Assembly: GCA_026874595.1 (NCBI GenBank)
Contig: CM049317.1
Location: 23,357,401 to 23,421,400, forward strand
DNA length: 64,000 bases
Reading direction: 5' to 3'
Source of the DNA: Sipunculus nudus
Lineage: Eukaryota; Annelida; Sipuncula; Golfingiida; Sipunculidae
The position numbers and the translations under genes were made by a program. The notes below the pieces were generated by a model. That model had not been told where the DNA came from. It saw only the letters and a list, made by a program, of their open reading frames with translations, and ran no database searches. This document shows, in pieces, positions 1-64,000 of the stretch. Each line of letters opens with the position of its first letter. The stretch's first letter is position 1.

Positions 1-686
1 GTGGCTCTTAACTGACCACAAGTTAACCAGTGCGTCTCTGTGACTTCCGAGTTATACACATTGGATCACATCCCAGCGCTTCTGCCTGAAATCAGAGATG
101 GCATCCGAGCACAAAATCATCCATAACTTTCAGATTAAAGAATGGATCACTATTATTCTTCACAGAATGATAATAAAGATCTTATTCTATCGGGGAAAAA
201 ACAAAATGGTATTGAAGCGTTAGCATTTTGTACATGCTTTAAACTGCTTTATTTATAAGTCATTCCTTGGTTTCCGGCTTCCGGCTTCCGACTTCCAAGT
301 TTACATACACGACCGCGCCATGACACCTTTAGTTTTGAATGAGAAGTACCGCTTCACGTGAATCGGTGCCACAGTGATGAAAGGAGGTAAAAAATGTAAT
401 TATTTTTGTGTAACAACATTTCTTCTTCGATATTAAGCACATATAATACGACTTTATAAGCCTGTGATGCCAAATAATACCAGACAGTAAATATTTTGAT
501 CCGACCCTTAGAACGGGCGTTCTGTTGTGACTGCCATCATGACTCCAGGCCCTATCAGTTTATTTCCGAAGGCCTGAGTGTCATGTTGTCATGGCTAGTA
601 CCAAATGCAATAAACCGGCTTTTCAGTTGTTATATGCAATATCATTATGGATATAGTGGTGTATTTGAACACTCTTTTTGTTACAG
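1..686. other. Upstream flank or intron of the Lifeguard gene
   Basis: No coding exon could be supported here. The stretch contains a short run of tandem TTCCGGC-like words near 271-298 and otherwise unique AT-rich sequence. It ends in a splice acceptor (TTTTTGTTACAG, 675-686). The reading frame remains open upstream of that acceptor for some distance, but the residues do not resemble the family, so I treat it as intron. Confidence 0.5.
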
Positions 687-3600
687 CGGTGTTTTCCTGG
701 CCACCTACATCATGCTGGCATGTTGTTCGTCAGTCCGGAGGAAATTCCCTGGCAACTTTATCGCTCTGTCCATCTTTGTGAGTACTTTATATGTCAGATA
801 ATAGACTTTTTCCATCACACTAGCGCCATCTGTCGGCTATGATTGAATCTAAGTGTTCTGGTCGGGGTATTCTGACAAAAGACGATCGCATTTGTTACAA
901 CTTAAACGATAAAAGTTTAACTGTGTCATGGCGTTACAGGAGAGGTTCCATTCGGAGTTTGTAGTTTATTTCCGCATATAAGGCGGATTAGGACTTTTAA
1001 CGGGAAAAACATTACAAACGGGAAAAACAGTCCAGACGTAAGATCAAACAATTAATGCATCGACCAATTTTAAACATATTCTTGTCTGCTGTGTGTTGCA
1101 CAGGCGTATCCCGAATGTCAATAGAACGCGGTTTACGAATGTTCGCAACAGCTGATCAGTCGCAAAATTGTGAATGACGTGCGAGAGGTTTCCAGCACAC
1201 TTCGCAAAAACATTGCGAGCCTTCGCAATCCTTCCGCAAATCCCATCGCAATCGCAAATTTGCGATTTCTTTTTATCACAAAAGACAAGAATCGAAATTG
1301 CACATTACCACTTTCAAGGGGGATAGCTGTCTTGGTTGGTAATTGCCTGGGGGTAATTGTCCTGGGGGTTATTGTCCGCGGGGTAGTTGACGGGGGGGGG
1401 GGGGGGATTGTCCGGGGATCCATTGTCGATTGGGAGGGGAGCATTTGTCCTGTTGTCAAAATAGCATTAGATTCATAGAGAGTAGGCAGCTCGTGATTTT
1501 TTAACTACAAAACTATTTGAAATAAAATGTCCCGCTAATCTCAATAACCGTTGCTGAGTCAGGAAAGGTGATATTTGTATTTGTTTGTAATCGGCTTCCC
1601 TAGTCTAGGGAGCGCACAATGTTCTGTCGATTTAATGGTGGGTCTGTACCCCAAAGTCGTGTTTCACTCACAAACGTGTGCACCTTTCGGGGGTTCCTCG
1701 GTGTTATACACTCAGTTGACACTGAATAATGTGTTATATGTTGAATTATGTGTTTCCACCCTTTCTTGTAGACAGAAACATGACAATTTGCAGATGTACA
1801 TTTTATCTTACTGAGCAAGCATTAAAATGGAGGCTGTACCTCCTAAAAAATGTTGAAGATTGAGTGTTGAATGTTGAGTTTATATTTGTAGCAATGTAAT
1901 GAAGAATTGTTAACATAAGCAGATTAAAATGTTCAACTTCGCCAGGGAAGATAAGGTTTTTTTTTATTTTACATAATGATCGAGCTTTCATGTTCACGGA
2001 AGTATATCTTTATTTCTGTTATGGTAAAATTTAGTTAAAATGATATATATTGTTACGGGTGACATAAAAGTGGACCGAACTGTCTCGGTAGCGAAGCTTG
2101 CTTTGCTAGCGAAGCGGTTGGAACGCCTGACTTGTGCGCCACCAACATGGGTTTGAATCCCGGGTCGGCCTAATGTTTTCCCCTGAACAATTTGTCTTCG
2201 TAACAAAATGGGGGCTAGTCCAACGTGACGTTAAACTTTGTGGCCCTGGGAATAATCTCAGCAAAGTGTGATTCATGGGATAATTAGTCTTGTTCTGATA
2301 GCAAAACGCTCTTAAGAGGGGGTGTGTTACGAGGTGACATAAAAGCGGACCGAACTGTCCAGCGGTTGTGCGCCACCGACATGGAGTCGACTCTCTGATC
2401 GGCCCAGAATTTTCCCCTGAAAAATTTGTCTTCGTAACAAAATAGAGGCTTGTCCAAGGTGACGGTAAACTTTGTGGCCCAGGGAATAAGCTCACCAAAG
2501 TGAGACTCCTGGGATAATTAGTCTTGTGTGAGAATGAATCGATTTTATTTATGCCAAGACCGATCTTTAAATACCATGCCAAAAGCTATAGGTGAGGTTT
2601 CATTATTGTTTCAGACCCTGGCGTTATCATACATGACAGACACAATAAGCAGGTATGAGAACTGTATACAGGTATAAGGTGGACTATATAATTTTAGAGT
2701 TGTAATGATTAACAGGGATCACTGAACATTGTACAGTAAAATTATTTATATTGGACTAGCCACAAGTGGTCTTAATTTACGGGTGGTCTTATTAGACAGG
2801 CCAGTTTTAAACAATGTGAATGCGTTCCGTTCACTGAAAAGAGGTCCGACAGATGGTGTTTCAGACAGCTTTGCCTTATGTAGAGGAAAAGGTGTTTGGC
2901 TAATACTTTGATGTCACCGCTGTGGGCAGTCATTTCGACTTCCGAAATTTTCTTCTGTGCAGCGCTTTAATTTTAGCTAAGACACTTCTGTGACACTGGA
3001 AGAAATAATACTTACCAACATGTGACATATACTAGCAGGGCTTCTGCAGGAAGCAATAACGTCAATCTGACGCACATTATCTGAGCAATACCGGGCGAAA
3101 ACAAGTATGTGACCCTGTTAAGGTAACAGTCACTCAAAAAAAAATTAAACAGTCACGGAAAAGGTCAGATTTCTTAGCGAAAGCTGGAAGGATTGTAATG
3201 AAAATTGCATGGTGTGCTCATTGATCATGACATATAATAACTATAGTTTTCCATGGTGTTTTAGTCACTTTATTATAGGTGTCTTTAATCTAAACACCCA
3301 TAAGTAATACTCAAATTTATTTTCTCCGAGTTCATATCGTATATTCTATATATTTATACTCCTGTCACTATATTTATACATATGTAACTATGGGTATTGC
3401 TATAAAGAATATTATTTCATGTTTCTCATATTTCATGTTTTTCATATTTCTATGACAAACTTTAAATGTCTTCTACTACAATTTTTGCATTAGACGTAAT
3501 TTTACTTATACCCGAAAGACTGAACTACCATTTGCATAATTAACATAATTAAGAACCGAAATTTCGATCTTGGCTCTGAAGGTATCTAATACAATATCTC

Positions 3601-5591
3601 AAAAGAGGTCAGCGGGGGTTAAATTCATTTTGGGTTTTATATGCTTATATATTTCATCATATGTATTTGCAGCTATTACGGGACACGCATCGTGCTGATA
3701 GCGGTGGCCATCACGGCGGCGGTGTGTTTGGCGGTCACTTTGTTCGCCGTCCAGACCAAGGTCAGAGTCAGTCTGTCCCGCGGAAATTTATTAGTTTAAA
3801 CTCATCTGAAGACCATTTATTTACATCTTTAAACGCATCTACTATCAAGCCATTGGCAGTTATGCTTTTTGAGACTTCGGTCGAGAGAGCCGCTCTGGCG
3901 TCTATTTATCCAACAATGAACAAGTTTGCAAGTTTTCGGGCAGAAATCAACACTGCCATTCAAATCCAATGAACCAATTGATAAAAATTTTCTGAATAAG
4001 TAAACGTGCACCAGAAACCGGACAGGATTTGAAAGCTTTATTTGATTGGCCAGAATTTCGATACAATCCCAGGTAATGCTAAACGTTTGTTCTATAATTA
4101 GCATCATACTTGCGCCAGCAGCGGCGCTGAACAAGTATATGCGATTCATTTGTTTGGTTCAAATCCCTTATTTATTATTCATTATTCATCACTCAAAAGA
4201 CGCTAGGATGGCTCGGTGAATCAATGTCTTTGAGAAGCTTGTTAATATTTTTAACAACGACTTGCTTGGTACGCTTATACCACTGAAGTTACCGGTATGT
4301 ATGTTAACAGATTGACTTCACCATGTGTAGCGGCCTCCTGTTCGCCCTCGTCATGGTTCTGTTATTTTTCGGGTTAGCCTGCCTTATTGTCTACTTCACC
4401 GACAACTTCAAGACATGGAAGGTAAACCACGCTCTCTGTCTCTCTTTCTCTGTCTGTATGTCTGTCTTTCTCTGTCTTTCTGTCTGTCTCTGTTTCTATC
4501 TTCCCATCTCCCTGTTTTCCCATTTCTCTGTCTCTCTATCGATCTATGTCTCCCCTCCCCCTGGCTCCGTCTCCCTCTTTTTTTTTGTTTATCTGTCTCC
4601 CTGTCTTTCTCTTTTTCATTTCGAAAAACAAATTTATATTCCACTTTTTCTCATGTACCAGCGGTACGTACATTATTTGGACATGCGACCAATGAAATCC
4701 AGGGTTTTAGTGTGTGTGCGAACTGGCAAAGACTGGGAGAAAAAACACGAGAGTACTCCGAGGACTAAAATGTGTATCGGCATGGAGACGTGTATCAACA
4801 TATTGTAAAGTAGACCACGCCCAAATCCTCAAATAATGGCAAGATAACGTATGGCTACAGTGCTATGAATAAGCCACTGTTACTTTAGATTTCAATGGGG
4901 TGAGTGATGATTCAGTTGTTGAAAGTATTATTTTATCACCATTTGACGGGCGAATCTTTATATACAACAGACAGTGTGATGATGCACGTTTTATATATAG
5001 TTTTCAGATTTTCCAGACGATTTGAAACTATGATTGTTCAATTGTTCAGAATGTATCTTGACAAAGGGATATTCGTAACCACTATATGCAGTTTTGTAGT
5101 GTTTTCAAAAATATCCGTAACCACTATATTTACATTTATGTAGTGTTTTCATATTTTCCCTTTTCACCAGATCATGTCCCTCGTCTACGCCGCACTGGGA
5201 AGTTTGGTCATGAGTCTGGTGAGTGAAAACCTTGCTTTACCTGCCTTTCCCTAAGTGTTTGTTCTGACTTCAATGTGTTTATATCGATTTTGTATAAAAC
5301 ATGGTATTTTTTTCCTTACGAGATATTTCTCGTTTGAATATTAATGGACACAAACTTTTTAACTTTGATAATGAATTTATTATTTATTGCCATACTTTTT
5401 ACGATTTACTAATGAAACAATAAAAATAATAATAATATTAATCATCATCATCATTATCATCATTAATATTAGTAATCTTATTTCAAGAGGTGTGTAAGTT
5501 GCTGCCTCAAGGAGAAATTATTATTATTATTATTATTATTATTAATAATAATAAGAGTAATAGTAATTTTAATAATAATAATAATCAGTAT

Positions 5592-5682
<91 letters not shown>

Positions 5683-5894
5683 TATTTACTCATCATTGCT
5701 ATTGTCATTTTCCATTATTTTTGTTATATTATTTTTTAATATTCCAGTTTCTCGCCTACAACACACAAATGATAATGGGAGGAAAGCGACATGAGCTGAG
5801 CCCCGAGACGTACATCTACGGAGCCCTGCAGCTGTACCTGGACATCGTTTTCCTCTTCATGTTCATGGCCTGTCTCCTGGGAGGCAGCAACTAA
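687..5894 (+). CDS. Protein lifeguard / TMBIM family (Bax inhibitor-1-like), 3' six exons, 5' partial
   Basis: This is a multi-pass membrane protein of the TMBIM/BI-1 family, known for roles in ER/Golgi calcium handling and suppression of apoptosis. I reconstruct six coding exons with GT-AG junctions and matching phases: 687-777, 2615-2652, 3673-3760, 4311-4421, 5171-5218 and 5748-5894 (stop TAA). They encode in order VFLATYIMLACC, TLALSYMTDTIS, YYGTRIVLIAVAITA, IDFTMCSGLLFALVM, IMSLVYAALGSLV and FLAYNTQMIMGGKRHELSPE, ending YLDIVFLFMFMACLLGGSN. These are the hydrophobic segments and the conserved ELSPE-Y-x-GAL-x-LYLDI C-terminus typical of the family. The second exon is only 38 nt. The N-terminal cytosolic and first membrane exons are missing from the window. 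Introns carry SINEs, a CT-rich tract and an (ATT)n array. An ATTAAA 20 bp after the stop is a weak polyA candidate. Confidence 0.9.
1310..1450 (+). repeat. G-rich degenerate minisatellite with poly-G run
   Basis: Diverged copies of a GGGGGT-A-ATTGTCC-like word recur about every 20 bp, with a run of more than 15 G at about 1390-1406. It lies in the first visible Lifeguard intron. Long reading frames on both strands here are a by-product of the repeat. Confidence 0.7.
1590..1845 (+). mobile_element. tRNA-derived SINE fragment (family 1)
   Basis: The body matches the better preserved copy at 23730-24160: the GGGGGTTCCTCGGTGTTAT block, then TGCAGATGTACAT and a tail ending AGCATT followed by a GAGG-CTGTACCTCC stretch. 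The tRNA-like head is absent or too diverged to see. It sits in an intron of the Lifeguard gene. Confidence 0.65.
2051..2296 (+). mobile_element. tRNA-derived SINE (family 2), copy 1
   Basis: It starts GTTACGGGTGACATAAAAG and contains a tRNA-like head with a B-box-like GGGTTTGAATCCCGG at about 2150-2164. The body ends GGGATAATTAGTCTTG. A second copy follows after about 30 bp, so this is a SINE dimer or tandem insertion inside the Lifeguard intron. Confidence 0.7.
2325..2527 (+). mobile_element. tRNA-derived SINE (family 2), copy 2
   Basis: It has the same start (GTTACGAGGTGACATAAAAG) and end (GGGATAATTAGTCTTG) as copy 1. About 40 bp of the tRNA-like head is deleted and the B box is degenerate. 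Its right edge lies about 90 bp upstream of the 38-nt Lifeguard exon. Confidence 0.7.
4422..4620 (+). repeat. Pyrimidine-rich (TCTCTGTC)n-like intronic tract
   Basis: An almost pure C/T/G-poor tract of CTCT, CTGT and TTTC words begins directly after the donor of the exon ending at 4421. The open reading through it (Leu/Ser/Cys-rich) is not coding. Confidence 0.8.
5517..5681 (+). repeat. (ATT)n / (AAT)n trinucleotide array
   Basis: About 165 bp of ATT then AAT then ATT repeats form an inverted arrangement that could fold into a long hairpin. It ends about 65 bp before the last Lifeguard exon. The apparent poly-Ile, poly-Asn and poly-Tyr coding is spurious. Confidence 0.9.
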
Positions 5895-5934
5895 CAGACC
5901 TCTAAATGCCTTGGATTAAAAAATTGCTGAAAGT

Positions 5935-6150
5935 AACCGCCTCCATCTTGCAACGCTAGCTTGACCACGTATGCACATTTTTATATCCTGGTGTTAACCA
6001 GGCCTGGTGACTATACTGCACCTGCGGGCCCTATGTCTGTAATCGTCCTACTACCGAGTCATGACACCGTGGGTCCCCCAAAAGGCACACTCTTTTGTGG
6101 ATAAAACACGGCCGTTTGGGAAAGGCCTTCCCATTAAACCTGAAGAGCGC
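5935..6150 (-). mobile_element. SINE family 1 copy, reverse orientation
   Basis: The reverse complement matches the body of the 23730-24160 element: the GGGAAGGC block, GGGGGACCCACGGTGTCATGA, the GATTACA block, ACACCAGGATATAAAAAT, and the terminal GGAGGCGGTTAC. It lies just 3' of the Lifeguard stop, so it may be in that gene's 3' UTR. Confidence 0.65.
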
Positions 6151-8061
6151 TGGAAACCGGTTCATCAATTGATTTTTGGGTCATGCTTTATTCTCATGAT
6201 AATGGGCCATTTTTTATTTATTTATTTTTCCGGCTAAGGGCTAAGTAATTTATTGGTAGTAGGGACACCTTCATTCTGGCACACTGAGTTGCCGTTTGAT
6301 GTAGCCGCCGAGGTGGTCAGCCGTGACAAAGTTTCCTCTGGCTCAGCTTTCTGGCAAATTTTGATTATGATCCAGGCAGAGGTAGGTGTGTGGTCTTTGA
6401 CCACTGTTTTGCTGATAATGATTTTTTCCCTTCACTCCATGTGGATCCGACTCGTAAATATCAGTACGTGTTCTTTATTTATCTAAAGGCATCTGAGGGG
6501 CATTATTTGTAAATAAGCCGAGTTAAAAGCAGTCGGGGATAATAGAAGTCTTGAGATAAGAACTTGCGATACTTTAATAAAAAAAGAACGAATTGGGAAT
6601 AATTGGCTCCCCTGATGATGATACGCATGTGCATAAGAAAAAAAAATTATTTAATGTGGAATTAAACATGTTATCAACACACACAACTCAAAATTCATAC
6701 AACAATCTCCGGTCAATTTGACTGGTAAATGTAAACATTATATTCAAGGGGAATTACATCTTGCGGTAAACATGAAAACTAAGCTATCATCTCTTGCCTG
6801 AACAAGACAGGTGTCTATTCAAGGCCGTCGTTTATTTTTCTAAGACACTGTTTTGCCCTGGCCACTAAATTAGGCAGGCGACTATTTAATGCCTGATGTC
6901 TGATCAAGGAAATAAGTAAGTGGGTGAGCTTCCCCGGTCACTTCTTTTTCGAAACTTCATGATTGCACGTGTGGTTACGGTGACACCACCTCTTAAGAAA
7001 TTCCCTGTCAATGTATAGTATTTTATCATTGTTTATCATTTATAACATTTTCACTTACCAATGAAGGAGAATGCGCAAAACATATATTTAACCCGCTTAC
7101 ATTATTCAAAATCATATTTCAGGTCCGGAAACACGCCTTCCACAAGACATTAGAAAAGTGAAACTTTGCAATGTCAAAAAACAGTAGTTAGTTTTGTTAG
7201 AATGAATAAAAGAGGAATCAGTTATAATCAAAATTATGTTCATGTATGTACATTTGACATTTTTTTTCCATAAAAAAATATGGTATATGCCAAAATTTCT
7301 TTCTGATACGTATACAAATGTGAAATAAACTTGCACTCTGCGCGATAAGTTGCAGAAAACAGACGCGCACTCCACCTGGGGGTCATACCTCAGGACTTCA
7401 TAAATCAAGAGTTTTCAAGCTTCCAATTTCTCCTGCTTTTTTTCATTAATGTTTCTTGTGGCTGTTTGGGAATCGTCGCGCATGTGTAAGATCGGACCTC
7501 TGGTCATTCATACTTTTTATGGCAAACAAACACACGTGGACCGTGTTTGCTCGCACACAGAACAACAACTACGCATAAAACAGATGGACTGAAGAAATAC
7601 AGTCTCAATATTATGTTGTTCGCGTACCGGGATGGGATTGCAGTGAACATTTTGTATTCTGACATTGAAAATGAACTAACTGGATGATATTAAACATAAT
7701 CAGATCATTTACCTTTAAGTATGCCATGGTTGCACCTTCTGACATAAGTTATGTCTTTGTAATATTCAGTCAAAACGGTGATGCTATACACACTAGGTGT
7801 AATATAATCTTATATAAGTACTGTAAAATATCCTTTCAAGTTATATATTTTTGTTCACAATGAAGCACATCGCCTTGAATACGCAGGAATACTTTCAATA
7901 TATCCGAGTTTCGTCAATATTATAGAACATTCCTTAGTTAATATATAATAATTCGCAAACTATGTAAATATGTAGATAAGGGCTTTTATCACACTTTGCA
8001 GTCTCAATATTAGGTTGCCGGGTTCCAATAGTACATTTGAAATATATATGAGATATTGGAC

Positions 8062-8066
<5 letters not shown>
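6150..8066. other. Intergenic, no gene seen
   Basis: AT-rich sequence with no supported exon, RNA gene or clear repeat. Open frames near 6253-6486 and 7112-7408 lack any recognisable domain and have no splice or promoter support. Confidence 0.5.

Positions 8067-8106
<40 letters not shown>
8067..8106. repeat. (TA)n microsatellite at the edge of the duplicated block
   Basis: About 20 TA units end some 30 bp before the point (about 8137) where similarity to 33537 onward begins. Confidence 0.85.
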
Positions 8107-8111
<5 letters not shown>

Positions 8112-8567
8112 GTATACTGTAGTTTTCGTATGAAATTCAGGTTTGAAAAAATGGATTGTTCATATTACGATTTTTATCCAGTGTATTCTGTAAATCAATA
8201 AACTTCATTATCGGTATAATTGATTTAAATATGACTTTCCTGTTATTGATAAACACTCCAAGAACGTGCGTTTATATAAATATACTGCTCGCCACTATTT
8301 ATCGAGGGGTTGGCCAAATGTTAACATATACGGAACCTAATACCTAATTAATTTTATACTTAATTGTCAGGGGTGGATTAGGGGGGGGGGGGCCTTTTTT
8401 TCATCTAACCGAAACAATCTGGAGGAAAAAGATTCATAGTACACCGTCAATCTTCCAGTACCAAGTGTATAGAACAGTTACAATGTTTGTCTTGCTATAT
8501 AATGCATTTAAGCAACCCCAGGTTGCACGATTACATCCTGATTATCCAGAATGTTTCTACGCCTTGA

Positions 8568-8597
8568 AGGGGGGGGGGGGAGGGGGGGAGGGGGGTG
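8568..8597 (+). repeat. Poly-G tract (interrupted)
   Basis: G runs are broken by single A or T bases, and a similar tract lies at the matching place in copy B (about 33960-34008). The tract could form G-quadruplexes. Confidence 0.85.
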
Positions 8598-8734
8598 GTA
8601 AACCCTCCCTATCACCGCCAGCCCCCAGGGCGCTTCGGTGCCTCGAAATGTGAGCCCCTGTTCTAAATTCCTGTATCTGCCCCTGGTTGTAATATATTTA
8701 AAATGTGGCACACAGACACGCATTTGCTCTTTAC

Positions 8735-8738
<4 letters not shown>

Positions 8739-8781
<43 letters not shown>

Positions 8782-8790
8782 TTATTTATT
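8739..8790. repeat. (TA)n followed by (TTTA)n
   Basis: Compound microsatellite; the matching copy-B array is at about 34110-34175. Confidence 0.85.
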
Positions 8791-10434
8791 TTTTGACGCC
8801 ATTGCTGTTTGCTTCTGTTCTTGCGCTCGCATGGTGCTGAGCGTAGCCGTGACACCAACCCGGGACTAATGCCCGTGACGCCTCTGTGCTAAAGTAAATT
8901 TGGGCAACTAGAGTAGCTGTTTGTCCATGCGTCTATCTTCTGTTTATAACAATTAGCTCCGAGTGGGAATATATTGTTAGTTGAATTAAAAAAAAGTTGG
9001 GCTTAGTAACCTGACCACTTTATTAGCCTGCCTGAAACAATACTTTACTGTTCTAAATAGTTTCAGATACCAAAGGCTTGAAATCAGAGTTTAAATGGGT
9101 CAAGCTAAGCGGCTTTGCGACTTAAAATATATTATTCCTCAATCAATATGATGTTTGAACACGCATAGTATTAGTAAAAAATATTATGGATGCTCAGATC
9201 TTTATTAGCCGCACATGTTATGTCATTCAACTTGCTAATTCCCACCACTCTTATATACATGTACATATTAAGGCGTCAGGTGGTCGTTAAGAGGGATTTT
9301 AGTGTACATATAATGACATTTAATGCAGTCCAGGGAAAGTAAAATATATAGTGTAAAGAACAGTACAGTTTATGCTTGTTGCTAATTACCTAATAATTTT
9401 GAATATTTAATAGCACTAGCTTACTAACCGTTAATGTGTTAATATACAGGTTGACAGGTACACTTCGACCAGATGATTTAGTTTCTGATAGATGGCGCTC
9501 CGATAGATGTCTCGCGAAATTATGATTAAGGAACATCTGAAAATGCCCCCTTAGGACACACTTAGGCATCGATCCCCGACACTTCAAGACCGTAAACGGT
9601 TTGGTCTTCCAGCAGTGTTTTCCTCCATTTATGACAGTGTAGACGTTGTATTTGTTTCCGTCCGTTCATGTTTTTTTACTACTTTTACCATAGATCTTTG
9701 TTTACAAATGTATTCCACTGATAAAATCTAAATCATCGTTATTTTAAGACACATTTCTATTGGTGCTGAATTTATTTCACCACAAATTTAAGTAAAGCAC
9801 ACACATAAGTATAAAAATACGAATAATTACGCTAGTTCTATGCACAGGCAGATTCGAAATCATGTTTCAACTTGTGTCACACCAGCATACACATCCAACT
9901 GTCTATCACAAAAGTCATTTTGAAATAAGGATGCGGTCAATTCAAAGACCTTTTTTATAAACAAATTAATCAAAATTAGGAATTACAAACATACAAATCA
10001 CAAAATTAACACTTTCGTGTTGCGCTTCAGAGCTATATTAAATAACACATAAGTAGGACTGACAGGGGCGGATCCGTAAGGGGGACTTTTGGCCTGATGA
10101 TCACAGCTTAAACCACATTTATCATTTATCAGAGAAATATTGATTTCTAAACATATGCATTTTTTTATTCGTGATGACTGTGTACCAGTAAAATCAAAGC
10201 CAACGTTGATTTTTATAAATCTGCTCCCTTTTGGCTAATAAAACAAGAAAAAAAATTAAGAGGACGGCGGCGGAACCCTTGCGTCAATTGATCCTGAAAT
10301 ATAACCACTTGACCCCCTCCCCCTGAAAAAAATCATGGATCCGCCTCTGTTGTAGAAACCAAGCCATGGCAACAGGTAGGATGGTGCCTGTCACTTATGA
10401 TCGGCCTATAAGGTGCTGCATATATATACACACA

Positions 10435-10439
10435 TATTT

Positions 10440-10481
<42 letters not shown>
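10435..10481. repeat. (TA)n microsatellite
   Basis: Uninterrupted TA repeat in the 3' flank of the transposase-derived gene, expanded and interrupted at the same place in copy B (36090-36163). Confidence 0.85.
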
Positions 10482-10482
<1 letters not shown>

Positions 10483-11691
10483 ATGTATATTCACCTGCAC
10501 AAGGAGCTGTCTGTATGGGAAGCCAGGATTCCTGAATACTTTGTTAGGGGAAGTTCCTTAATGATCAGGTTATATAACGTTAAATTGTTTTAATATAGTA
10601 TAGTCATATTTAATATGCTTATATCTTCTATATACTATTTAACTGTCGTATTTCCAGCCAGTAAAAATTGGCCATGACAACAGTCGAACTTATATATGCT
10701 AACATACAGAATAATAACCGATTTTGAGCCTTTCATTTCTTAAGAATCATTTTCCAGCCAGGATCTCACATCACAGACCGGAGGAGGTATATTCAATTTT
10801 TATATTTGTTACCGTGTCGGCCATCAGATGTCGCCGCCTTAAGGTTCGTGGAACACACTGAACAGGAATGCAGTGTGGCTCCCTTGGCCGTTATCGAATA
10901 ATTGCCTTCCTAACAAAAGTGATCCAATGGTTCACGATTTTCTTATATAATATAAAACTGGAATATCTCGGAAGAGGTTCATAAATCAGGTATAATATAC
11001 ATATAACCAAGTTCTCTCCGCACAACCATTAACTTAATTGTAACTAGTTTTCTCAAAGGTGTTAATCATAAAATATTATTTTTTTTAACTTTTGAACTTA
11101 GGTGGAAACAGCACAGATTTAATAATAAAAGGGTTTTATATTTGTTAAACATAAAAGTATATATGAATTACCACATCTAATGTGAGTACTTATAGGCAAT
11201 ATTCCACAAACCAAAAAAATAAGGGAATCCGGTACTGGATTTGCTTTTCAACAATGTTTGAAATATATATTGTTTATACTGACATACAAAATCCATGTTT
11301 ATATCCATGGTTTACATTGACATACATTTTCAGTATCAAATATTTCATCATTTTGATGGGAAATTGTTTTCAGTTGGTGCACTATTAACATTTTAAAATA
11401 TTTTTTTGTATCTTTATTCTATATGTCTTGTTTTAATGCAAGACATGTTGGTCAATATATGGCTATAATATATATAAAGCAAATAAGGGTACCCTGGTCA
11501 AGATTTGATATTTAATAATGTTTGAAATACATATATTTATACCGAAATCCATATTCTACATTTATTTCCATTATTTTGGCATATAGCTATACCTATTCAG
11601 TTGCAAAATAACCCATTATTGTTAAATGAAAAATGTTTTCAGTTCATGCACTAACAAATTACATATTTAAACCCTTCAATTATTTATATTT

Positions 11692-13007
11692 TCAATGGTC
11701 CTCTTCCTCCAGGCCGTCTGTCTCCTGTATGATGATTAAAGGATGAGGCAGCGCCTTTCTGGTATCACTCTCGTCTACCTGTACATGTGTCCTGATGTAC
11801 TCCTTGTCCTTACTAAAACCGACTTCCATGATCCAGCTGTACCACTCAGCAGGGAGTCTGTAACCTGAGGGGTAGAGCGGCGTCAGCTCTGTCTCAGCGG
11901 GCGGCAGGGGAACACGGAACTCAGTCACGTGATTCCTGCTCGCGTCGTCTGCAGCGTCACTGAAATGTCTACTCATTATGACGTCACACATAGACCCGTG
12001 TCTGGTCACGTGCAGCCGTCTGGTGGTGTTTAATGATACTAGTATCGTCTCCCAGTTTTTGACTGACCCCTGGCCCTTTGTGTTGGTAAAGTTCAGCATG
12101 TCGCTCGATGTCATACAAGTGATCTAATGATGGTTGTCTTGATCTGTGAGTAACTGTTGTAACGGTATCATTGGATAAGATGTAATATATTTAATGCTAA
12201 AATTACATATGGTTGGATGATCTATTAGGTCTGACACACTTTCGTTTTTATGACCATAGTATTCATACATTACTTGTACATCTATAACACCGTAGCGCGC
12301 CACCACCCACAAGAACAAGCCAATGAGGTCCGTGTTCCTGAGTAACCCTCCATACGGCTTGGTGATTACCACAATACGTTGTACAGGTGACTCCGCCAGG
12401 CGGCGCTCCAGGTAACACTTCAGACAAGACAGGAGATGTTGGGCACCAAAACCTGCTCTGACGAACTCCCACATAAAATATGAGACCACTTTACTCTTCA
12501 GGTCTATCAGGGTTACACGACACAATGGCAAATTGTGTCTAAAGTAAAGGTGTCTATCTGTTATATCTACATCCATGTAGACATAGAGTACCCCCTGCTC
12601 CTCCTGAGTCGTCATGACTCTATCACAATATCTGTTCACTCTGTCCGCGTCCACCTGGTGCTGCTTCAGCTGCTGCTCACTACTCTCTCCTGCTGCGCTG
12701 TTCTCCAGCAAATCACATATTCTACACACACCATACCAGTACAGGCGTTCATCGTCGTCACCCAACACCCTGATGTTGACAGATTCCATCACTTCCTTAA
12801 ATAATTCTTCATCAACTGAACATTTCATTTCTCGTTCACATGTTTTATTATATACATACAAACTGAATTGGAGATTAATTTCAGGAAGATATGTCCATTC
12901 CATTTTACAGTAATTTCCATTAACTGCCGTGAATTTCATCTTGTCAGACAGGAACCGTTTGATGTGATTCTTCAGTGCTGTCTGCACTACTGACAAACAA
13001 TCCGTAT
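11692..13007 (-). pseudogene. Transposase-derived gene copy A, exon 2 (DDE-like core) with one in-frame stop
   Basis: This exon matches the intact exon at 37372-38687 codon for codon, except that a TTG codon has become TAG at 12124-12126, just after QDNHH. The downstream 140 codons remain open and conserved (MTSSDMLNF to GLEEEDH). Visible marks are CRICDLLEN, VLYVYMDVD, FMWEFVRAGFG, SCLKCYLERR, GGLLRN and GHKNESVSDLIDHP. This order resembles the core of metazoan transposase-like proteins that carry a D-L-Q-Q box, a SCL box, an SDNCxGQN box and a GH-x5-D box. The SDNC box is replaced by TKPY. The acceptor (TTCTTGTAG, plus strand 13008-13016) is in phase with the donor at 16187. Translation would end about 145 residues early, or this is a recent pseudogene. 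Upstream open frame to 13314 through (TA)n is likely intron. Confidence 0.6.
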
Positions 13008-13055
13008 CTACAAGAAAACCATAACCTGTCGCTGTATACAAATGATTATCTCGAA

Positions 13056-13118
13056 TATATATATATATATATTGCACAATATTTGATACGTAATTTGTTA
13101 TAAACAGACATCCACTCC

Positions 13119-13185
<67 letters not shown>

Positions 13186-13186
13186 C
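13056..13186. repeat. Two (TA)n arrays just upstream of exon 2, copy A
   Basis: TA repeats at about 13056-13071 and 13122-13186 keep an Ile-Tyr open frame fused to the exon. In copy B the arrays differ in length and the frame is broken, which supports an intronic position. Confidence 0.8.
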
Positions 13187-13392
13187 ACATTAAGGTTGGA
13201 GGGTATATTTACACCGCCGTCTCTTTGACCGTTTAACGCCATGTGTCTGTTTCTCTGAGGATAATATGATTTGGTTAATGATGGACTTGAATAAATAAGT
13301 ATAGCTATAAGCATATAAAAACAACTTTCGGTTCGTTCCGTGTTGTTTAGCCTATACCTGAAATAAATATCATATGTATATATTTAAATACT

Positions 13393-13397
<5 letters not shown>

Positions 13398-13430
<33 letters not shown>
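13398..13430. repeat. (TA)n microsatellite in the predicted intron
   Basis: TA array about 30 bp 5' (on the minus strand) of a possible acceptor ATTTATTTCAG at about 13355-13365. Copy B has a longer array at 39083-39160. Confidence 0.8.
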
Positions 13431-13432
<2 letters not shown>

Positions 13433-13827
13433 TATGAAAAAAATAGAACACTTCCCTGAAAATTTAAGAGTTTAAAAATAAAAAAGACAACGAAAAACAC
13501 ATATCTATATGAAAAATTTAAAATATCAATGACACCTCATATATCTGTATAACAGATATATTGAATTAGAATTTTATTTTGAAGAAATTAAAAACCCAAG
13601 TACTCATGGATATAGAAATTAAGCAGTGGTCCGCATCCCCCCTCCATCGTGCTCACGCAAAGCATGGATTTTTTTATTATAAATTCCACAAAATTACGTA
13701 TATAAGAAGCAAAAACGAAGTACACGAGCCGGTTTTGGACCAAACGTTCGAAATCTTCCTGGGACGCTAAAAATCCTCAGACCCCGACCAAACCGACAAA
13801 CGAAACGCTCAAACAGGCGCCTTTAAC

Positions 13828-13845
13828 AGCCGTCGTCAGACGGCT
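13828..13845. repeat. Perfect short hairpin, copy A
   Basis: AGCCGTC-GTCA-GACGGCT can fold into a 7-bp stem with a 4-nt loop. It lies in a locally GC-rich ~150 bp patch of the predicted intron and is unchanged at 39558-39575. Confidence 0.6.
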
Positions 13846-14869
13846 GATACCTTAACCCCCTGCCACCCCTCCGCTCGCTCCAAATCCTGGACACGATATT
13901 ATATCTTCTCATTTTAGGTACTCTTCCTCTTATATTGTTGTCGTAATGAAAAATCACAAACATTGCATGAATGCCGTGTAGTTCTTAGAGTACAGGACAG
14001 ATGTCGCTCACGGTTGACCTGTTACCTGATTTTGTAAATAATACGAGTTTACTTTCGTGTTACAAACACTAAATCACTTGTACAACCTGTTGTAAACATT
14101 GAGTCGCGCGATAAGTACCAGACGGGGATACTCCTAATTTCTGCATTGTATACTTTAAGTCGACACCTGGGTTTTTAGTAAGTTGTTCTGTATATATGAT
14201 GGTAAAGGTACCCGGGGGGGGGGGGGGTTAACCCAATTATTATATACCTGACGGCATATTAAAATTACCAATATATTAGTTGCATGAATCGGTCGTAAAA
14301 TCATCAACAGTTAATGAAAGATAAAAAAATCTGATGATCCATTATAAGTCCATTATTTTATGTACCATCCATATAACAGTGGAATCTGAATATAGACTTA
14401 CGCCTAAAATATTCACCTTGTAAATTTAGTCTATCTTGTACGTCTCGCTCAAAGGTAATGGTGATCTTTTACTTATTTGTTGCACAAGAATTAATTTAAA
14501 TGCTATTCAGTGTTTAACGGCTCGGTCTTTCTTATCTCATATTTTAACGGAATATTGTAGTTTTTTTATTGGATGTCCATACGTCATGGTGTGTGATCGA
14601 TTATGCAAAAACGCCATCGATGTCGTGGTCCATCGGACAATTTGTCCATGGACCGAATCGACATGGGATTGATTTACTTGATTAGGTTCTAAGAGATGGG
14701 TACTGTGTAACCTTTGGCGCAATTCTTGTAACCTAGAATGAGTTTGTTTTCGAACTGCAAGATCAGTTATATTTCCCCTATTCCAACATTTGAAAATAAA
14801 ATATGCACTACTTCAAATGTTATGGTGTTAACAGAGATAATTTATTTTATGCACAGTTCAAGTTCAAAG

Positions 14870-15345
14870 GATAAAAATCCTGGGTTTTCAAATTCATCTG
14901 GTGTATGAAACATTTGTGCACCGAATGGGAAGTAAAAATATGTATTTATGAGACTCACAAAAACCTAGATTTCAGAAGATTTGAATTTGAAGATGAAGGT
15001 CAAGGTAACCAGTATTTTTAAATTTGTCTGACATTTTGGTTAAAACAGTTGACATATCAAATATCGCAAAAAATATTGATTTTTATTTTAAGTTAAAGTG
15101 CTCACACAAAATCTATTTTGGTTGATTTGGCACTGAAGATGAAGGTCAAGTTTACAGTGTTTCCAACTGTTCTGAGATATTGGTAGATAGTGTTAAAAGG
15201 TTTAATTTTACGCAATTCTTTGAAACTGGTCCGAGTTACAACTGAAATGTAAAAATTCCCCCCAAAAAATGTTGAGTGCTTCAAAAGTAATTGCGTTCAA
15301 AATTTATTATTTCAGGTAATTTGACAATGACAATTAAGATCACGG
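14870..15345. repeat. Dispersed AGGTCA-rich repeat
   Basis: Successive segments carry GATGAAGGTCAAGG, GATGAAGGTCAAG and GATCACGGTCACCAG words and resemble the repeats at 18680-19870 and 51480-52400. Only about the last 150 bp is kept in block copy B (about 40905-41050). Confidence 0.55.
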
Positions 15346-16187
15346 TCACCAGTCTTCGCAATCATACTTGTTTATTAACAACTACGCCGACATATGATTT
15401 GGTAAGACAATTTTGAATATTATGCTGAGTTTGGATAGATGTTCATTAGGGATGTATGATTAAACATATATTATTCTACGATACAATACATGCCACAATA
15501 CGTCACTGACGATACTAAACACGATACGATACATATTAGTATGAACTTGTATAAAATAGTATAAAAATAGCATAAAATCAGATTTTGATTCATTGCTCAA
15601 TGTTTCAGCGTGTTTCAAATAAGTCTTGCCTTTCTTGCCTCTCATTGCAGAATGAATGATGAAATATACACTTCAAATTTGAATTTTGCAAAAGTTAAAC
15701 AATCCTCTGTCAGTTACTTGATTTCTGACAATTGATGTTTGTCCTTACCCGGGATGGACCTTGTGAAATAATTAAATATCGAAAGTTGACATTAAATGTC
15801 TGCTTTTGAGATGGATGTCAATATATCGGACGTATATCGATACAGGGACCGTGACATTACCCATAACTAACGTTTTATCGCGATGTATCAGTTCACCAGG
15901 GAATCATTGAACAGTCCCGGTGTTGAACACAATGAAACATAGTATGGATATCTTTTCTAAATTTTTGATGATTATGGTCAGAGAAAAGTGTGATTTTATA
16001 TTGGAAGAAACTGACTGTTATCAAGAGACAATAACTATATGAATTTTGATATATCAGTTCTGATAATCTGACTCGGTGTAAAGTACCATTTTGATTTAAT
16101 TTAGTACGATATTTATGACTGCTATGGGTATATGAAGCCTATTCATAAATTGTTATATCATATAAAAAATTGTATAATTGTATTTAC

Positions 16188-17847
16188 CGTCTACTTCCTG
16201 TTGGCTTCTATTTACTGCTTTGTCGATGGCGTCACTGCAGGTTTGACCGTCTCCTGCCCGTTGGCTTTCCTTTGTTACTTTGCTGATGGTGTCTCTGCAG
16301 GTTTTGAAGTATTTCTCGAAGGTTTCTCTACACACTCTGCGGTGTTTGCCATCTTGATAAGGCAAAGAGTACTCATTACTAATCTTTCTCTTTCCTTTAC
16401 CTTTTGAAAGAGGAAGAGCACTTTTAATGTGTTCTCGGATCGTCTGTTCTTTCCTCATCTGAGACATACCACGAATGTCTTTATAAACACTTATATCAAC
16501 CTCATCTAAAGAGTCACAATACTGACAGCGTGTCCTAGGTTTCTTTGTCTTTTTTGCATTGTGAAGGCAACTAATCGCTTGCTCAAGCTCTTTTCCAGTT
16601 AATGGTATTCTTTCGGAAGTGCTCACTTTACCTTTACTTTTGTCCACGTTCATCGTTTCTTGTGAGGAATCTGCTGTATGACCACATGTGCCGTCAGGTA
16701 GGATCGAAGTTGCTGATGACGTAGTTGCGACAAATTCTGAACTGTCTAGGCGGGCTACATGAACGGTAGGGGTGAAACCAACAGATGACAAGGGGTTTAT
16801 CTCAGGAGTTCGGTAACTATTGTCGCCCTGTACGGCTGAAGCAAGGGCCAATAGTGACGCAGCAACTGTCTGTTGTTCACTCGATGTCTGTTTGATCGAT
16901 ACACCGCTGTCGTAGTCGGTGGTTGAGGTGGACATTACATTCGTCCCTGAAAACACGTCTGCCAAATGAACATTATTCAGATTATTTGAACATGACGTGA
17001 TGGAAGTATGTGTTTCGGGATACGCCGTATTTTCTTGCAATGCCACATTCACCGTTTGAAGAGATGAGCTGAGCTGTTGACCTAATGATAGTATCTTCGA
17101 AGTCACAGGTACACCTGTTTCCTCATGTGGAACCTTGGGTCCTATTGTGCTATTTATAGAAAATCCTGCATTTTGCCAATTTGTAACTGACGTGTCATTC
17201 GCAAGGAAAGAAACGGTATGTTGTTGTACATTAACCGGAGACTTTGCAGAGAAGCACTCTGATATCTCTGTTTTTGCTTTTAGAGGAGCACTTGTGACCA
17301 ATAATGTCTGTTCTGTGTTATCTGAAACAGAACTAGAAGTAGTTGAATGTTTGTTTTTCTCTGGGACAGTGTCTGGTGCAGTTTGGTTCTGCAACCCATA
17401 TCCTGTGTTTGATTCCGTTGTACTTTCATCAAAATGGCCATGAGCCGAGTTTTTACTTTCGAGGTTTAGTGTTTGATAGTGTGCCAAATTAGTGTTTAAG
17501 TTTGCTGTCAATCGTAGAAAGAACTCATGGACTTCATCTGTCTCAAGAGTGCCAGGGATCCACGAAAATGTTTCCGGATTCGCTTTCCTCAATTCCAATA
17601 TATTCATTTGAAAGCACAAAGCTAGGTCTTCTGCATGGTCATCGCTTCCCCATAAATCTGGGTGCAGAAATTGAGAGAGCTCCTGCAGGAGTGATGGTAG
17701 GTGTCTGGTCCCGCGGTAAATATTTGTTTTCTGTCTCAAATTTTTGTTGCCTGATTGTTTCGCTACTTGTCTTATAATTTGCAAAAACACTGTCTTTACA
17801 ATCCCAATATCATCTTTTGGAATGTCATATCCAGCAGGTTCAGCCAT
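16188..17847 (-). CDS. Transposase-derived gene copy A, exon 1 (N-terminal domain, Ser/Thr linker, Cys/basic region)
   Basis: The open frame from ATG 17847 gives 553 codons plus one base before a donor (GACG|GTAAAT). Read through, it would stop 11 codons later. Residues 1-115 form a conserved domain (GYDIPKDDIGIVK; YRGTRHLPSLL; FSWIP). Residues 120-430 are a Ser/Thr/Gln/Asn-rich low-complexity linker. Residues 440-520 hold a CxxC (RCQYC), IRGMSQMRKEQTI, a KGKGKRK basic patch and YSLPYQDGK-x3-VCRETF. That last pattern is like the Y-x-LP-x4-G-x3-VC-x3-F box found N-terminal to the core in metazoan transposase-like proteins. Two ~26-residue repeats (TCRDTISK.../TCSDAIDK...) end the exon. Phase matches exon 2 at 13007. 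It may alternatively be a separate single-exon gene. Start choice: MAEPAGYDIP aligns with MNMAGYEIP of copy B. Confidence 0.65.
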
Positions 17848-17854
17848 ATTACAT

Positions 17855-18311
17855 ATGGAGGGGAGCAGCTACCTATAGGCTGCAGCACAGCGAAAGCATG
17901 ATATACGGTCATAGCTCTCCAGAAATCTGACATTCAAGTAAGGTATGTTAATAAATACGGTTTTATAAATATTGTAATACATACAAGCAGCAAGCTGGGC
18001 ACGTTCTTTGACGGAGTTGAATCATGAATGTGATGAAAAATCATGTACCTGATACCACTGCATTCACAACTGTGCTTAAAACCATAGCGGACGTACCTCA
18101 AACCGCCCCATGACGAATCATGTCTCACATTATATATATAAGACCCACAGTGTTCCTGTGTTTATCACACATAACAGTTACACTGCAGAAGTACATGGTC
18201 TGGTGACAAACGCATGTAGGCCAGTAATCGTTATTAACTTGCCCGATCGTTACATCATGGGATCCGAGCATGTATCAGTGCTGCAGCCTATAGGTAGCTG
18301 CTCCCCTCCAT
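17855..18311. mobile_element. 457-bp element with perfect 34-bp terminal inverted repeats
   Basis: The 34-bp segment 17855-17888 (starting ATGGAGGGGAGCAGC) is repeated exactly, inverted, at 18278-18311. The interior is unrelated AT-rich DNA. No target-site duplication is evident. It begins 7 bp upstream of the exon-1 start codon of copy A and is absent at the corresponding place in copy B. It could be a MITE-like insertion or a promoter-proximal inverted duplication. Confidence 0.6.
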
Positions 18312-18877
18312 CCCAGTGAACATTCGTGTAGCAGCTAGCAGTCGCTGGCATGTCAACCGATCGTCACTTCCTTAATGATTCATATATACATGAGTGACCT
18401 CGTTTTCAAGTGTGGTAAAGCAGAAGGACACAACGAAGGCTTAAATTATATCGGACCGGTTACAACTAAAGCCTGCCTCTTAATATAGAAGGGACTTTCC
18501 AGATTCGGTATACATAACACAAATAATTGCATATGTATTCACTTGTAGGTGAGCCGAGTGTAAGTCAACTGAGCTATAGTGATCGGTCAGCGTCCTTCGT
18601 CCGTCTGTCTGTCTGTCTGTCTGTTAGGCTGGCACGTTTTACAAACCTGTAACTGAATATCATGGGGGGTCCATAAAAATCTCCTTGGAAACGTCAATTT
18701 AGGTCAACGTGACCTATATCTTCATCCTATGGGGCTCGTAAGTACCCTCCAGAATAATTAAAACAATTGATACAGAACCTTCAGTATCTTGACAATCAAT
18801 GCATTGCTCTGAATCTTGGCTTGAATATTGACCATTTGTCCGTCTGTTTATCTTTCTGTATGTCTATCAAATTTGTT
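18309..18877. repeat. 577-bp-period tandem duplication, unit 1
   Basis: By eye identical to 18886-19454. The unit carries a CCTCGTTTT...GAAGGACA...GAAGGCTTAA module, a kB-type decamer, a (CTGT)n run and an AGGTCAACGTGACCT palindrome. Confidence 0.9.
18491..18500. promoter_or_regulatory. Canonical NF-kB-type decamer GGGACTTTCC (1)
   Basis: Exact match to the classical kappa-B site, inside the tandem unit about 640 bp upstream of the exon-1 ATG of copy A. Confidence 0.4.
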
Positions 18878-18885
18878 GATAGATA

Positions 18886-19454
18886 CATCCCAGTGAACAT
18901 TCGTGTAGCAGCTAGCAGTCGCTGGCATGTCAACCGATCGTCACTTCCTTAATGATTCATATATACATGAGTGACCTCGTTTTCAAGTGTGGTAAAGCAG
19001 AAGGACACAACGAAGGCTTAAATTATATCGGACCGGTTACAACTAAAGCCTGCCTCTTAATATAGAAGGGACTTTCCAGATTCGGTATACATAACACAAA
19101 TAATTGCATATGTATTCACTTGTAGGTGAGCCGAGTGTAAGTCAACTGAGCTATAGTGATCGGTCAGCGTCCTTCGTCCGTCTGTCTGTCTGTCTGTCTG
19201 TTAGGCTGGCACGTTTTACAAACCTGTAACTGAATATCATGGGGGGTCCATAAAAATCTCCTTGGAAACGTCAATTTAGGTCAACGTGACCTATATCTTC
19301 ATCCTATGGGGCTCGTAAGTACCCTCCAGAATAATTAAAACAATTGATACAGAACCTTCAGTATCTTGACAATCAATGCATTGCTCTGAATCTTGGCTTG
19401 AATATTGACCATTTGTCCGTCTGTTTATCTTTCTGTATGTCTATCAAATTTGTT
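18886..19454. repeat. 577-bp-period tandem duplication, unit 2
   Basis: Second copy, separated from unit 1 by 8 bp (GATAGATA). No difference was found by eye, so it is either very recent or an assembly duplication. Confidence 0.9.
19068..19077. promoter_or_regulatory. Canonical NF-kB-type decamer GGGACTTTCC (2)
   Basis: Same site in tandem unit 2, exactly 577 bp from the first. Confidence 0.4.
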
Positions 19455-20119
19455 TCCTGACGATAAATCTAGTTGAAATTGATATATGTATTTCAAACTT
19501 GACATATATGGCCTGCTCTTACGCAAGAACTGCATTGATTTTTGTTGTCATGAGGTCAAAGGTCAAGGTCAACCAACCCACATATTTAGAGAGATTGTGA
19601 AGGCAATTTTAAGCCAAACTTTCATCCACAATCATCCATCTTGCATATTGTAGCTGACCTGCTAATATGGGGAGGATCTGATTGATTTTGAGGTCACAAG
19701 GTCAAATGTCAAGGTCACAGTGGCCATCTGTCCACATACTTGTTTTTGAACGATAACTCCGGGTTTTTCGATTAACATATTGATTTCAAACTTTGCTTAT
19801 ATATCTGGCCCACCAATAAAGTAAGAACCCTTTTTATTTTGGGGTAATGAGGTCAAGTTCACGGGGTTGAAGGCGTTATTCAAGATTATGTAAAATTACA
19901 GTCTGAATCAGGATTTGGGCTATATATATATAATATTATTTTATTTATTAATAAGTAAAACTGGTTATTTTCTTGTGCTGATGCGACTTTGTGTAAGTCT
20001 TCAGGTTGAAAATAAGTAAGTCCCGAAATTCATAACCTACCTACTAAGGGCACCTCTATATTGCGGGCATAATATCCGGTCCCGCCAGTGGCCGTAATTC
20101 GGAGGTTCCACTGTATATA

Positions 20120-20121
20120 TG

Positions 20122-20161
<40 letters not shown>

Positions 20162-20200
20162 TATATGTTTGTTTATATGTATATATGTATATATTTATGT
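20120..20200. repeat. (TA)n and (TATG)n tract
   Basis: TA repeats followed by TATGTATA words; an AT-rich low-complexity tract. Confidence 0.8.
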
Positions 20201-20629
20201 ATGTATTAGTAGGGTAATTGGTTTGAAAAACGAATTCGATGATTGAAAAATTGAAAACGACCGGTAATCGACAATAAATCGTTTTATGTTCTGTCTATAT
20301 TACCTTGCAATCCTCTGTATATTAGTACCTAAACTATTGACCCCCAGTAAAAAGTCTGACATGTACATCGTTATTTATAATGAAACCATCAATCCACTCG
20401 TATCCAAGGTGGATTTGCCGTCGGAGAATTGTAGGCTGGTTCTATTTTGATGTTGTTCGTTACTTTATGTTCATTTCTCTGACAGGATTGATTCTTTACA
20501 TATATGCAGGGATATACAGGGTATATACAAGAGTATACAGTGATGAAACATGAACATCCGGAGAGCTTGCGTTTTACACCCAATGAAAGAACCGACATCT
20601 CTGTGTATTCATTTTTAACAGTTTTTTTT

Positions 20630-20672
20630 CTGTCTGTCTCTCTCTATCTCTCTCTCTCTTTCTCTCTCTCAC
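20630..20672 (+). repeat. (CT)n tract
   Basis: CTCT/CTGT run at the edge of the region that recurs beside the other OTU copies (compare 25670-25690). Confidence 0.75.
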
Positions 20673-20689
20673 AAGGCTCTTATACTCAC

Positions 20690-21300
20690 ATATATCCCTA
20701 TAGCGGATTATTCTTGCCAGCCTATAAACAAGAGCTGACCAAGCTTTCTAGTGTATACCCTGTACCAACACAAAACAAGTAAAACTAGTTAAAAAAACGG
20801 ATGCAGTAATATAACCAATTCCGATCTAACAATATATTTTTCGGGGCGTGGAACCATATTCGTGCGTTCCTGGTATAATCGCCCGTTCTGCCCCTCCCAC
20901 CCGGTTCCCACACTTATAATGTATAATATCTGGCATGCATTAATTGTCACCGAGGGATTCCATTCATTCGTGCACCATGTAACTTATTGATTGAAAGCTG
21001 TGGCAGTCTGAGGGGGACGCAGAGAAGGCTAACATTATCATGTTACCCATGTTTAGTCTACTTGCGGGAAAGCAGGAAGGGAAAGATAAGGTCTTCCACT
21101 ACGTCCTCACCTGCAGGAGGTTGAGGAACCGTAGAGGACAGGTGATTTTTAAACTACTCCTGATTGTACCAATTGCAATCTAAATTTTCAATAGGGGGTG
21201 GGACCGGGCTACGCTTATACCTCCCTTGCAGATTCTATACATGGCCCTTCTCCATAAATTCACCTGTCCGCACATGGATTGTTCCGCCAAAGTATATCCA
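20690..21300. repeat. OTU-module 3' flank, copy A
   Basis: Similar to 25740-26480: ATAAACAAG-GCTGACCA, then CTGAGGGGGAC-CAGAGA-AAGGCTAACATTAT, then TTGCGGGAAAGCAGGAA and CGTCCTCACCTG. Weaker copies occur at 31800-31870 and 45670-45770. No coding sequence is evident; it marks ancient duplication of the OTU neighbourhood. Confidence 0.65.
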
Positions 21301-21319
21301 CAAATACAAGCAGACTAAT

Positions 21320-22190
21320 CAAGGGAGACAAAGGTTGTGATTTTATTAGGATCACTCTTACTTTACACGGATGAAAATTTGTCACACAATTAACAATGCA
21401 CCACTAATCCCAATATACCGAAAAATAATAAGACAAAGCAAAGTGTATAATTTTTGTTGTATTTTTTTTCATGTATACATATAGTTAAATGTAATAATTA
21501 TATTTATAACAGGCAATATACAGGCTGAGGCAATATATGCTGAGGCACAAATGATCCATGTAATAGTCAGTATAAAGTTGCAGTTATATATTATTTGACA
21601 TAAAAAGTTATGCTTCAAGAAAAATATGGTGTTGTAATAATTCATATTCTATTATATATCACCTGACACATTTTTTCAGAACTTACAATATAATCTTCAG
21701 AACTATATTACAACCTTAACACTGTCTCATTTTGATATGAAAAAATTTTTACAACAAAACATATATAATCTGCTAATATTACATTGTCCCTATAAATACA
21801 GATATTCGTCAACAAAATTTTCGAAGAGATATTAAAAAAGACGCTTTTCTCGATTTATGTTCCTGGAGGTTTCGGCAATTTGAAACCACATCACTGCCTC
21901 TCTTTGCAAGACAAAAATGACACCCAATTATGACCTATACACCAGTTAATAATAGAGAGCGCCAAAAATTATAATATTTAAAATGCAATGAATGACGAGA
22001 CGAGATATATTTATCGGTTGGTGAAATATGTAAGGAACATGTCCCATACATATACTTATAAAATGCAAGTGATTGAAAAGCTGATTTAACACCTTAAAGC
22101 TCTCGGATGATAAACATCGACTCGCGAAGGAATATTAATTTCACGGTATTCCATACTAATATATCTGCTGTCGATGTATCGTTTAACATC
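21320..22190. other. AT-rich intergenic DNA downstream of OTU-A
   Basis: No gene or clear repeat is seen. It lies 3' of the minus-strand OTU gene and may include its 3' UTR; an ATTAAA (minus strand, 22193-22198) follows the stop almost at once. Confidence 0.5.
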
Positions 22191-22201
22191 AATTTAATCA
22201 T

Positions 22202-22654
22202 TTACATGTCCTGCACAGCATCGTAATGTCCACCGCCCGATTCCATGTACACCAAATGTACAATTCCCATGGTTACCTGGCCATCCATGTGAACGTCCAA
22301 GGTTGTTACGTCACTTCCTCCGCCTCCCAGAGTCACCAGAATGGTGACGTTATACAGTATGCTGAGTGCCACCAAACATTCGTTTCCGGCGTACGTTCCC
22401 GGCTGTGTCAGTACTGACAGATACTGATCCAGACTGTGACCAGGTATATACTGCTGAAACAGCAGCTGATTGTTTCTTATCATCTCGACAGCCTCCTGCC
22501 TCAGTTTCAAATGGTTCCCTTGGTGACCAAATAGACCAATGGAGACAGATCTGAAGAGACAGTTCCCGTCTCCCGGTATCGGCTGTCTACACCTCCCATA
22601 CCTAGCCAGGTACTCATCCTGATCTGTAAATTGTTTACTGAAGGGGATGTCCAT
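22202..22654 (-). CDS. OTU-domain cysteine protease (deubiquitinase-like), copy A
   Basis: A 150-residue protein that is essentially one OTU domain. The catalytic box GDGNCLFRSVS places the nucleophile at Cys32, with Asp29 beside it. The C-terminal GGGHYDAVQDM places the catalytic His at 143. OTU proteases cleave ubiquitin or related conjugates; the substrate cannot be told from sequence. No ubiquitin-binding extension is present. The coding part is one exon. A 5' UTR intron is supported by an acceptor (TTGTTCCAG, exon starting 22670) and a donor (GAG|GTAGGT, plus 23105-23110), both conserved in copy D. A minus-strand TATA-like box lies at about 23187-23195. Copy D at 48566-49018 is its intact paralogue; two decayed copies lie between. 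There is no signal peptide or membrane segment. Confidence 0.88.
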   Translation of the reverse strand: MDIPFSKQFTDQDEYLARYGRCRQPIPGDGNCLFRSVSIGLFGHQGNHLKLRQEAVEMIRNNQLLFQQYIPGHSLDQYLSVLTQPGTYAGNECLVALSILYNVTILVTLGGGGSDVTTLDVHMDGQVTMGIVHLVYMESGGGHYDAVQDM

Positions 22655-23186
22655 TCTTTACACAGATTATCTGGAACAAATAAAGTAAAGCTGTCAAGAT
22701 GTCCAATGTGTCTTAATGTCTGTTTGTTAGCTGTATCGTTCAATTAAACTAGCGGTATACCCAAAATTTCGACAAAATTACGCATAAATAACCAATGAAC
22801 GGTTTCTAGAAACTAGGTGAATTAAATTTGTCAGGGTTCGATAGAGGGGATACGAAAGTACCCCGGGGACACCTTCCAGGCGAGAGCAACGTTAAGAACG
22901 GAATAATGTCTTTTTTTTGACCACGCCGAAAGCTATACCATAAATTCTAGTTTCACATACATTGGGACGCACTGATGAAACTTTTCCTCCTAAAGTAATC
23001 ATATCAAAGTTTCTTTGATAAATTATCACCCATGTTTCTAAACTACCATGCAGTACTCCTTTCGAGTTAAACAATTTGAATATATGCATGGGAAAATAAA
23101 ATGTACCTACCTCAACAGGAGAGAGAGAGAGATCACACTAGGTAGCCAAGCCGTCAATAAATGAAGCCTGGTTTATTCCGATTCAG

Positions 23187-23196
23187 TTTATATACA
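23187..23196 (-). promoter_or_regulatory. TATA-like box of OTU-A
   Basis: The minus strand reads TGTATATAAAC about 80 bp upstream of the predicted 5' UTR donor. The equivalent place in copy D has a TATA box, so this is probably the core promoter. Confidence 0.45.
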
Positions 23197-23458
23197 TGTA
23201 GGTGCAACAGGACTGGTTAGACTGAAGGACAAAATGTAAGTGTAGGCCTAACTAACTCGCGCGGGTTGTTGTATGATATATGTGCTATAACTAGTGCATT
23301 TAACCACAAAACCTTCTCAAATCCACAGGGGTGATTGGTTTCTATGAGGACGCCAGCCCGATATGAATAGAGACCAAATAAAAAAAAAGTTTACCATAGC
23401 ACAATCGTTGATGATTTCCCCTGTATACAGTATCTCAAAGGGATTAATTAGTGGCGGA

Positions 23459-23474
23459 TGGGGGGGGGGGGGGT
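23459..23474 (+). repeat. Poly-G tract
   Basis: About 13 consecutive G bases, then TGG. Confidence 0.85.
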
Positions 23475-23729
23475 GGAACAGCCTCAACAAGACCTTGGCC
23501 CACTTCAGTTGAGCCTCATCAACCTTTCAATGGATTTAAAACAATTTTGAAGGCTTGGAACCCTCCCCATAGCACAATAGGTGATTATCTTAAAGAGAAC
23601 ATGTGAGATCTTTCTCAAATTCACAGAGGTTATTTCTCCTTTCGCGCAATCAAGAATCGTTAATGTAAGAAAGCGAACATTTTGCCGAAGATTAACCCGT
23701 CTATTGATTTCAAACCCGTCCAAATACAA

Positions 23730-24160
23730 TATGGCTACCGGCTTCTGTGGGTCAGGGGTAGAGCGCAGGACTCAAAGCCGGGAGATCGTGTGTTCGAATC
23801 TCAGCCGAGGAGGGGGGGGGGGGGTTTCATGGTCGGCCCCCACCCAGGGTGAGCGCTCTGCAAGCTTAATGGGAAGGCTGTGCCCGGCAGCTGTGTATCA
23901 CTCACATACGAGTCTTTGGGGGGTTCCTCGGTGTTATGACCCAGCAATGGGGATGATTACACACCCAGGATCCGCCGGTGCGGTAGACACCGGACCTTGA
24001 TGACACCAGGATACAAAAATAAAAATGACAGGAAGCGAGTGATACCGCCCTTTCTAGTAGTCCCAAACTGAAATGGAAACTCTGCAGATGTACATACTTA
24101 GGTTAAGAATAAGATAAGTAAGCATTTAAAAAAATTGAGGCGGTTACCTCCACCAAAAAA
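23730..24160 (+). mobile_element. tRNA-derived SINE (family 1), nearly full length
   Basis: The head resembles a tRNA: GGGTCAGGGGTAGAGCGC (A-box region) and TGTTCGAATCTC (B box, about 23791-23802). It is followed by a poly-G run, a body with GGGGGGTTCCTCGGTGTTAT and ACACCAGGATACAAAAAT, and a tail ending AAGTAAGCATT with a GAGGCGGTTACCTCC hairpin. Copies of the body occur at 1590-1845 and, inverted, at 5935-6150. Confidence 0.75.
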
Positions 24161-25195
24161 TAAATCCAATATGGCTGCCAGTCAGAAGATTTTTTAATTC
24201 CTTTTCTTTCAAACTGGGATGACAGTTTATATGTGGTGATAAATATTGGACCAGTCTCACATCCAAGATGAACTCATGGCTGCCATTTAAGGTCATTGGA
24301 GAACAAATCATTCTATAGCTAGTTTCATCAGGAGGGTAAACGTTCATTACTGTTCGTGTGTGTATACGCACGTGTGTGTATTTGTTCACATCGAAACTCA
24401 GCCAATCGTGAACGGAATGAGATTCTGGCGTGGGTCCGGCTCATGATCCGAATCTAGGAAGGACTTCAGGGAATATTCCAAAATGCGCAGGCACATATGT
24501 ATGGTTGTAAATGAGTATATGGGCCGCATATGTGACTGCAAACACTTGTTGATGAACATTTGTACCAATGATCATTGGAATTCGGGCCAGTAAATGAATG
24601 AAACACGAGTTGTGGAGTATCCAACAATTACGGACCGTCCACATGGCACAGGCCTGCATTCGTGAGAATGCATAATTCTAGTTTACTGATTTATTTCACA
24701 GGCCTATATAAATATGTATCTTGTAATGTTACTAAATCCTTACAAATGCATTATCACATGAATGTGTGTGCAACAAACATCTGAATGTCCAGTGAACACC
24801 TCAGTTATATCGCGGGTGTCATTTTATGATTGTTAAATCCATTTTTTTATCAGGGGGTATCCGATCATTCCATTTTGTTTTTCTGTGTGTTTGTGGGTGG
24901 GTGTTTGTTCTCAACATCACTCACGCAATAATGACATTTTCAAGCCATTTCGGGAATGGGCAAAGGATGAATTGATCAGATTGTGGTATTCATCCGGCGT
25001 CTAATCCGGATTCAATGAATACTGACAAATGACCGCTCACTTATGCATGAATGAGCATGGGAATATGTGCCACAAATAAGTGAATGCACAGAAGGTAGCC
25101 TCATGTGCGGTGCATTGTGGCCCGGCCACCTGTACGGGTCAGGTTCGACACCCAACACCTCGGGAGGGAAGAAGTCCACTGAGTTTTTGAAACAC
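24160..25195. other. Intergenic, no gene seen
   Basis: Unique-looking sequence. Open frames at 24144-24389 and 24441-24659 have no recognisable domain or supporting signals. Confidence 0.5.
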
Positions 25196-25500
25196 ATATT
25201 TCTGAAAATGCAGATTTTCTAGCTATTTTGTTTTTCATTGAATTTAGAACTTGATGAACGTCCATAAAAATGGCAGCTATCACTGTTGTCGTTTTTGCCT
25301 TTTTATAATTAAATACATTAATCTTTACAGAGGTATGCAATTTTATACTAAACATGTTTCTGACAGGTGATGTCAAAGCTCGGAGAATATAAGCCGCTAT
25401 GACCTAATTTCAGATTTCCAAGAGATTTTGAATGGTCCTCCATGGGTATTAAGTTTCTAGGTCAAGCAGTTGCCAGTTGTGCCCTTTTAACGGACGACCG
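25195..25500. repeat. Dispersed ~335-bp family fragment
   Basis: Shares GACCTAATTTCAG, CCAAGAGATTTT and TTAACGGACGACCG blocks with the tandem units at 59616-62280. Confidence 0.55.
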
Positions 25501-25739
25501 ACGGACAAAGAGTGATCACTCTAGCTCAGATGACTTTAAGTCAGCTGTGCTCAGTTTCGATGTTTTGGTGGGAGGCTGCCGCATTCACCGTGAATCACAT
25601 GTTGATAATGCCGTTATCTTCATGCAGATGCATGTTCACCATGTATGTTTCTGAGTTTTGGAGCCAAGCCTCTCTCTCTCTCTTTCTCTATCCATAAAAG
25701 AGAGCGAGAAACAGGGTTTTATTCTCACAAATTTCTCTA

Positions 25740-26480
25740 TTTAAAGTATTACTCCTGCCACCCGATAAACAAGGGCTGACCAGACTTTTTAGGATATACT
25801 CTGTACCAACGCAAAACAAGTAAAACAGTTGAGAAAATCGATGTAGTTAAATAGCAAATTCCTAGAAAATAATTTTTTTTTGAGGGGGGGGGGGCGTAAA
25901 AATATAGACTTTTTCCCCTGGTGCAATCGCTCTTCTTGCCCCTCCCATTCCACGCTACCCATGCACACCATGTATAATATTTGGCATGCTTTATTGTCAC
26001 CTAGAGATTCCATTCATTCAACTCTCCACGGGAGGAGTCCTCTCTCAAACAGAACTATCTCACTTTGTGTTGAACAAATTTTTTGTTTGTCTAATAATAG
26101 ATGTTTGCTGCATGTGGGTCACGGTGTTCCTAGTTACATGCACCATGTAACCTATAGTGACTGTGAGTGTTGCAATCTGAGGGGGACACAGAGAGAAGGC
26201 TAACATTATTGATCATGTTACCCATGTTTATTTGCGGGAAAGCAGGAACCGAAGGACAAAATCATCCACTGCGTCCTCACCTGTTGTAGGTAACGTAACC
26301 TTAATACGGGAATGGAACACTATAATACATGTTTACCAGTTATACCTGAAAAAACTGGGTGAATTTTACACTGCTCCAGATAGCGCAATTACAGTTTGAA
26401 TTTTGAGAGGGGGTTGGGGGGGGGGGGGGGTAGGGCCACTTATCTTTCCGTCAAATGTATGCATACAAATACACAGTGAC
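25740..26480. repeat. OTU-module 3' flank, copy B
   Basis: Collinear with 20690-21300, with poly-G tracts at about 25884-25893 and 26407-26431. Lies 3' of the OTU-B pseudogene. Confidence 0.65.
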
Positions 26481-26761
26481 TAATAAAGCGTATTTTGATA
26501 ATGTTAGGCAGGCCTCTGTTGCTTTATACACCTGATGATCTTTCGCACAACTAACCATAGAGCACATGAATACTAATCCAAAGTTATGAAATAACAATTA
26601 GACAATGCAGAGTGTATAATTTTTATGTGTTTATTCATGTATACATACAGTTAAATGTGCACCTTAAAGTTCTCGAATGATGGACACCTAAAGAAATCTT
26701 TATTTCACGGTACTCCATCTGATTTATCTGCAGTCCTTTCATTTCACATAAATTTAATCAT

Positions 26762-27212
26762 TTAAATGTCCTGCAAAGCATCGTAATGTCCACCGCTCGA
26801 TTCAATGTATACCACATGTACAGTTCCCATGGTTACCTGGCCAACCATGTGAACGTCCAAGGTTATTATTCACTTCCTCCGCCTTAAAGAGTCACCAGAA
26901 TGGTGACGTCAATTCTAATGACGTCATACAGCATACTGACTGCCATTAAGCATTCATGACCGGCGTACATCCCTGGCTGTGACAGCAAGGACAGATACTG
27001 ATCCAGACTGTGACCAGGTTTAACTGCTGAAACAGCAGCTGATTGTTTCTTATCATGTCGACAGCCTCTTGCCTCAGTTACAGATGGTTGATTGGTGACC
27101 AAACAGACCGACCAAAACAATCACCATCTCCCAGTCCCGGATGTCTACACCTGCCATAAAAGGCAAGATACGCGTCCTGGTCTGTTAATTCTTTACTGAA
27201 CGAGATGGCCAT
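26762..27212 (-). pseudogene. OTU-domain protease pseudogene, copy B
   Basis: The start (MAISFSKELTDQDAYLA) and the last codons (QDI, stop at 26762-26764) match the intact OTU genes. The catalytic box reads GDGDCFGRS instead of GDGNCLFR. About 15 bp plus adjacent bases after it are deleted, and an in-frame stop follows in the NHL region. Further small insertions break the C-terminal half and the His region reads ALQDI, so the His-Tyr-Asp motif is not in frame. The 5' UTR acceptor (CTATTCCAG) and donor (GAG|GTGGGT near 27631) are still recognisable, but no TATA box is seen upstream. Confidence 0.8.
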
Positions 27213-27440
27213 TCCTTGTATGGATTGACTGGAATAGATGAAGTAAAGGTGTCTAATGAGACTTTGTATTAACCAAAATTTTCATTTAAAAACGATTATA
27301 ATAATTGTTATCAGTATCTTTACATTAAAGGTCTTATTCCAATTTGGCGGAGTTGGAAAAAATGTGTGCCAGTTACCTAAATTAGAGATATTGATAAGCT
27401 TATTTATGTTTAAGTTCGAGAAAGAATCACGCTTCATCAC
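26875..27440. repeat. Near-identical duplication, member 1
   Basis: About 98% identical by eye to 32175-32741, running from the middle of the OTU-B pseudogene through its 5' UTR intron. Roughly ten substitutions were noted. Confidence 0.85.
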
Positions 27441-28436
27441 CGGTTGGAATAAATAAGCCAACTGAAAGTTTGAACCATATATTATGACGACGTCACATTC
27501 TTGGAAGTTCACCTTATGCTTATATTTAAAATGTTTCTCAAATAGATTGAAATAAATGTTTATAAAATAGGTTTTCACTATAATATATGAGCTAAAATCT
27601 GAAATATATATGCGAAATACAAACTTTACCCACCTCAAATTAGAAAACACCTCGATGGAGAGTCAAGCTGTCCTCAATAAACACTTCCGTTACCAATATC
27701 ATTTTTTTGATAATCAAATGTACCCTATATCTTCAATCCTTCATCTTTTAGAACTTAAAAAAAGTTAATTTCCTGTTTTTTTTTAAATATATTTTAAAAT
27801 TACAATATGTGCAATGATATAGAATGTCTGCACTGTTTACATGAAACCTCGATTATGTCACTTTTAAGATTAATTTTCTTTTTACCGTCAATACATTTGT
27901 TAATCGGGAAATGCAGTCGCAAGTAGCTTTTGTAGAGGCACTTAATTCTATTGGATATATCCATTGCACTATGATCATGCTAAGTTTGGGATAATTCTCT
28001 GATATTATGTACAAAAATTTAACACCTCATAATTAGATCCGACAATAATAGCGTTATGTAATTATTTGTCACGTGACTTCTATATACAAGGGAATTCTGG
28101 CTTAATCCTGGTATTTACCTTTGAGATGCGTAAGTTTGCAAACTTAAATTGCATTTTTTTACTTTGCGGAAATACAGACTCAAGGTTGAAAAAAAAATAC
28201 ATTCAATAGTCAGTCCCTTTCCTAATCGAAGTCTATCTCGTCACAAAAGCAGACCTTGCAGGAATAACTTTCGTTTATCCTCTTAGATATACCTATGAAG
28301 GTCCATTATTTGAATTAAAGGATAGGCGTTTTATAGATAACTATTTTCACGCTTACACTTATCCTCGGGCGTGAAGTGAATGAACACAAATTGATCCATG
28401 TGTCTATATGTCAATATCAATATGTGCCAGTGGTTG

Positions 28437-28800
28437 ATAGATAGAAGGAGCGTAGTGGCTGGCGCTGGACTTGCGATCGCAAGGTTGTGAGTTCAAATCC
28501 CATCCAGATCTCCTTCGCTAGAACTGCTGCCTTTACGGCTAGGATACGCCCTCTCCAGCAAGTATTGATTTGGTACTGGTCATGTATGGGCGATCTGTTG
28601 TACAGATTTTGTCTACGAAAGCGTGTGTTCTGGTGCATGCTCCCAAGGAAGCCGAGAAAAGCCAGAGGCCTGTAGACCAGGAAGGCCAACTGTAAAGCCC
28701 GAAGAGTCTCCCTGAATGTTATATCAGCGTGTAAAGTCTGGTGAGACTCCCTGAGAGTGATATCAGACTTAAAACTAACCTTAACCTTTTCATTGATATC
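28437..28800 (+). mobile_element. tRNA-derived SINE (family 3)
   Basis: The head has GCGTAGTGGCTGGCGCTGGA and a B-box-like GAGTTCAAATCCC (about 28490-28502). The body contains CCAAGGAAGCCGAGA and duplicated GACTCCCTGA-AGTG-TATATCAG segments. A fragment of the same family lies at the equivalent place upstream of OTU-D (50535-50690). Confidence 0.7.
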
Positions 28801-29177
28801 ACAACAGCCTTGTAGTTAGATACATTCAAACAAATGTTTAAGGAAGACAGTGATGACACTGTGTAAAAAGAAAATAAATAGTATAACATTGGTAATTGTA
28901 AATAAATGATTTGAATGTTATATTTCATGGCTGTTGACTTGGTGCCATCAGAACTGGTCTAAATAATATTTTTGTGAAATATATTTCTCATGAATTACTA
29001 TTATTATGCAGTTGATATATATCGACCCATCACCTTCCGGTTGCTGGTCGTCTGCTCTAACCATTTAGCTTCAGCAAAACCCTGATCTGTGTTTTTTATA
29101 TGTGCCAGCAGCGTGACGTCTGCCCACTACATGTGTCGGCTAAGCGACTCTGCATGCACCAGTTCGAATTGGTAGCC

Positions 29178-29179
<2 letters not shown>

Positions 29180-29224
<45 letters not shown>
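29180..29224. repeat. (TA)n microsatellite
   Basis: About 22 uninterrupted TA units. Confidence 0.85.
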
Positions 29225-29226
<2 letters not shown>

Positions 29227-29729
29227 CTACTGATCTACTCACATAGTGTTGGTTTCATCCGAAAGAATCCGGAACAGTATAGCGTTAGGCAGTAATGAAT
29301 GGTCATTGTTTTCATCTATCACGTATGTGTATTCTATCAAATATTGTCAGCCCCGATTGTGTCATCAAAGGTCCATGGACGTGTCCTTAAGATTCGTTTC
29401 TGAGCTAAATGCGGGCCCTACAGAAATATTGGGCCATGTAGTTTTCATGAAGTGGATGGGAAGAAAATTCGGTATAAGTATAGTTCAGTCTTTCATGGTT
29501 ATGGAAAAAAGTCGACTATGATAAAGTCAACTTTACAAGTCACTAGGAAAGTGGATACTGTCTACATTTAAATTGTGGCCAGTCAATGAGCATGTCAAAT
29601 AGTTATTACAGCTTGTTTGTGATCAAATTTATTGCAAAACTGAACATTGTTTTTATATTAATTTTTTGTGGTATCTGTTATTACATTTATATAGTATTTT
29701 TTTATAATTTTATTATATATTATATTTAT

Positions 29730-29825
29730 ATCACATTTTTGTGATATATCGTGTGATAAATTTATATCACTTTTTTGTGAAATATTTTGTGATATAATAT
29801 TATATTTATATCATACTAATATATC
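29730..29825. repeat. Cluster of ATATCAC...GTGATAT hairpins
   Basis: TTTATATCAC followed by 4-6 T and GTGATAT or GTGAAATAT occurs in succession, each able to fold on itself, within an AT-rich stretch. Confidence 0.55.
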
Positions 29826-30224
29826 CTATGCTACATTTATATCCTATTTTATGTAAAGAATTTCCCGTTTATAGCACGTAGCAGTGAATCATCCACATAA
29901 AATAAATCATTTATACACGTACATTGTTAATCATATATCCATGTGTTGTAATTAATATGTTTATTGTAAGAGGTCAGCACTCGTCTGATAATAATTTTAC
30001 TGGGACTTGTTACAGATCGAAAATGGAAATCAGTGTGATCTACTCTAACACAATCTAAAAGTAATCTCTGTTTGAAGTTTGTATGACGAATGATTAGTTA
30101 AATACGGCCGCGAGAATAGTTATCGGTTGGATAAAACTGCAAAACAAATGATAACACGTGGTCTGAACCATGCATGTTCGGTTTCGTTAATGTGTCTGAC
30201 CGAATGGATTAGTTCTTCTAAGCT

Positions 30225-30226
<2 letters not shown>

Positions 30227-30300
<74 letters not shown>
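30227..30300. repeat. (TA)n microsatellite
   Basis: TA array with one AAATA interruption. Ile-Tyr open frames on both strands here are spurious. Confidence 0.85.
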
Positions 30301-30301
<1 letters not shown>

Positions 30302-31789
30302 TACCTATACATGGAGTCACACGGGTGCTGCGTATCAATTTGGACGCCCTGTCATTCGTGGGTTCAATGAAGCTTCGGGCCCAGGGCTCTGCGTGAAAAA
30401 AAGTGTTAAAATACATACGGCCTGCTCTATACCGGCATGTAGTTTGTAAGACACAAATATACCTCTGCCTAACAATTTTATATGTCGACACTCACATCCC
30501 GCCCAACAAACTTAAAGATTTGTATTTTACATACTTGCATAAATTAACAGGAGCAGGTTTAAACTGAAAATAAACTGGCGCAGTTAAAACATACACATCA
30601 ACACATGCATGTGTTAAGGCCAGCATGATAGTAAAAACTCTTTTTGGTAACGAGGCATTTCCTGTATCGCGTACAAGTCGTCCTGTAACTTTGCGAGACC
30701 TGATTTTATTCACGCGGTCAGAAAATTAAACAATCATGAAAAGAGATTTACCAATTAATTAAAACGGAATTTTTCTCGCATATGGTAGGTGTTGTTAGAA
30801 AGTTTACTAGAAAGTTAACGATTGGTCGTGTTTTTATTTAAGTGACAGTGTACTTGTAGGTGTTGTCAAATTGACAAAAATAGCTGTATTCTAAATGCAA
30901 GGTGTTAAGGCACGCGTAAAGTACGCTGGTCGTTGACCCTCTGATGCCAGTGGGTCGATATGACGATAAAGTTTCAGCACGTTTCCATTTTAATTTGGGC
31001 CTGACAGCTGAAACATGCAGACATCGGCGGACGATGTAATTTCTTGGTGCAGATTTTCTGTGGGTCAAGGTAACAAAAACTGGTTGATTGATATGGTCAA
31101 AATACTTGTTCATATTCTTTTATTATTTATGAAAGAGATCGATGTATATGAAGGTATTACAGCCGTAGAATCCAAATTATCCTCATTTTTAGACACCTTT
31201 CTGTTGGAGTTGTTTGTCATGGTGTGGATTTTAAATGATTTCACTGAACTGTTATATATTCCAAAATATAACTTATGAATGTCAACTTCAAATGATATCG
31301 CACAATTTTAAGGTGTGGTTAAAAGCAAAGACGACAGGATTAGATTGAAAAATCCAAGATACAAATCACAAGCTAAATACTCTCTGTATAGGGGCATGTT
31401 TTAAAACTACTTATAAGTCAAATAAGTAGTACTGACCGTTTGGCCGATTACATGAATGGATTTCTAAGGTAAAATTGATCATCAACTATCCACTTCTTCC
31501 TAAAAGAATCCTTGATTCCGCGCCCTGATGTACAGGGACTTATGCACAAAGATATCACTATTGGGGGATACTAACAAAGGGTTACTCCTGCAAACCTAGC
31601 CATACAAAAGAGCTAACGGATACAACTGTTATCAGGCTTAGTTGGGAGTAAGTGCCTATAATTTTGAAAATACTGAAAATTAAGTTACAATTTATTTACC
31701 AGATGAGTCCGACCATTTGTAATATGGTCAAAATGTAGGATTTGTTGCATATCATCCTCAAGCTAGATGCCAAATATCGTGATATGGAC

Positions 31790-32040
31790 CGCCATGGGAA
31801 GAACTGACCGAGCTTTTAGGGTAAACTCTCAACCAACGCAAAACAAGCAAAACAGTTTTTTTTTTAAAGTTGCGTTTCTGGCCTAGCTGTATACCTAATT
31901 GCTGGTAAATAATAAGTTAGTCGCGCCGGGGGAAGGGTTGAAAATATGCTCTTGTCCCATGGTGTAATCGTACCCCCTCCCCCCGTTCCCACCCTTATAA
32001 ATTTGAATGGAACATCCATTGTATTTCATCTCAGGCTACA
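31790..32040. repeat. OTU-module 3' flank, copy C (truncated)
   Basis: GAACTGACCGAGCTTTTAGG-TAAACTC and CAACGCAAAACAAGCAAAACAGTT match the flank at 25766 and 20726; the rest is lost. Confidence 0.5.
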
Positions 32041-32174
32041 TGCCTCACGTGAAAAAAACTGTGACTTCATTTCTTAGTTGAGTTTATTTAGTAATATAGG
32101 CAATAATGTTGTAATTTTAGAGGTAAGGGAATTAAATACAATGCAACTCATTTTGCTGAGAACGGTTGGAAATA

Positions 32175-32741
32175 TCCTCCGCCTTAAAGAGTCACCAGAA
32201 TGGTGACGTCAATTCTAATGACGTCATACAGCATACTGACTTCCATTAAGCATTCATGACCGGCGTACATCCCTGGCTGTGACAGCAAGGACAGATACTG
32301 ATCCAGACTGTGACCAGGTTTAACTGCTGAAACAGCAGCTGATTGTTTCTTATCATGTCGACAGCCTCTTGCCTTAGTTACAGATGGTTGATTGGTGACC
32401 AAACAGACCGACCAAGACAATCACAATCTCCCAGTCCCGGATGTCTACACCTGTCATAAAAGGCAAGATAAGCGTCCTGGTCTGTTAATTCTTTACTGAA
32501 CGAGATGGCCATTCCTTGTATGGATTTACTGGAATAGATGAAGTAAAGGTGTCTAATGAGACTTTGTATTAACCAAAATTTTCATTTAAAAACGATTATA
32601 ATAATTGTTATCAGTATCTTTAAATTAAATGACTTATTCCAATTTGGCGGAGTTGGAAAAAAATGTGTGCCAGTTAACTAAATTAGAGATATTGATAAGC
32701 TTATTTATGTTTAAGTTCGAGAAAGAATCACGCTTCATCAC
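32175..32741. repeat. Near-identical duplication, member 2
   Basis: Partner of 26875-27440; similarity ends abruptly at CTTCATCACCGGT. Confidence 0.85.
32177..32512 (-). pseudogene. OTU-domain protease pseudogene, copy C (truncated)
   Basis: Shares the inactivating changes of copy B (altered catalytic box, small deletion, stop) and lacks the C-terminal third. Because it carries the same lesions, it was duplicated from B after B had already decayed, or the two share a decayed parent. Confidence 0.8.
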
Positions 32742-33536
32742 CGGTATTTCATCAACGGTTGGAAATATACTTGTATGAATATATTCAATCTTTTGGGTTT
32801 CAATTATTAATCCCAGCATTACCGCTTCCCCACCCCAGCGTCATCTTGTGGTCCTGAACTGAAGTATATTACTTGTGAGAGAGACGATCATACAAGAACA
32901 ATTTGAATATCCTGAAGAAATAAGGTGGATTATATGAGAAGTATTTATACAAAAAAAATCGAAATATGCTTCAAGATTCCTCCAAATATAAATGAGAAAT
33001 CGCTCGAAGTTTGAGTAATAGATGAAGCAACTGTAAAGCAACTAAAGTATTTTGTGAAAGACAATATTAAGAACCGTTTCTTGGATTTTAATCAATCGTG
33101 AGACAACTCAGGAGCCCAGATATCTTTAGACTATTATATTTTGGAGACATTCTGACTATATACCGTAATAAATATATTCATTTGGGAAAGTATGTTTACG
33201 ACTTGTCAATCAGGACCACGGAAGCCTAGTGACGTCATCACAAGAATTTTTAGCAATTTACACGAGATAATGACGTCATAAATAATAATAAGTCGCATCC
33301 AAAATAAATAATGGCAGTCTGAAACTTTGTTGACGTAGTCTCCTTGTAACACAATAATTAATATTACATAATGTGCATATATACATGCAGTTATGAGCAC
33401 GTATGTATACCAACATAAAAAAGTTAAGGGGTCTTGTTTTTCTGGTCTATTTTTAAATTGTGGTCCAACTGAACAATAAGGAATAGGGCGTAATCCTTTT
33501 TTCATCATACGCAGCACACGCAAAACGCGTAGTTGT
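32741..33536. other. Intergenic, no gene seen
   Basis: Unique AT-rich sequence between the OTU-C relic and the start of block copy B. It contains two TGACGTCAT (CRE-like) words at about 33230 and 33271. Confidence 0.45.
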
Positions 33537-33959
33537 TCAGGTATGAGAAAATGGATCGATCATAGTACGATTCTTAACAAGTGTATTCTGTTAATCAATA
33601 AACATCATTATCGGTATAAGTGATTTAAATATGACTTTCCTGTTGTTGATAAACACTCCAGGAACGTGCATATATATAAATGTTGGCCAATTGTTAACAT
33701 ATACGGAACCTAATGCCTAATCAATTTTATACTTAATTGTCAGGGGTGGATTGGGGGGGGGGGGGGGCCTCCCTTTTTTCAGCTAACCAAAACAATCTGG
33801 GGGAAAAAGACTCATAGTACACCGTCACGCTTCCAGTGAAAAAAAATAACGATCAAGTTTAAAGAACAGTTGCAATGTATGTCTTGCTATATAATGAAGT
33901 TAAGTAACCCTAGGATGCACGATTACAACCTTATTATCCAGAATGTTTCTACACCTTGA

Positions 33960-34008
33960 AGGGCCCGGGGGTGGGGGTGGGGGGGGGGGGGGTTGGGGGG
34001 GGGGTAAA
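33960..34008 (+). repeat. Long interrupted poly-G tract
   Basis: Almost 45 bp of G with a few T or C bases; counterpart of 8568-8597. Confidence 0.85.
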
Positions 34009-34107
34009 CCCTCCCTATCACCTCAAGCCCCTATTCTAAATTCCTGTTTCCGCCACTGGTTGTAATAAATTTGAAATTTTGCACACAGACACGCATTTGC
34101 TCTTTAC

Positions 34108-34109
<2 letters not shown>

Positions 34110-34152
<43 letters not shown>

Positions 34153-34178
34153 TTATTTATTTATTTATTTATTTATTC
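34110..34178. repeat. (TA)n followed by (TTTA)n
   Basis: Counterpart of 8739-8790 with a longer TTTA part. Confidence 0.85.
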
Positions 34179-36087
34179 TTTGGCGCCATTGCTGTTTGCT
34201 TCTGTTCTTGCGCTCGCATGGTGCTGTGCGTAGCCGTCACACCAACCCGGGACTAATGCCCGTGACGCCTCTGTGCTAAAGTAAATTTGGGCACTAGAGT
34301 AGCTGATTGTCCATGCGTCTATCTTCTGTTTATAACAATTAGCTCCGAGTGGGAATATATTGTTAGTTGAATTAAAAAAAAAGTTGGACTACCGTAACCT
34401 GACCACTTTATTAGCCTGCCTGAAACAATACTTTACTATTCCAAATAGTTTCAGATACAACAGGCTTGAAATCAGAGTTTCAATGGGTCGAGCTAAGCGG
34501 CTTTGTGACTTAAAATATATTATTCCTCAATCAGTATGATGTTTGAAAACGCATAATTTAAGTTTATATTGCTATTATTCAGTTGGTGAAGCAGATGACC
34601 TGCCAATGTACGAATCTGCCAATCGTTAAGCTGTAGATCACAGATACATATCTTCGTATAAACGGCTATCTGTGTCTGTTTTCAAATTACTGTTCCAAAT
34701 CTATGGGTGAACAATGCAGATGTCTGTCGGGGAATCTATGCCCACAAACCTATAGGGCAGTGGAATATTGAAACATTTCATCACCTTGAGTATTAGAAAA
34801 AAGTATTAAGGATGATTAGATCTTCATTAGCACATTTAATGTCATTCAACTTGATAATTCCCACCACTCTTATACATGTAAGGCGTCATATGTTCAGCTT
34901 GGACCTCACACAAGTTGTCCTATTACATAGGGTGGTCGTTAAGAGGGGTTTTATTGTACATATAGGCCTAATATTATGTAATGACATTTAATGCAGTCCA
35001 GGGAAAGTAAAATAAATAGTGTAAAGAACAGTACAGTTTATGCTTGTTGCTTATTACCTAAGGATTTTAAATATTTAATAGTACTAGCATACTAACCGTT
35101 AATGTGGAGATACAGGTCCACAGGTACACATCGACTAGATGAAGTAGTTTCTGGTAGATGGCGCTGCGATCGACGTCTCGAGAAATTATGAATAAGGAAT
35201 ATCTGAAAAATGCCCTCTTAAGACACACTTAGGCATCGATCCCCGACACTTCAAGACCGTAAACGGTTTGGTCTTCCAGCAATGTTTTCCTCCATTGATG
35301 ACAGTGTAGATGTCGTATTTGTTTCCGTCCGTTCATGTTTTTTTTTACTACTTTTACCAGAGATCTTTGTTTACAAATGTATTGCACTGAAAAATCTAAA
35401 TCATCGTTATTTTAAGACACATTTCTATTAGTGCTGAATTTATTTCACCACAAATTTAAGTAAAGCACACATGTCAGTATAAAAATACGAATAATTACGC
35501 TAGTTCTACGGACAGGCAGATTCGAAATCATGTTTCAACTTGTGTCACACCAGCATACACATCCAACTGTCTATTACAAAAGTCATTTTGAAATAAGGAT
35601 GCGGTCAATCCAAACACCTTTTTTTATTAACAAATTGATCAAAATTAGGAATTACAAACATACAAATCACAAAATTAACACTTTCGTGTTGCGCTTCAGA
35701 GCTTTATTAAATAAGCACATAAGTAGGACTGACAGGGGCGGATCCGTAAGGGGGACTTTTGGCCTGACGATCCCAGCTTAAACCACATTTATCATTTATC
35801 AGAGAAATATTGATTTCTAAACATATGCATTTTATATTCATGATGACTGTGTACCAGTAAAATTAAAGCCAACGTTGATTTTTATAAGATCTGCTCCCTT
35901 TTGGCTAATAAAACAATATAAAAAAATTAAGAGGACGGCGGCGGAACCCTTACGTCAAATGATCCTTAAATATAACCACTTGACCCCCTCCCCCTGAAAA
36001 AAATCATGGATCCGCCTCTGTTGTAGAAACCAAGTCATGACAACAGGTAGGATGGTGCCTGTCACTTACGATCGGCCTATAAGGTGC

Positions 36088-36089
<2 letters not shown>

Positions 36090-36127
<38 letters not shown>

Positions 36128-36163
36128 AACACATATATATATATATACATATATATATATGCA
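36090..36163. repeat. (TA)n microsatellite
   Basis: Interrupted TA array; counterpart of 10435-10481. Confidence 0.85.
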
Positions 36164-37371
36164 ATGTATATTCACAAGCAAAAGAAGCTGTCTGTATGGG
36201 AAGCCAGGATTCCTGAATACTTTGTTAGGAGAAGTTCCTAGATGATCAGGTTATATAACGTTAAATTGTTTTAATAGTATAGTTATATTTAATATGCCTA
36301 TATCTTCTACATACTATTTAACTGTCGTTTTTCCAGCCAGTAGAAATTGGCCATGACAACAGTCGAACTCATATATGCTAACATACAGAATAATAACCGA
36401 TTTTGAGCCTTTCATTTTTTAAGAATCATATTCCAGCCAGGATCTCACATCACAGACCGGAGGAGGGATATTCAATTTCTATATTTGTTACCGTGTCGGC
36501 CACCAGATGTCGCCGCCTTAAGGGTCGTAGAACACACCGAACAGGAATGCAGTGTGGCTCCCTTGGACGTTATCGAATAATTGCCTTCATAACAAAAGTG
36601 ATCCAATGGTTCACGATTTTCTTATATAATATAAAACTGGTATATCTTGGAAGAGGTTCATAAATCAGGTATAAGATACATATAACCAAGTTCTCTCCGC
36701 ACAGCCATTAACCTAATTGGAACTAGTTTTCTCAAAGGTGTTAATCATAAAATATTATTTTTTTTTTACTTTTGAACTTAGGTGGAAAGTGCACAGATTT
36801 TATAATAAAAGGGTTTTATATTTGTTAAACATAAAAGTATATATGAATTACCACATTTAATGTGAGCACTTATGGGCAATATTCCACAAACCAAAAAAAT
36901 AAGGGAATCTGGTACTGGATTTGCTTTTCAACAATGTTTGAAATATATATTGTTTATACTGACATACACAATCCATGTTTATATCCATGGTTTACATTGA
37001 CATACATTTTCAGTATCAAATATTTCATCATTTTGATGGGAAATTGTTTTCAGTTGGTGCACTATTTACATGTTTAAATATTTTTTTGTATCTTTATTCT
37101 ATATGTCTTGTTTTAATGCAAGACATGTTGGTCAATATATGGCTATAATATATATAAAGCAAATAAGGGTACCCTGCTCAAGATTTGATATTTAATAATG
37201 TTTGAAATATATATATTTATTCCGAAATCCATATTCTACATTTATTTCCATTATTTTGGCATATAGCTATACCTATTCAGTTGCAAAATAACCCATTATT
37301 TTTATATGAAAAATGCTTTCCGTTCGTGCACGAACAAATTACATATTAAAACCCTTTAATTATTTCTATTT

Positions 37372-38687
37372 TCAATGGTCCTCTTCCTCCAGGCCGTCTG
37401 TCTCCTGTATGATGATTCTAGGAATAGGCAGCACCTTTCTGGTGTCACTCTCGTCTACCTGTACATGTGTCCTGATGTAGTCCTTCACAATACTCCAGCC
37501 GTCCTCCATGAGCCACCTGTACAACTCAGAAGGGAGTCTGTAACCTGAGGGGTAGAGCGGCGTCAGCACTGTCTCAGCGGACGGCAGGGGAACACGGAAC
37601 TCAGTCACGTGACTCCTGCCCCCGTTGTCTGCAGCGTCACTGAAACGTCTAGTCATTATGACGTCACACATTGACTCGTGTCTGGTCACGTGCAGGCATC
37701 TGGTGGTGTTTAATGATACTTGCGTCGTCTCCCAGTATGTAGCTGACACCCGGCCCTTTGTGTTGATAAAGTTCAGCATGTCGCTCGATGTCATACAAGT
37801 GATCAAATGATGGTTGTCTTGATCTATGAGTAACTGTTGTAACGGTATAATTGAATAAAATGTAATATATTTAAAGCTAATATAACGTATGGCTGGATGA
37901 TCTATCAGGTCTGACACACTTTTGTTTTTATGACCATAGTATTCATACACTACTTGTACATCTGTAACACCGTAGCGCGCCATCACCCACAAGAACAAGC
38001 CGATGAGGTCCGTGTTCCTGAGTAACCCTCCATACGGCTTGGTGATTAACACAATACGTCGTACAGGTGACTCCGCCAGGCGGCGCTCCAGGTAACACTT
38101 AAGACAGGACAGGAGATGTTGGTCACCGAAACCTGCTCTGACGAACTCCCACATAAAACGTGAGGCCACTTTACTCTTCAGGGCTATCAGGGTTACACAA
38201 CACAATGGCAAATTGTGTCTATAGTAAAGGTGTCTATCTGTTCTATCTACATCCATGTAGACATAGAGTACGCCCTGCTCCTCCTGAGTCGTCATGACTC
38301 TATCACAGTATCTGTTCATTCTGTCCGCGTCCTCCTTGTGCTGCTTCAGCTGCTGCTCACTGCTCTCTCCTGCTGCGTTGTTCTCCAGCAAATCACATAT
38401 TCTACACTCATCATACCAGTACAGGCGTTCATCGTCGTCACCCAACACCCTGATGTTGACAGATTCCATCACTTCCTTAAATAATTCTTCATCAACTGAA
38501 CATTTCATTTCTCGTTCACATGTTTTATTATATACATACAAACTGAATTTGAGATTAATATCAGGAAGATATGTCCATTCCATTTTACAGTAATTTCCAT
38601 TAACTGCCGTGAATTTCATCTTGTCAGACAGGAACCGTTTGATGTGATTCTTCAGTGCTGTCTGCACTACTGACAAACAATCCGTAT
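37372..38687 (-). CDS. Transposase-derived gene copy B, exon 2 (DDE-like core), intact
   Basis: Open throughout: 438 codons plus two bases, ending TDGLEEEDH. Marks in order (with plus positions): CRICDLLEN; a charged EQQLKQHKEDADRMNRYCD segment; VLYVYMDVD (first acidic site, about 38250); FMWEFVRAGFG; SCLKCYLERR; TKPYGGLLRN (about 38020-38042); and GHKNKSVSDLIDHP. In related metazoan transposase-like proteins, the TKPYGG place holds an SDNCxGQN box with the second catalytic Asp. Here that Asp is missing, so strand transfer activity is unlikely. The last ~145 residues (DMLNFINTKG to EEEDH) are not recognised. The acceptor TTCTTGTAG precedes 38687 and is in phase with the donor at 41209; a second in-phase acceptor (GTATACAG) lies about 27 bp further upstream. 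Joined to exon 1 the protein would have about 1013 residues. Confidence 0.65.
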
Positions 38688-38739
38688 CTACAAGAAAACC
38701 ATAACCTGTCGCTGTATACAAATGATTATCTCGAATATA

Positions 38740-38802
38740 TATATATATATATATATTGCACAATATTTGATACGTAATTTGTTATAAACAGACATCCACT
38801 CC

Positions 38803-38874
<72 letters not shown>

Positions 38875-38875
38875 A
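38740..38875. repeat. Two (TA)n arrays upstream of exon 2, copy B
   Basis: Counterparts of 13056-13186 with different lengths; here they break the Ile-Tyr frame. This fits an intron rather than coding sequence. Confidence 0.8.
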
Positions 38876-39082
38876 CATTAAGGTTGGAGGGTATATTTAC
38901 ACCGCCGTCTCTTTGACCGTTTAACGCCATGTGTCTGTTTCTCTGAGGATAATATGATTTGGTTAATGATGGACTTGAATAAATAAGTATAGCTATAAGC
39001 ATATAAAAACAACTTTCGGTTCGTTCCGTGTTGTTTAGCCTATACCTGAAATAAATATCATATGTATATATTTAAATACTTG

Positions 39083-39095
39083 TATATATATATAT

Positions 39096-39160
<65 letters not shown>
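39083..39160. repeat. (TA)n microsatellite in the predicted intron
   Basis: Counterpart of 13398-13430, more than twice as long. Confidence 0.8.
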
Positions 39161-39162
<2 letters not shown>

Positions 39163-39557
39163 TATGAAAAAAATAGAACACTTCCCTGAAAATTTAAGAG
39201 TTTAAAAATAAAAAAGACAACGAAAAACACATATCTATATGAAAAATTGAAAATATCAATGACACTTCATATATCTGTATAACAGAAATATTGAATTAGA
39301 ATTTTATTTTGAAGAAATTAAAAACCCAAGTACTCATGGATATAGAAATTAAGCAGTGGTCCGCATCCCTCCTCCATCGTGCTCACGCAAAGCATGGATT
39401 TTTTTATTATGAATTCCACAAAATTACGTATATAAGAAGCAAAAACGAAGTACACGAGCCGGTTTTGCACCAAACGTTCGAAATCTTCCTGGGACGCTAA
39501 AAATCCTCAGACCCCGACCAAACCGACAAACGAAACGCTCAAACAGGCGCCTTTAAC

Positions 39558-39575
39558 AGCCGTCGTCAGACGGCT
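39558..39575. repeat. Perfect short hairpin, copy B
   Basis: Identical to the 13828-13845 hairpin within the highly conserved intron segment. Confidence 0.6.
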
Positions 39576-39963
39576 GATACCTTAACCCCCTGCCACCCCT
39601 CCGCTCGCTCCAAATCCTGGACACGATATTATATCTTCTCATTTTAGGTACTCTTCCTCTTATATTGTTTGCTTAATCAAAGAAAATTAATGTCTTAATG
39701 AAAAATCACAAACATTGCATGAATGCCGTGTAGTTCTTAGAGTACAGGACAGATGTCGCTCACGGTTGACCTGTTACATGATTTTGTAAATAAAACGAGT
39801 TTACTTTCGTGTTACAAACACTAAATCACTTGTACAACCTGTTGTAAACATTGAGTCGCGCGATAAGTACCAGACGGGGATACTTCTAATTTCTGCATTG
39901 TATACTTTAAGTCGACACCTGGGTTTTTAGTAAGTTGTTCTGTATATATGATGGTAAAGGTAC

Positions 39964-39965
39964 CC

Positions 39966-39992
<27 letters not shown>
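39964..39992 (+). repeat. Poly-G tract
   Basis: Nearly 30 consecutive G bases; the counterpart in copy A (14212-14227) is about half as long. Confidence 0.85.
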
Positions 39993-39996
<4 letters not shown>

Positions 39997-41209
39997 CCCA
40001 ATTATTATATACCTGACGGCATATTAAAATTACCAATATATTAGTGGTATGAATCGGTCGTAAAATCATCAACAATTAATGAAAGATAAAAAAATCTGAT
40101 GATCCATTATAAATCCATTATTTTATGTACCATCCATATAACAGTGGAATCTGAATATAGAATTATGCCTAAATATTAACCTTGTAAATTTAGTCCATCT
40201 TGTACGTCTCGCTGAAAGGTAAAGGTGATTTTTTACTTATTTGTTGCACAAGAATTAATTAAAATGCTATTCAGTGTTTAACGGCTCGTCTTTCTTATCT
40301 CATATTTTATCGGAATATTGTAGTTTTTTTTATTGGATGTCCATACGTCATGGTGTGTGATCGATTATGCAAAAATGCCATCGATTTAATCGATTTGGAA
40401 AGAACACGACCAATCATCGATTTGATCGATTTGGGAAGAACACGACCAATTATCGATTTAATTGATTAACTGGCACATTACAATATATTTTCGTTCTTGC
40501 GTTGCGACTGGGTCGTGGTACATCGGACAAGTTTTCCATGGACCGAGTCGACATGGGACGGATTTACTTGATTCGTTTCTAAAAGATGGGTACTGTGTAA
40601 CCTTTGGCGCAATTCTGGTAACCTAGAATGAGTTTGTTTTCGAACTGTAAAAGACCTGGAAATTTAGATTAATTTAATATAATCAACTGCATCATTGTCT
40701 ATCATTATCTTGCTTCATATAATCCCTAATAGTAAACAACAATTTATTTTAATTATTTATTTTTCATTTTTATGGTTGAAATGAAAAATACCCAATGGCG
40801 ACTGCATGGTGTCATTTGAAATACAATTTTGGCCATCCATGGAAGATCCATAAATGATCAGTAATTGCAAGGTAATCCCCTGTAACTCATTAACTATAAG
40901 AGTTAAAAGGTTTAACTTTACGCAATGCTTTGAAACTGGTCTGAGTTACAACTGAAATGTCAAAATTTAAAAAAAATATTGAGCGCTTCAAAAGTAATTG
41001 CGTTCAAAAACTATTATTTCGAGTAATTTGATCATGACGATAAAGATCACGCTATAGAATTTTTAATTCTGATATATCAGTTATGATAATCTGTGTAAAT
41101 CACCATTTTGATTAAGTGCGATATTTAAAACAGCATTTACTTCTATTGATTTAAGGAGTGTATCTAATTAATTGTTATATCAGAAACAAAATCGTGTAGA
41201 TGTAATTAC

Positions 41210-42935
41210 CGTCTCCTTCCTGTTGGTTTTCCTGTGTTACTGTGCTGATGACGTCCCTGCAGGTTTGACCGTCTCCTTCCTGTTGGCATTTCTTTGTTAC
41301 TTTGCTAATGGTGTTTCTGCAGGTTTTGAAGTACTTCTCGAAGGTTTCTCTGCACACTCTGCGTCGTTTGTTATTTTGATAAGGCAGGTAGTATTCATTA
41401 CTAAGCTGTCTCTTACCTTTACCCTTACGTAGAGGAGGAGAACTTTTAATATATGTTCGGATCGTCTGTTCCTTCCTCACCTGTGACATTCCTCGAATGT
41501 CCTTATATAGACCTATATCAGCCTCATCCAGGTAGTCACAATACTGACAGCGTGTCTTCTGTTTCTTAGTTGTCCTTGATTTTGATAAGCAACTGATATC
41601 TTGTTTGAGCTGTTCTCCAGTTAATGGCATGAATTCTGGAGCAGATATGTCCCGTTCATCAGTGTTAAAGCTCGCAGCTTCTTGTGAGGAGTCGGCAATA
41701 TCGCCACTTGTACCATCGTACAGGATCTCGGCTGTTGGTGGAGTGTTATAGTCATTGATCAGAGCGAATTGGTTTTCTGAAGCATCTGGGGTGACCCCAG
41801 TAACCGTAGAAGTCCGACCAACCGTTGTCGAGTTGTTTATCTCATCTGTTTGGTAACTACTGTCGACTTGTGTCGCCGAAGCAAGTGATAACAACGCAGC
41901 AACTGACTGTTGTTCACTCAGGCTCTGCGTCAGCGTTCCATCACTCGTGGACTCTCTAGCTGAGGTACACGTTAAACTCGTACCTGAATAAACCTGGGGC
42001 AACTGAGCAGAGAGAGTATCCGAATGTGATGCCATCGCTCTGTTGGTTTCGGAATATGTCATATTTTCTGCCAATGACCCATTCTCTTTTTGAGCAGATA
42101 AACTGGTGTTTTGTTCCAATGATGTTATCTGAGAAGATACCTGATCAGCTGTTTCTTGCTGCGGAAGACTGGGTCTTTTGGTGGTATTTGGAGAATTCCC
42201 TGTCATTGGTAAATTTGTGAATGATTCGCCAGTCAGCAGTACCACATTGTAATTTGGCAGCACATTTTCCGTGGTTGTTGCACAGAGATTCTGGGCTACG
42301 CCCATCTGTCTTACTGGTGGAATGCTCGTGATCATCAATGACTGGGCAACACTGTCTGAAACATTGGCCGCCTGAATTGAACTCGAAGTTGTAATACGTG
42401 TCAAAGTCTGTGACTGATTTGTGTTATCTCTTGCAGTATGGGATGTTGTCGTACACAATGGTGTATTTATTTCTGTAGCATTTATATTACTGACGTGTTG
42501 GTTAGGGTTTAACTGGTCATCCCCAGCGTTGTAACCATGTTGGTTGAGTTCTGGAATACTACAAGCTGATACTTTTGCGCCATAAGCATGTAATTTTGCT
42601 CCCAATGCAAAAAAGAATGCATAGATCTCATCCGTCTCAAGGTTCACAGGGATCCACGAAAATGTTCCTGGGTTTTCTTTCCTCAATTCCAGTATTTTTC
42701 CTTGTAGAAACAAAGCTAAGTCTTCATGTTCCTTACTGTTCAATATATCTTGGTTCAGTAACTTACATAGGTCTTGCAAAATTGATGGTAGGTGTTTGGT
42801 TCCACGATAAACATTTATGTTTTCTTTTAGAATTTTGCCTGCAGGTTGTTTTTCTGCTTCTCGTATAACTTGCAGCATTCTCACCTTTACGATTCCAATA
42901 TCGTCGTCTGGAATTTCATACCCTGCCATATTCAA
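41210..42935 (-). CDS. Transposase-derived gene copy B, exon 1
   Basis: 575 codons plus one base before the donor GACG|GTAATT, the same phase as copy A. The architecture matches copy A. There is an N-terminal domain (GYEIPDDDIGIVK; YRGTKHLPSIL; FSWIP) and a long Ser/Thr/Asn/Gln linker. A C-terminal CxxC region follows (RCQYCDYLDE; IRGMSQVRKEQTI; KGKGKRQ; YYLPYQNNK-x4-VCRETF), then two short repeats each ending in a GDG. The N-terminal domain shares roughly 60% of residues with copy A, the linker is barely alignable, and the Cys/basic region is strongly conserved. The start is either Met1 or Met3 (MNMAGYEIP). Upstream sequence is unrelated to that of copy A, so the two copies probably have different promoters. 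It could be a separate gene if the predicted splice is wrong. Confidence 0.65.
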
Positions 42936-43254
42936 TCAAATGAAATTTCGTCATGTAAAATAACCCTTCCACATATTATTTTTTTTTCTATAACATTTTG
43001 AATGAAGGCACCAATGGGCAACTCCAAAAATAAACAAGTGTCTTTCACATTTTCCTGTCCTTTGTTTGGTCATTTGCCTGGTTTATTTAAATCTGTAATG
43101 AAAATAAACATTATAATATTAACCATCCAGACGGTATTGTGACGGGCTATTTTTTATATAATCTAGAATTAAATATAATACAATGAATATATACAGTAAA
43201 AATACACAGTAAATATATACAGTATGCATACTCAGAAAACAGATTCGTTAAATA

Positions 43255-43690
43255 TGTAACCAATTTTATTGGTTAAGCCAATTTAGGTTGTTTTAACCAA
43301 GATATTGTTTATCTTAACCAACGCATTGTTAAAGTACTAACCAAACCAGTTAGTTGTTCTGACCAATTTTATTGGGTAACAGAATAAAAATACTGTGTGT
43401 AGTTTAACCAATATATTTGGTCAATTGATAACCAAAATACTGATTACCTTAGCACACATATATGACCAATTTGGTTGGTTGAGATGATATTGTTAGATTT
43501 AACCAACACATTGGTTATTTCAACCAAATTGTTGGTTATGTAGTAACCAACCGCATTGTCATTTTGACCAATTTGTATTGGTCGACCATTTGGTTGCATA
43601 TATTTAACCAGTTTTCTTGGTTGAGTTAAAAATTGGTTGATTTTTATCAACTAATCGGTCAAGCACTGACCAAACCGATTGGTCACAAAC
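43255..43690. repeat. Array of AACCAAT/ATTGGTT imperfect palindromes, left block
   Basis: AACCAA, GACCAA and their complements TTGGTT and TTGGTC alternate about every 10-30 bp. Many pair as ACCAAT-n(2-6)-ATTGGT units, so each can fold and each carries a CCAAT word on both strands. It begins about 320 bp upstream of exon 1 of copy B and is absent upstream of copy A. Confidence 0.85.
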
Positions 43691-43935
43691 GGCTCCAAAT
43701 CAGTTACAAGTAATGCAAACTTTACTGGCTGAAGGGCAAAACGTCTGACACGTATGCGAGCGGTCACAAGTTTGATTCCAAAATCGTGCTGGATTTGTTT
43801 CCCCCCTGAAACCCACACCAAAGCATCTCGAAACTGAAGAACGACTTATAATAAGACTTCCAATCAATCTGGAGAATAAAACAACTGAAAAGGGGACTGA
43901 AAGTAGCAGTTCACACATAAATGTGTCCACTGGTC
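43690..43935 (+). mobile_element. tRNA-like SINE inserted in the palindrome array
   Basis: Interrupts the array with unrelated sequence. A tRNA-like head is suggested by TGGCTGAAGGGC and a B-box-like CAAGTTTGATTCC at about 43767-43779. The 3' part is not matched elsewhere in the window. Confidence 0.45.
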
Positions 43936-44175
43936 TGACCAATTTATTATTGGTTCATGTGACCAATTTATTATTTGATTTAACCATTGGTTGAGAATAA
44001 CCAAATTATCTTGGTCAACCTGACCAATTTTGTTGGTTTAAATGATCAATACCTGTTATTTGATTTCAACCAAAATAAATTGATTGTTCTAAACAATAAA
44101 TTGTTTGGACATATTTAGACCAATTAAATTGGTTGGATTTAACCAATTTTTGGTTGATTCAACCAATCTGTTTTT
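43935..44175. repeat. Array of AACCAAT/ATTGGTT imperfect palindromes, right block
   Basis: Continuation of the same motif pattern after the SINE-like insertion, ending TTCAACCAATCTG. Confidence 0.85.
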
Positions 44176-44686
44176 TTAAGTCTAACATCTCGCCTAACGA
44201 CCACCTCGTGCGTCCTTAAAATTGTATGGATGTATGTGAATGTAGGGTTTTAGGTCTGTGTATGTATATAGTTAAGGTTTTTTCTTAAGACTAAATATCT
44301 GTGGGTTTTGTTGATGATTCCTTCCCGGAAAATGCAAGTAAAAAGTTGTGTTACCTTTGTATATTTCATGAGTGTATTTTTTTAACAATAATTTAACTGA
44401 ATTCGGATGAGGACTGGTATTAAAATGCTCAGCCCCACACTGTAAGGTTTGTATTCTGATACAACTGTGTCACATCGGGGTACAGCTGTTTATCATGATA
44501 TATAAATACAGCGACAAAAAAAAGACACTCAATATACCACGCAAACACTTCAAACACAGCACTGCTTTTGACCCATTTGCCGTGAGAGCTATTGGCTTAC
44601 TTGTGGGAAGTTCTACTGTATATAACCACATTATATTTACGCTTATAAGGGATTAGATTTTATTGATCAAATTCATATACAAAAAA

Positions 44687-44691
<5 letters not shown>

Positions 44692-44731
<40 letters not shown>
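44692..44731. repeat. (TA)n microsatellite
   Basis: About 20 TA units, absent from the second duplicate. Confidence 0.85.
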
Positions 44732-44735
<4 letters not shown>

Positions 44736-44826
44736 CATCATGAAGGATCCTAAGGAGGGAAAAGTTAAGAACTTGTAAATAAAATTATCGTGTCATATAT
44801 GTATGTTACATCATAACACAGTATGG

Positions 44827-44839
44827 CAAAATGGCGGCT
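44827..44839 (+). promoter_or_regulatory. YY1-like site CAAAATGGCGGCT (1)
   Basis: Matches the AAnATGGCGGC core of YY1 and is kept exactly in the second duplicate, while flanking bases differ. Confidence 0.35.
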
Positions 44840-47030
44840 GGATGCTCGACCTCTTGGTGTTAAAGGGTATTCTATCCACCAAGGCATTACGGTATTTAAA
44901 GTCTGAAAATCTTAGCTCAAGGTATATTTTGACTGTAGAAACTTAGCACCCCCTTTATGATGACGACAAAAGAGCCTTTATATTTCTTACTCATGATCAA
45001 TAACCTATGGTGCGTTTCTTTTGTCTGCTCACACTGATAATCACGCTTCCTGATAGGCTAACTTGGAACTTTGACGGAAAATCACAGGTTTAGGCAAGAA
45101 TAAATGCAAAAGGGACCAGTCTGTTAAACTGCCCTATATTGATGAACACTCTAAATATTATAACATTTGTACCCCGCAACTTACCTACCTCGCAGGGACC
45201 TACAGCAAAGACCGTCAGAACCGTGTTAAGGACATGTAAAGTATCCTTCTATTTCATGTACATTCATGATCTTTACCTCGTTTTGATATGTATATCATGG
45301 AGGACAGACTAGACGGTTAAACAACTAACGGAGAAAATAAAAATAGATAAAAAATAAAACGGATTTTCCAGATAAATATTAGCTAGTACATAATGAGTCC
45401 GTTCAAAATTACGAAAATAATACATCCTGTTTATATTATATCTGGGTGAAGGTTTCAAGGTCCGTTCAAAATCACGAAAATGCTAAGTGAATACCTGCAT
45501 GGTGAACATTAGTTAAGCCCTGATTGGCTCTGGAGGAGGTCTGTCTTACTTATAATATATCACTTCATCTTTATTTCAAATGTCCGGACCGTGTAAATAT
45601 TTGTTTTACAAAATAAAAAACTTGTGGTATACACGGGTTCTAGAGTTCAATGTCACACCCGCAAATAATGATTAGTGAGCCAATCTCACGGAGACACACA
45701 GAAGGCTAACATAATCACATTAACCCACTTGGGTGAGGGACAGCTGAACAGGAAGAAAGCACCATGTCCTCTAAAAAGACCTCGCCAGAGCAAAAACAAT
45801 CTCTCGTGATTGACTGCACTTTACACGCATGCGCCCACACACAGATAAACTTCCAAAGACACGAATATGTTTTGCCAGTGTTAAACAGGCCTATGTTATA
45901 TGATACAGATGACTCTATGTCACCAAACATGAATATTTTACTATAATATATATATTATATAACAACGAAACAAGGGCAGATGTACAAGTTATATGTGTTG
46001 GTTTATTCACTGTGAAACACTCGCATTTACGCTTTAGGTTCGGATATGAACAATTCATGGTGGAACAAAGTACTAATAGATACTATTGGCCTGTCTTATT
46101 TGTAGGTATATCACTATTGAAAACAATGGAACTTCACAAATCTATATTGATATTTCAGAATTACAGTTTAATATTATTCAAACCTGACCGAGAAAATGTA
46201 AACTTCTTGCTTCACCCGTACGCTAATTTGTTATTTGTAATATTTGTTATTGTTCTTGTACTTTTCCACAACTGATCAGTTAACTAAGTGCTAACCTTTG
46301 ACAGGAATATTATAAATTTTACCTTGAAAATACAGGTTTTCAACCCCAAAGCTTTCTAAAATGAATTTCTAAAAGGTTATTTTCATTGAATTTCATGCAT
46401 AATGAAACCAACCATCTCACTGTCACATGTTGAAATGCAAGGACTACTTGCATTTTTGACTTATATGCCTGTTGAAAAGAGTAATCACTGGAAATATCCA
46501 TTCTTAAAATGTCATGTTTATTTTGCGCTGAAGTATACAATGTTCTGTCAATCAGTTTCTTCCACTGTATGTATATATGTATTTATTGAATTTCTTAAGA
46601 TTAAATTTCTGTGGGTTTCCAATAAAATGCACATCATAGACTCATACTGTTTGTATACAGTCCACTATAGCACGTAACAGCTTGCTAGCTGCGTATCCTG
46701 ATATACAAATACAGAAACTAAAAAAAAGACGCACAGCGTACCACAGAAACACACTGATAACATCGTACGGCCTTTGACCCATTTATGGAGAGCTATTGGC
46801 TTACACGGGGGATATTTCGCCGTGTAATGAACACAGCATTTACGCATACAAGGGATACGATTTTTATTGGAAAAATTCATTTTTTTTGCTAACCAGGAGG
46901 GTCAATAGTCTGAAATATACACAAATTCCAGCTTTATGAATGGATCAAGTGGACGATCAGTGTAAGTAAATAACATATGCATGACCTACATGTATGTGTA
47001 AGACGTATGGTACTTCAATGCACAGTGTGG

Positions 47031-47043
47031 CAAAATGGCGGCT
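47031..47043 (+). promoter_or_regulatory. YY1-like site CAAAATGGCGGCT (2)
   Basis: Exact repeat of the 13-mer at 44827-44839. Confidence 0.35.
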
Positions 47044-47602
47044 TACTGTCCGTCTGCGTTAAATGATTTGTCAATCTATCTCAGAATTATTATTTGAAGT
47101 CTTACTGTAGGTAATATTTAGAATGGAGGGTCTGACCAGCCTCTGCCTTATAACAGCATTTGTAAACTCATTGACGTCTCTCAATAATGAAATGGCGTTT
47201 CCCATGTCCGTCCTTTTACATATATCATAATATAAAGTCTAGGCCAACTTGATATGCTGACGTTTGGTTATAAGAAATAATTTAACAACATAATCTGAAA
47301 ACGAGGAAAGAGACCGGTCTGTTAAATAAACTGACCAGTCATACATCAAAGGACGGCCGACATATTTTGCCCAATGTTTATGAATACTTTGATTATTATA
47401 ACTGCGTACCTCGCATGGATACCAGATCCCGGGGACATGCAGCACAGACCATCCTAACCGTGTCAGTGGCATGCAACGTAACCTACTAGTTCATTAATAT
47501 TCATGAGGTGCCTCGTTTTGATCTGAGGTATATCATAAAGGACAGACTGAAGGCTAGCATTGTTGTCAGTATTATAACCACTAATGTAGTCTAAATATAA
47601 AA

Positions 47603-47612
47603 GGGACTTTCC
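47603..47612. promoter_or_regulatory. Canonical NF-kB-type decamer GGGACTTTCC (3)
   Basis: Directly follows a TATA-like AAATATAAAA and lies in the same CCTCGTTTT...GGACAGACTGAAGGCTA context as the sites at 18491 and 19068. The matching place in the first duplicate (about 45361-45370) reads GGATTTTCC. Confidence 0.4.
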
Positions 47613-48526
47613 AGAGAAACATTGTCAAGAGAAACATTGGACAGGAAAGACCCATCGTGTCCTCCCAAAAAAACTTCTCTTGTGTGGGACTGCACTTTAA
47701 ACGCATGCGCACACACACAAATTCACAGAGACACGAATATGTTTTAAAAGTGTTATGCAGGCCTATGTTACATGGTACAGATGTCAACAAACATGGATAA
47801 TTTTAATAAACTAAAAAACACCGGGATAAATACAAGTTAGATGTTGTGGTTTATTCACTAATAAAAACTCATACACGCTTTAAGACTCAGATATGAAATA
47901 CTCATGCTGAAACAAGGTACGCCTACTACTGTTGCAACTATATGTCTTACATGTTCATATATATCTGATGAAAACAAATGACATTTTATAAACCAATACT
48001 TATATTCAGCCCTTACAGCTTAATGTTATTCAAACTGACTGAAGAAAATGTTAACTTATTTTAACTGATTACCAGTGTTGACTAATGTTGTATGTACTTT
48101 TCAACAAGCATCATTTAGTGCTGACATTCATTTAATGAACCTTTGATAAGAAAAGTATAGGCTTTACCTTGAAGATACAGCTAGGTAATCAACCCTAAAG
48201 CTTTGGAAGACATATTTTTCAGATGATTTCTTTAAGTGTTATTTTAGTTGATCGTCCTGCATATTGAAACCATATTACTGTCACATAGGCCTATATTGAA
48301 ATGCAAACACTACTTGCATTAATAACTTATATGCCTGTTGATAATAGTAATCCCTGGAAATATCCATTCTCAAAATGTCATGTTAGTTTTGCACCGAAGT
48401 ATACAATGTTGTGTCTTCAAGTTTCTTCCTTTTCATTGTTCCGATCTATAAACCTAACATATCTTCTGCTTAGCTAATTGATAATCAATTTGTCTTATTG
48501 GGATATTCCACAATACTATAAGGTGC

Positions 48527-48532
48527 TTTATT
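48527..48532 (-). terminator. PolyA signal of OTU-D
   Basis: AATAAA on the minus strand, 34 bp downstream of the stop codon. Confidence 0.55.
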
Positions 48533-48565
48533 TCCAGTCCACACCTCATTTCTTATAACCTCAAT

Positions 48566-49018
48566 TTAAATATCTTGTACGGCATCGTAATGTCCACCAT
48601 TGGCTTCCGTGTACACCACATGTACAGTTCCCATGGTTACCTGTCCTTCCATATGCACATCCAGGGTGGTTACGTCAGAGTCTCCGCCTCCCAGAGTTAC
48701 CATAATGGTGACGTCATACAACAAGCTGAGCGCCACCAGACATTCATGGCCGGCGTACGTCCCTGGCTGTGACAACAGGGACAAATATTGATCAAGATTG
48801 GGACAAGGTATATACTGCTGGAACAGCTGCCGTTTGTTCCTCATCATGTGGACAGTTTGTTGCCTCAGATTCAGATGGTTGCCTTGGTGACCGAGCAGAC
48901 CGACAGAGAGAGCCCTGAAGAGACAGTTACCATCTCCCAGTACCGGATGTCTACATCTCCCATGCCTGGCCAGATACGCGTCCTGTTCTGATAATTCTTT
49001 ACTGAAGATGATGGCCAT
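48566..49018 (-). CDS. OTU-domain cysteine protease (deubiquitinase-like), copy D
   Basis: A 150-residue single-domain OTU protease. GDGNCLFRALS places the nucleophile Cys32; ANGGHYDAVQDI at the C-terminus places His143. It shares about two thirds of its residues with OTU-A at the same length, with no gaps. The gene model is well supported. The minus strand has CCAAT (about 49548-49552), a TATA box (49531-49540), a 5' UTR exon ending GAG|GTAAGT (donor at plus 49456-49461), an acceptor TCTGTTCCAG, and exon 2 starting at 49034 with the ATG 16 bp further on. An AATAAA follows the stop. It lies 5' of the copy-B transposase-derived gene on the same strand, as OTU-A lies 5' of copy A. The function is inferred only at family level, as cleavage of ubiquitin or ubiquitin-like conjugates. 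Confidence 0.9.
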   Translation of the reverse strand: MAIIFSKELSEQDAYLARHGRCRHPVLGDGNCLFRALSVGLLGHQGNHLNLRQQTVHMMRNKRQLFQQYIPCPNLDQYLSLLSQPGTYAGHECLVALSLLYDVTIMVTLGGGDSDVTTLDVHMEGQVTMGTVHVVYTEANGGHYDAVQDI

Positions 49019-49530
49019 TCCTCATACAGATTTACTGGAACAGAGAAAGGAAAGGGGTCTGATGAGTCTTAAGCATTAATCGTATATTTCATTTAAATGC
49101 AATTATAATCATTTTAATAAGTATATTTTTTTTCATTAGAATACTTAACCTGAATTGGTAGAGTCAGAAGAAAAATGTGGGATATCTAAAAAAAAGATAT
49201 CTCAAATACATTTATTAATAAGATTTTTTTTATATTAAATTCTAGAAGGATCATGCTTCCTCAGCGGTTGGACTAAACAAGAAAATTGTAAGGTTGAACC
49301 ATATATTATGAAGACGTCACACACCTGGAAGGTGACCCTATATGCTTATGATATACAATGTGTCTAAAACAGATTTGTAAAAAATTTTTTATAATAGGGT
49401 TTCACATTAATTTATTTGACAAATATCTGAAATATGTATAAAAAATACAAAATGTACTTACCTCAAAATAAGAAACACCTCGATGGAAAGTCAAGCTGTC
49501 AATGAATGAATGGTTGGCCTGTACCCATGC

Positions 49531-49552
49531 TTATATATAGCCGCGCGATTGG
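49531..49552 (-). promoter_or_regulatory. CCAAT plus TATA core promoter of OTU-D
   Basis: The minus strand reads CCAATCGCGCGGCTATATATAA. It sits about 70-90 bp upstream of the predicted 5' UTR donor. OTU-A keeps a TATA at the equivalent place; the OTU-B pseudogene does not. Confidence 0.55.
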
Positions 49553-50066
49553 ACAGTGTGAACTTTACTGAAGGACTAAACAGAAGGACATAAAGTTGGT
49601 ACGACACTCTAAGAGTGTGGGACACAAATGGTTAGATTTTATGACTGATTAAGATAGCATATAACCACAGTCTGTCGCTGGCGTTATTTGTGAATACATA
49701 AAAATTTTGATGTGATAAATGGATTTGATCTCTGTCCACAAGTAGTCGTGTCATTTGTTATAAAGAAATGCAACTAGTATTTTTAATTTTCCATACTTAT
49801 AGAACTTCAGATAATTCATGAAAAGCTAAATTCCTGTCTTTTCTACTTTTTTTATTTTAATATTATAATATGTGCAGAGGTCTAAGGTTTTTAAATTGTG
49901 CATATTAACACTCGTCTATGTCACTTATCAGATGATTTTATTTGACCGTTATAACACCTGTCAATCAGAAAATTCAGTCGAATGGCGTTGTTGTAGCAGT
50001 GCTAGATACAAAGGGGTATAATCTTAGCACTAAGATAACTCGTAAAAAGATCCGACAATAGGGGTG

Positions 50067-50069
<3 letters not shown>

Positions 50070-50112
<43 letters not shown>
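50070..50112. repeat. (TA)n microsatellite
   Basis: About 21 TA units upstream of OTU-D. Confidence 0.85.
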
Positions 50113-50115
<3 letters not shown>

Positions 50116-50534
50116 CCCCGTAATTTCTATATACAAGGGAAGTCAGACTTCACCCTCTTGTTAGCCTTTGTCATGCGCAAGTTTGAAACTGACGTCATGT
50201 TTTTACTTTGAAGAAATACCAACTCAAGATTGAAAGAAATTAGACCAATACAGTCAACGGTCAGACAATCTCCAAACCAAAGTCTTTCTAGTCTCGATAG
50301 AGACCCTGCAGGGCATGACTTCTTTTCTGATATATACCTATGAAAATGCATTATATGTAAAAAGGTGTTATTTTTTTATAACTATTTTCACTTCTCCTCG
50401 GGTGTGGAGTGAATGTTCACAAATTGGGCCGTGTTTCTATATGTCAATATCAATATGTGACACCTGTGGTAAGATAGATGGAGCGTATTGGCAAAATGGT
50501 TGGCGGGGGGGGGGGGGGGAGGTGTTTTTAAAGA

Positions 50535-50690
50535 TAACCCTATTGCGTTTAAGAAGGTATGTGTTCTGGTGTGTCACCCCAAGGAAGCCGAGAGAAGCTA
50601 CAGGCGTGTATACCAAGAAGGCAAATGTAAACTCTGACGAGACTTCCTGAGAGTGTATAACTAACCTTTACCTTTTCATAGACATCACAA
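50535..50690 (+). mobile_element. SINE family 3 fragment
   Basis: Matches the 3' half of 28437-28800 (CCAAGGAAGCCGAGA, GACTTCCTGAGAGTG, CTAACCTTTACCTTTTCA). It lies at the same relative place upstream of OTU-D as the full copy does upstream of OTU-B. A poly-G run replaces the 5' half. Confidence 0.65.
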
Positions 50691-51340
50691 CAGACTGATG
50701 GTTGATGTGGCAGGGATGGGGTAATAGGAACTCATGCATTCAAAAAATCTTTAAGGAAGCAAGTGATACACTAGAGGACAGCCTTCATACACGCAGTGTT
50801 CAAGAAAAGAAATAGTCTAACAGACTGATAGATTGATGTGGCAGGTTTGGGTAAAGGAACCTAAGCATTCAAACAAATCTTTAAGGAAGCAAGTGATATA
50901 CTAGAGGACAGCCCTTATACACACAGTGAAATTTAGTTATTAATTATTTATAAAATAATCAAAATGTTATATTTCATGGCTGTTCACACTATATATACAT
51001 TGAACTTAGATACGAACAAAACTGGCCTACATAATATCTCAATGAAATGTGTATTTTTATTAAGGTTCCAGATATAAAGTACACAAAGTGTTTGTTTTTT
51101 TTAATTTTTATACATGTATATTTTAATGTATATAAATGTCACCGAACAGATAACACACACATATATAAATGTATATATTTGTATAATGAAATGATCATGC
51201 TCAGTGTTATTACAGTTAAGTAATATCGCCATTATATACTTGAGATACAAATGATTCAGATGAAATATGGCCTTGCAATATGTTATATTTATATTCCCAG
51301 ATGTATGTATATTTTTATATGTTCCTGATTTATACGAGGC
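50690..51340. other. Intergenic with a ~130-bp direct repeat
   Basis: CAGACTGAT-G-TTGATGTGGCAGG and TTTAAGGAAGCAAGTGATA-ACTAGAGGACAGCC occur twice (about 50690 and 50820). No gene is seen. Confidence 0.55.
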
Positions 51341-51344
51341 ATTT

Positions 51345-51385
51345 CAAGTCTTTATTGTATCGCCAGACATAGTCTGGAGATACTA
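51345..51385. repeat. Palindromic repeat boundary GTATCGCCAGAC / GTCTGGAGATAC
   Basis: Near-perfect inverted pair separated by a few bases. The GTCTGGCGATACTATGG form recurs at about 52537-52553, so these probably mark the ends of the repeat between them. Confidence 0.5.
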
Positions 51386-51401
51386 TGGTTTAGGCACGGT
51401 T

Positions 51402-51427
51402 GCGCCGCCGCCGCCGCCGCCGCCGCA
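51402..51427 (+). repeat. (CCG)n trinucleotide run
   Basis: About eight GCC units, an isolated GC-rich run in AT-rich surroundings. Confidence 0.85.
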
Positions 51428-51479
51428 GAGATTTCTTTTGGACACAATAACTAAAAAAATATTTCAAGGATCTTTTTCA

Positions 51480-52560
51480 AACTTGACACATTTATAGATA
51501 TAGGTGAGAGGACGAAGCCTATTTAAAATGGGGTCATGACCTCAACTAGGAGAGTGACCTTGACCTTGAATAGATCCATTTTTGGGGAAAATCACACAAA
51601 TTCTTAAATATCTCAAGAAATCTTTCATGGATTTATCCAAAAATCAAGTTGGACAAAGATCTTGGATAGTGATGTCATGTACCGGAAACTGGCGGTGCCA
51701 CCTAGTATCCTTTTCTTGTTTTTGTGCCGTTTAATACCCCCATCATTGCCACTTGACAGTACTTTTAGCATCACAAGTCAAAAACTGATTGACAGATTTC
51801 TTCAATATTATGCATGTACATAGGTATGGGTTATGGGATGATGTATATTAAAACTGGAGTCATGACCTTTCCTTTGAGAGTGGCTTTGACCTTGAATTTT
51901 ACCATATATGGTGAAAATCACATAAAATCATGAATATCTTAAAAAGGGATGCATGGATTGGTCCAAAAATCAAGTTGACGGAAGATCTTGGATAGTTTTG
52001 TCTTTTGCAGAAGATAGGTGGCGCCACCTGTTGTCCTTTTCTTGTTTTTTGCGCCTTTGAATACCCCATCATTGCCACTTGACAGTATATACTGTGAGCA
52101 TTATAAGTCAAACAGTAATGGACAGATTTCTTTCATGTTATGCATGTATATAGATATGGTTTATGGAATGAGGTATATTTAATTTTAAATTTAATTTTAA
52201 AATTTAATTTAATTTAAATTATTTTTTTTTTAATTTAATTTTTTTTTCAAATGTTGGATATTTTGGAACGCAGTTTATTGATTTGGGGTCATGACCGTGA
52301 CTATGAGAGTGACCTTGACCTTGAATATTCCCATATTTGGTGAAAAACATAAAATCATGAATATCTTAAAAAGGGCCACTTGACAGCACTGTGAGCATTA
52401 TAAGTCAAAAACCCTTTGATCAATTGTCCTTCCCAATCCAAAATATTCCTATATTTTGTACAAATGTTTCTCACATTCATTGCTAAAATACAAATACATC
52501 ACATTATATCAAAAAAATACCACAAAACCTCATTTGTCTGGCGATACTATGGCACCAGCG
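51480..52560. repeat. TGACCTTGACCTTGAA dispersed repeat, three tandem units
   Basis: Units at about 51530, 51860 and 52285 share GTCATGACC, GAGAGTGACCTTGACCTTGAA, TGGTGAAAATCACA, and CATTGCCACTTGACAG. An AT-only tract (TTTAATTTAAATT) at 52180-52250 lies inside. Typical dispersed non-coding repeat. Confidence 0.7.
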
Positions 52561-52999
52561 GTGCCAAGAAATGTCTAGTTTATATGTGTATACGCTGCCT
52601 CATTGTGATCGAAAGACCTGCTATTAATTAGGAGGTGCACATGAATATGTAGGCCTATGTGCCACTGCAGAGCAATGTTCGGCCCGGTTTGTGTACACGG
52701 TGACCTAGTTCTCATATATTCATACACAGGTGATCAGATTTAGTTATTTTAACCTATATACTGTGCACTTTGTGTTGGTCTAATGATAGTATTAATGTAT
52801 ACGTTGGTGTAGGGAAACGATATGAAGGACAGACCGAAGGCTAATTTAAGCGGTACAAGTCCCGCTACAAGAATGTAAATACAGACGGTACTTCCCATAT
52901 AAAAATACTCTCATGCGCAGGGAAAATTTATAGCTGTAGCTTAACTTCGCTGATCCGCTAAAAGGCAGACTTTGGAATATATTTGTCTTTTTTAAAGAC

Positions 53000-53540
53000 A
53001 GTTTGCAATGTCTCACAATTAAGGCGCTCTTTGGTCCCCAGCGTTTAGGTCATTAGGTACGTTCGTAATGGCTTTTAACCCGTATAGAAAATTAATATTA
53101 TGTTGTTGACGAAGTGGATTTTTTTTCATAGTCTTCGTTGAAATCCCCTATGTTATTCTAAAGTTATAAAACAAATCAACACAAGCTATATGCTCTTCAA
53201 TACATGAACTTACAGAATTATATATTGAGACAACTTGGCACTTTTATCGTGTCTCAGTGACTTATTATAATATTATATAGTAAAGTCACGTCCATAAAGT
53301 ACATGGTTCATGAATTATTAAATAAACTTTCAGATAAAAAAGAGACAATGAAGAATCTATACAATGGTGGAATTTCTTTATTCCACAAAAGAATATTTTC
53401 ATAAAAAGGCCTTTTCCTCCATGCGCAGAAATACCAAACATTTATTAAATTTTATGACTGTAGTAATGATAGGTTAACAAGTGGTGAAGTGTGGCATGAT
53501 AAGTGTGAGCATGATTCACACTGAGTGTTTACATATCATG
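53000..53540. repeat. Diverged duplication, member 1
   Basis: Shares AAAAGAGACAATGAAG, ACATTTATTAAA, GGTTAACA-GTGGTGA and TGGCATGATAAGTGT blocks, in the same order, with 57410-58070. Confidence 0.6.
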
Positions 53541-54005
53541 CACAGAAAAATAATGTTCAGCATTGAACATCGTATATAAGAGATATCAGTATTTGGTTAA
53601 AGAAAAATTAAATTTAAATGTAAATATTGCGAAAAAGGAACACTACAAAGCACTGAATAAGAGATTTAAGGAATAAAAGTTTTAACCTCTCCATTATGTT
53701 TCCACGAACAGGACTTTGACTCCACTACATTCAGGCTAAATGTGTATGAAGAGGACATGATAGATAATGGCTGAGGGAAAACACGATGTGGTTATTAATC
53801 ATTGAAAAGAGGAATAACTCTCGGGCTTTTCACATATGTTGAATACTTTCATATTTAAAGTGTCCGATGTCCAGCAAAATTAGGAAGGTCTGTCCCCTGA
53901 TGACAAAGTAAATGTACAACAGTATATCTCTTGACTGACCCGGCTCAGTTTTACAGATGACGCTGCAACCAGCCCAGAGCGTTGACAGAAAGAGAGTTAG
54001 GAACA

Positions 54006-54007
<2 letters not shown>

Positions 54008-54041
<34 letters not shown>
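54008..54041 (+). repeat. (GA)n microsatellite
   Basis: Seventeen GA units in a purine-rich tract. A Ser/Leu-rich minus-strand open frame through it is spurious. Confidence 0.85.
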
Positions 54042-54047
<6 letters not shown>

Positions 54048-55497
54048 TACCAAGTGAAAGCGGCAGAATGACGTAGCAATCGATCCAAAGAGAAGAAGCA
54101 ATATTAATAAAAAGAGAAAAGACATAGCGAGACAAAGAGAGATAAAGAGATGTATATAGACCTAGAAGGAGCAATAGACAAATAAAGACGATCAAAGAGT
54201 GAGAGAGACGAATGAGTGCATTTTTGAAAGGCAGAGGTAGTGAAAATACGTGTGTATCTCTAATCACGTAACAACACTATTCTCCGGTTATCTTTCTACC
54301 AGACCTTTCGTCCTCGAGCCTGAACAGAAGTTTCTATCCAGAACAACGCTTTGGTCCTGTGTTTATAACAATAGCAGATGCATTATAAATAATAAGACAT
54401 TCAGGGCGAATAGCGTAGATCAGTTGTACATATAACAACACGCTTCATAAAACAAGTCGTGCGTAGGCTTATACGTTAGTAATGTTTACCAATAGGCGTG
54501 AATATCTCACCACAATGTACTGTTGTACCCTGACCCTGGTTAAAGCTTTCAATGTGACACAACACACAGCTTTCGTACTGGTATCATACGACCTCATGGG
54601 TGAGTTAGCTACGTTAAAACATCTTAGCCTTCAATTTAGTCACAGACAGTCGAGGTGGAGTACAATATCAAAAATCAAGTTCGACAGTACTAAGGAGGAC
54701 AATTGGTAAATAAATACCGTAGTAAATACATTAATTCACGGCTTGGTCTTCCATTAAGGTCTCCTGGTTTTGAGTTTGGTATATATTTAATACTTTTTTT
54801 ACTTATTTAAGATGTTTATATATTTTGTAAACATTAATACCAAATTATTAAGAAATCATTGATATATCTTTAGCGTAGGATAAAATCTGACATATGTAGT
54901 TTTTAATAATATATACCTATATATATATATATATATATATATTCTTTCGCTATACATCTGAAACAATTGAAACTAAATTGATCAATTTCAATTATTATTA
55001 TATAATGAGATTTTATAATAAGAATGTGAGTATTTTTATAATATATATATATAAATATAATATACATTGTATTGATTTTTTTTCAGACACAATGGATGTT
55101 AACCATGATAAATCACGGTGTAGTTTATGCATTTCTGTATGAGTGGCGTCAAGCATGACACATGTTTGTTTAAGGTTAAACACATTGAACATAAGAACAA
55201 TTTTATATGATGTATTTGCGGGTCATACAAAATGCCATATATACGCCTAATGCCCATGAAAGATAATGTTTGAGATTACACCTTTGCCGGTATGGGATCC
55301 CTCGTTTTGAGGCAAAAGCGAGGCAGTGTTGAGGCATATTTACTTGGTCAATGGAACTGTTGATAAGACCTGCAAACAAATCAGTTTGTTATCTGACATT
55401 GGGGTATATTAGTAAATGCCTATTGTATGTTGTTTAGTTATTACTGTCTTCTTGTCAGTTCAGACCCTTCATGTGGGATTGATACCTCGTATGTCTA

Positions 55498-55778
55498 AGG
55501 CCAAAAAAAATAAAAGGTGTGGTTCTCAGGCACCGCCCGCGTCAATTTTTAACCCCCGCATCAAAAATTTTTATTTTGATTTTTATCTTTCAAGTAGATA
55601 AATAATACAATTTATTTATACCTGTTTAGCAAAAAAATTTGTTATTTTCATATTTTTCACTGATCATATGACATTTTATCGGAGCATTCAAAAAAAGGTC
55701 AAAAATAAAATACCGCCCGCCCGCACCGATTTCTGAAAAAAAGTGCCTGAGAACCATACCTTATTTTTTTTTTGGCCT
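55498..55778. mobile_element. 281-bp MITE-like element with ~36-bp inverted ends
   Basis: The left end begins AGGCCAAAAAAAATAAAAGG and the right end is its near-perfect reverse complement, both including GTTCTCAGGCAC. There is no coding capacity. A second, left-truncated copy is at 63395-63656. Confidence 0.7.
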
Positions 55779-56672
55779 AATGATGTGAATTTTTTGCCTG
55801 AGTTCAAATGCATTTGCACGTACATTTAAAACAAAGCTACAAGAATGTCTGCATTAACTCTTACATATTTTAAAAATTATTTTCAAATGGAAATGTAGTA
55901 TTCTACTATTGCATCAGAATATGAATGTAAATTAAGCAATATTTTTTTTTTCAATATCATTTTTACCATGACTGGTTTAAATTATTCCACAGATAAAGCT
56001 TTCAGTGTAACATAGACACGTTTTGATATCAGCTGACAAATCTGATATACTATGCAATCGCATTCGTAGTTGGTATTTGTAACTATTAATATTTAAGCTC
56101 TTTCGAATTTGTATTTGATTTATTTGAAAAATTTGTTCTTGCATTTAAGTGCACTGAGAAGCATTTTAACCGAAAGGCTGGTTCCATTGGTTCCATCAGT
56201 AACCTGACGCTCCAGACTTGTCATGTGGCCAGAGGTGGCATGTTTTTATTCTTGGTTATTTAGTTTGTCTGGTGCAATTTTACCCAAAAGTCTTGCGCAG
56301 AGTTTAATGAAATTTTGTGCAGATTTACGATCATATCCACGGAATACTCATTGGATTTATGAAGTAATCTGAATCGCAATAATAACGTTTCCCGTGTTCA
56401 TATATGAATATTCATTATAATAGAGATATCATTGGTATTAGTTGGCGGCTTTTTCGTAGAGGTTTGACGTTGATTCTCCTGGCGTGGGTTTGTTGTTTCT
56501 GGCTGCATCTTGTTTAACCGTAGTATCATACAAAAATCAAGTGGATAACCTGTCTTCCTTTGAGTGATACAACATGTAACTCGTCAACTGCTCATCCCGC
56601 ATGCAAGTATGACTGACTGATAAAGATCGTCAGATATCCTCTTTACACTGCATTATGCAGTTGAAAGCACGC

Positions 56673-56677
<5 letters not shown>

Positions 56678-56733
<56 letters not shown>
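56678..56733. repeat. (TA)n microsatellite
   Basis: TA array with one TTTA interruption. Confidence 0.85.
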
Positions 56734-57409
56734 GGGAATAAGGGAATAAGATATGATTATAAAATATATATCCATCCCTGTTGGATAAAAACAAGATGTA
56801 ATTTACTTGATTTGCGTTTGATTCTACATTTGTTTTTAATCTTTTATTTCTATTTTAATGTGTAGAAGATAAGAATACATATACCAAATACTGTTGTATA
56901 TATGAGTCATTTATTGTGTGACACATACACAGACGAGTCAAAAGATGCTGTGATTGGAAATGACTTAACAACCGCATTGTGTAGCCCGGGCTGTTGACAT
57001 TACATTACTCCAATGTATTGGCCAGTTTCTTTACCAAAACGGGGGACCCTCTTCCGCTAAAAGTGAATTGATACGTGATGGGAGGCAGGCAAAATGAGGA
57101 ACGAAAACCCCCAGTCCCTAGTATGGCCATGAAGATGTAATGCTGCCCAGGGAGCTAAGGAAAGCTACAACAAAGAACTGGCCAGAAAATCAAGAAAACT
57201 AAGTTTAAATTGATAGAGACTGACCGCGTCACTGATATCAAAATATAATTACCAAGCTTTACCTTCGTTTCATCTGAAGTTAACACGAGTTAAATTGTGC
57301 TTCCGGATGAAAACATTCTTAACATAACGCAATAAATATGTAAATTAAATTAAAAGATAAATAACCACTGCAGGGTTAACTGTGCTGATCCCCTCAAGGA
57401 AGTCTTTTT

Positions 57410-58070
57410 TTTTAATTTTATTTTTAGAGACAGTTTTCTTTGTTTCATAAAAAAGAGTCGTCTGATCCCAAAAGTTCAGGTTTGCAGGTACAATCCGAAT
57501 GCCGTTTGAAAAAAAAATCCAGGAGTGGAATGTATTTTCATAGCCTTCTGTAAAATTCCTCATAGTATTCTTAAGTAATAAAACATGTGTACACAATCTT
57601 ACGCCTCTCGTCCCCTCTAGCCACATGTCTATACAAGAACATACATAATTATAGACGGACAACCTTTGCCATTTTAATGGAGCCTCAGTTGCTTGTTATT
57701 ATATTTAATAGTAAAATCAGTCCATACAGTTAATAACACATGGAGTATTACATTAACATACAGAGAGAAAAAAGAGACAATGAAGGGTGTAAAGCGGGTG
57801 TTTTGATTCCACAGATTATTTTTACATTATTTTCTCCATTTTGAAATATAATAAAGCAGACATAATACATGTGGGTATAACTGCCTCTCTGCATAAGGTA
57901 TATCATAAATTTATCAGGAGAGAAACAACTAAATATGTTTTACAAATGACAGCTTGATGATGCATAGACTACCATACATTTATTAAAAAGTATAATAATT
58001 GTAATGAACGGTTAACACGTGGTGATGCATGGCATGATAAGTGTAAACCTGATTCACACTGTAAGTAACT
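57410..58070. repeat. Diverged duplication, member 2
   Basis: Partner of 53000-53540; followed closely by the decayed third block copy. Confidence 0.6.
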
Positions 58071-58359
58071 ATATTTATCCTTTGCAAAAATTGTTACTCG
58101 TGAATATTCTGTTCTTGAAAGTTGTACTGAATATAGACATACTGAAGTCAGTTACCAATTTCATTTTTTTGAAAGTTTATATGTTAAAAATCCAGCACGG
58201 ATTTTCATGAATACAACATATCAAAAATTGGTAATGAACTCATTCAAAGGAGGTCTAAACCTCAGACTTTTTGTAGATGCTGAATGAGCACATTTTGATA
58301 GAGCCCGGTGATGAATTGCCGTTCATGGTGGCAAAACAGTGCACTTTACAGCTATGTCT

Positions 58360-59480
58360 TAACAGTTTGATAGATGGCGCTGCAATCGGCCCTGGAAAAA
58401 CAATATTGTTATATATCTTGGTATGCGACACATGGCCAATTGGTCATGGAGGAGCTCCTAAACAAAAGTTGATTGGGGCCACCGTCAATTGTAATATATA
58501 TTGAACTCCGTGTAAACAAGCCCATGCCTTGTTTATAGATCTTGGAAAAGCTGCAAAAATATAAAGACCACAGAGAGAGAAAGAAAACCCTGTGTCTTGT
58601 TGAATGCACGCAAGAATCATATGTCCAAAAAAACTTCGTCAACTACAACAGTTCATTTATTCTTGTGCATGCTGATCACTGGCCACAATTGATTATATTT
58701 ATTAACAATGATTTACATATATTTACTACTGGTTTATTGCAGTTCATTTGCATATGTGTCTGGCGATTCCTTATTATTATTCGTGATGTTTATATTGTAT
58801 TTTCAGGATATCGACTTTTTAATTGCGGAGTTTGGTCTTCCAGGAGAGATTTCGTCCATAGATGACAATATAGACGTATTTGTTTTCGCCCGTTCGTGTC
58901 CCTTTACTTCTTAAAACAGAGATCATTGCATATATATGTATTGCACTGATGAAAGCTAAACCGTCGTCAGTTTGTAATTGATTGTCATGGTGTTGACATT
59001 AATTGATTTCACCAGGAGAAGACGTCAGTATAAATTTATGACCAATTACCAAGTATCTCAATTAATCCAGTTTTGTTTACAGGTCTATACGATAACATAT
59101 ATTATGATTCCCTATTGTCCATGATTATGAAAAGAAATCGGCATATCTTGATAGAGGTGCATAAATCAGGTAAAGTACACATATAGCAAAGTTCTGTCAA
59201 TTTTGTAATTTAATTTGAAACTAATGTCATTTTCTCCCAGTTGCAAATCATAAAATAAAATATTATCTTTTTACTGTAATACTTAGGCGGACAGACAGAA
59301 TATGTGGACCTCCCAGGATTTATAATAAATGGATTCTATTTTTGTCAAACATAAAATAAATATATACATATTATGAATTTATTGTACCAGCAAATATCAT
59401 TTACCGCATTTATTGAGAGTACATTTAGTCATTATGCACTTACAAATACAATAAGGGAACTGTGCACTGGATATGCCCAA
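58360..59480 (-). repeat. Third, decayed copy of the duplicated block (3' flank part)
   Basis: Similar to 35154-36920: ATAGATGGCGCTGCAATCG, GGTCTTCCAG, GATGACA-TATAGA-GTATTTGTTT, ATATCTTG-AGAGGT-CATAAATCAGGTA and a later AATAAGGGAA-TG-ACTGGAT. It is broken by an insertion of repeat DNA at about 59480. Confidence 0.65.
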
Positions 59481-59615
59481 AAAAAAAATAACAAAAACAA
59501 ATAAGTGACCCAGAGGTCGTGACGCACAACTGACTAGGAAGACATTCACACCAGGAATTTTATCATCTGAATGCCAAATTATGTTGGTGGTATCCATTGC
59601 AACTGCAGCATAGCT

Positions 59616-61140
59616 GAAAGGATATGGAGAACAGAAACCTAAATTCAAGTTTCCTAAGAGATTTTTCATGAACCTTCAAGTTAGAAGATTCTAGGTCTAC
59701 TGGTTACGATTTGTGTACTGTTAATGGAGGACGGCATCTTCAATAAAAATTAAAAAAATTAAAGAAAATGCGTAAAGATTTGAAAAATTCCAGGTATTGC
59801 CACAAGTCTGCAGGAACTGAAGAAAATCTCAATGATGAATGTGCATGCAAAGAATCATGGTGATCAATGCATTGGTTGTTCTGGAGGTTTTGTATAAAAA
59901 TTTTAATTATTCTGGTAGGTATTTCTAAGCCCCATAGCTCGGAGGATATAGGTAAATGGGACCTAATTTCTAGTTTCTTAAGAGATTTTTCGTTGACCTC
60001 CTAGGATGTCAAGATAAATGATTCTAGGTTCAATGGTTACCATTTGTGCCCTGCTAATGGACGACCGCATCTTTGAATGTCTCAAAAATAAAAATTTGAA
60101 GAAAATGCGTAAAAATTTGAAAACTCCATGATGAATATGCATGCAAAGAATCATGGTGATCAATGCATTGGTTGTTCAGAATCTGGAGGTTTTGTATAAG
60201 GCTGCCTTTCCATGAACGCGATTTGTCTGCGATGCGATGGCGTTGCGTTGGCGTTGCGACAGCGGCAGAATCGCTCTAGTGTTTTAACCATATATAGCCT
60301 TTCCATGGACGCGGGTTCCCGCGCGACATCCCGCGTGACAAAAATGTCGCGCGGCGAAAATCGCGCATGTAGCGATTTCTGCGACACGCGTTCAACGCCC
60401 CGCTAGGGAACCCTTCTCTAGGCGTTATTTTTGCAGGGAAACATAGCTACAGCAACAGAGCTCCACCGCATCGTATCGCAGAAAAATCGCGTTCATGGAA
60501 ACGTTCTGGCGGCGCGATTACCCGCGCGGCATGTCTTGCGGTATGTCGCGCGGCAAACGCGTCGCGCTCATGGAAAGGCAGCCTCAGATTTAAATTTTTC
60601 TGGTAGGTATTTCTGAGACCCATAGCTAAGAGGACATAGGTAACACAGATCTAAATCCAGGTTTCCAATGAGAATTTTCATAGACCTCCATGGATGTCAA
60701 GTTAAAAGTTTCTAGGTCTAATGGTTACGTTTTGTGCCCTGATAACAGGCGACCACATCTTTGAAGGTCTCAAAAATAGAGAAAATAAAATACGTAAAAA
60801 TAAAAATAAATCCAAATATAAATCCAGGTAGCGCCATCAGTCTTCAGGAACTGATAAAACAATCCATGGTGAATGTGCATGCAAAGAATCATGGTGATCA
60901 ATGCATTTAGTTGTTCAGATAGTGGAGCTTTTGTATAAAAATTGGGGGGTACTTCGGAGCCCCATTGCCCAGAGGATAAGGGTAACAGAGACCTCATTTC
61001 AGGTGTCCAAAGAGTTTTTTCATGGTCCTCCCTGAATATCAAGTTAGAAGATTCCAGGTCCAGCAGATACGAGTTTTACCTTGTTAACGGACGGCACGAC
61101 AGACAGAGGTTAAGGTTGTGATATATTCTGGCATGTATTC
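59616..61140. repeat. Tandem ~335-bp repeat units interrupting the third block copy
   Basis: Units at about 59616, 59937, 60630 and 60966 share GGATATAGGTAA-GGACCTAATTTC, AAGAGATTTTTC, TTCTAGGT-CTGGTTAC, and GCATGCAAAGAATCATGGTGATCAATGCATT. A further diverged unit is at 61780-62280. Confidence 0.75.
60199..60584. mobile_element. CpG-rich 386-bp foldback MITE
   Basis: Ends are inverted repeats (AGGCTGCCTTTCCATGA on the left; its complement on the right, with one mismatch over 23 bp). Inner arms pair again (CATGAACGCGATTT...CTGCGAT on the left with 60467-60499 inverted). Very rich in CGCG words, unlike the surrounding AT-rich DNA. It is inserted in one of the ~335-bp repeat units at TTTTGTATA. 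No clear target duplication. Confidence 0.75.
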
Positions 61141-61159
61141 ATTTGCAAATATTCCTTCA

Positions 61160-61345
61160 CGTTGATACAAAAATGTTTTTCAGTTGGTGCACTATTTATG
61201 TGTTCATAAACATTTTTGTTATTTTTATTATTTGCCTTGTTCCCCCAGACCCGTCTGTCTCCTGTACGATGAGTTCAGGAAAAGGCAGCACCTTTCTGGT
61301 ATCACTCTCGTTTCCCTGTACATGTTTCCTGATGTAGTTCTTACT
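61160..61345 (-). pseudogene. Relic of the transposase-derived gene 3' end (third copy)
   Basis: GTTGGTGCACTATTTA-TGT is followed by a segment similar to 37387-37490: the last codons of exon 2 around the IIIQETDGLEEEDH and TRKVLPIP positions, in shifted frames. Nothing upstream of about 145 bp of the exon survives. Confidence 0.65.
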
Positions 61346-61436
61346 ATGTTGGCGAACCATTTATCAAGTTTAAAACTAAAATATCAATCCAACCTAGAGT
61401 AATCATCTGGAATCAATTATGTAGACGGATGGCCTA

Positions 61437-61720
61437 TGTGACCTTAATCGTTGACCTTGTGAGCCCAAATCCATAAGCGTTTCACTCTGGGCAGGTGAGG
61501 AAACACTGGAAAATGGAAGGCTTAGGATGAAAAGTTTGGCTTAAGATGGATCCAAAGTCTTTTTTTAAGAAATGGGTCTTGTGACCTTGACCTTTGACCT
61601 CATGATCCCAAAAGGGTTCTTACTTTATTGGTGGGCCATATATAAGTCAAGTTTGAAATCCATATGTTAGTCAAAACTGGAGTTATCACCAGGAAACAAA
61701 CAGAAAGACGAACAGATGGA
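61437..61720 (-). repeat. AGGTCA-rich dispersed repeat, inverted copy
   Basis: The reverse complement matches the family at 19550-19870 (GTAAGAACCC, TGAGGTCAAAGGTCAAGGTCAC). It abuts the gene relic. Confidence 0.6.
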
Positions 61721-62279
61721 GAGACGGACGACAGGGTGATTAATATAGGGCATCCGCGTATTCAAGCGGGGCCCTTGTGAACAGATTCTGAAGGTTTCAG
61801 GACACTAGGTGAAACCACAGTTGGGAAGCTAACAGTATCAATATTATTTAGAAGTCTCAAAATAAAGGGAAAAAATGCACAATGACTAGAAAAGTTACAT
61901 TTGGCGCCACCAGTCTTCAGGAACTGAGGAAACCAGTCATAATCAATTAACACGCCAGGTTTCGGGACACTAGATGAAACCATAGCTGAGAAACTGACTT
62001 AATTACTGTCATTTGACGGTCTAACAATCGTAAAAACTGAAAAATACAGATAGCGCCACCAGTTTTCGGAAATCGACAAAAATACTCACGGTCAATGTTG
62101 AAGGCTTGATTCCTGGCAATCCATGCATTGATTATCAAAATACGGGATGTTTTGTATAATTTTGAATAAATTATTCTGGTGGTCCTTACGAGTTCCATAG
62201 TCGGGAGGATATAGGTCGAAGTGACTAATTTCAAGTTTCCATGAGATTTTTCATTGAACTTCCTTCATGTTCATTTAAA

Positions 62280-63395
62280 AGTTTCTACAAAAACCATTTA
62301 CTTGTTGAAATTGTATATAGATTGTTATAAATGTATTTCATGTATTATCGTCCAGCTTGTTCAGTTTCATTCACTCAAGCTGATTTACACTTTTGTTTGA
62401 TGACTGTTCGTTTGGAAATGTATATAATTCTACGTGACTTGTGTTACTTTGAACTGTTATTACTTTGCTGCAACGACTCTTGCATGCAATAGCATGTTAA
62501 TCATTGGACTTTGTCTAGGTTTAGATTAATTGAACGGAAATAGACAGAGACTAATTCGCTGGACAGTTAATCTCTAGACATATAACCTCGGCGTTCTTCA
62601 CATGAAATTATATATAGACACTAGTCTTACCTCATATACTGTGTTCCCTCTTCTTATATATATAGCAACCAAAACAACTCCATCGTTGCCTTCATCAGTT
62701 CAAATAAAGCTGCGCATGCGCGTCCTAATCATCTGGGTATCCGGTCAAAGCACGGGTTCCATCCAGAACCTCATTTTGAGTTATGGTCATGGCACGGTAC
62801 CATCTGGAACCTATTCACGGGGAAATGCGTTCAAGAAAGAACCGTGGTTCTATCCAGAACCAGTTGGGCTCTTAAAAAACCATTAAGAACTTTTTTTGTG
62901 CCTTGCTAACGGACGGGCGGGCGACGGACAAAGCGCCATCCCTTTATATAAAAAACTGCTACCCGGTAGCTGCATATTTTCGAGATGCTTTGATACTGCA
63001 TCGATGCTGGCGGTGGCAGGACAAAAAAATGTGCTTGGCTTCATATTCGCGACGATAACATTTCGTGAACTTCACTCTTTCAGTGTATCTTGAGGGTTCC
63101 ATTTTCGCGATCTCATCTTACATAAGATCTGCATATAGTATAACCATTATTTTATTTGTTTCTTATATAAAATAATAAGTGTCTTAATAATAACACAGAG
63201 ACCCAAGGTAACATCGACCAAGTGAAAATTTCGCATACATTAATAGTAGATAATTTGTAAGATCTGGTGTCATTTATAATTTCAACCTTTAAACATACAA
63301 GACATATTCTTATTATTCATTATATTATTCTTTTACTTGAAAATTGCCTTAAATGATCGGACCTTATAATCACGAAGCATATTTTTTTCATTTTT
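62280..63395. other. Intergenic, no gene seen
   Basis: Mixed unique sequence. GGTTC-ATCCAGAACC words at about 62754-62860 form several short inverted pairs. No supported exon. Confidence 0.45.
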
Positions 63396-63656
63396 TTTTT
63401 CTTTAGAAACTTATTAATTTTTAGCTCCAGCCGCTTGGACATTTCTACCAAGATGTTGAATAATACAATTTTGATAAGATTCCCTTTGTTATGTTGTACT
63501 TTTACCTGTTAAGTAAAAAACATCTGTTATCATAGCTTTTCCCTGATCATATGCCAGTTTTTCGAAACATACAAGTAAAGCTAAAAAAATTAAAAAATCG
63601 CCTGCGCTCACTGATTTCTGAAAAAAAGTGCCTGAGAACCTAACTTTTTTTGGCCT
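63395..63656. mobile_element. MITE-like element, left-truncated second copy
   Basis: Aligns with the right two thirds of 55498-55778, ending CTGATTTCTGAAAAAAAGTG then CCTGAGAACC and TTTTTTTGGCCTT. The left inverted end is missing. Confidence 0.6.
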
Positions 63657-64000
63657 TATGTTCTGCTTCTAGTCAGATTCTCACCATTTAAAGATATTCT
63701 CCTCATTATGACAGGTAGGGAAGGAAACAAAACAATGACATTTTCATTTCATTTAACTTTAAATCTGTGACTTGTTACCGTACGTAACGGCATTTTCGGA
63801 GTTTCCGTTATGAAGAGGTTTGATCGTCAACCTGATTTCGGGCCATAGTATTCTCTTATTGGCCCGGGGTGAGGATGATAAAGTATTTAAACTGGCAGGG
63901 ATTATACATGTAAACGGCCACGGTCATGAACTCTCGCCGGCCAGACACTCGTTTGGACTTTATATCAAAGCTTTCAAAGACGTTTATGCACATGTTTCGC

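What the first reader, a model, noticed from the sequence alone, without database searches (positions are those of the whole stretch)
11692..49018. Repeated two-gene module: OTU protease followed by a transposase-derived gene
Seen: on the minus strand an intact OTU gene (22202, 48566) lies 5' of each two-exon transposase-derived gene (ATG at 17847, 42935), and a third transposase-gene relic lies at 61160. Spacing is 4.4 and 5.6 kb. Inference: pairing may reflect a co-duplicated locus or a mobile/viral-like cargo unit. I know of no described system combining these two.
Basis: partly seen in the sequence, partly recalled or inferred. Interest (0 to 1): 0.75.

Follow-up and report, generated by a model that had tools for sequence, protein, structure and literature searches.

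The report
Deubiquitinase paired with dead transposase gene
In one animal genome, a small ubiquitin-cutting enzyme gene and a gene descended from a jumping-gene enzyme that seems to have lost its cutting site sit near each other at each place where they were found, which suggests an old host gene pair copied as a block rather than a mobile element.

Summary
Two minus-strand modules exist: OTU 22202-22654 upstream of two-exon gene T (11692-17847), and OTU 48566-49018 upstream of T (37372-42929). T copy 1 has a nonsense codon, the third relic is about 31 codons, and two broken OTUs were missed. A third full module lies about 84 kb beyond the window. In genome-wide searches, this OTU subfamily (49% identity or more) and both T exons were found at the same three loci only: the window cluster, a site 5 Mb away, and one on another contig. 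Of 21 other transposase relatives, 20 lie over 700 kb from any OTU found. T is transposase-derived (hhalign E 6e-7; 0 of 60 shuffles reach the score), and a presumed catalytic Asp is replaced in 6 of 6 copies. Nearby modules are ordinary segmental duplications; between older loci only exons and repeats align. I found no terminal inverted repeats, viral relatives or mobile copies. OTU with transposase has precedents (Ginger1, Helentrons). Most likely this is a co-inherited host gene pair. Functional coupling is unproven; one locus with decayed OTUs but open T frames argues against strict dependence.

The parts
22202..22654 (-). OTU deubiquitinase gene, module 1: intact 150-aa frame with GDGNC and GGHYD motifs
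22671..23194 (-). putative promoter, 5' non-coding exon and 5' intron of OTU module 1 (TATA-like near 23194, donor AGGTAGGTA near 23112, acceptor TTTGTTCCAG near 22671); inferred, no RNA data
16188..17847 (-). T gene (transposase-derived), module 1, exon 1; frame runs to 16153, inferred phase-1 donor GACG|GTAAAT
11692..13049 (-). T gene, module 1, exon 2; inferred acceptor TTCGAG|ATAATCAT; interrupted by in-frame TAG at 12124-12126
48566..49018 (-). OTU deubiquitinase gene, module 2: intact 150-aa frame
49035..49537 (-). putative promoter, 5' non-coding exon and 5' intron of OTU module 2 (TATA-like near 49537, donor near 49463, acceptor CTGTTCCAG near 49035); inferred
41210..42929 (-). T gene, module 2, exon 1 (frame 41175-42929)
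37372..38729 (-). T gene, module 2, exon 2, intact frame; TKPYGGLLRNTD stands where the transposase relative has SDGCCYQNRN
26765..27212 (-). broken OTU copy (matches in three frames), an extra copy without its own T gene
32175..32512 (-). broken, truncated OTU copy; the stretch 32175-32745 is 98% identical to 26875-27444
61250..61342 (-). relic of about 31 codons near the end of T exon 2 (flank similarity from 61136)
9167..14621 (.). segmental duplicate of 34789-40385 (92.8%), contains T exon 2
34789..40385 (.). segmental duplicate of 9167-14621
33536..49063 (.). module 2 block, collinear in pieces with the module 3 block beyond the window (window coordinates about 144815-160212), about 85-95% identity

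Best explanation
This is an old, co-inherited pair of host genes. One is a small stand-alone OTU deubiquitinase related to OTUD1/OTUD3. The other (T) is a two-exon gene derived from a DDE-type transposase whose catalytic site appears to have been replaced. SHOWN: this OTU subfamily and the T gene were found at the same three genomic loci and not elsewhere; nearby modules arose by segmental duplication of the whole block; T is homologous to a transposase-like protein of the same genome; a presumed catalytic Asp is gone in 6 of 6 T copies; the four intact OTU copies on C12 show purifying selection and keep the catalytic Cys and His. INFERRED: an OTU gene and a domesticated transposase gene came to lie near each other in an ancestor, and later duplications carried both, so linkage is by descent. 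INFERRED, and least certain: T acts as a DNA- or chromatin-binding protein (CxxC blocks, basic stretch, S/T/Q-rich linker, no nuclease), and the OTU enzyme removes ubiquitin from T or from proteins at its targets. I put about 25-30% on such coupling; the passive rival below is the other form of this same account.
For: Exon 2 search: 11 of 11 matches at C12:23.37-23.51 Mb, C12:18.53 Mb or C16:21.86-21.94 Mb. Exon 1 search: 7 of 7 at the same loci. A divergent exon 2 query from C16: 9 of 10 there, the tenth a chance-level match at E 1.77; a C16 exon 1 query: 7 of 7 there. OTU search: 14 of 27 rows have 49% identity or more and all 14 lie at those loci; the 13 rows elsewhere have 36% or less. Chance that two random loci both fall within 20 kb of any of 50 OTU clusters is about 2e-6. 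Control: of 21 other transposase relatives, 20 are over 700 kb from any OTU place found and 1 is 114 kb from a decayed one. Module 2 and 3 blocks are collinear including intron and intergenic DNA. C12:18.5 against the window cluster aligns at OTU and T exons; the other matches are repeats. Transposase homology: hhalign prob 92, E 6.3e-7, 0 of 60 shuffles reach the score. pN/pS among the four C12 OTU copies is 0.29-0.52. On C12, 4 of 4 OTUs next to a T gene are intact frames, and 0 of 3 extra OTU copies are.
Against: No expression data. On C16 the OTU copies are degenerate (start replaced by LINE-like sequence and His lost in one; the others truncated) while two T copies keep open frames; with C16 counted, 4 of 7 OTU copies near T genes are intact. 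Orientation differs on C16. Module 3 OTU has GNGDC in place of GDGNC. Recent exon 2 pairs have pN/pS of 0.90-1.22, compatible with relaxed constraint, and T copy 1 has a stop. 800 bases upstream of T and of OTU share no detected sequence. Both structure models were too poor to use (mean pLDDT 38 and 34). A Pfam DUF7869 member compared with T gave no support. Three loci need only two older duplications, so retained linkage rests on few independent events.
Confidence: 0.7

Rival explanations
1. Passive hitch-hiking only (the minimal form of the account above): the two genes were neighbours by accident in an ancestor, duplications copied the block, and nothing selects for keeping them together.
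For: Plain segmental duplication explains the window cluster; few independent duplication events; C16 OTUs decayed while T frames remain open; no shared upstream sequence detected.
Against: The pair kept order and orientation at C12:18.5 although no intergenic sequence aligns any more; on C12 each of the 4 intact OTUs lies next to a T gene.
Confidence: 0.55
2. Remnant of one ancestral DNA transposon that carried both a transposase and an OTU protease (as Ginger1 and Helentrons do in their own ways) and was domesticated as a pair.
For: Precedents: Ginger1 (PMC2836005, passages) and Helentrons (PMC4067079, passages; PMC9741609, passages), the last with domestication of transposon-borne deubiquitinases of another class; T is transposase-derived.
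Against: Other members of the transposase family are not linked to OTU (1 of 21 within 114 kb); no inverted repeats flanking the pairs; gaps of 4.4-10.9 kb are large for one element; OTU is a separate gene whose two PDB sequence matches are OTUD1 and OTUD3. The OTU tree is too poorly resolved to decide.
Confidence: 0.15
3. Currently mobile or viral-like cargo unit.
For: A deubiquitinase gene and a transposase-derived gene repeat as a unit.
Against: Found at only three loci in 1.43 Gb; catalytic motif replaced in 6 of 6 T copies; no inverted repeats flanking the pairs; 0 relatives confirmed among 56 and 92 pattern matches in viral contigs.
Confidence: 0.02

Closest known systems
Ginger1 DNA transposons (PMC2836005; passages read)
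   Same: Combine a DDE-type transposase with an OTU cysteine protease; the table of families includes one from Aplysia with OTU.
   Different: There the OTU is a C-terminal domain of the same protein, in elements with terminal inverted repeats and an integrase-like core. Here two separate genes, few copies, no inverted repeats flanking the pairs, and a T gene with its catalytic motif replaced.
Helentron rolling-circle transposons with OTU (and VTD) deubiquitinases (PMC4067079, PMC9741609; passages read)
   Same: Mobile-element genes accompanied by deubiquitinase genes; VTD deubiquitinases later domesticated by hosts.
   Different: Rep/helicase elements, not DDE transposases; mobile.
OTUD1 / OTUD3 deubiquitinases (PDB 4bop, 4bou)
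   Same: The module OTU matches the catalytic domain over nearly its whole length (E 2.7e-18 and 1.4e-15); Cys and His kept in the 4 intact C12 copies.
   Different: Only a 150-aa catalytic domain, locally duplicated; the 4 intact copies each lie next to a T gene.
DDE-type transposase-like family in the same genome (C14:11711686 and others; partly the same places as Pfam DUF7869 hits)
   Same: T exon 2 aligns with the C14 member over 104 columns at 27% identity.
   Different: T lacks the SDGCCYQNRN motif (T[KR]PYGGLLRNTD instead) and the GHTQMEVDSVH motif, and was found only at three OTU-bearing loci.

Membership tests
OTU deubiquitinase (PF02338) | OTU profile match above curated cut-off | tested here: met
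   47.6 and 52.9 bits against cut-off 23.3
OTU deubiquitinase (PF02338) | catalytic Cys and His in GDGNC...GHYD context (roles recalled) | tested here: met
   Cys and His kept in copies 22k, 48k, module 3 and C12:18.5; module 3 reads GNGDC; C16 copies degenerate
OTU deubiquitinase (PF02338) | cleaves ubiquitin chains | not testable with these tools
   needs enzyme assay
DDE transposase superfamily (T gene) | sequence homology to a transposase-like protein | tested here: met
   hhalign prob 92, E 6.3e-7 for one comparison, 0 of 60 shuffles; phmmer best E 6e-10 in a set of 6. Comparison with a DUF7869 member gave none
DDE transposase superfamily (T gene) | curated Pfam or PDB sequence match | tested here: not met
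   no credible match
Active DDE transposase | acidic catalytic residues kept (assignment recalled) | tested here: not met
   SD of SDGCCYQNRN is TK (5 copies) or TR (1 copy) in 6 of 6 T copies; GHTQMEVDSVH motif lost
Ginger1 transposon | transposase core fused to OTU in one protein | tested here: not met
   OTU is a separate frame with its own stop, 4.4-10.9 kb from T
Ginger1 transposon | terminal inverted repeats | tested here: not met
   none flanking the 3 pairs in about 5 kb on each side; two 15-17 base matches flanking T alone in modules 1 and 3, not shared between modules; among 329 inverted pairs in 9000-24000 the 25 shown are AT repeats
Helentron | Rep/helicase ORF | tested here: not met
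   longest open frame of the window is 586 aa and is T exon 1; the frames given to Pfam had no helicase match; spliced genes not excluded

The most novel reading that the evidence does not exclude
A domesticated, catalytically dead transposase and a dedicated OTU deubiquitinase form a functional two-gene system kept together by selection, in which the transposase-derived protein recognises DNA or mobile elements and the deubiquitinase sets its stability or the ubiquitin state at its targets; the fast evolution of the transposase-derived partner would fit genomic conflict.
Probability: 0.22. Interest if true: 0.7.

Novelty: new variant of a known kind. Interest (0 to 1): 0.45.

Why it matters
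Deubiquitinase domains recur in unrelated transposons, and why is not settled (PMC2836005 and PMC9741609 only speculate in the passages seen). A host locus where a deubiquitinase has stayed beside a dead transposase through several duplications gives a concrete, testable pair for asking whether transposase proteins and deubiquitinases work together. If linkage is only passive, it is an ordinary co-duplicated gene block.

Tried and rejected
Viral origin: two scans of viral contigs, no confirmed relatives. Pfam and PDB sequence searches for T: nothing credible. AlphaFold models of exon 2 and exon 1 from two-sequence alignments had mean pLDDT 38.3 and 33.7, so no fold search was made. A DUF7869 member (C8:49313583) compared with T gave no support (hhalign prob 0.1); the homologue that did was the C14 protein. 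OTU tree: 1 of 11 inner branches well supported, so it cannot decide cellular against transposon origin; two near-identical short rows (C9, C17) were dropped before it, and a first script failed at the tree step. Shared upstream sequence of OTU and T: none detected. The donor pattern seen upstream of OTU in modules 1 and 2 was not found in module 3. The bacterial promoter scan is not informative for an animal genome. Papers on a host OTU-transposase pair: none seen in the listings of searches (open-access library; of 302, 964 and 42 papers in searches only 15, 10 and 12 were listed).

Limits: whole-genome searches score only best candidates, so counts are lower bounds and absence elsewhere is not proven. 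No other animal genome could be searched, so cross-species linkage is untested. For C16 only parts of the locus were read. A last OTU search with a C16 copy as query did not complete. E-values are for one comparison or a set of six, against one relative, not a library search.
Full report
WHAT IS IN THE WINDOW. On the minus strand lie two modules. Module 1: OTU 22202-22654 and T exons at 16188-17847 and 11692-13049. Module 2: OTU 48566-49018 and T exons at 41210-42929 and 37372-38729. The exon ends are my reading of splice signals: a phase-1 donor GACG|GTAA in 3 of 3 cluster copies and a phase-1 acceptor TTCGAG|AT in the same 3; there are no RNA data. T copy 1 has a TAG at 12124-12126. Two further OTU copies at 26765-27212 and 32175-32512 are broken, and near 61.3 kb only about 31 codons of the T end remain.

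BEYOND THE WINDOW. In 264 kb around the window (2,500 bases of it N) a third complete module lies at window coordinates 148191-160168 (exon 2, exon 1, OTU in the same order and strand). There are also an inverted broken exon 2 (74.7-75.9 kb), an exon 1 relic (about 88 kb) and a broken OTU (128 kb). Module 2 and module 3 blocks are collinear in pieces at about 85-95% including non-coding sequence, and the left flank of module 1 (598-10426) matches the left flank of module 3 at 92%. So the cluster grew by segmental duplication. Parts seem to have exchanged sequence or duplicated at different times: between modules 1 and 2, exon 2 has dS 0.05, while exon 1 has 0.72 and OTU 0.64.

GENOME-WIDE. T exon 2: 11 of 11 matches, and T exon 1: 7 of 7 matches, lie at C12:23.37-23.51 Mb, C12:18.53 Mb and C16:21.86-21.95 Mb. 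C16 queries find the same loci (9 of 10 matches, the tenth at E 1.77; 7 of 7). OTU: of 27 matching rows, 14 have 49% identity or more and all 14 lie at these three loci (several are pieces of one copy); the other 13 rows lie elsewhere at 36% or less. At C12:18.5 Mb, OTU lies 10.9 kb upstream of T on the same strand, as in the window. At C16 the order and strands differ, the OTU copies are degenerate, and two T copies keep open frames. The chance that two random loci both fall within 20 kb of any of 50 OTU clusters is about 2e-6; this treats the loci as independent, which duplications are not, so it shows that linkage is real, not that it is selected. As a control, 21 other transposase relatives (13, 8 further places) were checked against 65 OTU rows (52, 13, a few places in both): 1 of 21 is within 114 kb and 20 are more than 700 kb away.

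AGE. Of 22.7 kb read at C12:18.5, OTU and T exons align with the window cluster; the remaining matches are repeats with several copies in the region, a short OTU fragment and AT-rich pieces, and nothing between OTU and exon 1 aligns. Pairing has therefore outlasted the recognisable non-coding sequence.

WHAT T IS. No credible Pfam or PDB sequence match. A transposase-like protein in a 622-aa open frame at C14:11711686 (found with a probe typed from recall) aligns with the exon 2 profile over 104 columns: hhalign prob 92, E 6.3e-7, score 52.3 against a maximum of 20.3 in 60 shuffles. A more distant DUF7869 member gave no support. The C14 motif SDGCCYQNRN is T[KR]PYGGLLRNTD in 6 of 6 T copies, and GHTQMEVDSVH is not kept. 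That these motifs hold the catalytic acids is from general knowledge of DDE transposases. The replacement motif is nearly invariant among T copies. I infer a domesticated protein without nuclease activity. Exon 1 holds an N-terminal conserved block, a long S/T/Q-rich variable part and a conserved CxxC block with basic residues.

SELECTION. pN/pS: OTU 0.29-0.52 in six pairs; exon 1 0.60-0.64 in six pairs; exon 2 0.56-0.66 in 11 old pairs and 0.90-1.22 in 4 recent pairs, whose intervals include 1. So OTU is constrained, while T is looser and may be relaxed or diversifying; these data do not separate the two.

HOW IT WORKS. Most likely both are host genes linked by descent and copied as a block. 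The most likely biochemical roles are ubiquitin removal by OTU, and DNA or chromatin binding by T. A joint function is possible (about 25-30%) but nothing here shows it. Against dependence stand the C16 locus and the lack of detected shared upstream sequence; for it stand the retained order on C12 and the fact that the 4 OTUs next to a T gene there are intact while 0 of 3 extra copies are (with C16 included, 4 of 7 OTUs near T genes are intact).

COMPARISON. OTU domains are known in Ginger1 transposases (PMC2836005, passages) and in Helentrons (PMC4067079, PMC9741609, passages), so the combination as such is not new. Separate genes, a different and apparently dead transposase, few copies and no inverted repeats flanking the pairs set this case apart. 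RAG-like two-gene transposons (PMC7204232, search listing with abstract start only) are a further analogy for paired genes.

Noticed in passing
window 18309-18877 and 18886-19454: 569-base direct duplication, 100% identical and nearly adjacent: a very recent tandem duplication or an assembly artefact.
   Followed up: no
window 59609-62260: Diverged repeat family with several copies here and around 83-85 kb and 167-168 kb of window coordinates.
   Followed up: no
window 13055-13190 and 38731-38880: Long AT microsatellites lie close upstream of the inferred splice acceptor of T exon 2; they could affect splicing.
   Followed up: no
L040 (C16:21872501-21876000): A degenerate OTU frame runs on from a stretch that looks like a LINE-type endonuclease (recognised by eye), beside a second partial OTU copy.
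   Followed up: partly
C1:6493300, C4:24886656, C10:53456197, C9:65235447: OTU matches over the same span on four contigs, three with the same score and one slightly lower, in long open frames: perhaps an OTU-bearing mobile element.
   Followed up: no
C9:56526561-56903444: Four transposase relatives spaced about 124-128 kb apart, three with identical scores: perhaps a large tandem duplication.
   Followed up: no
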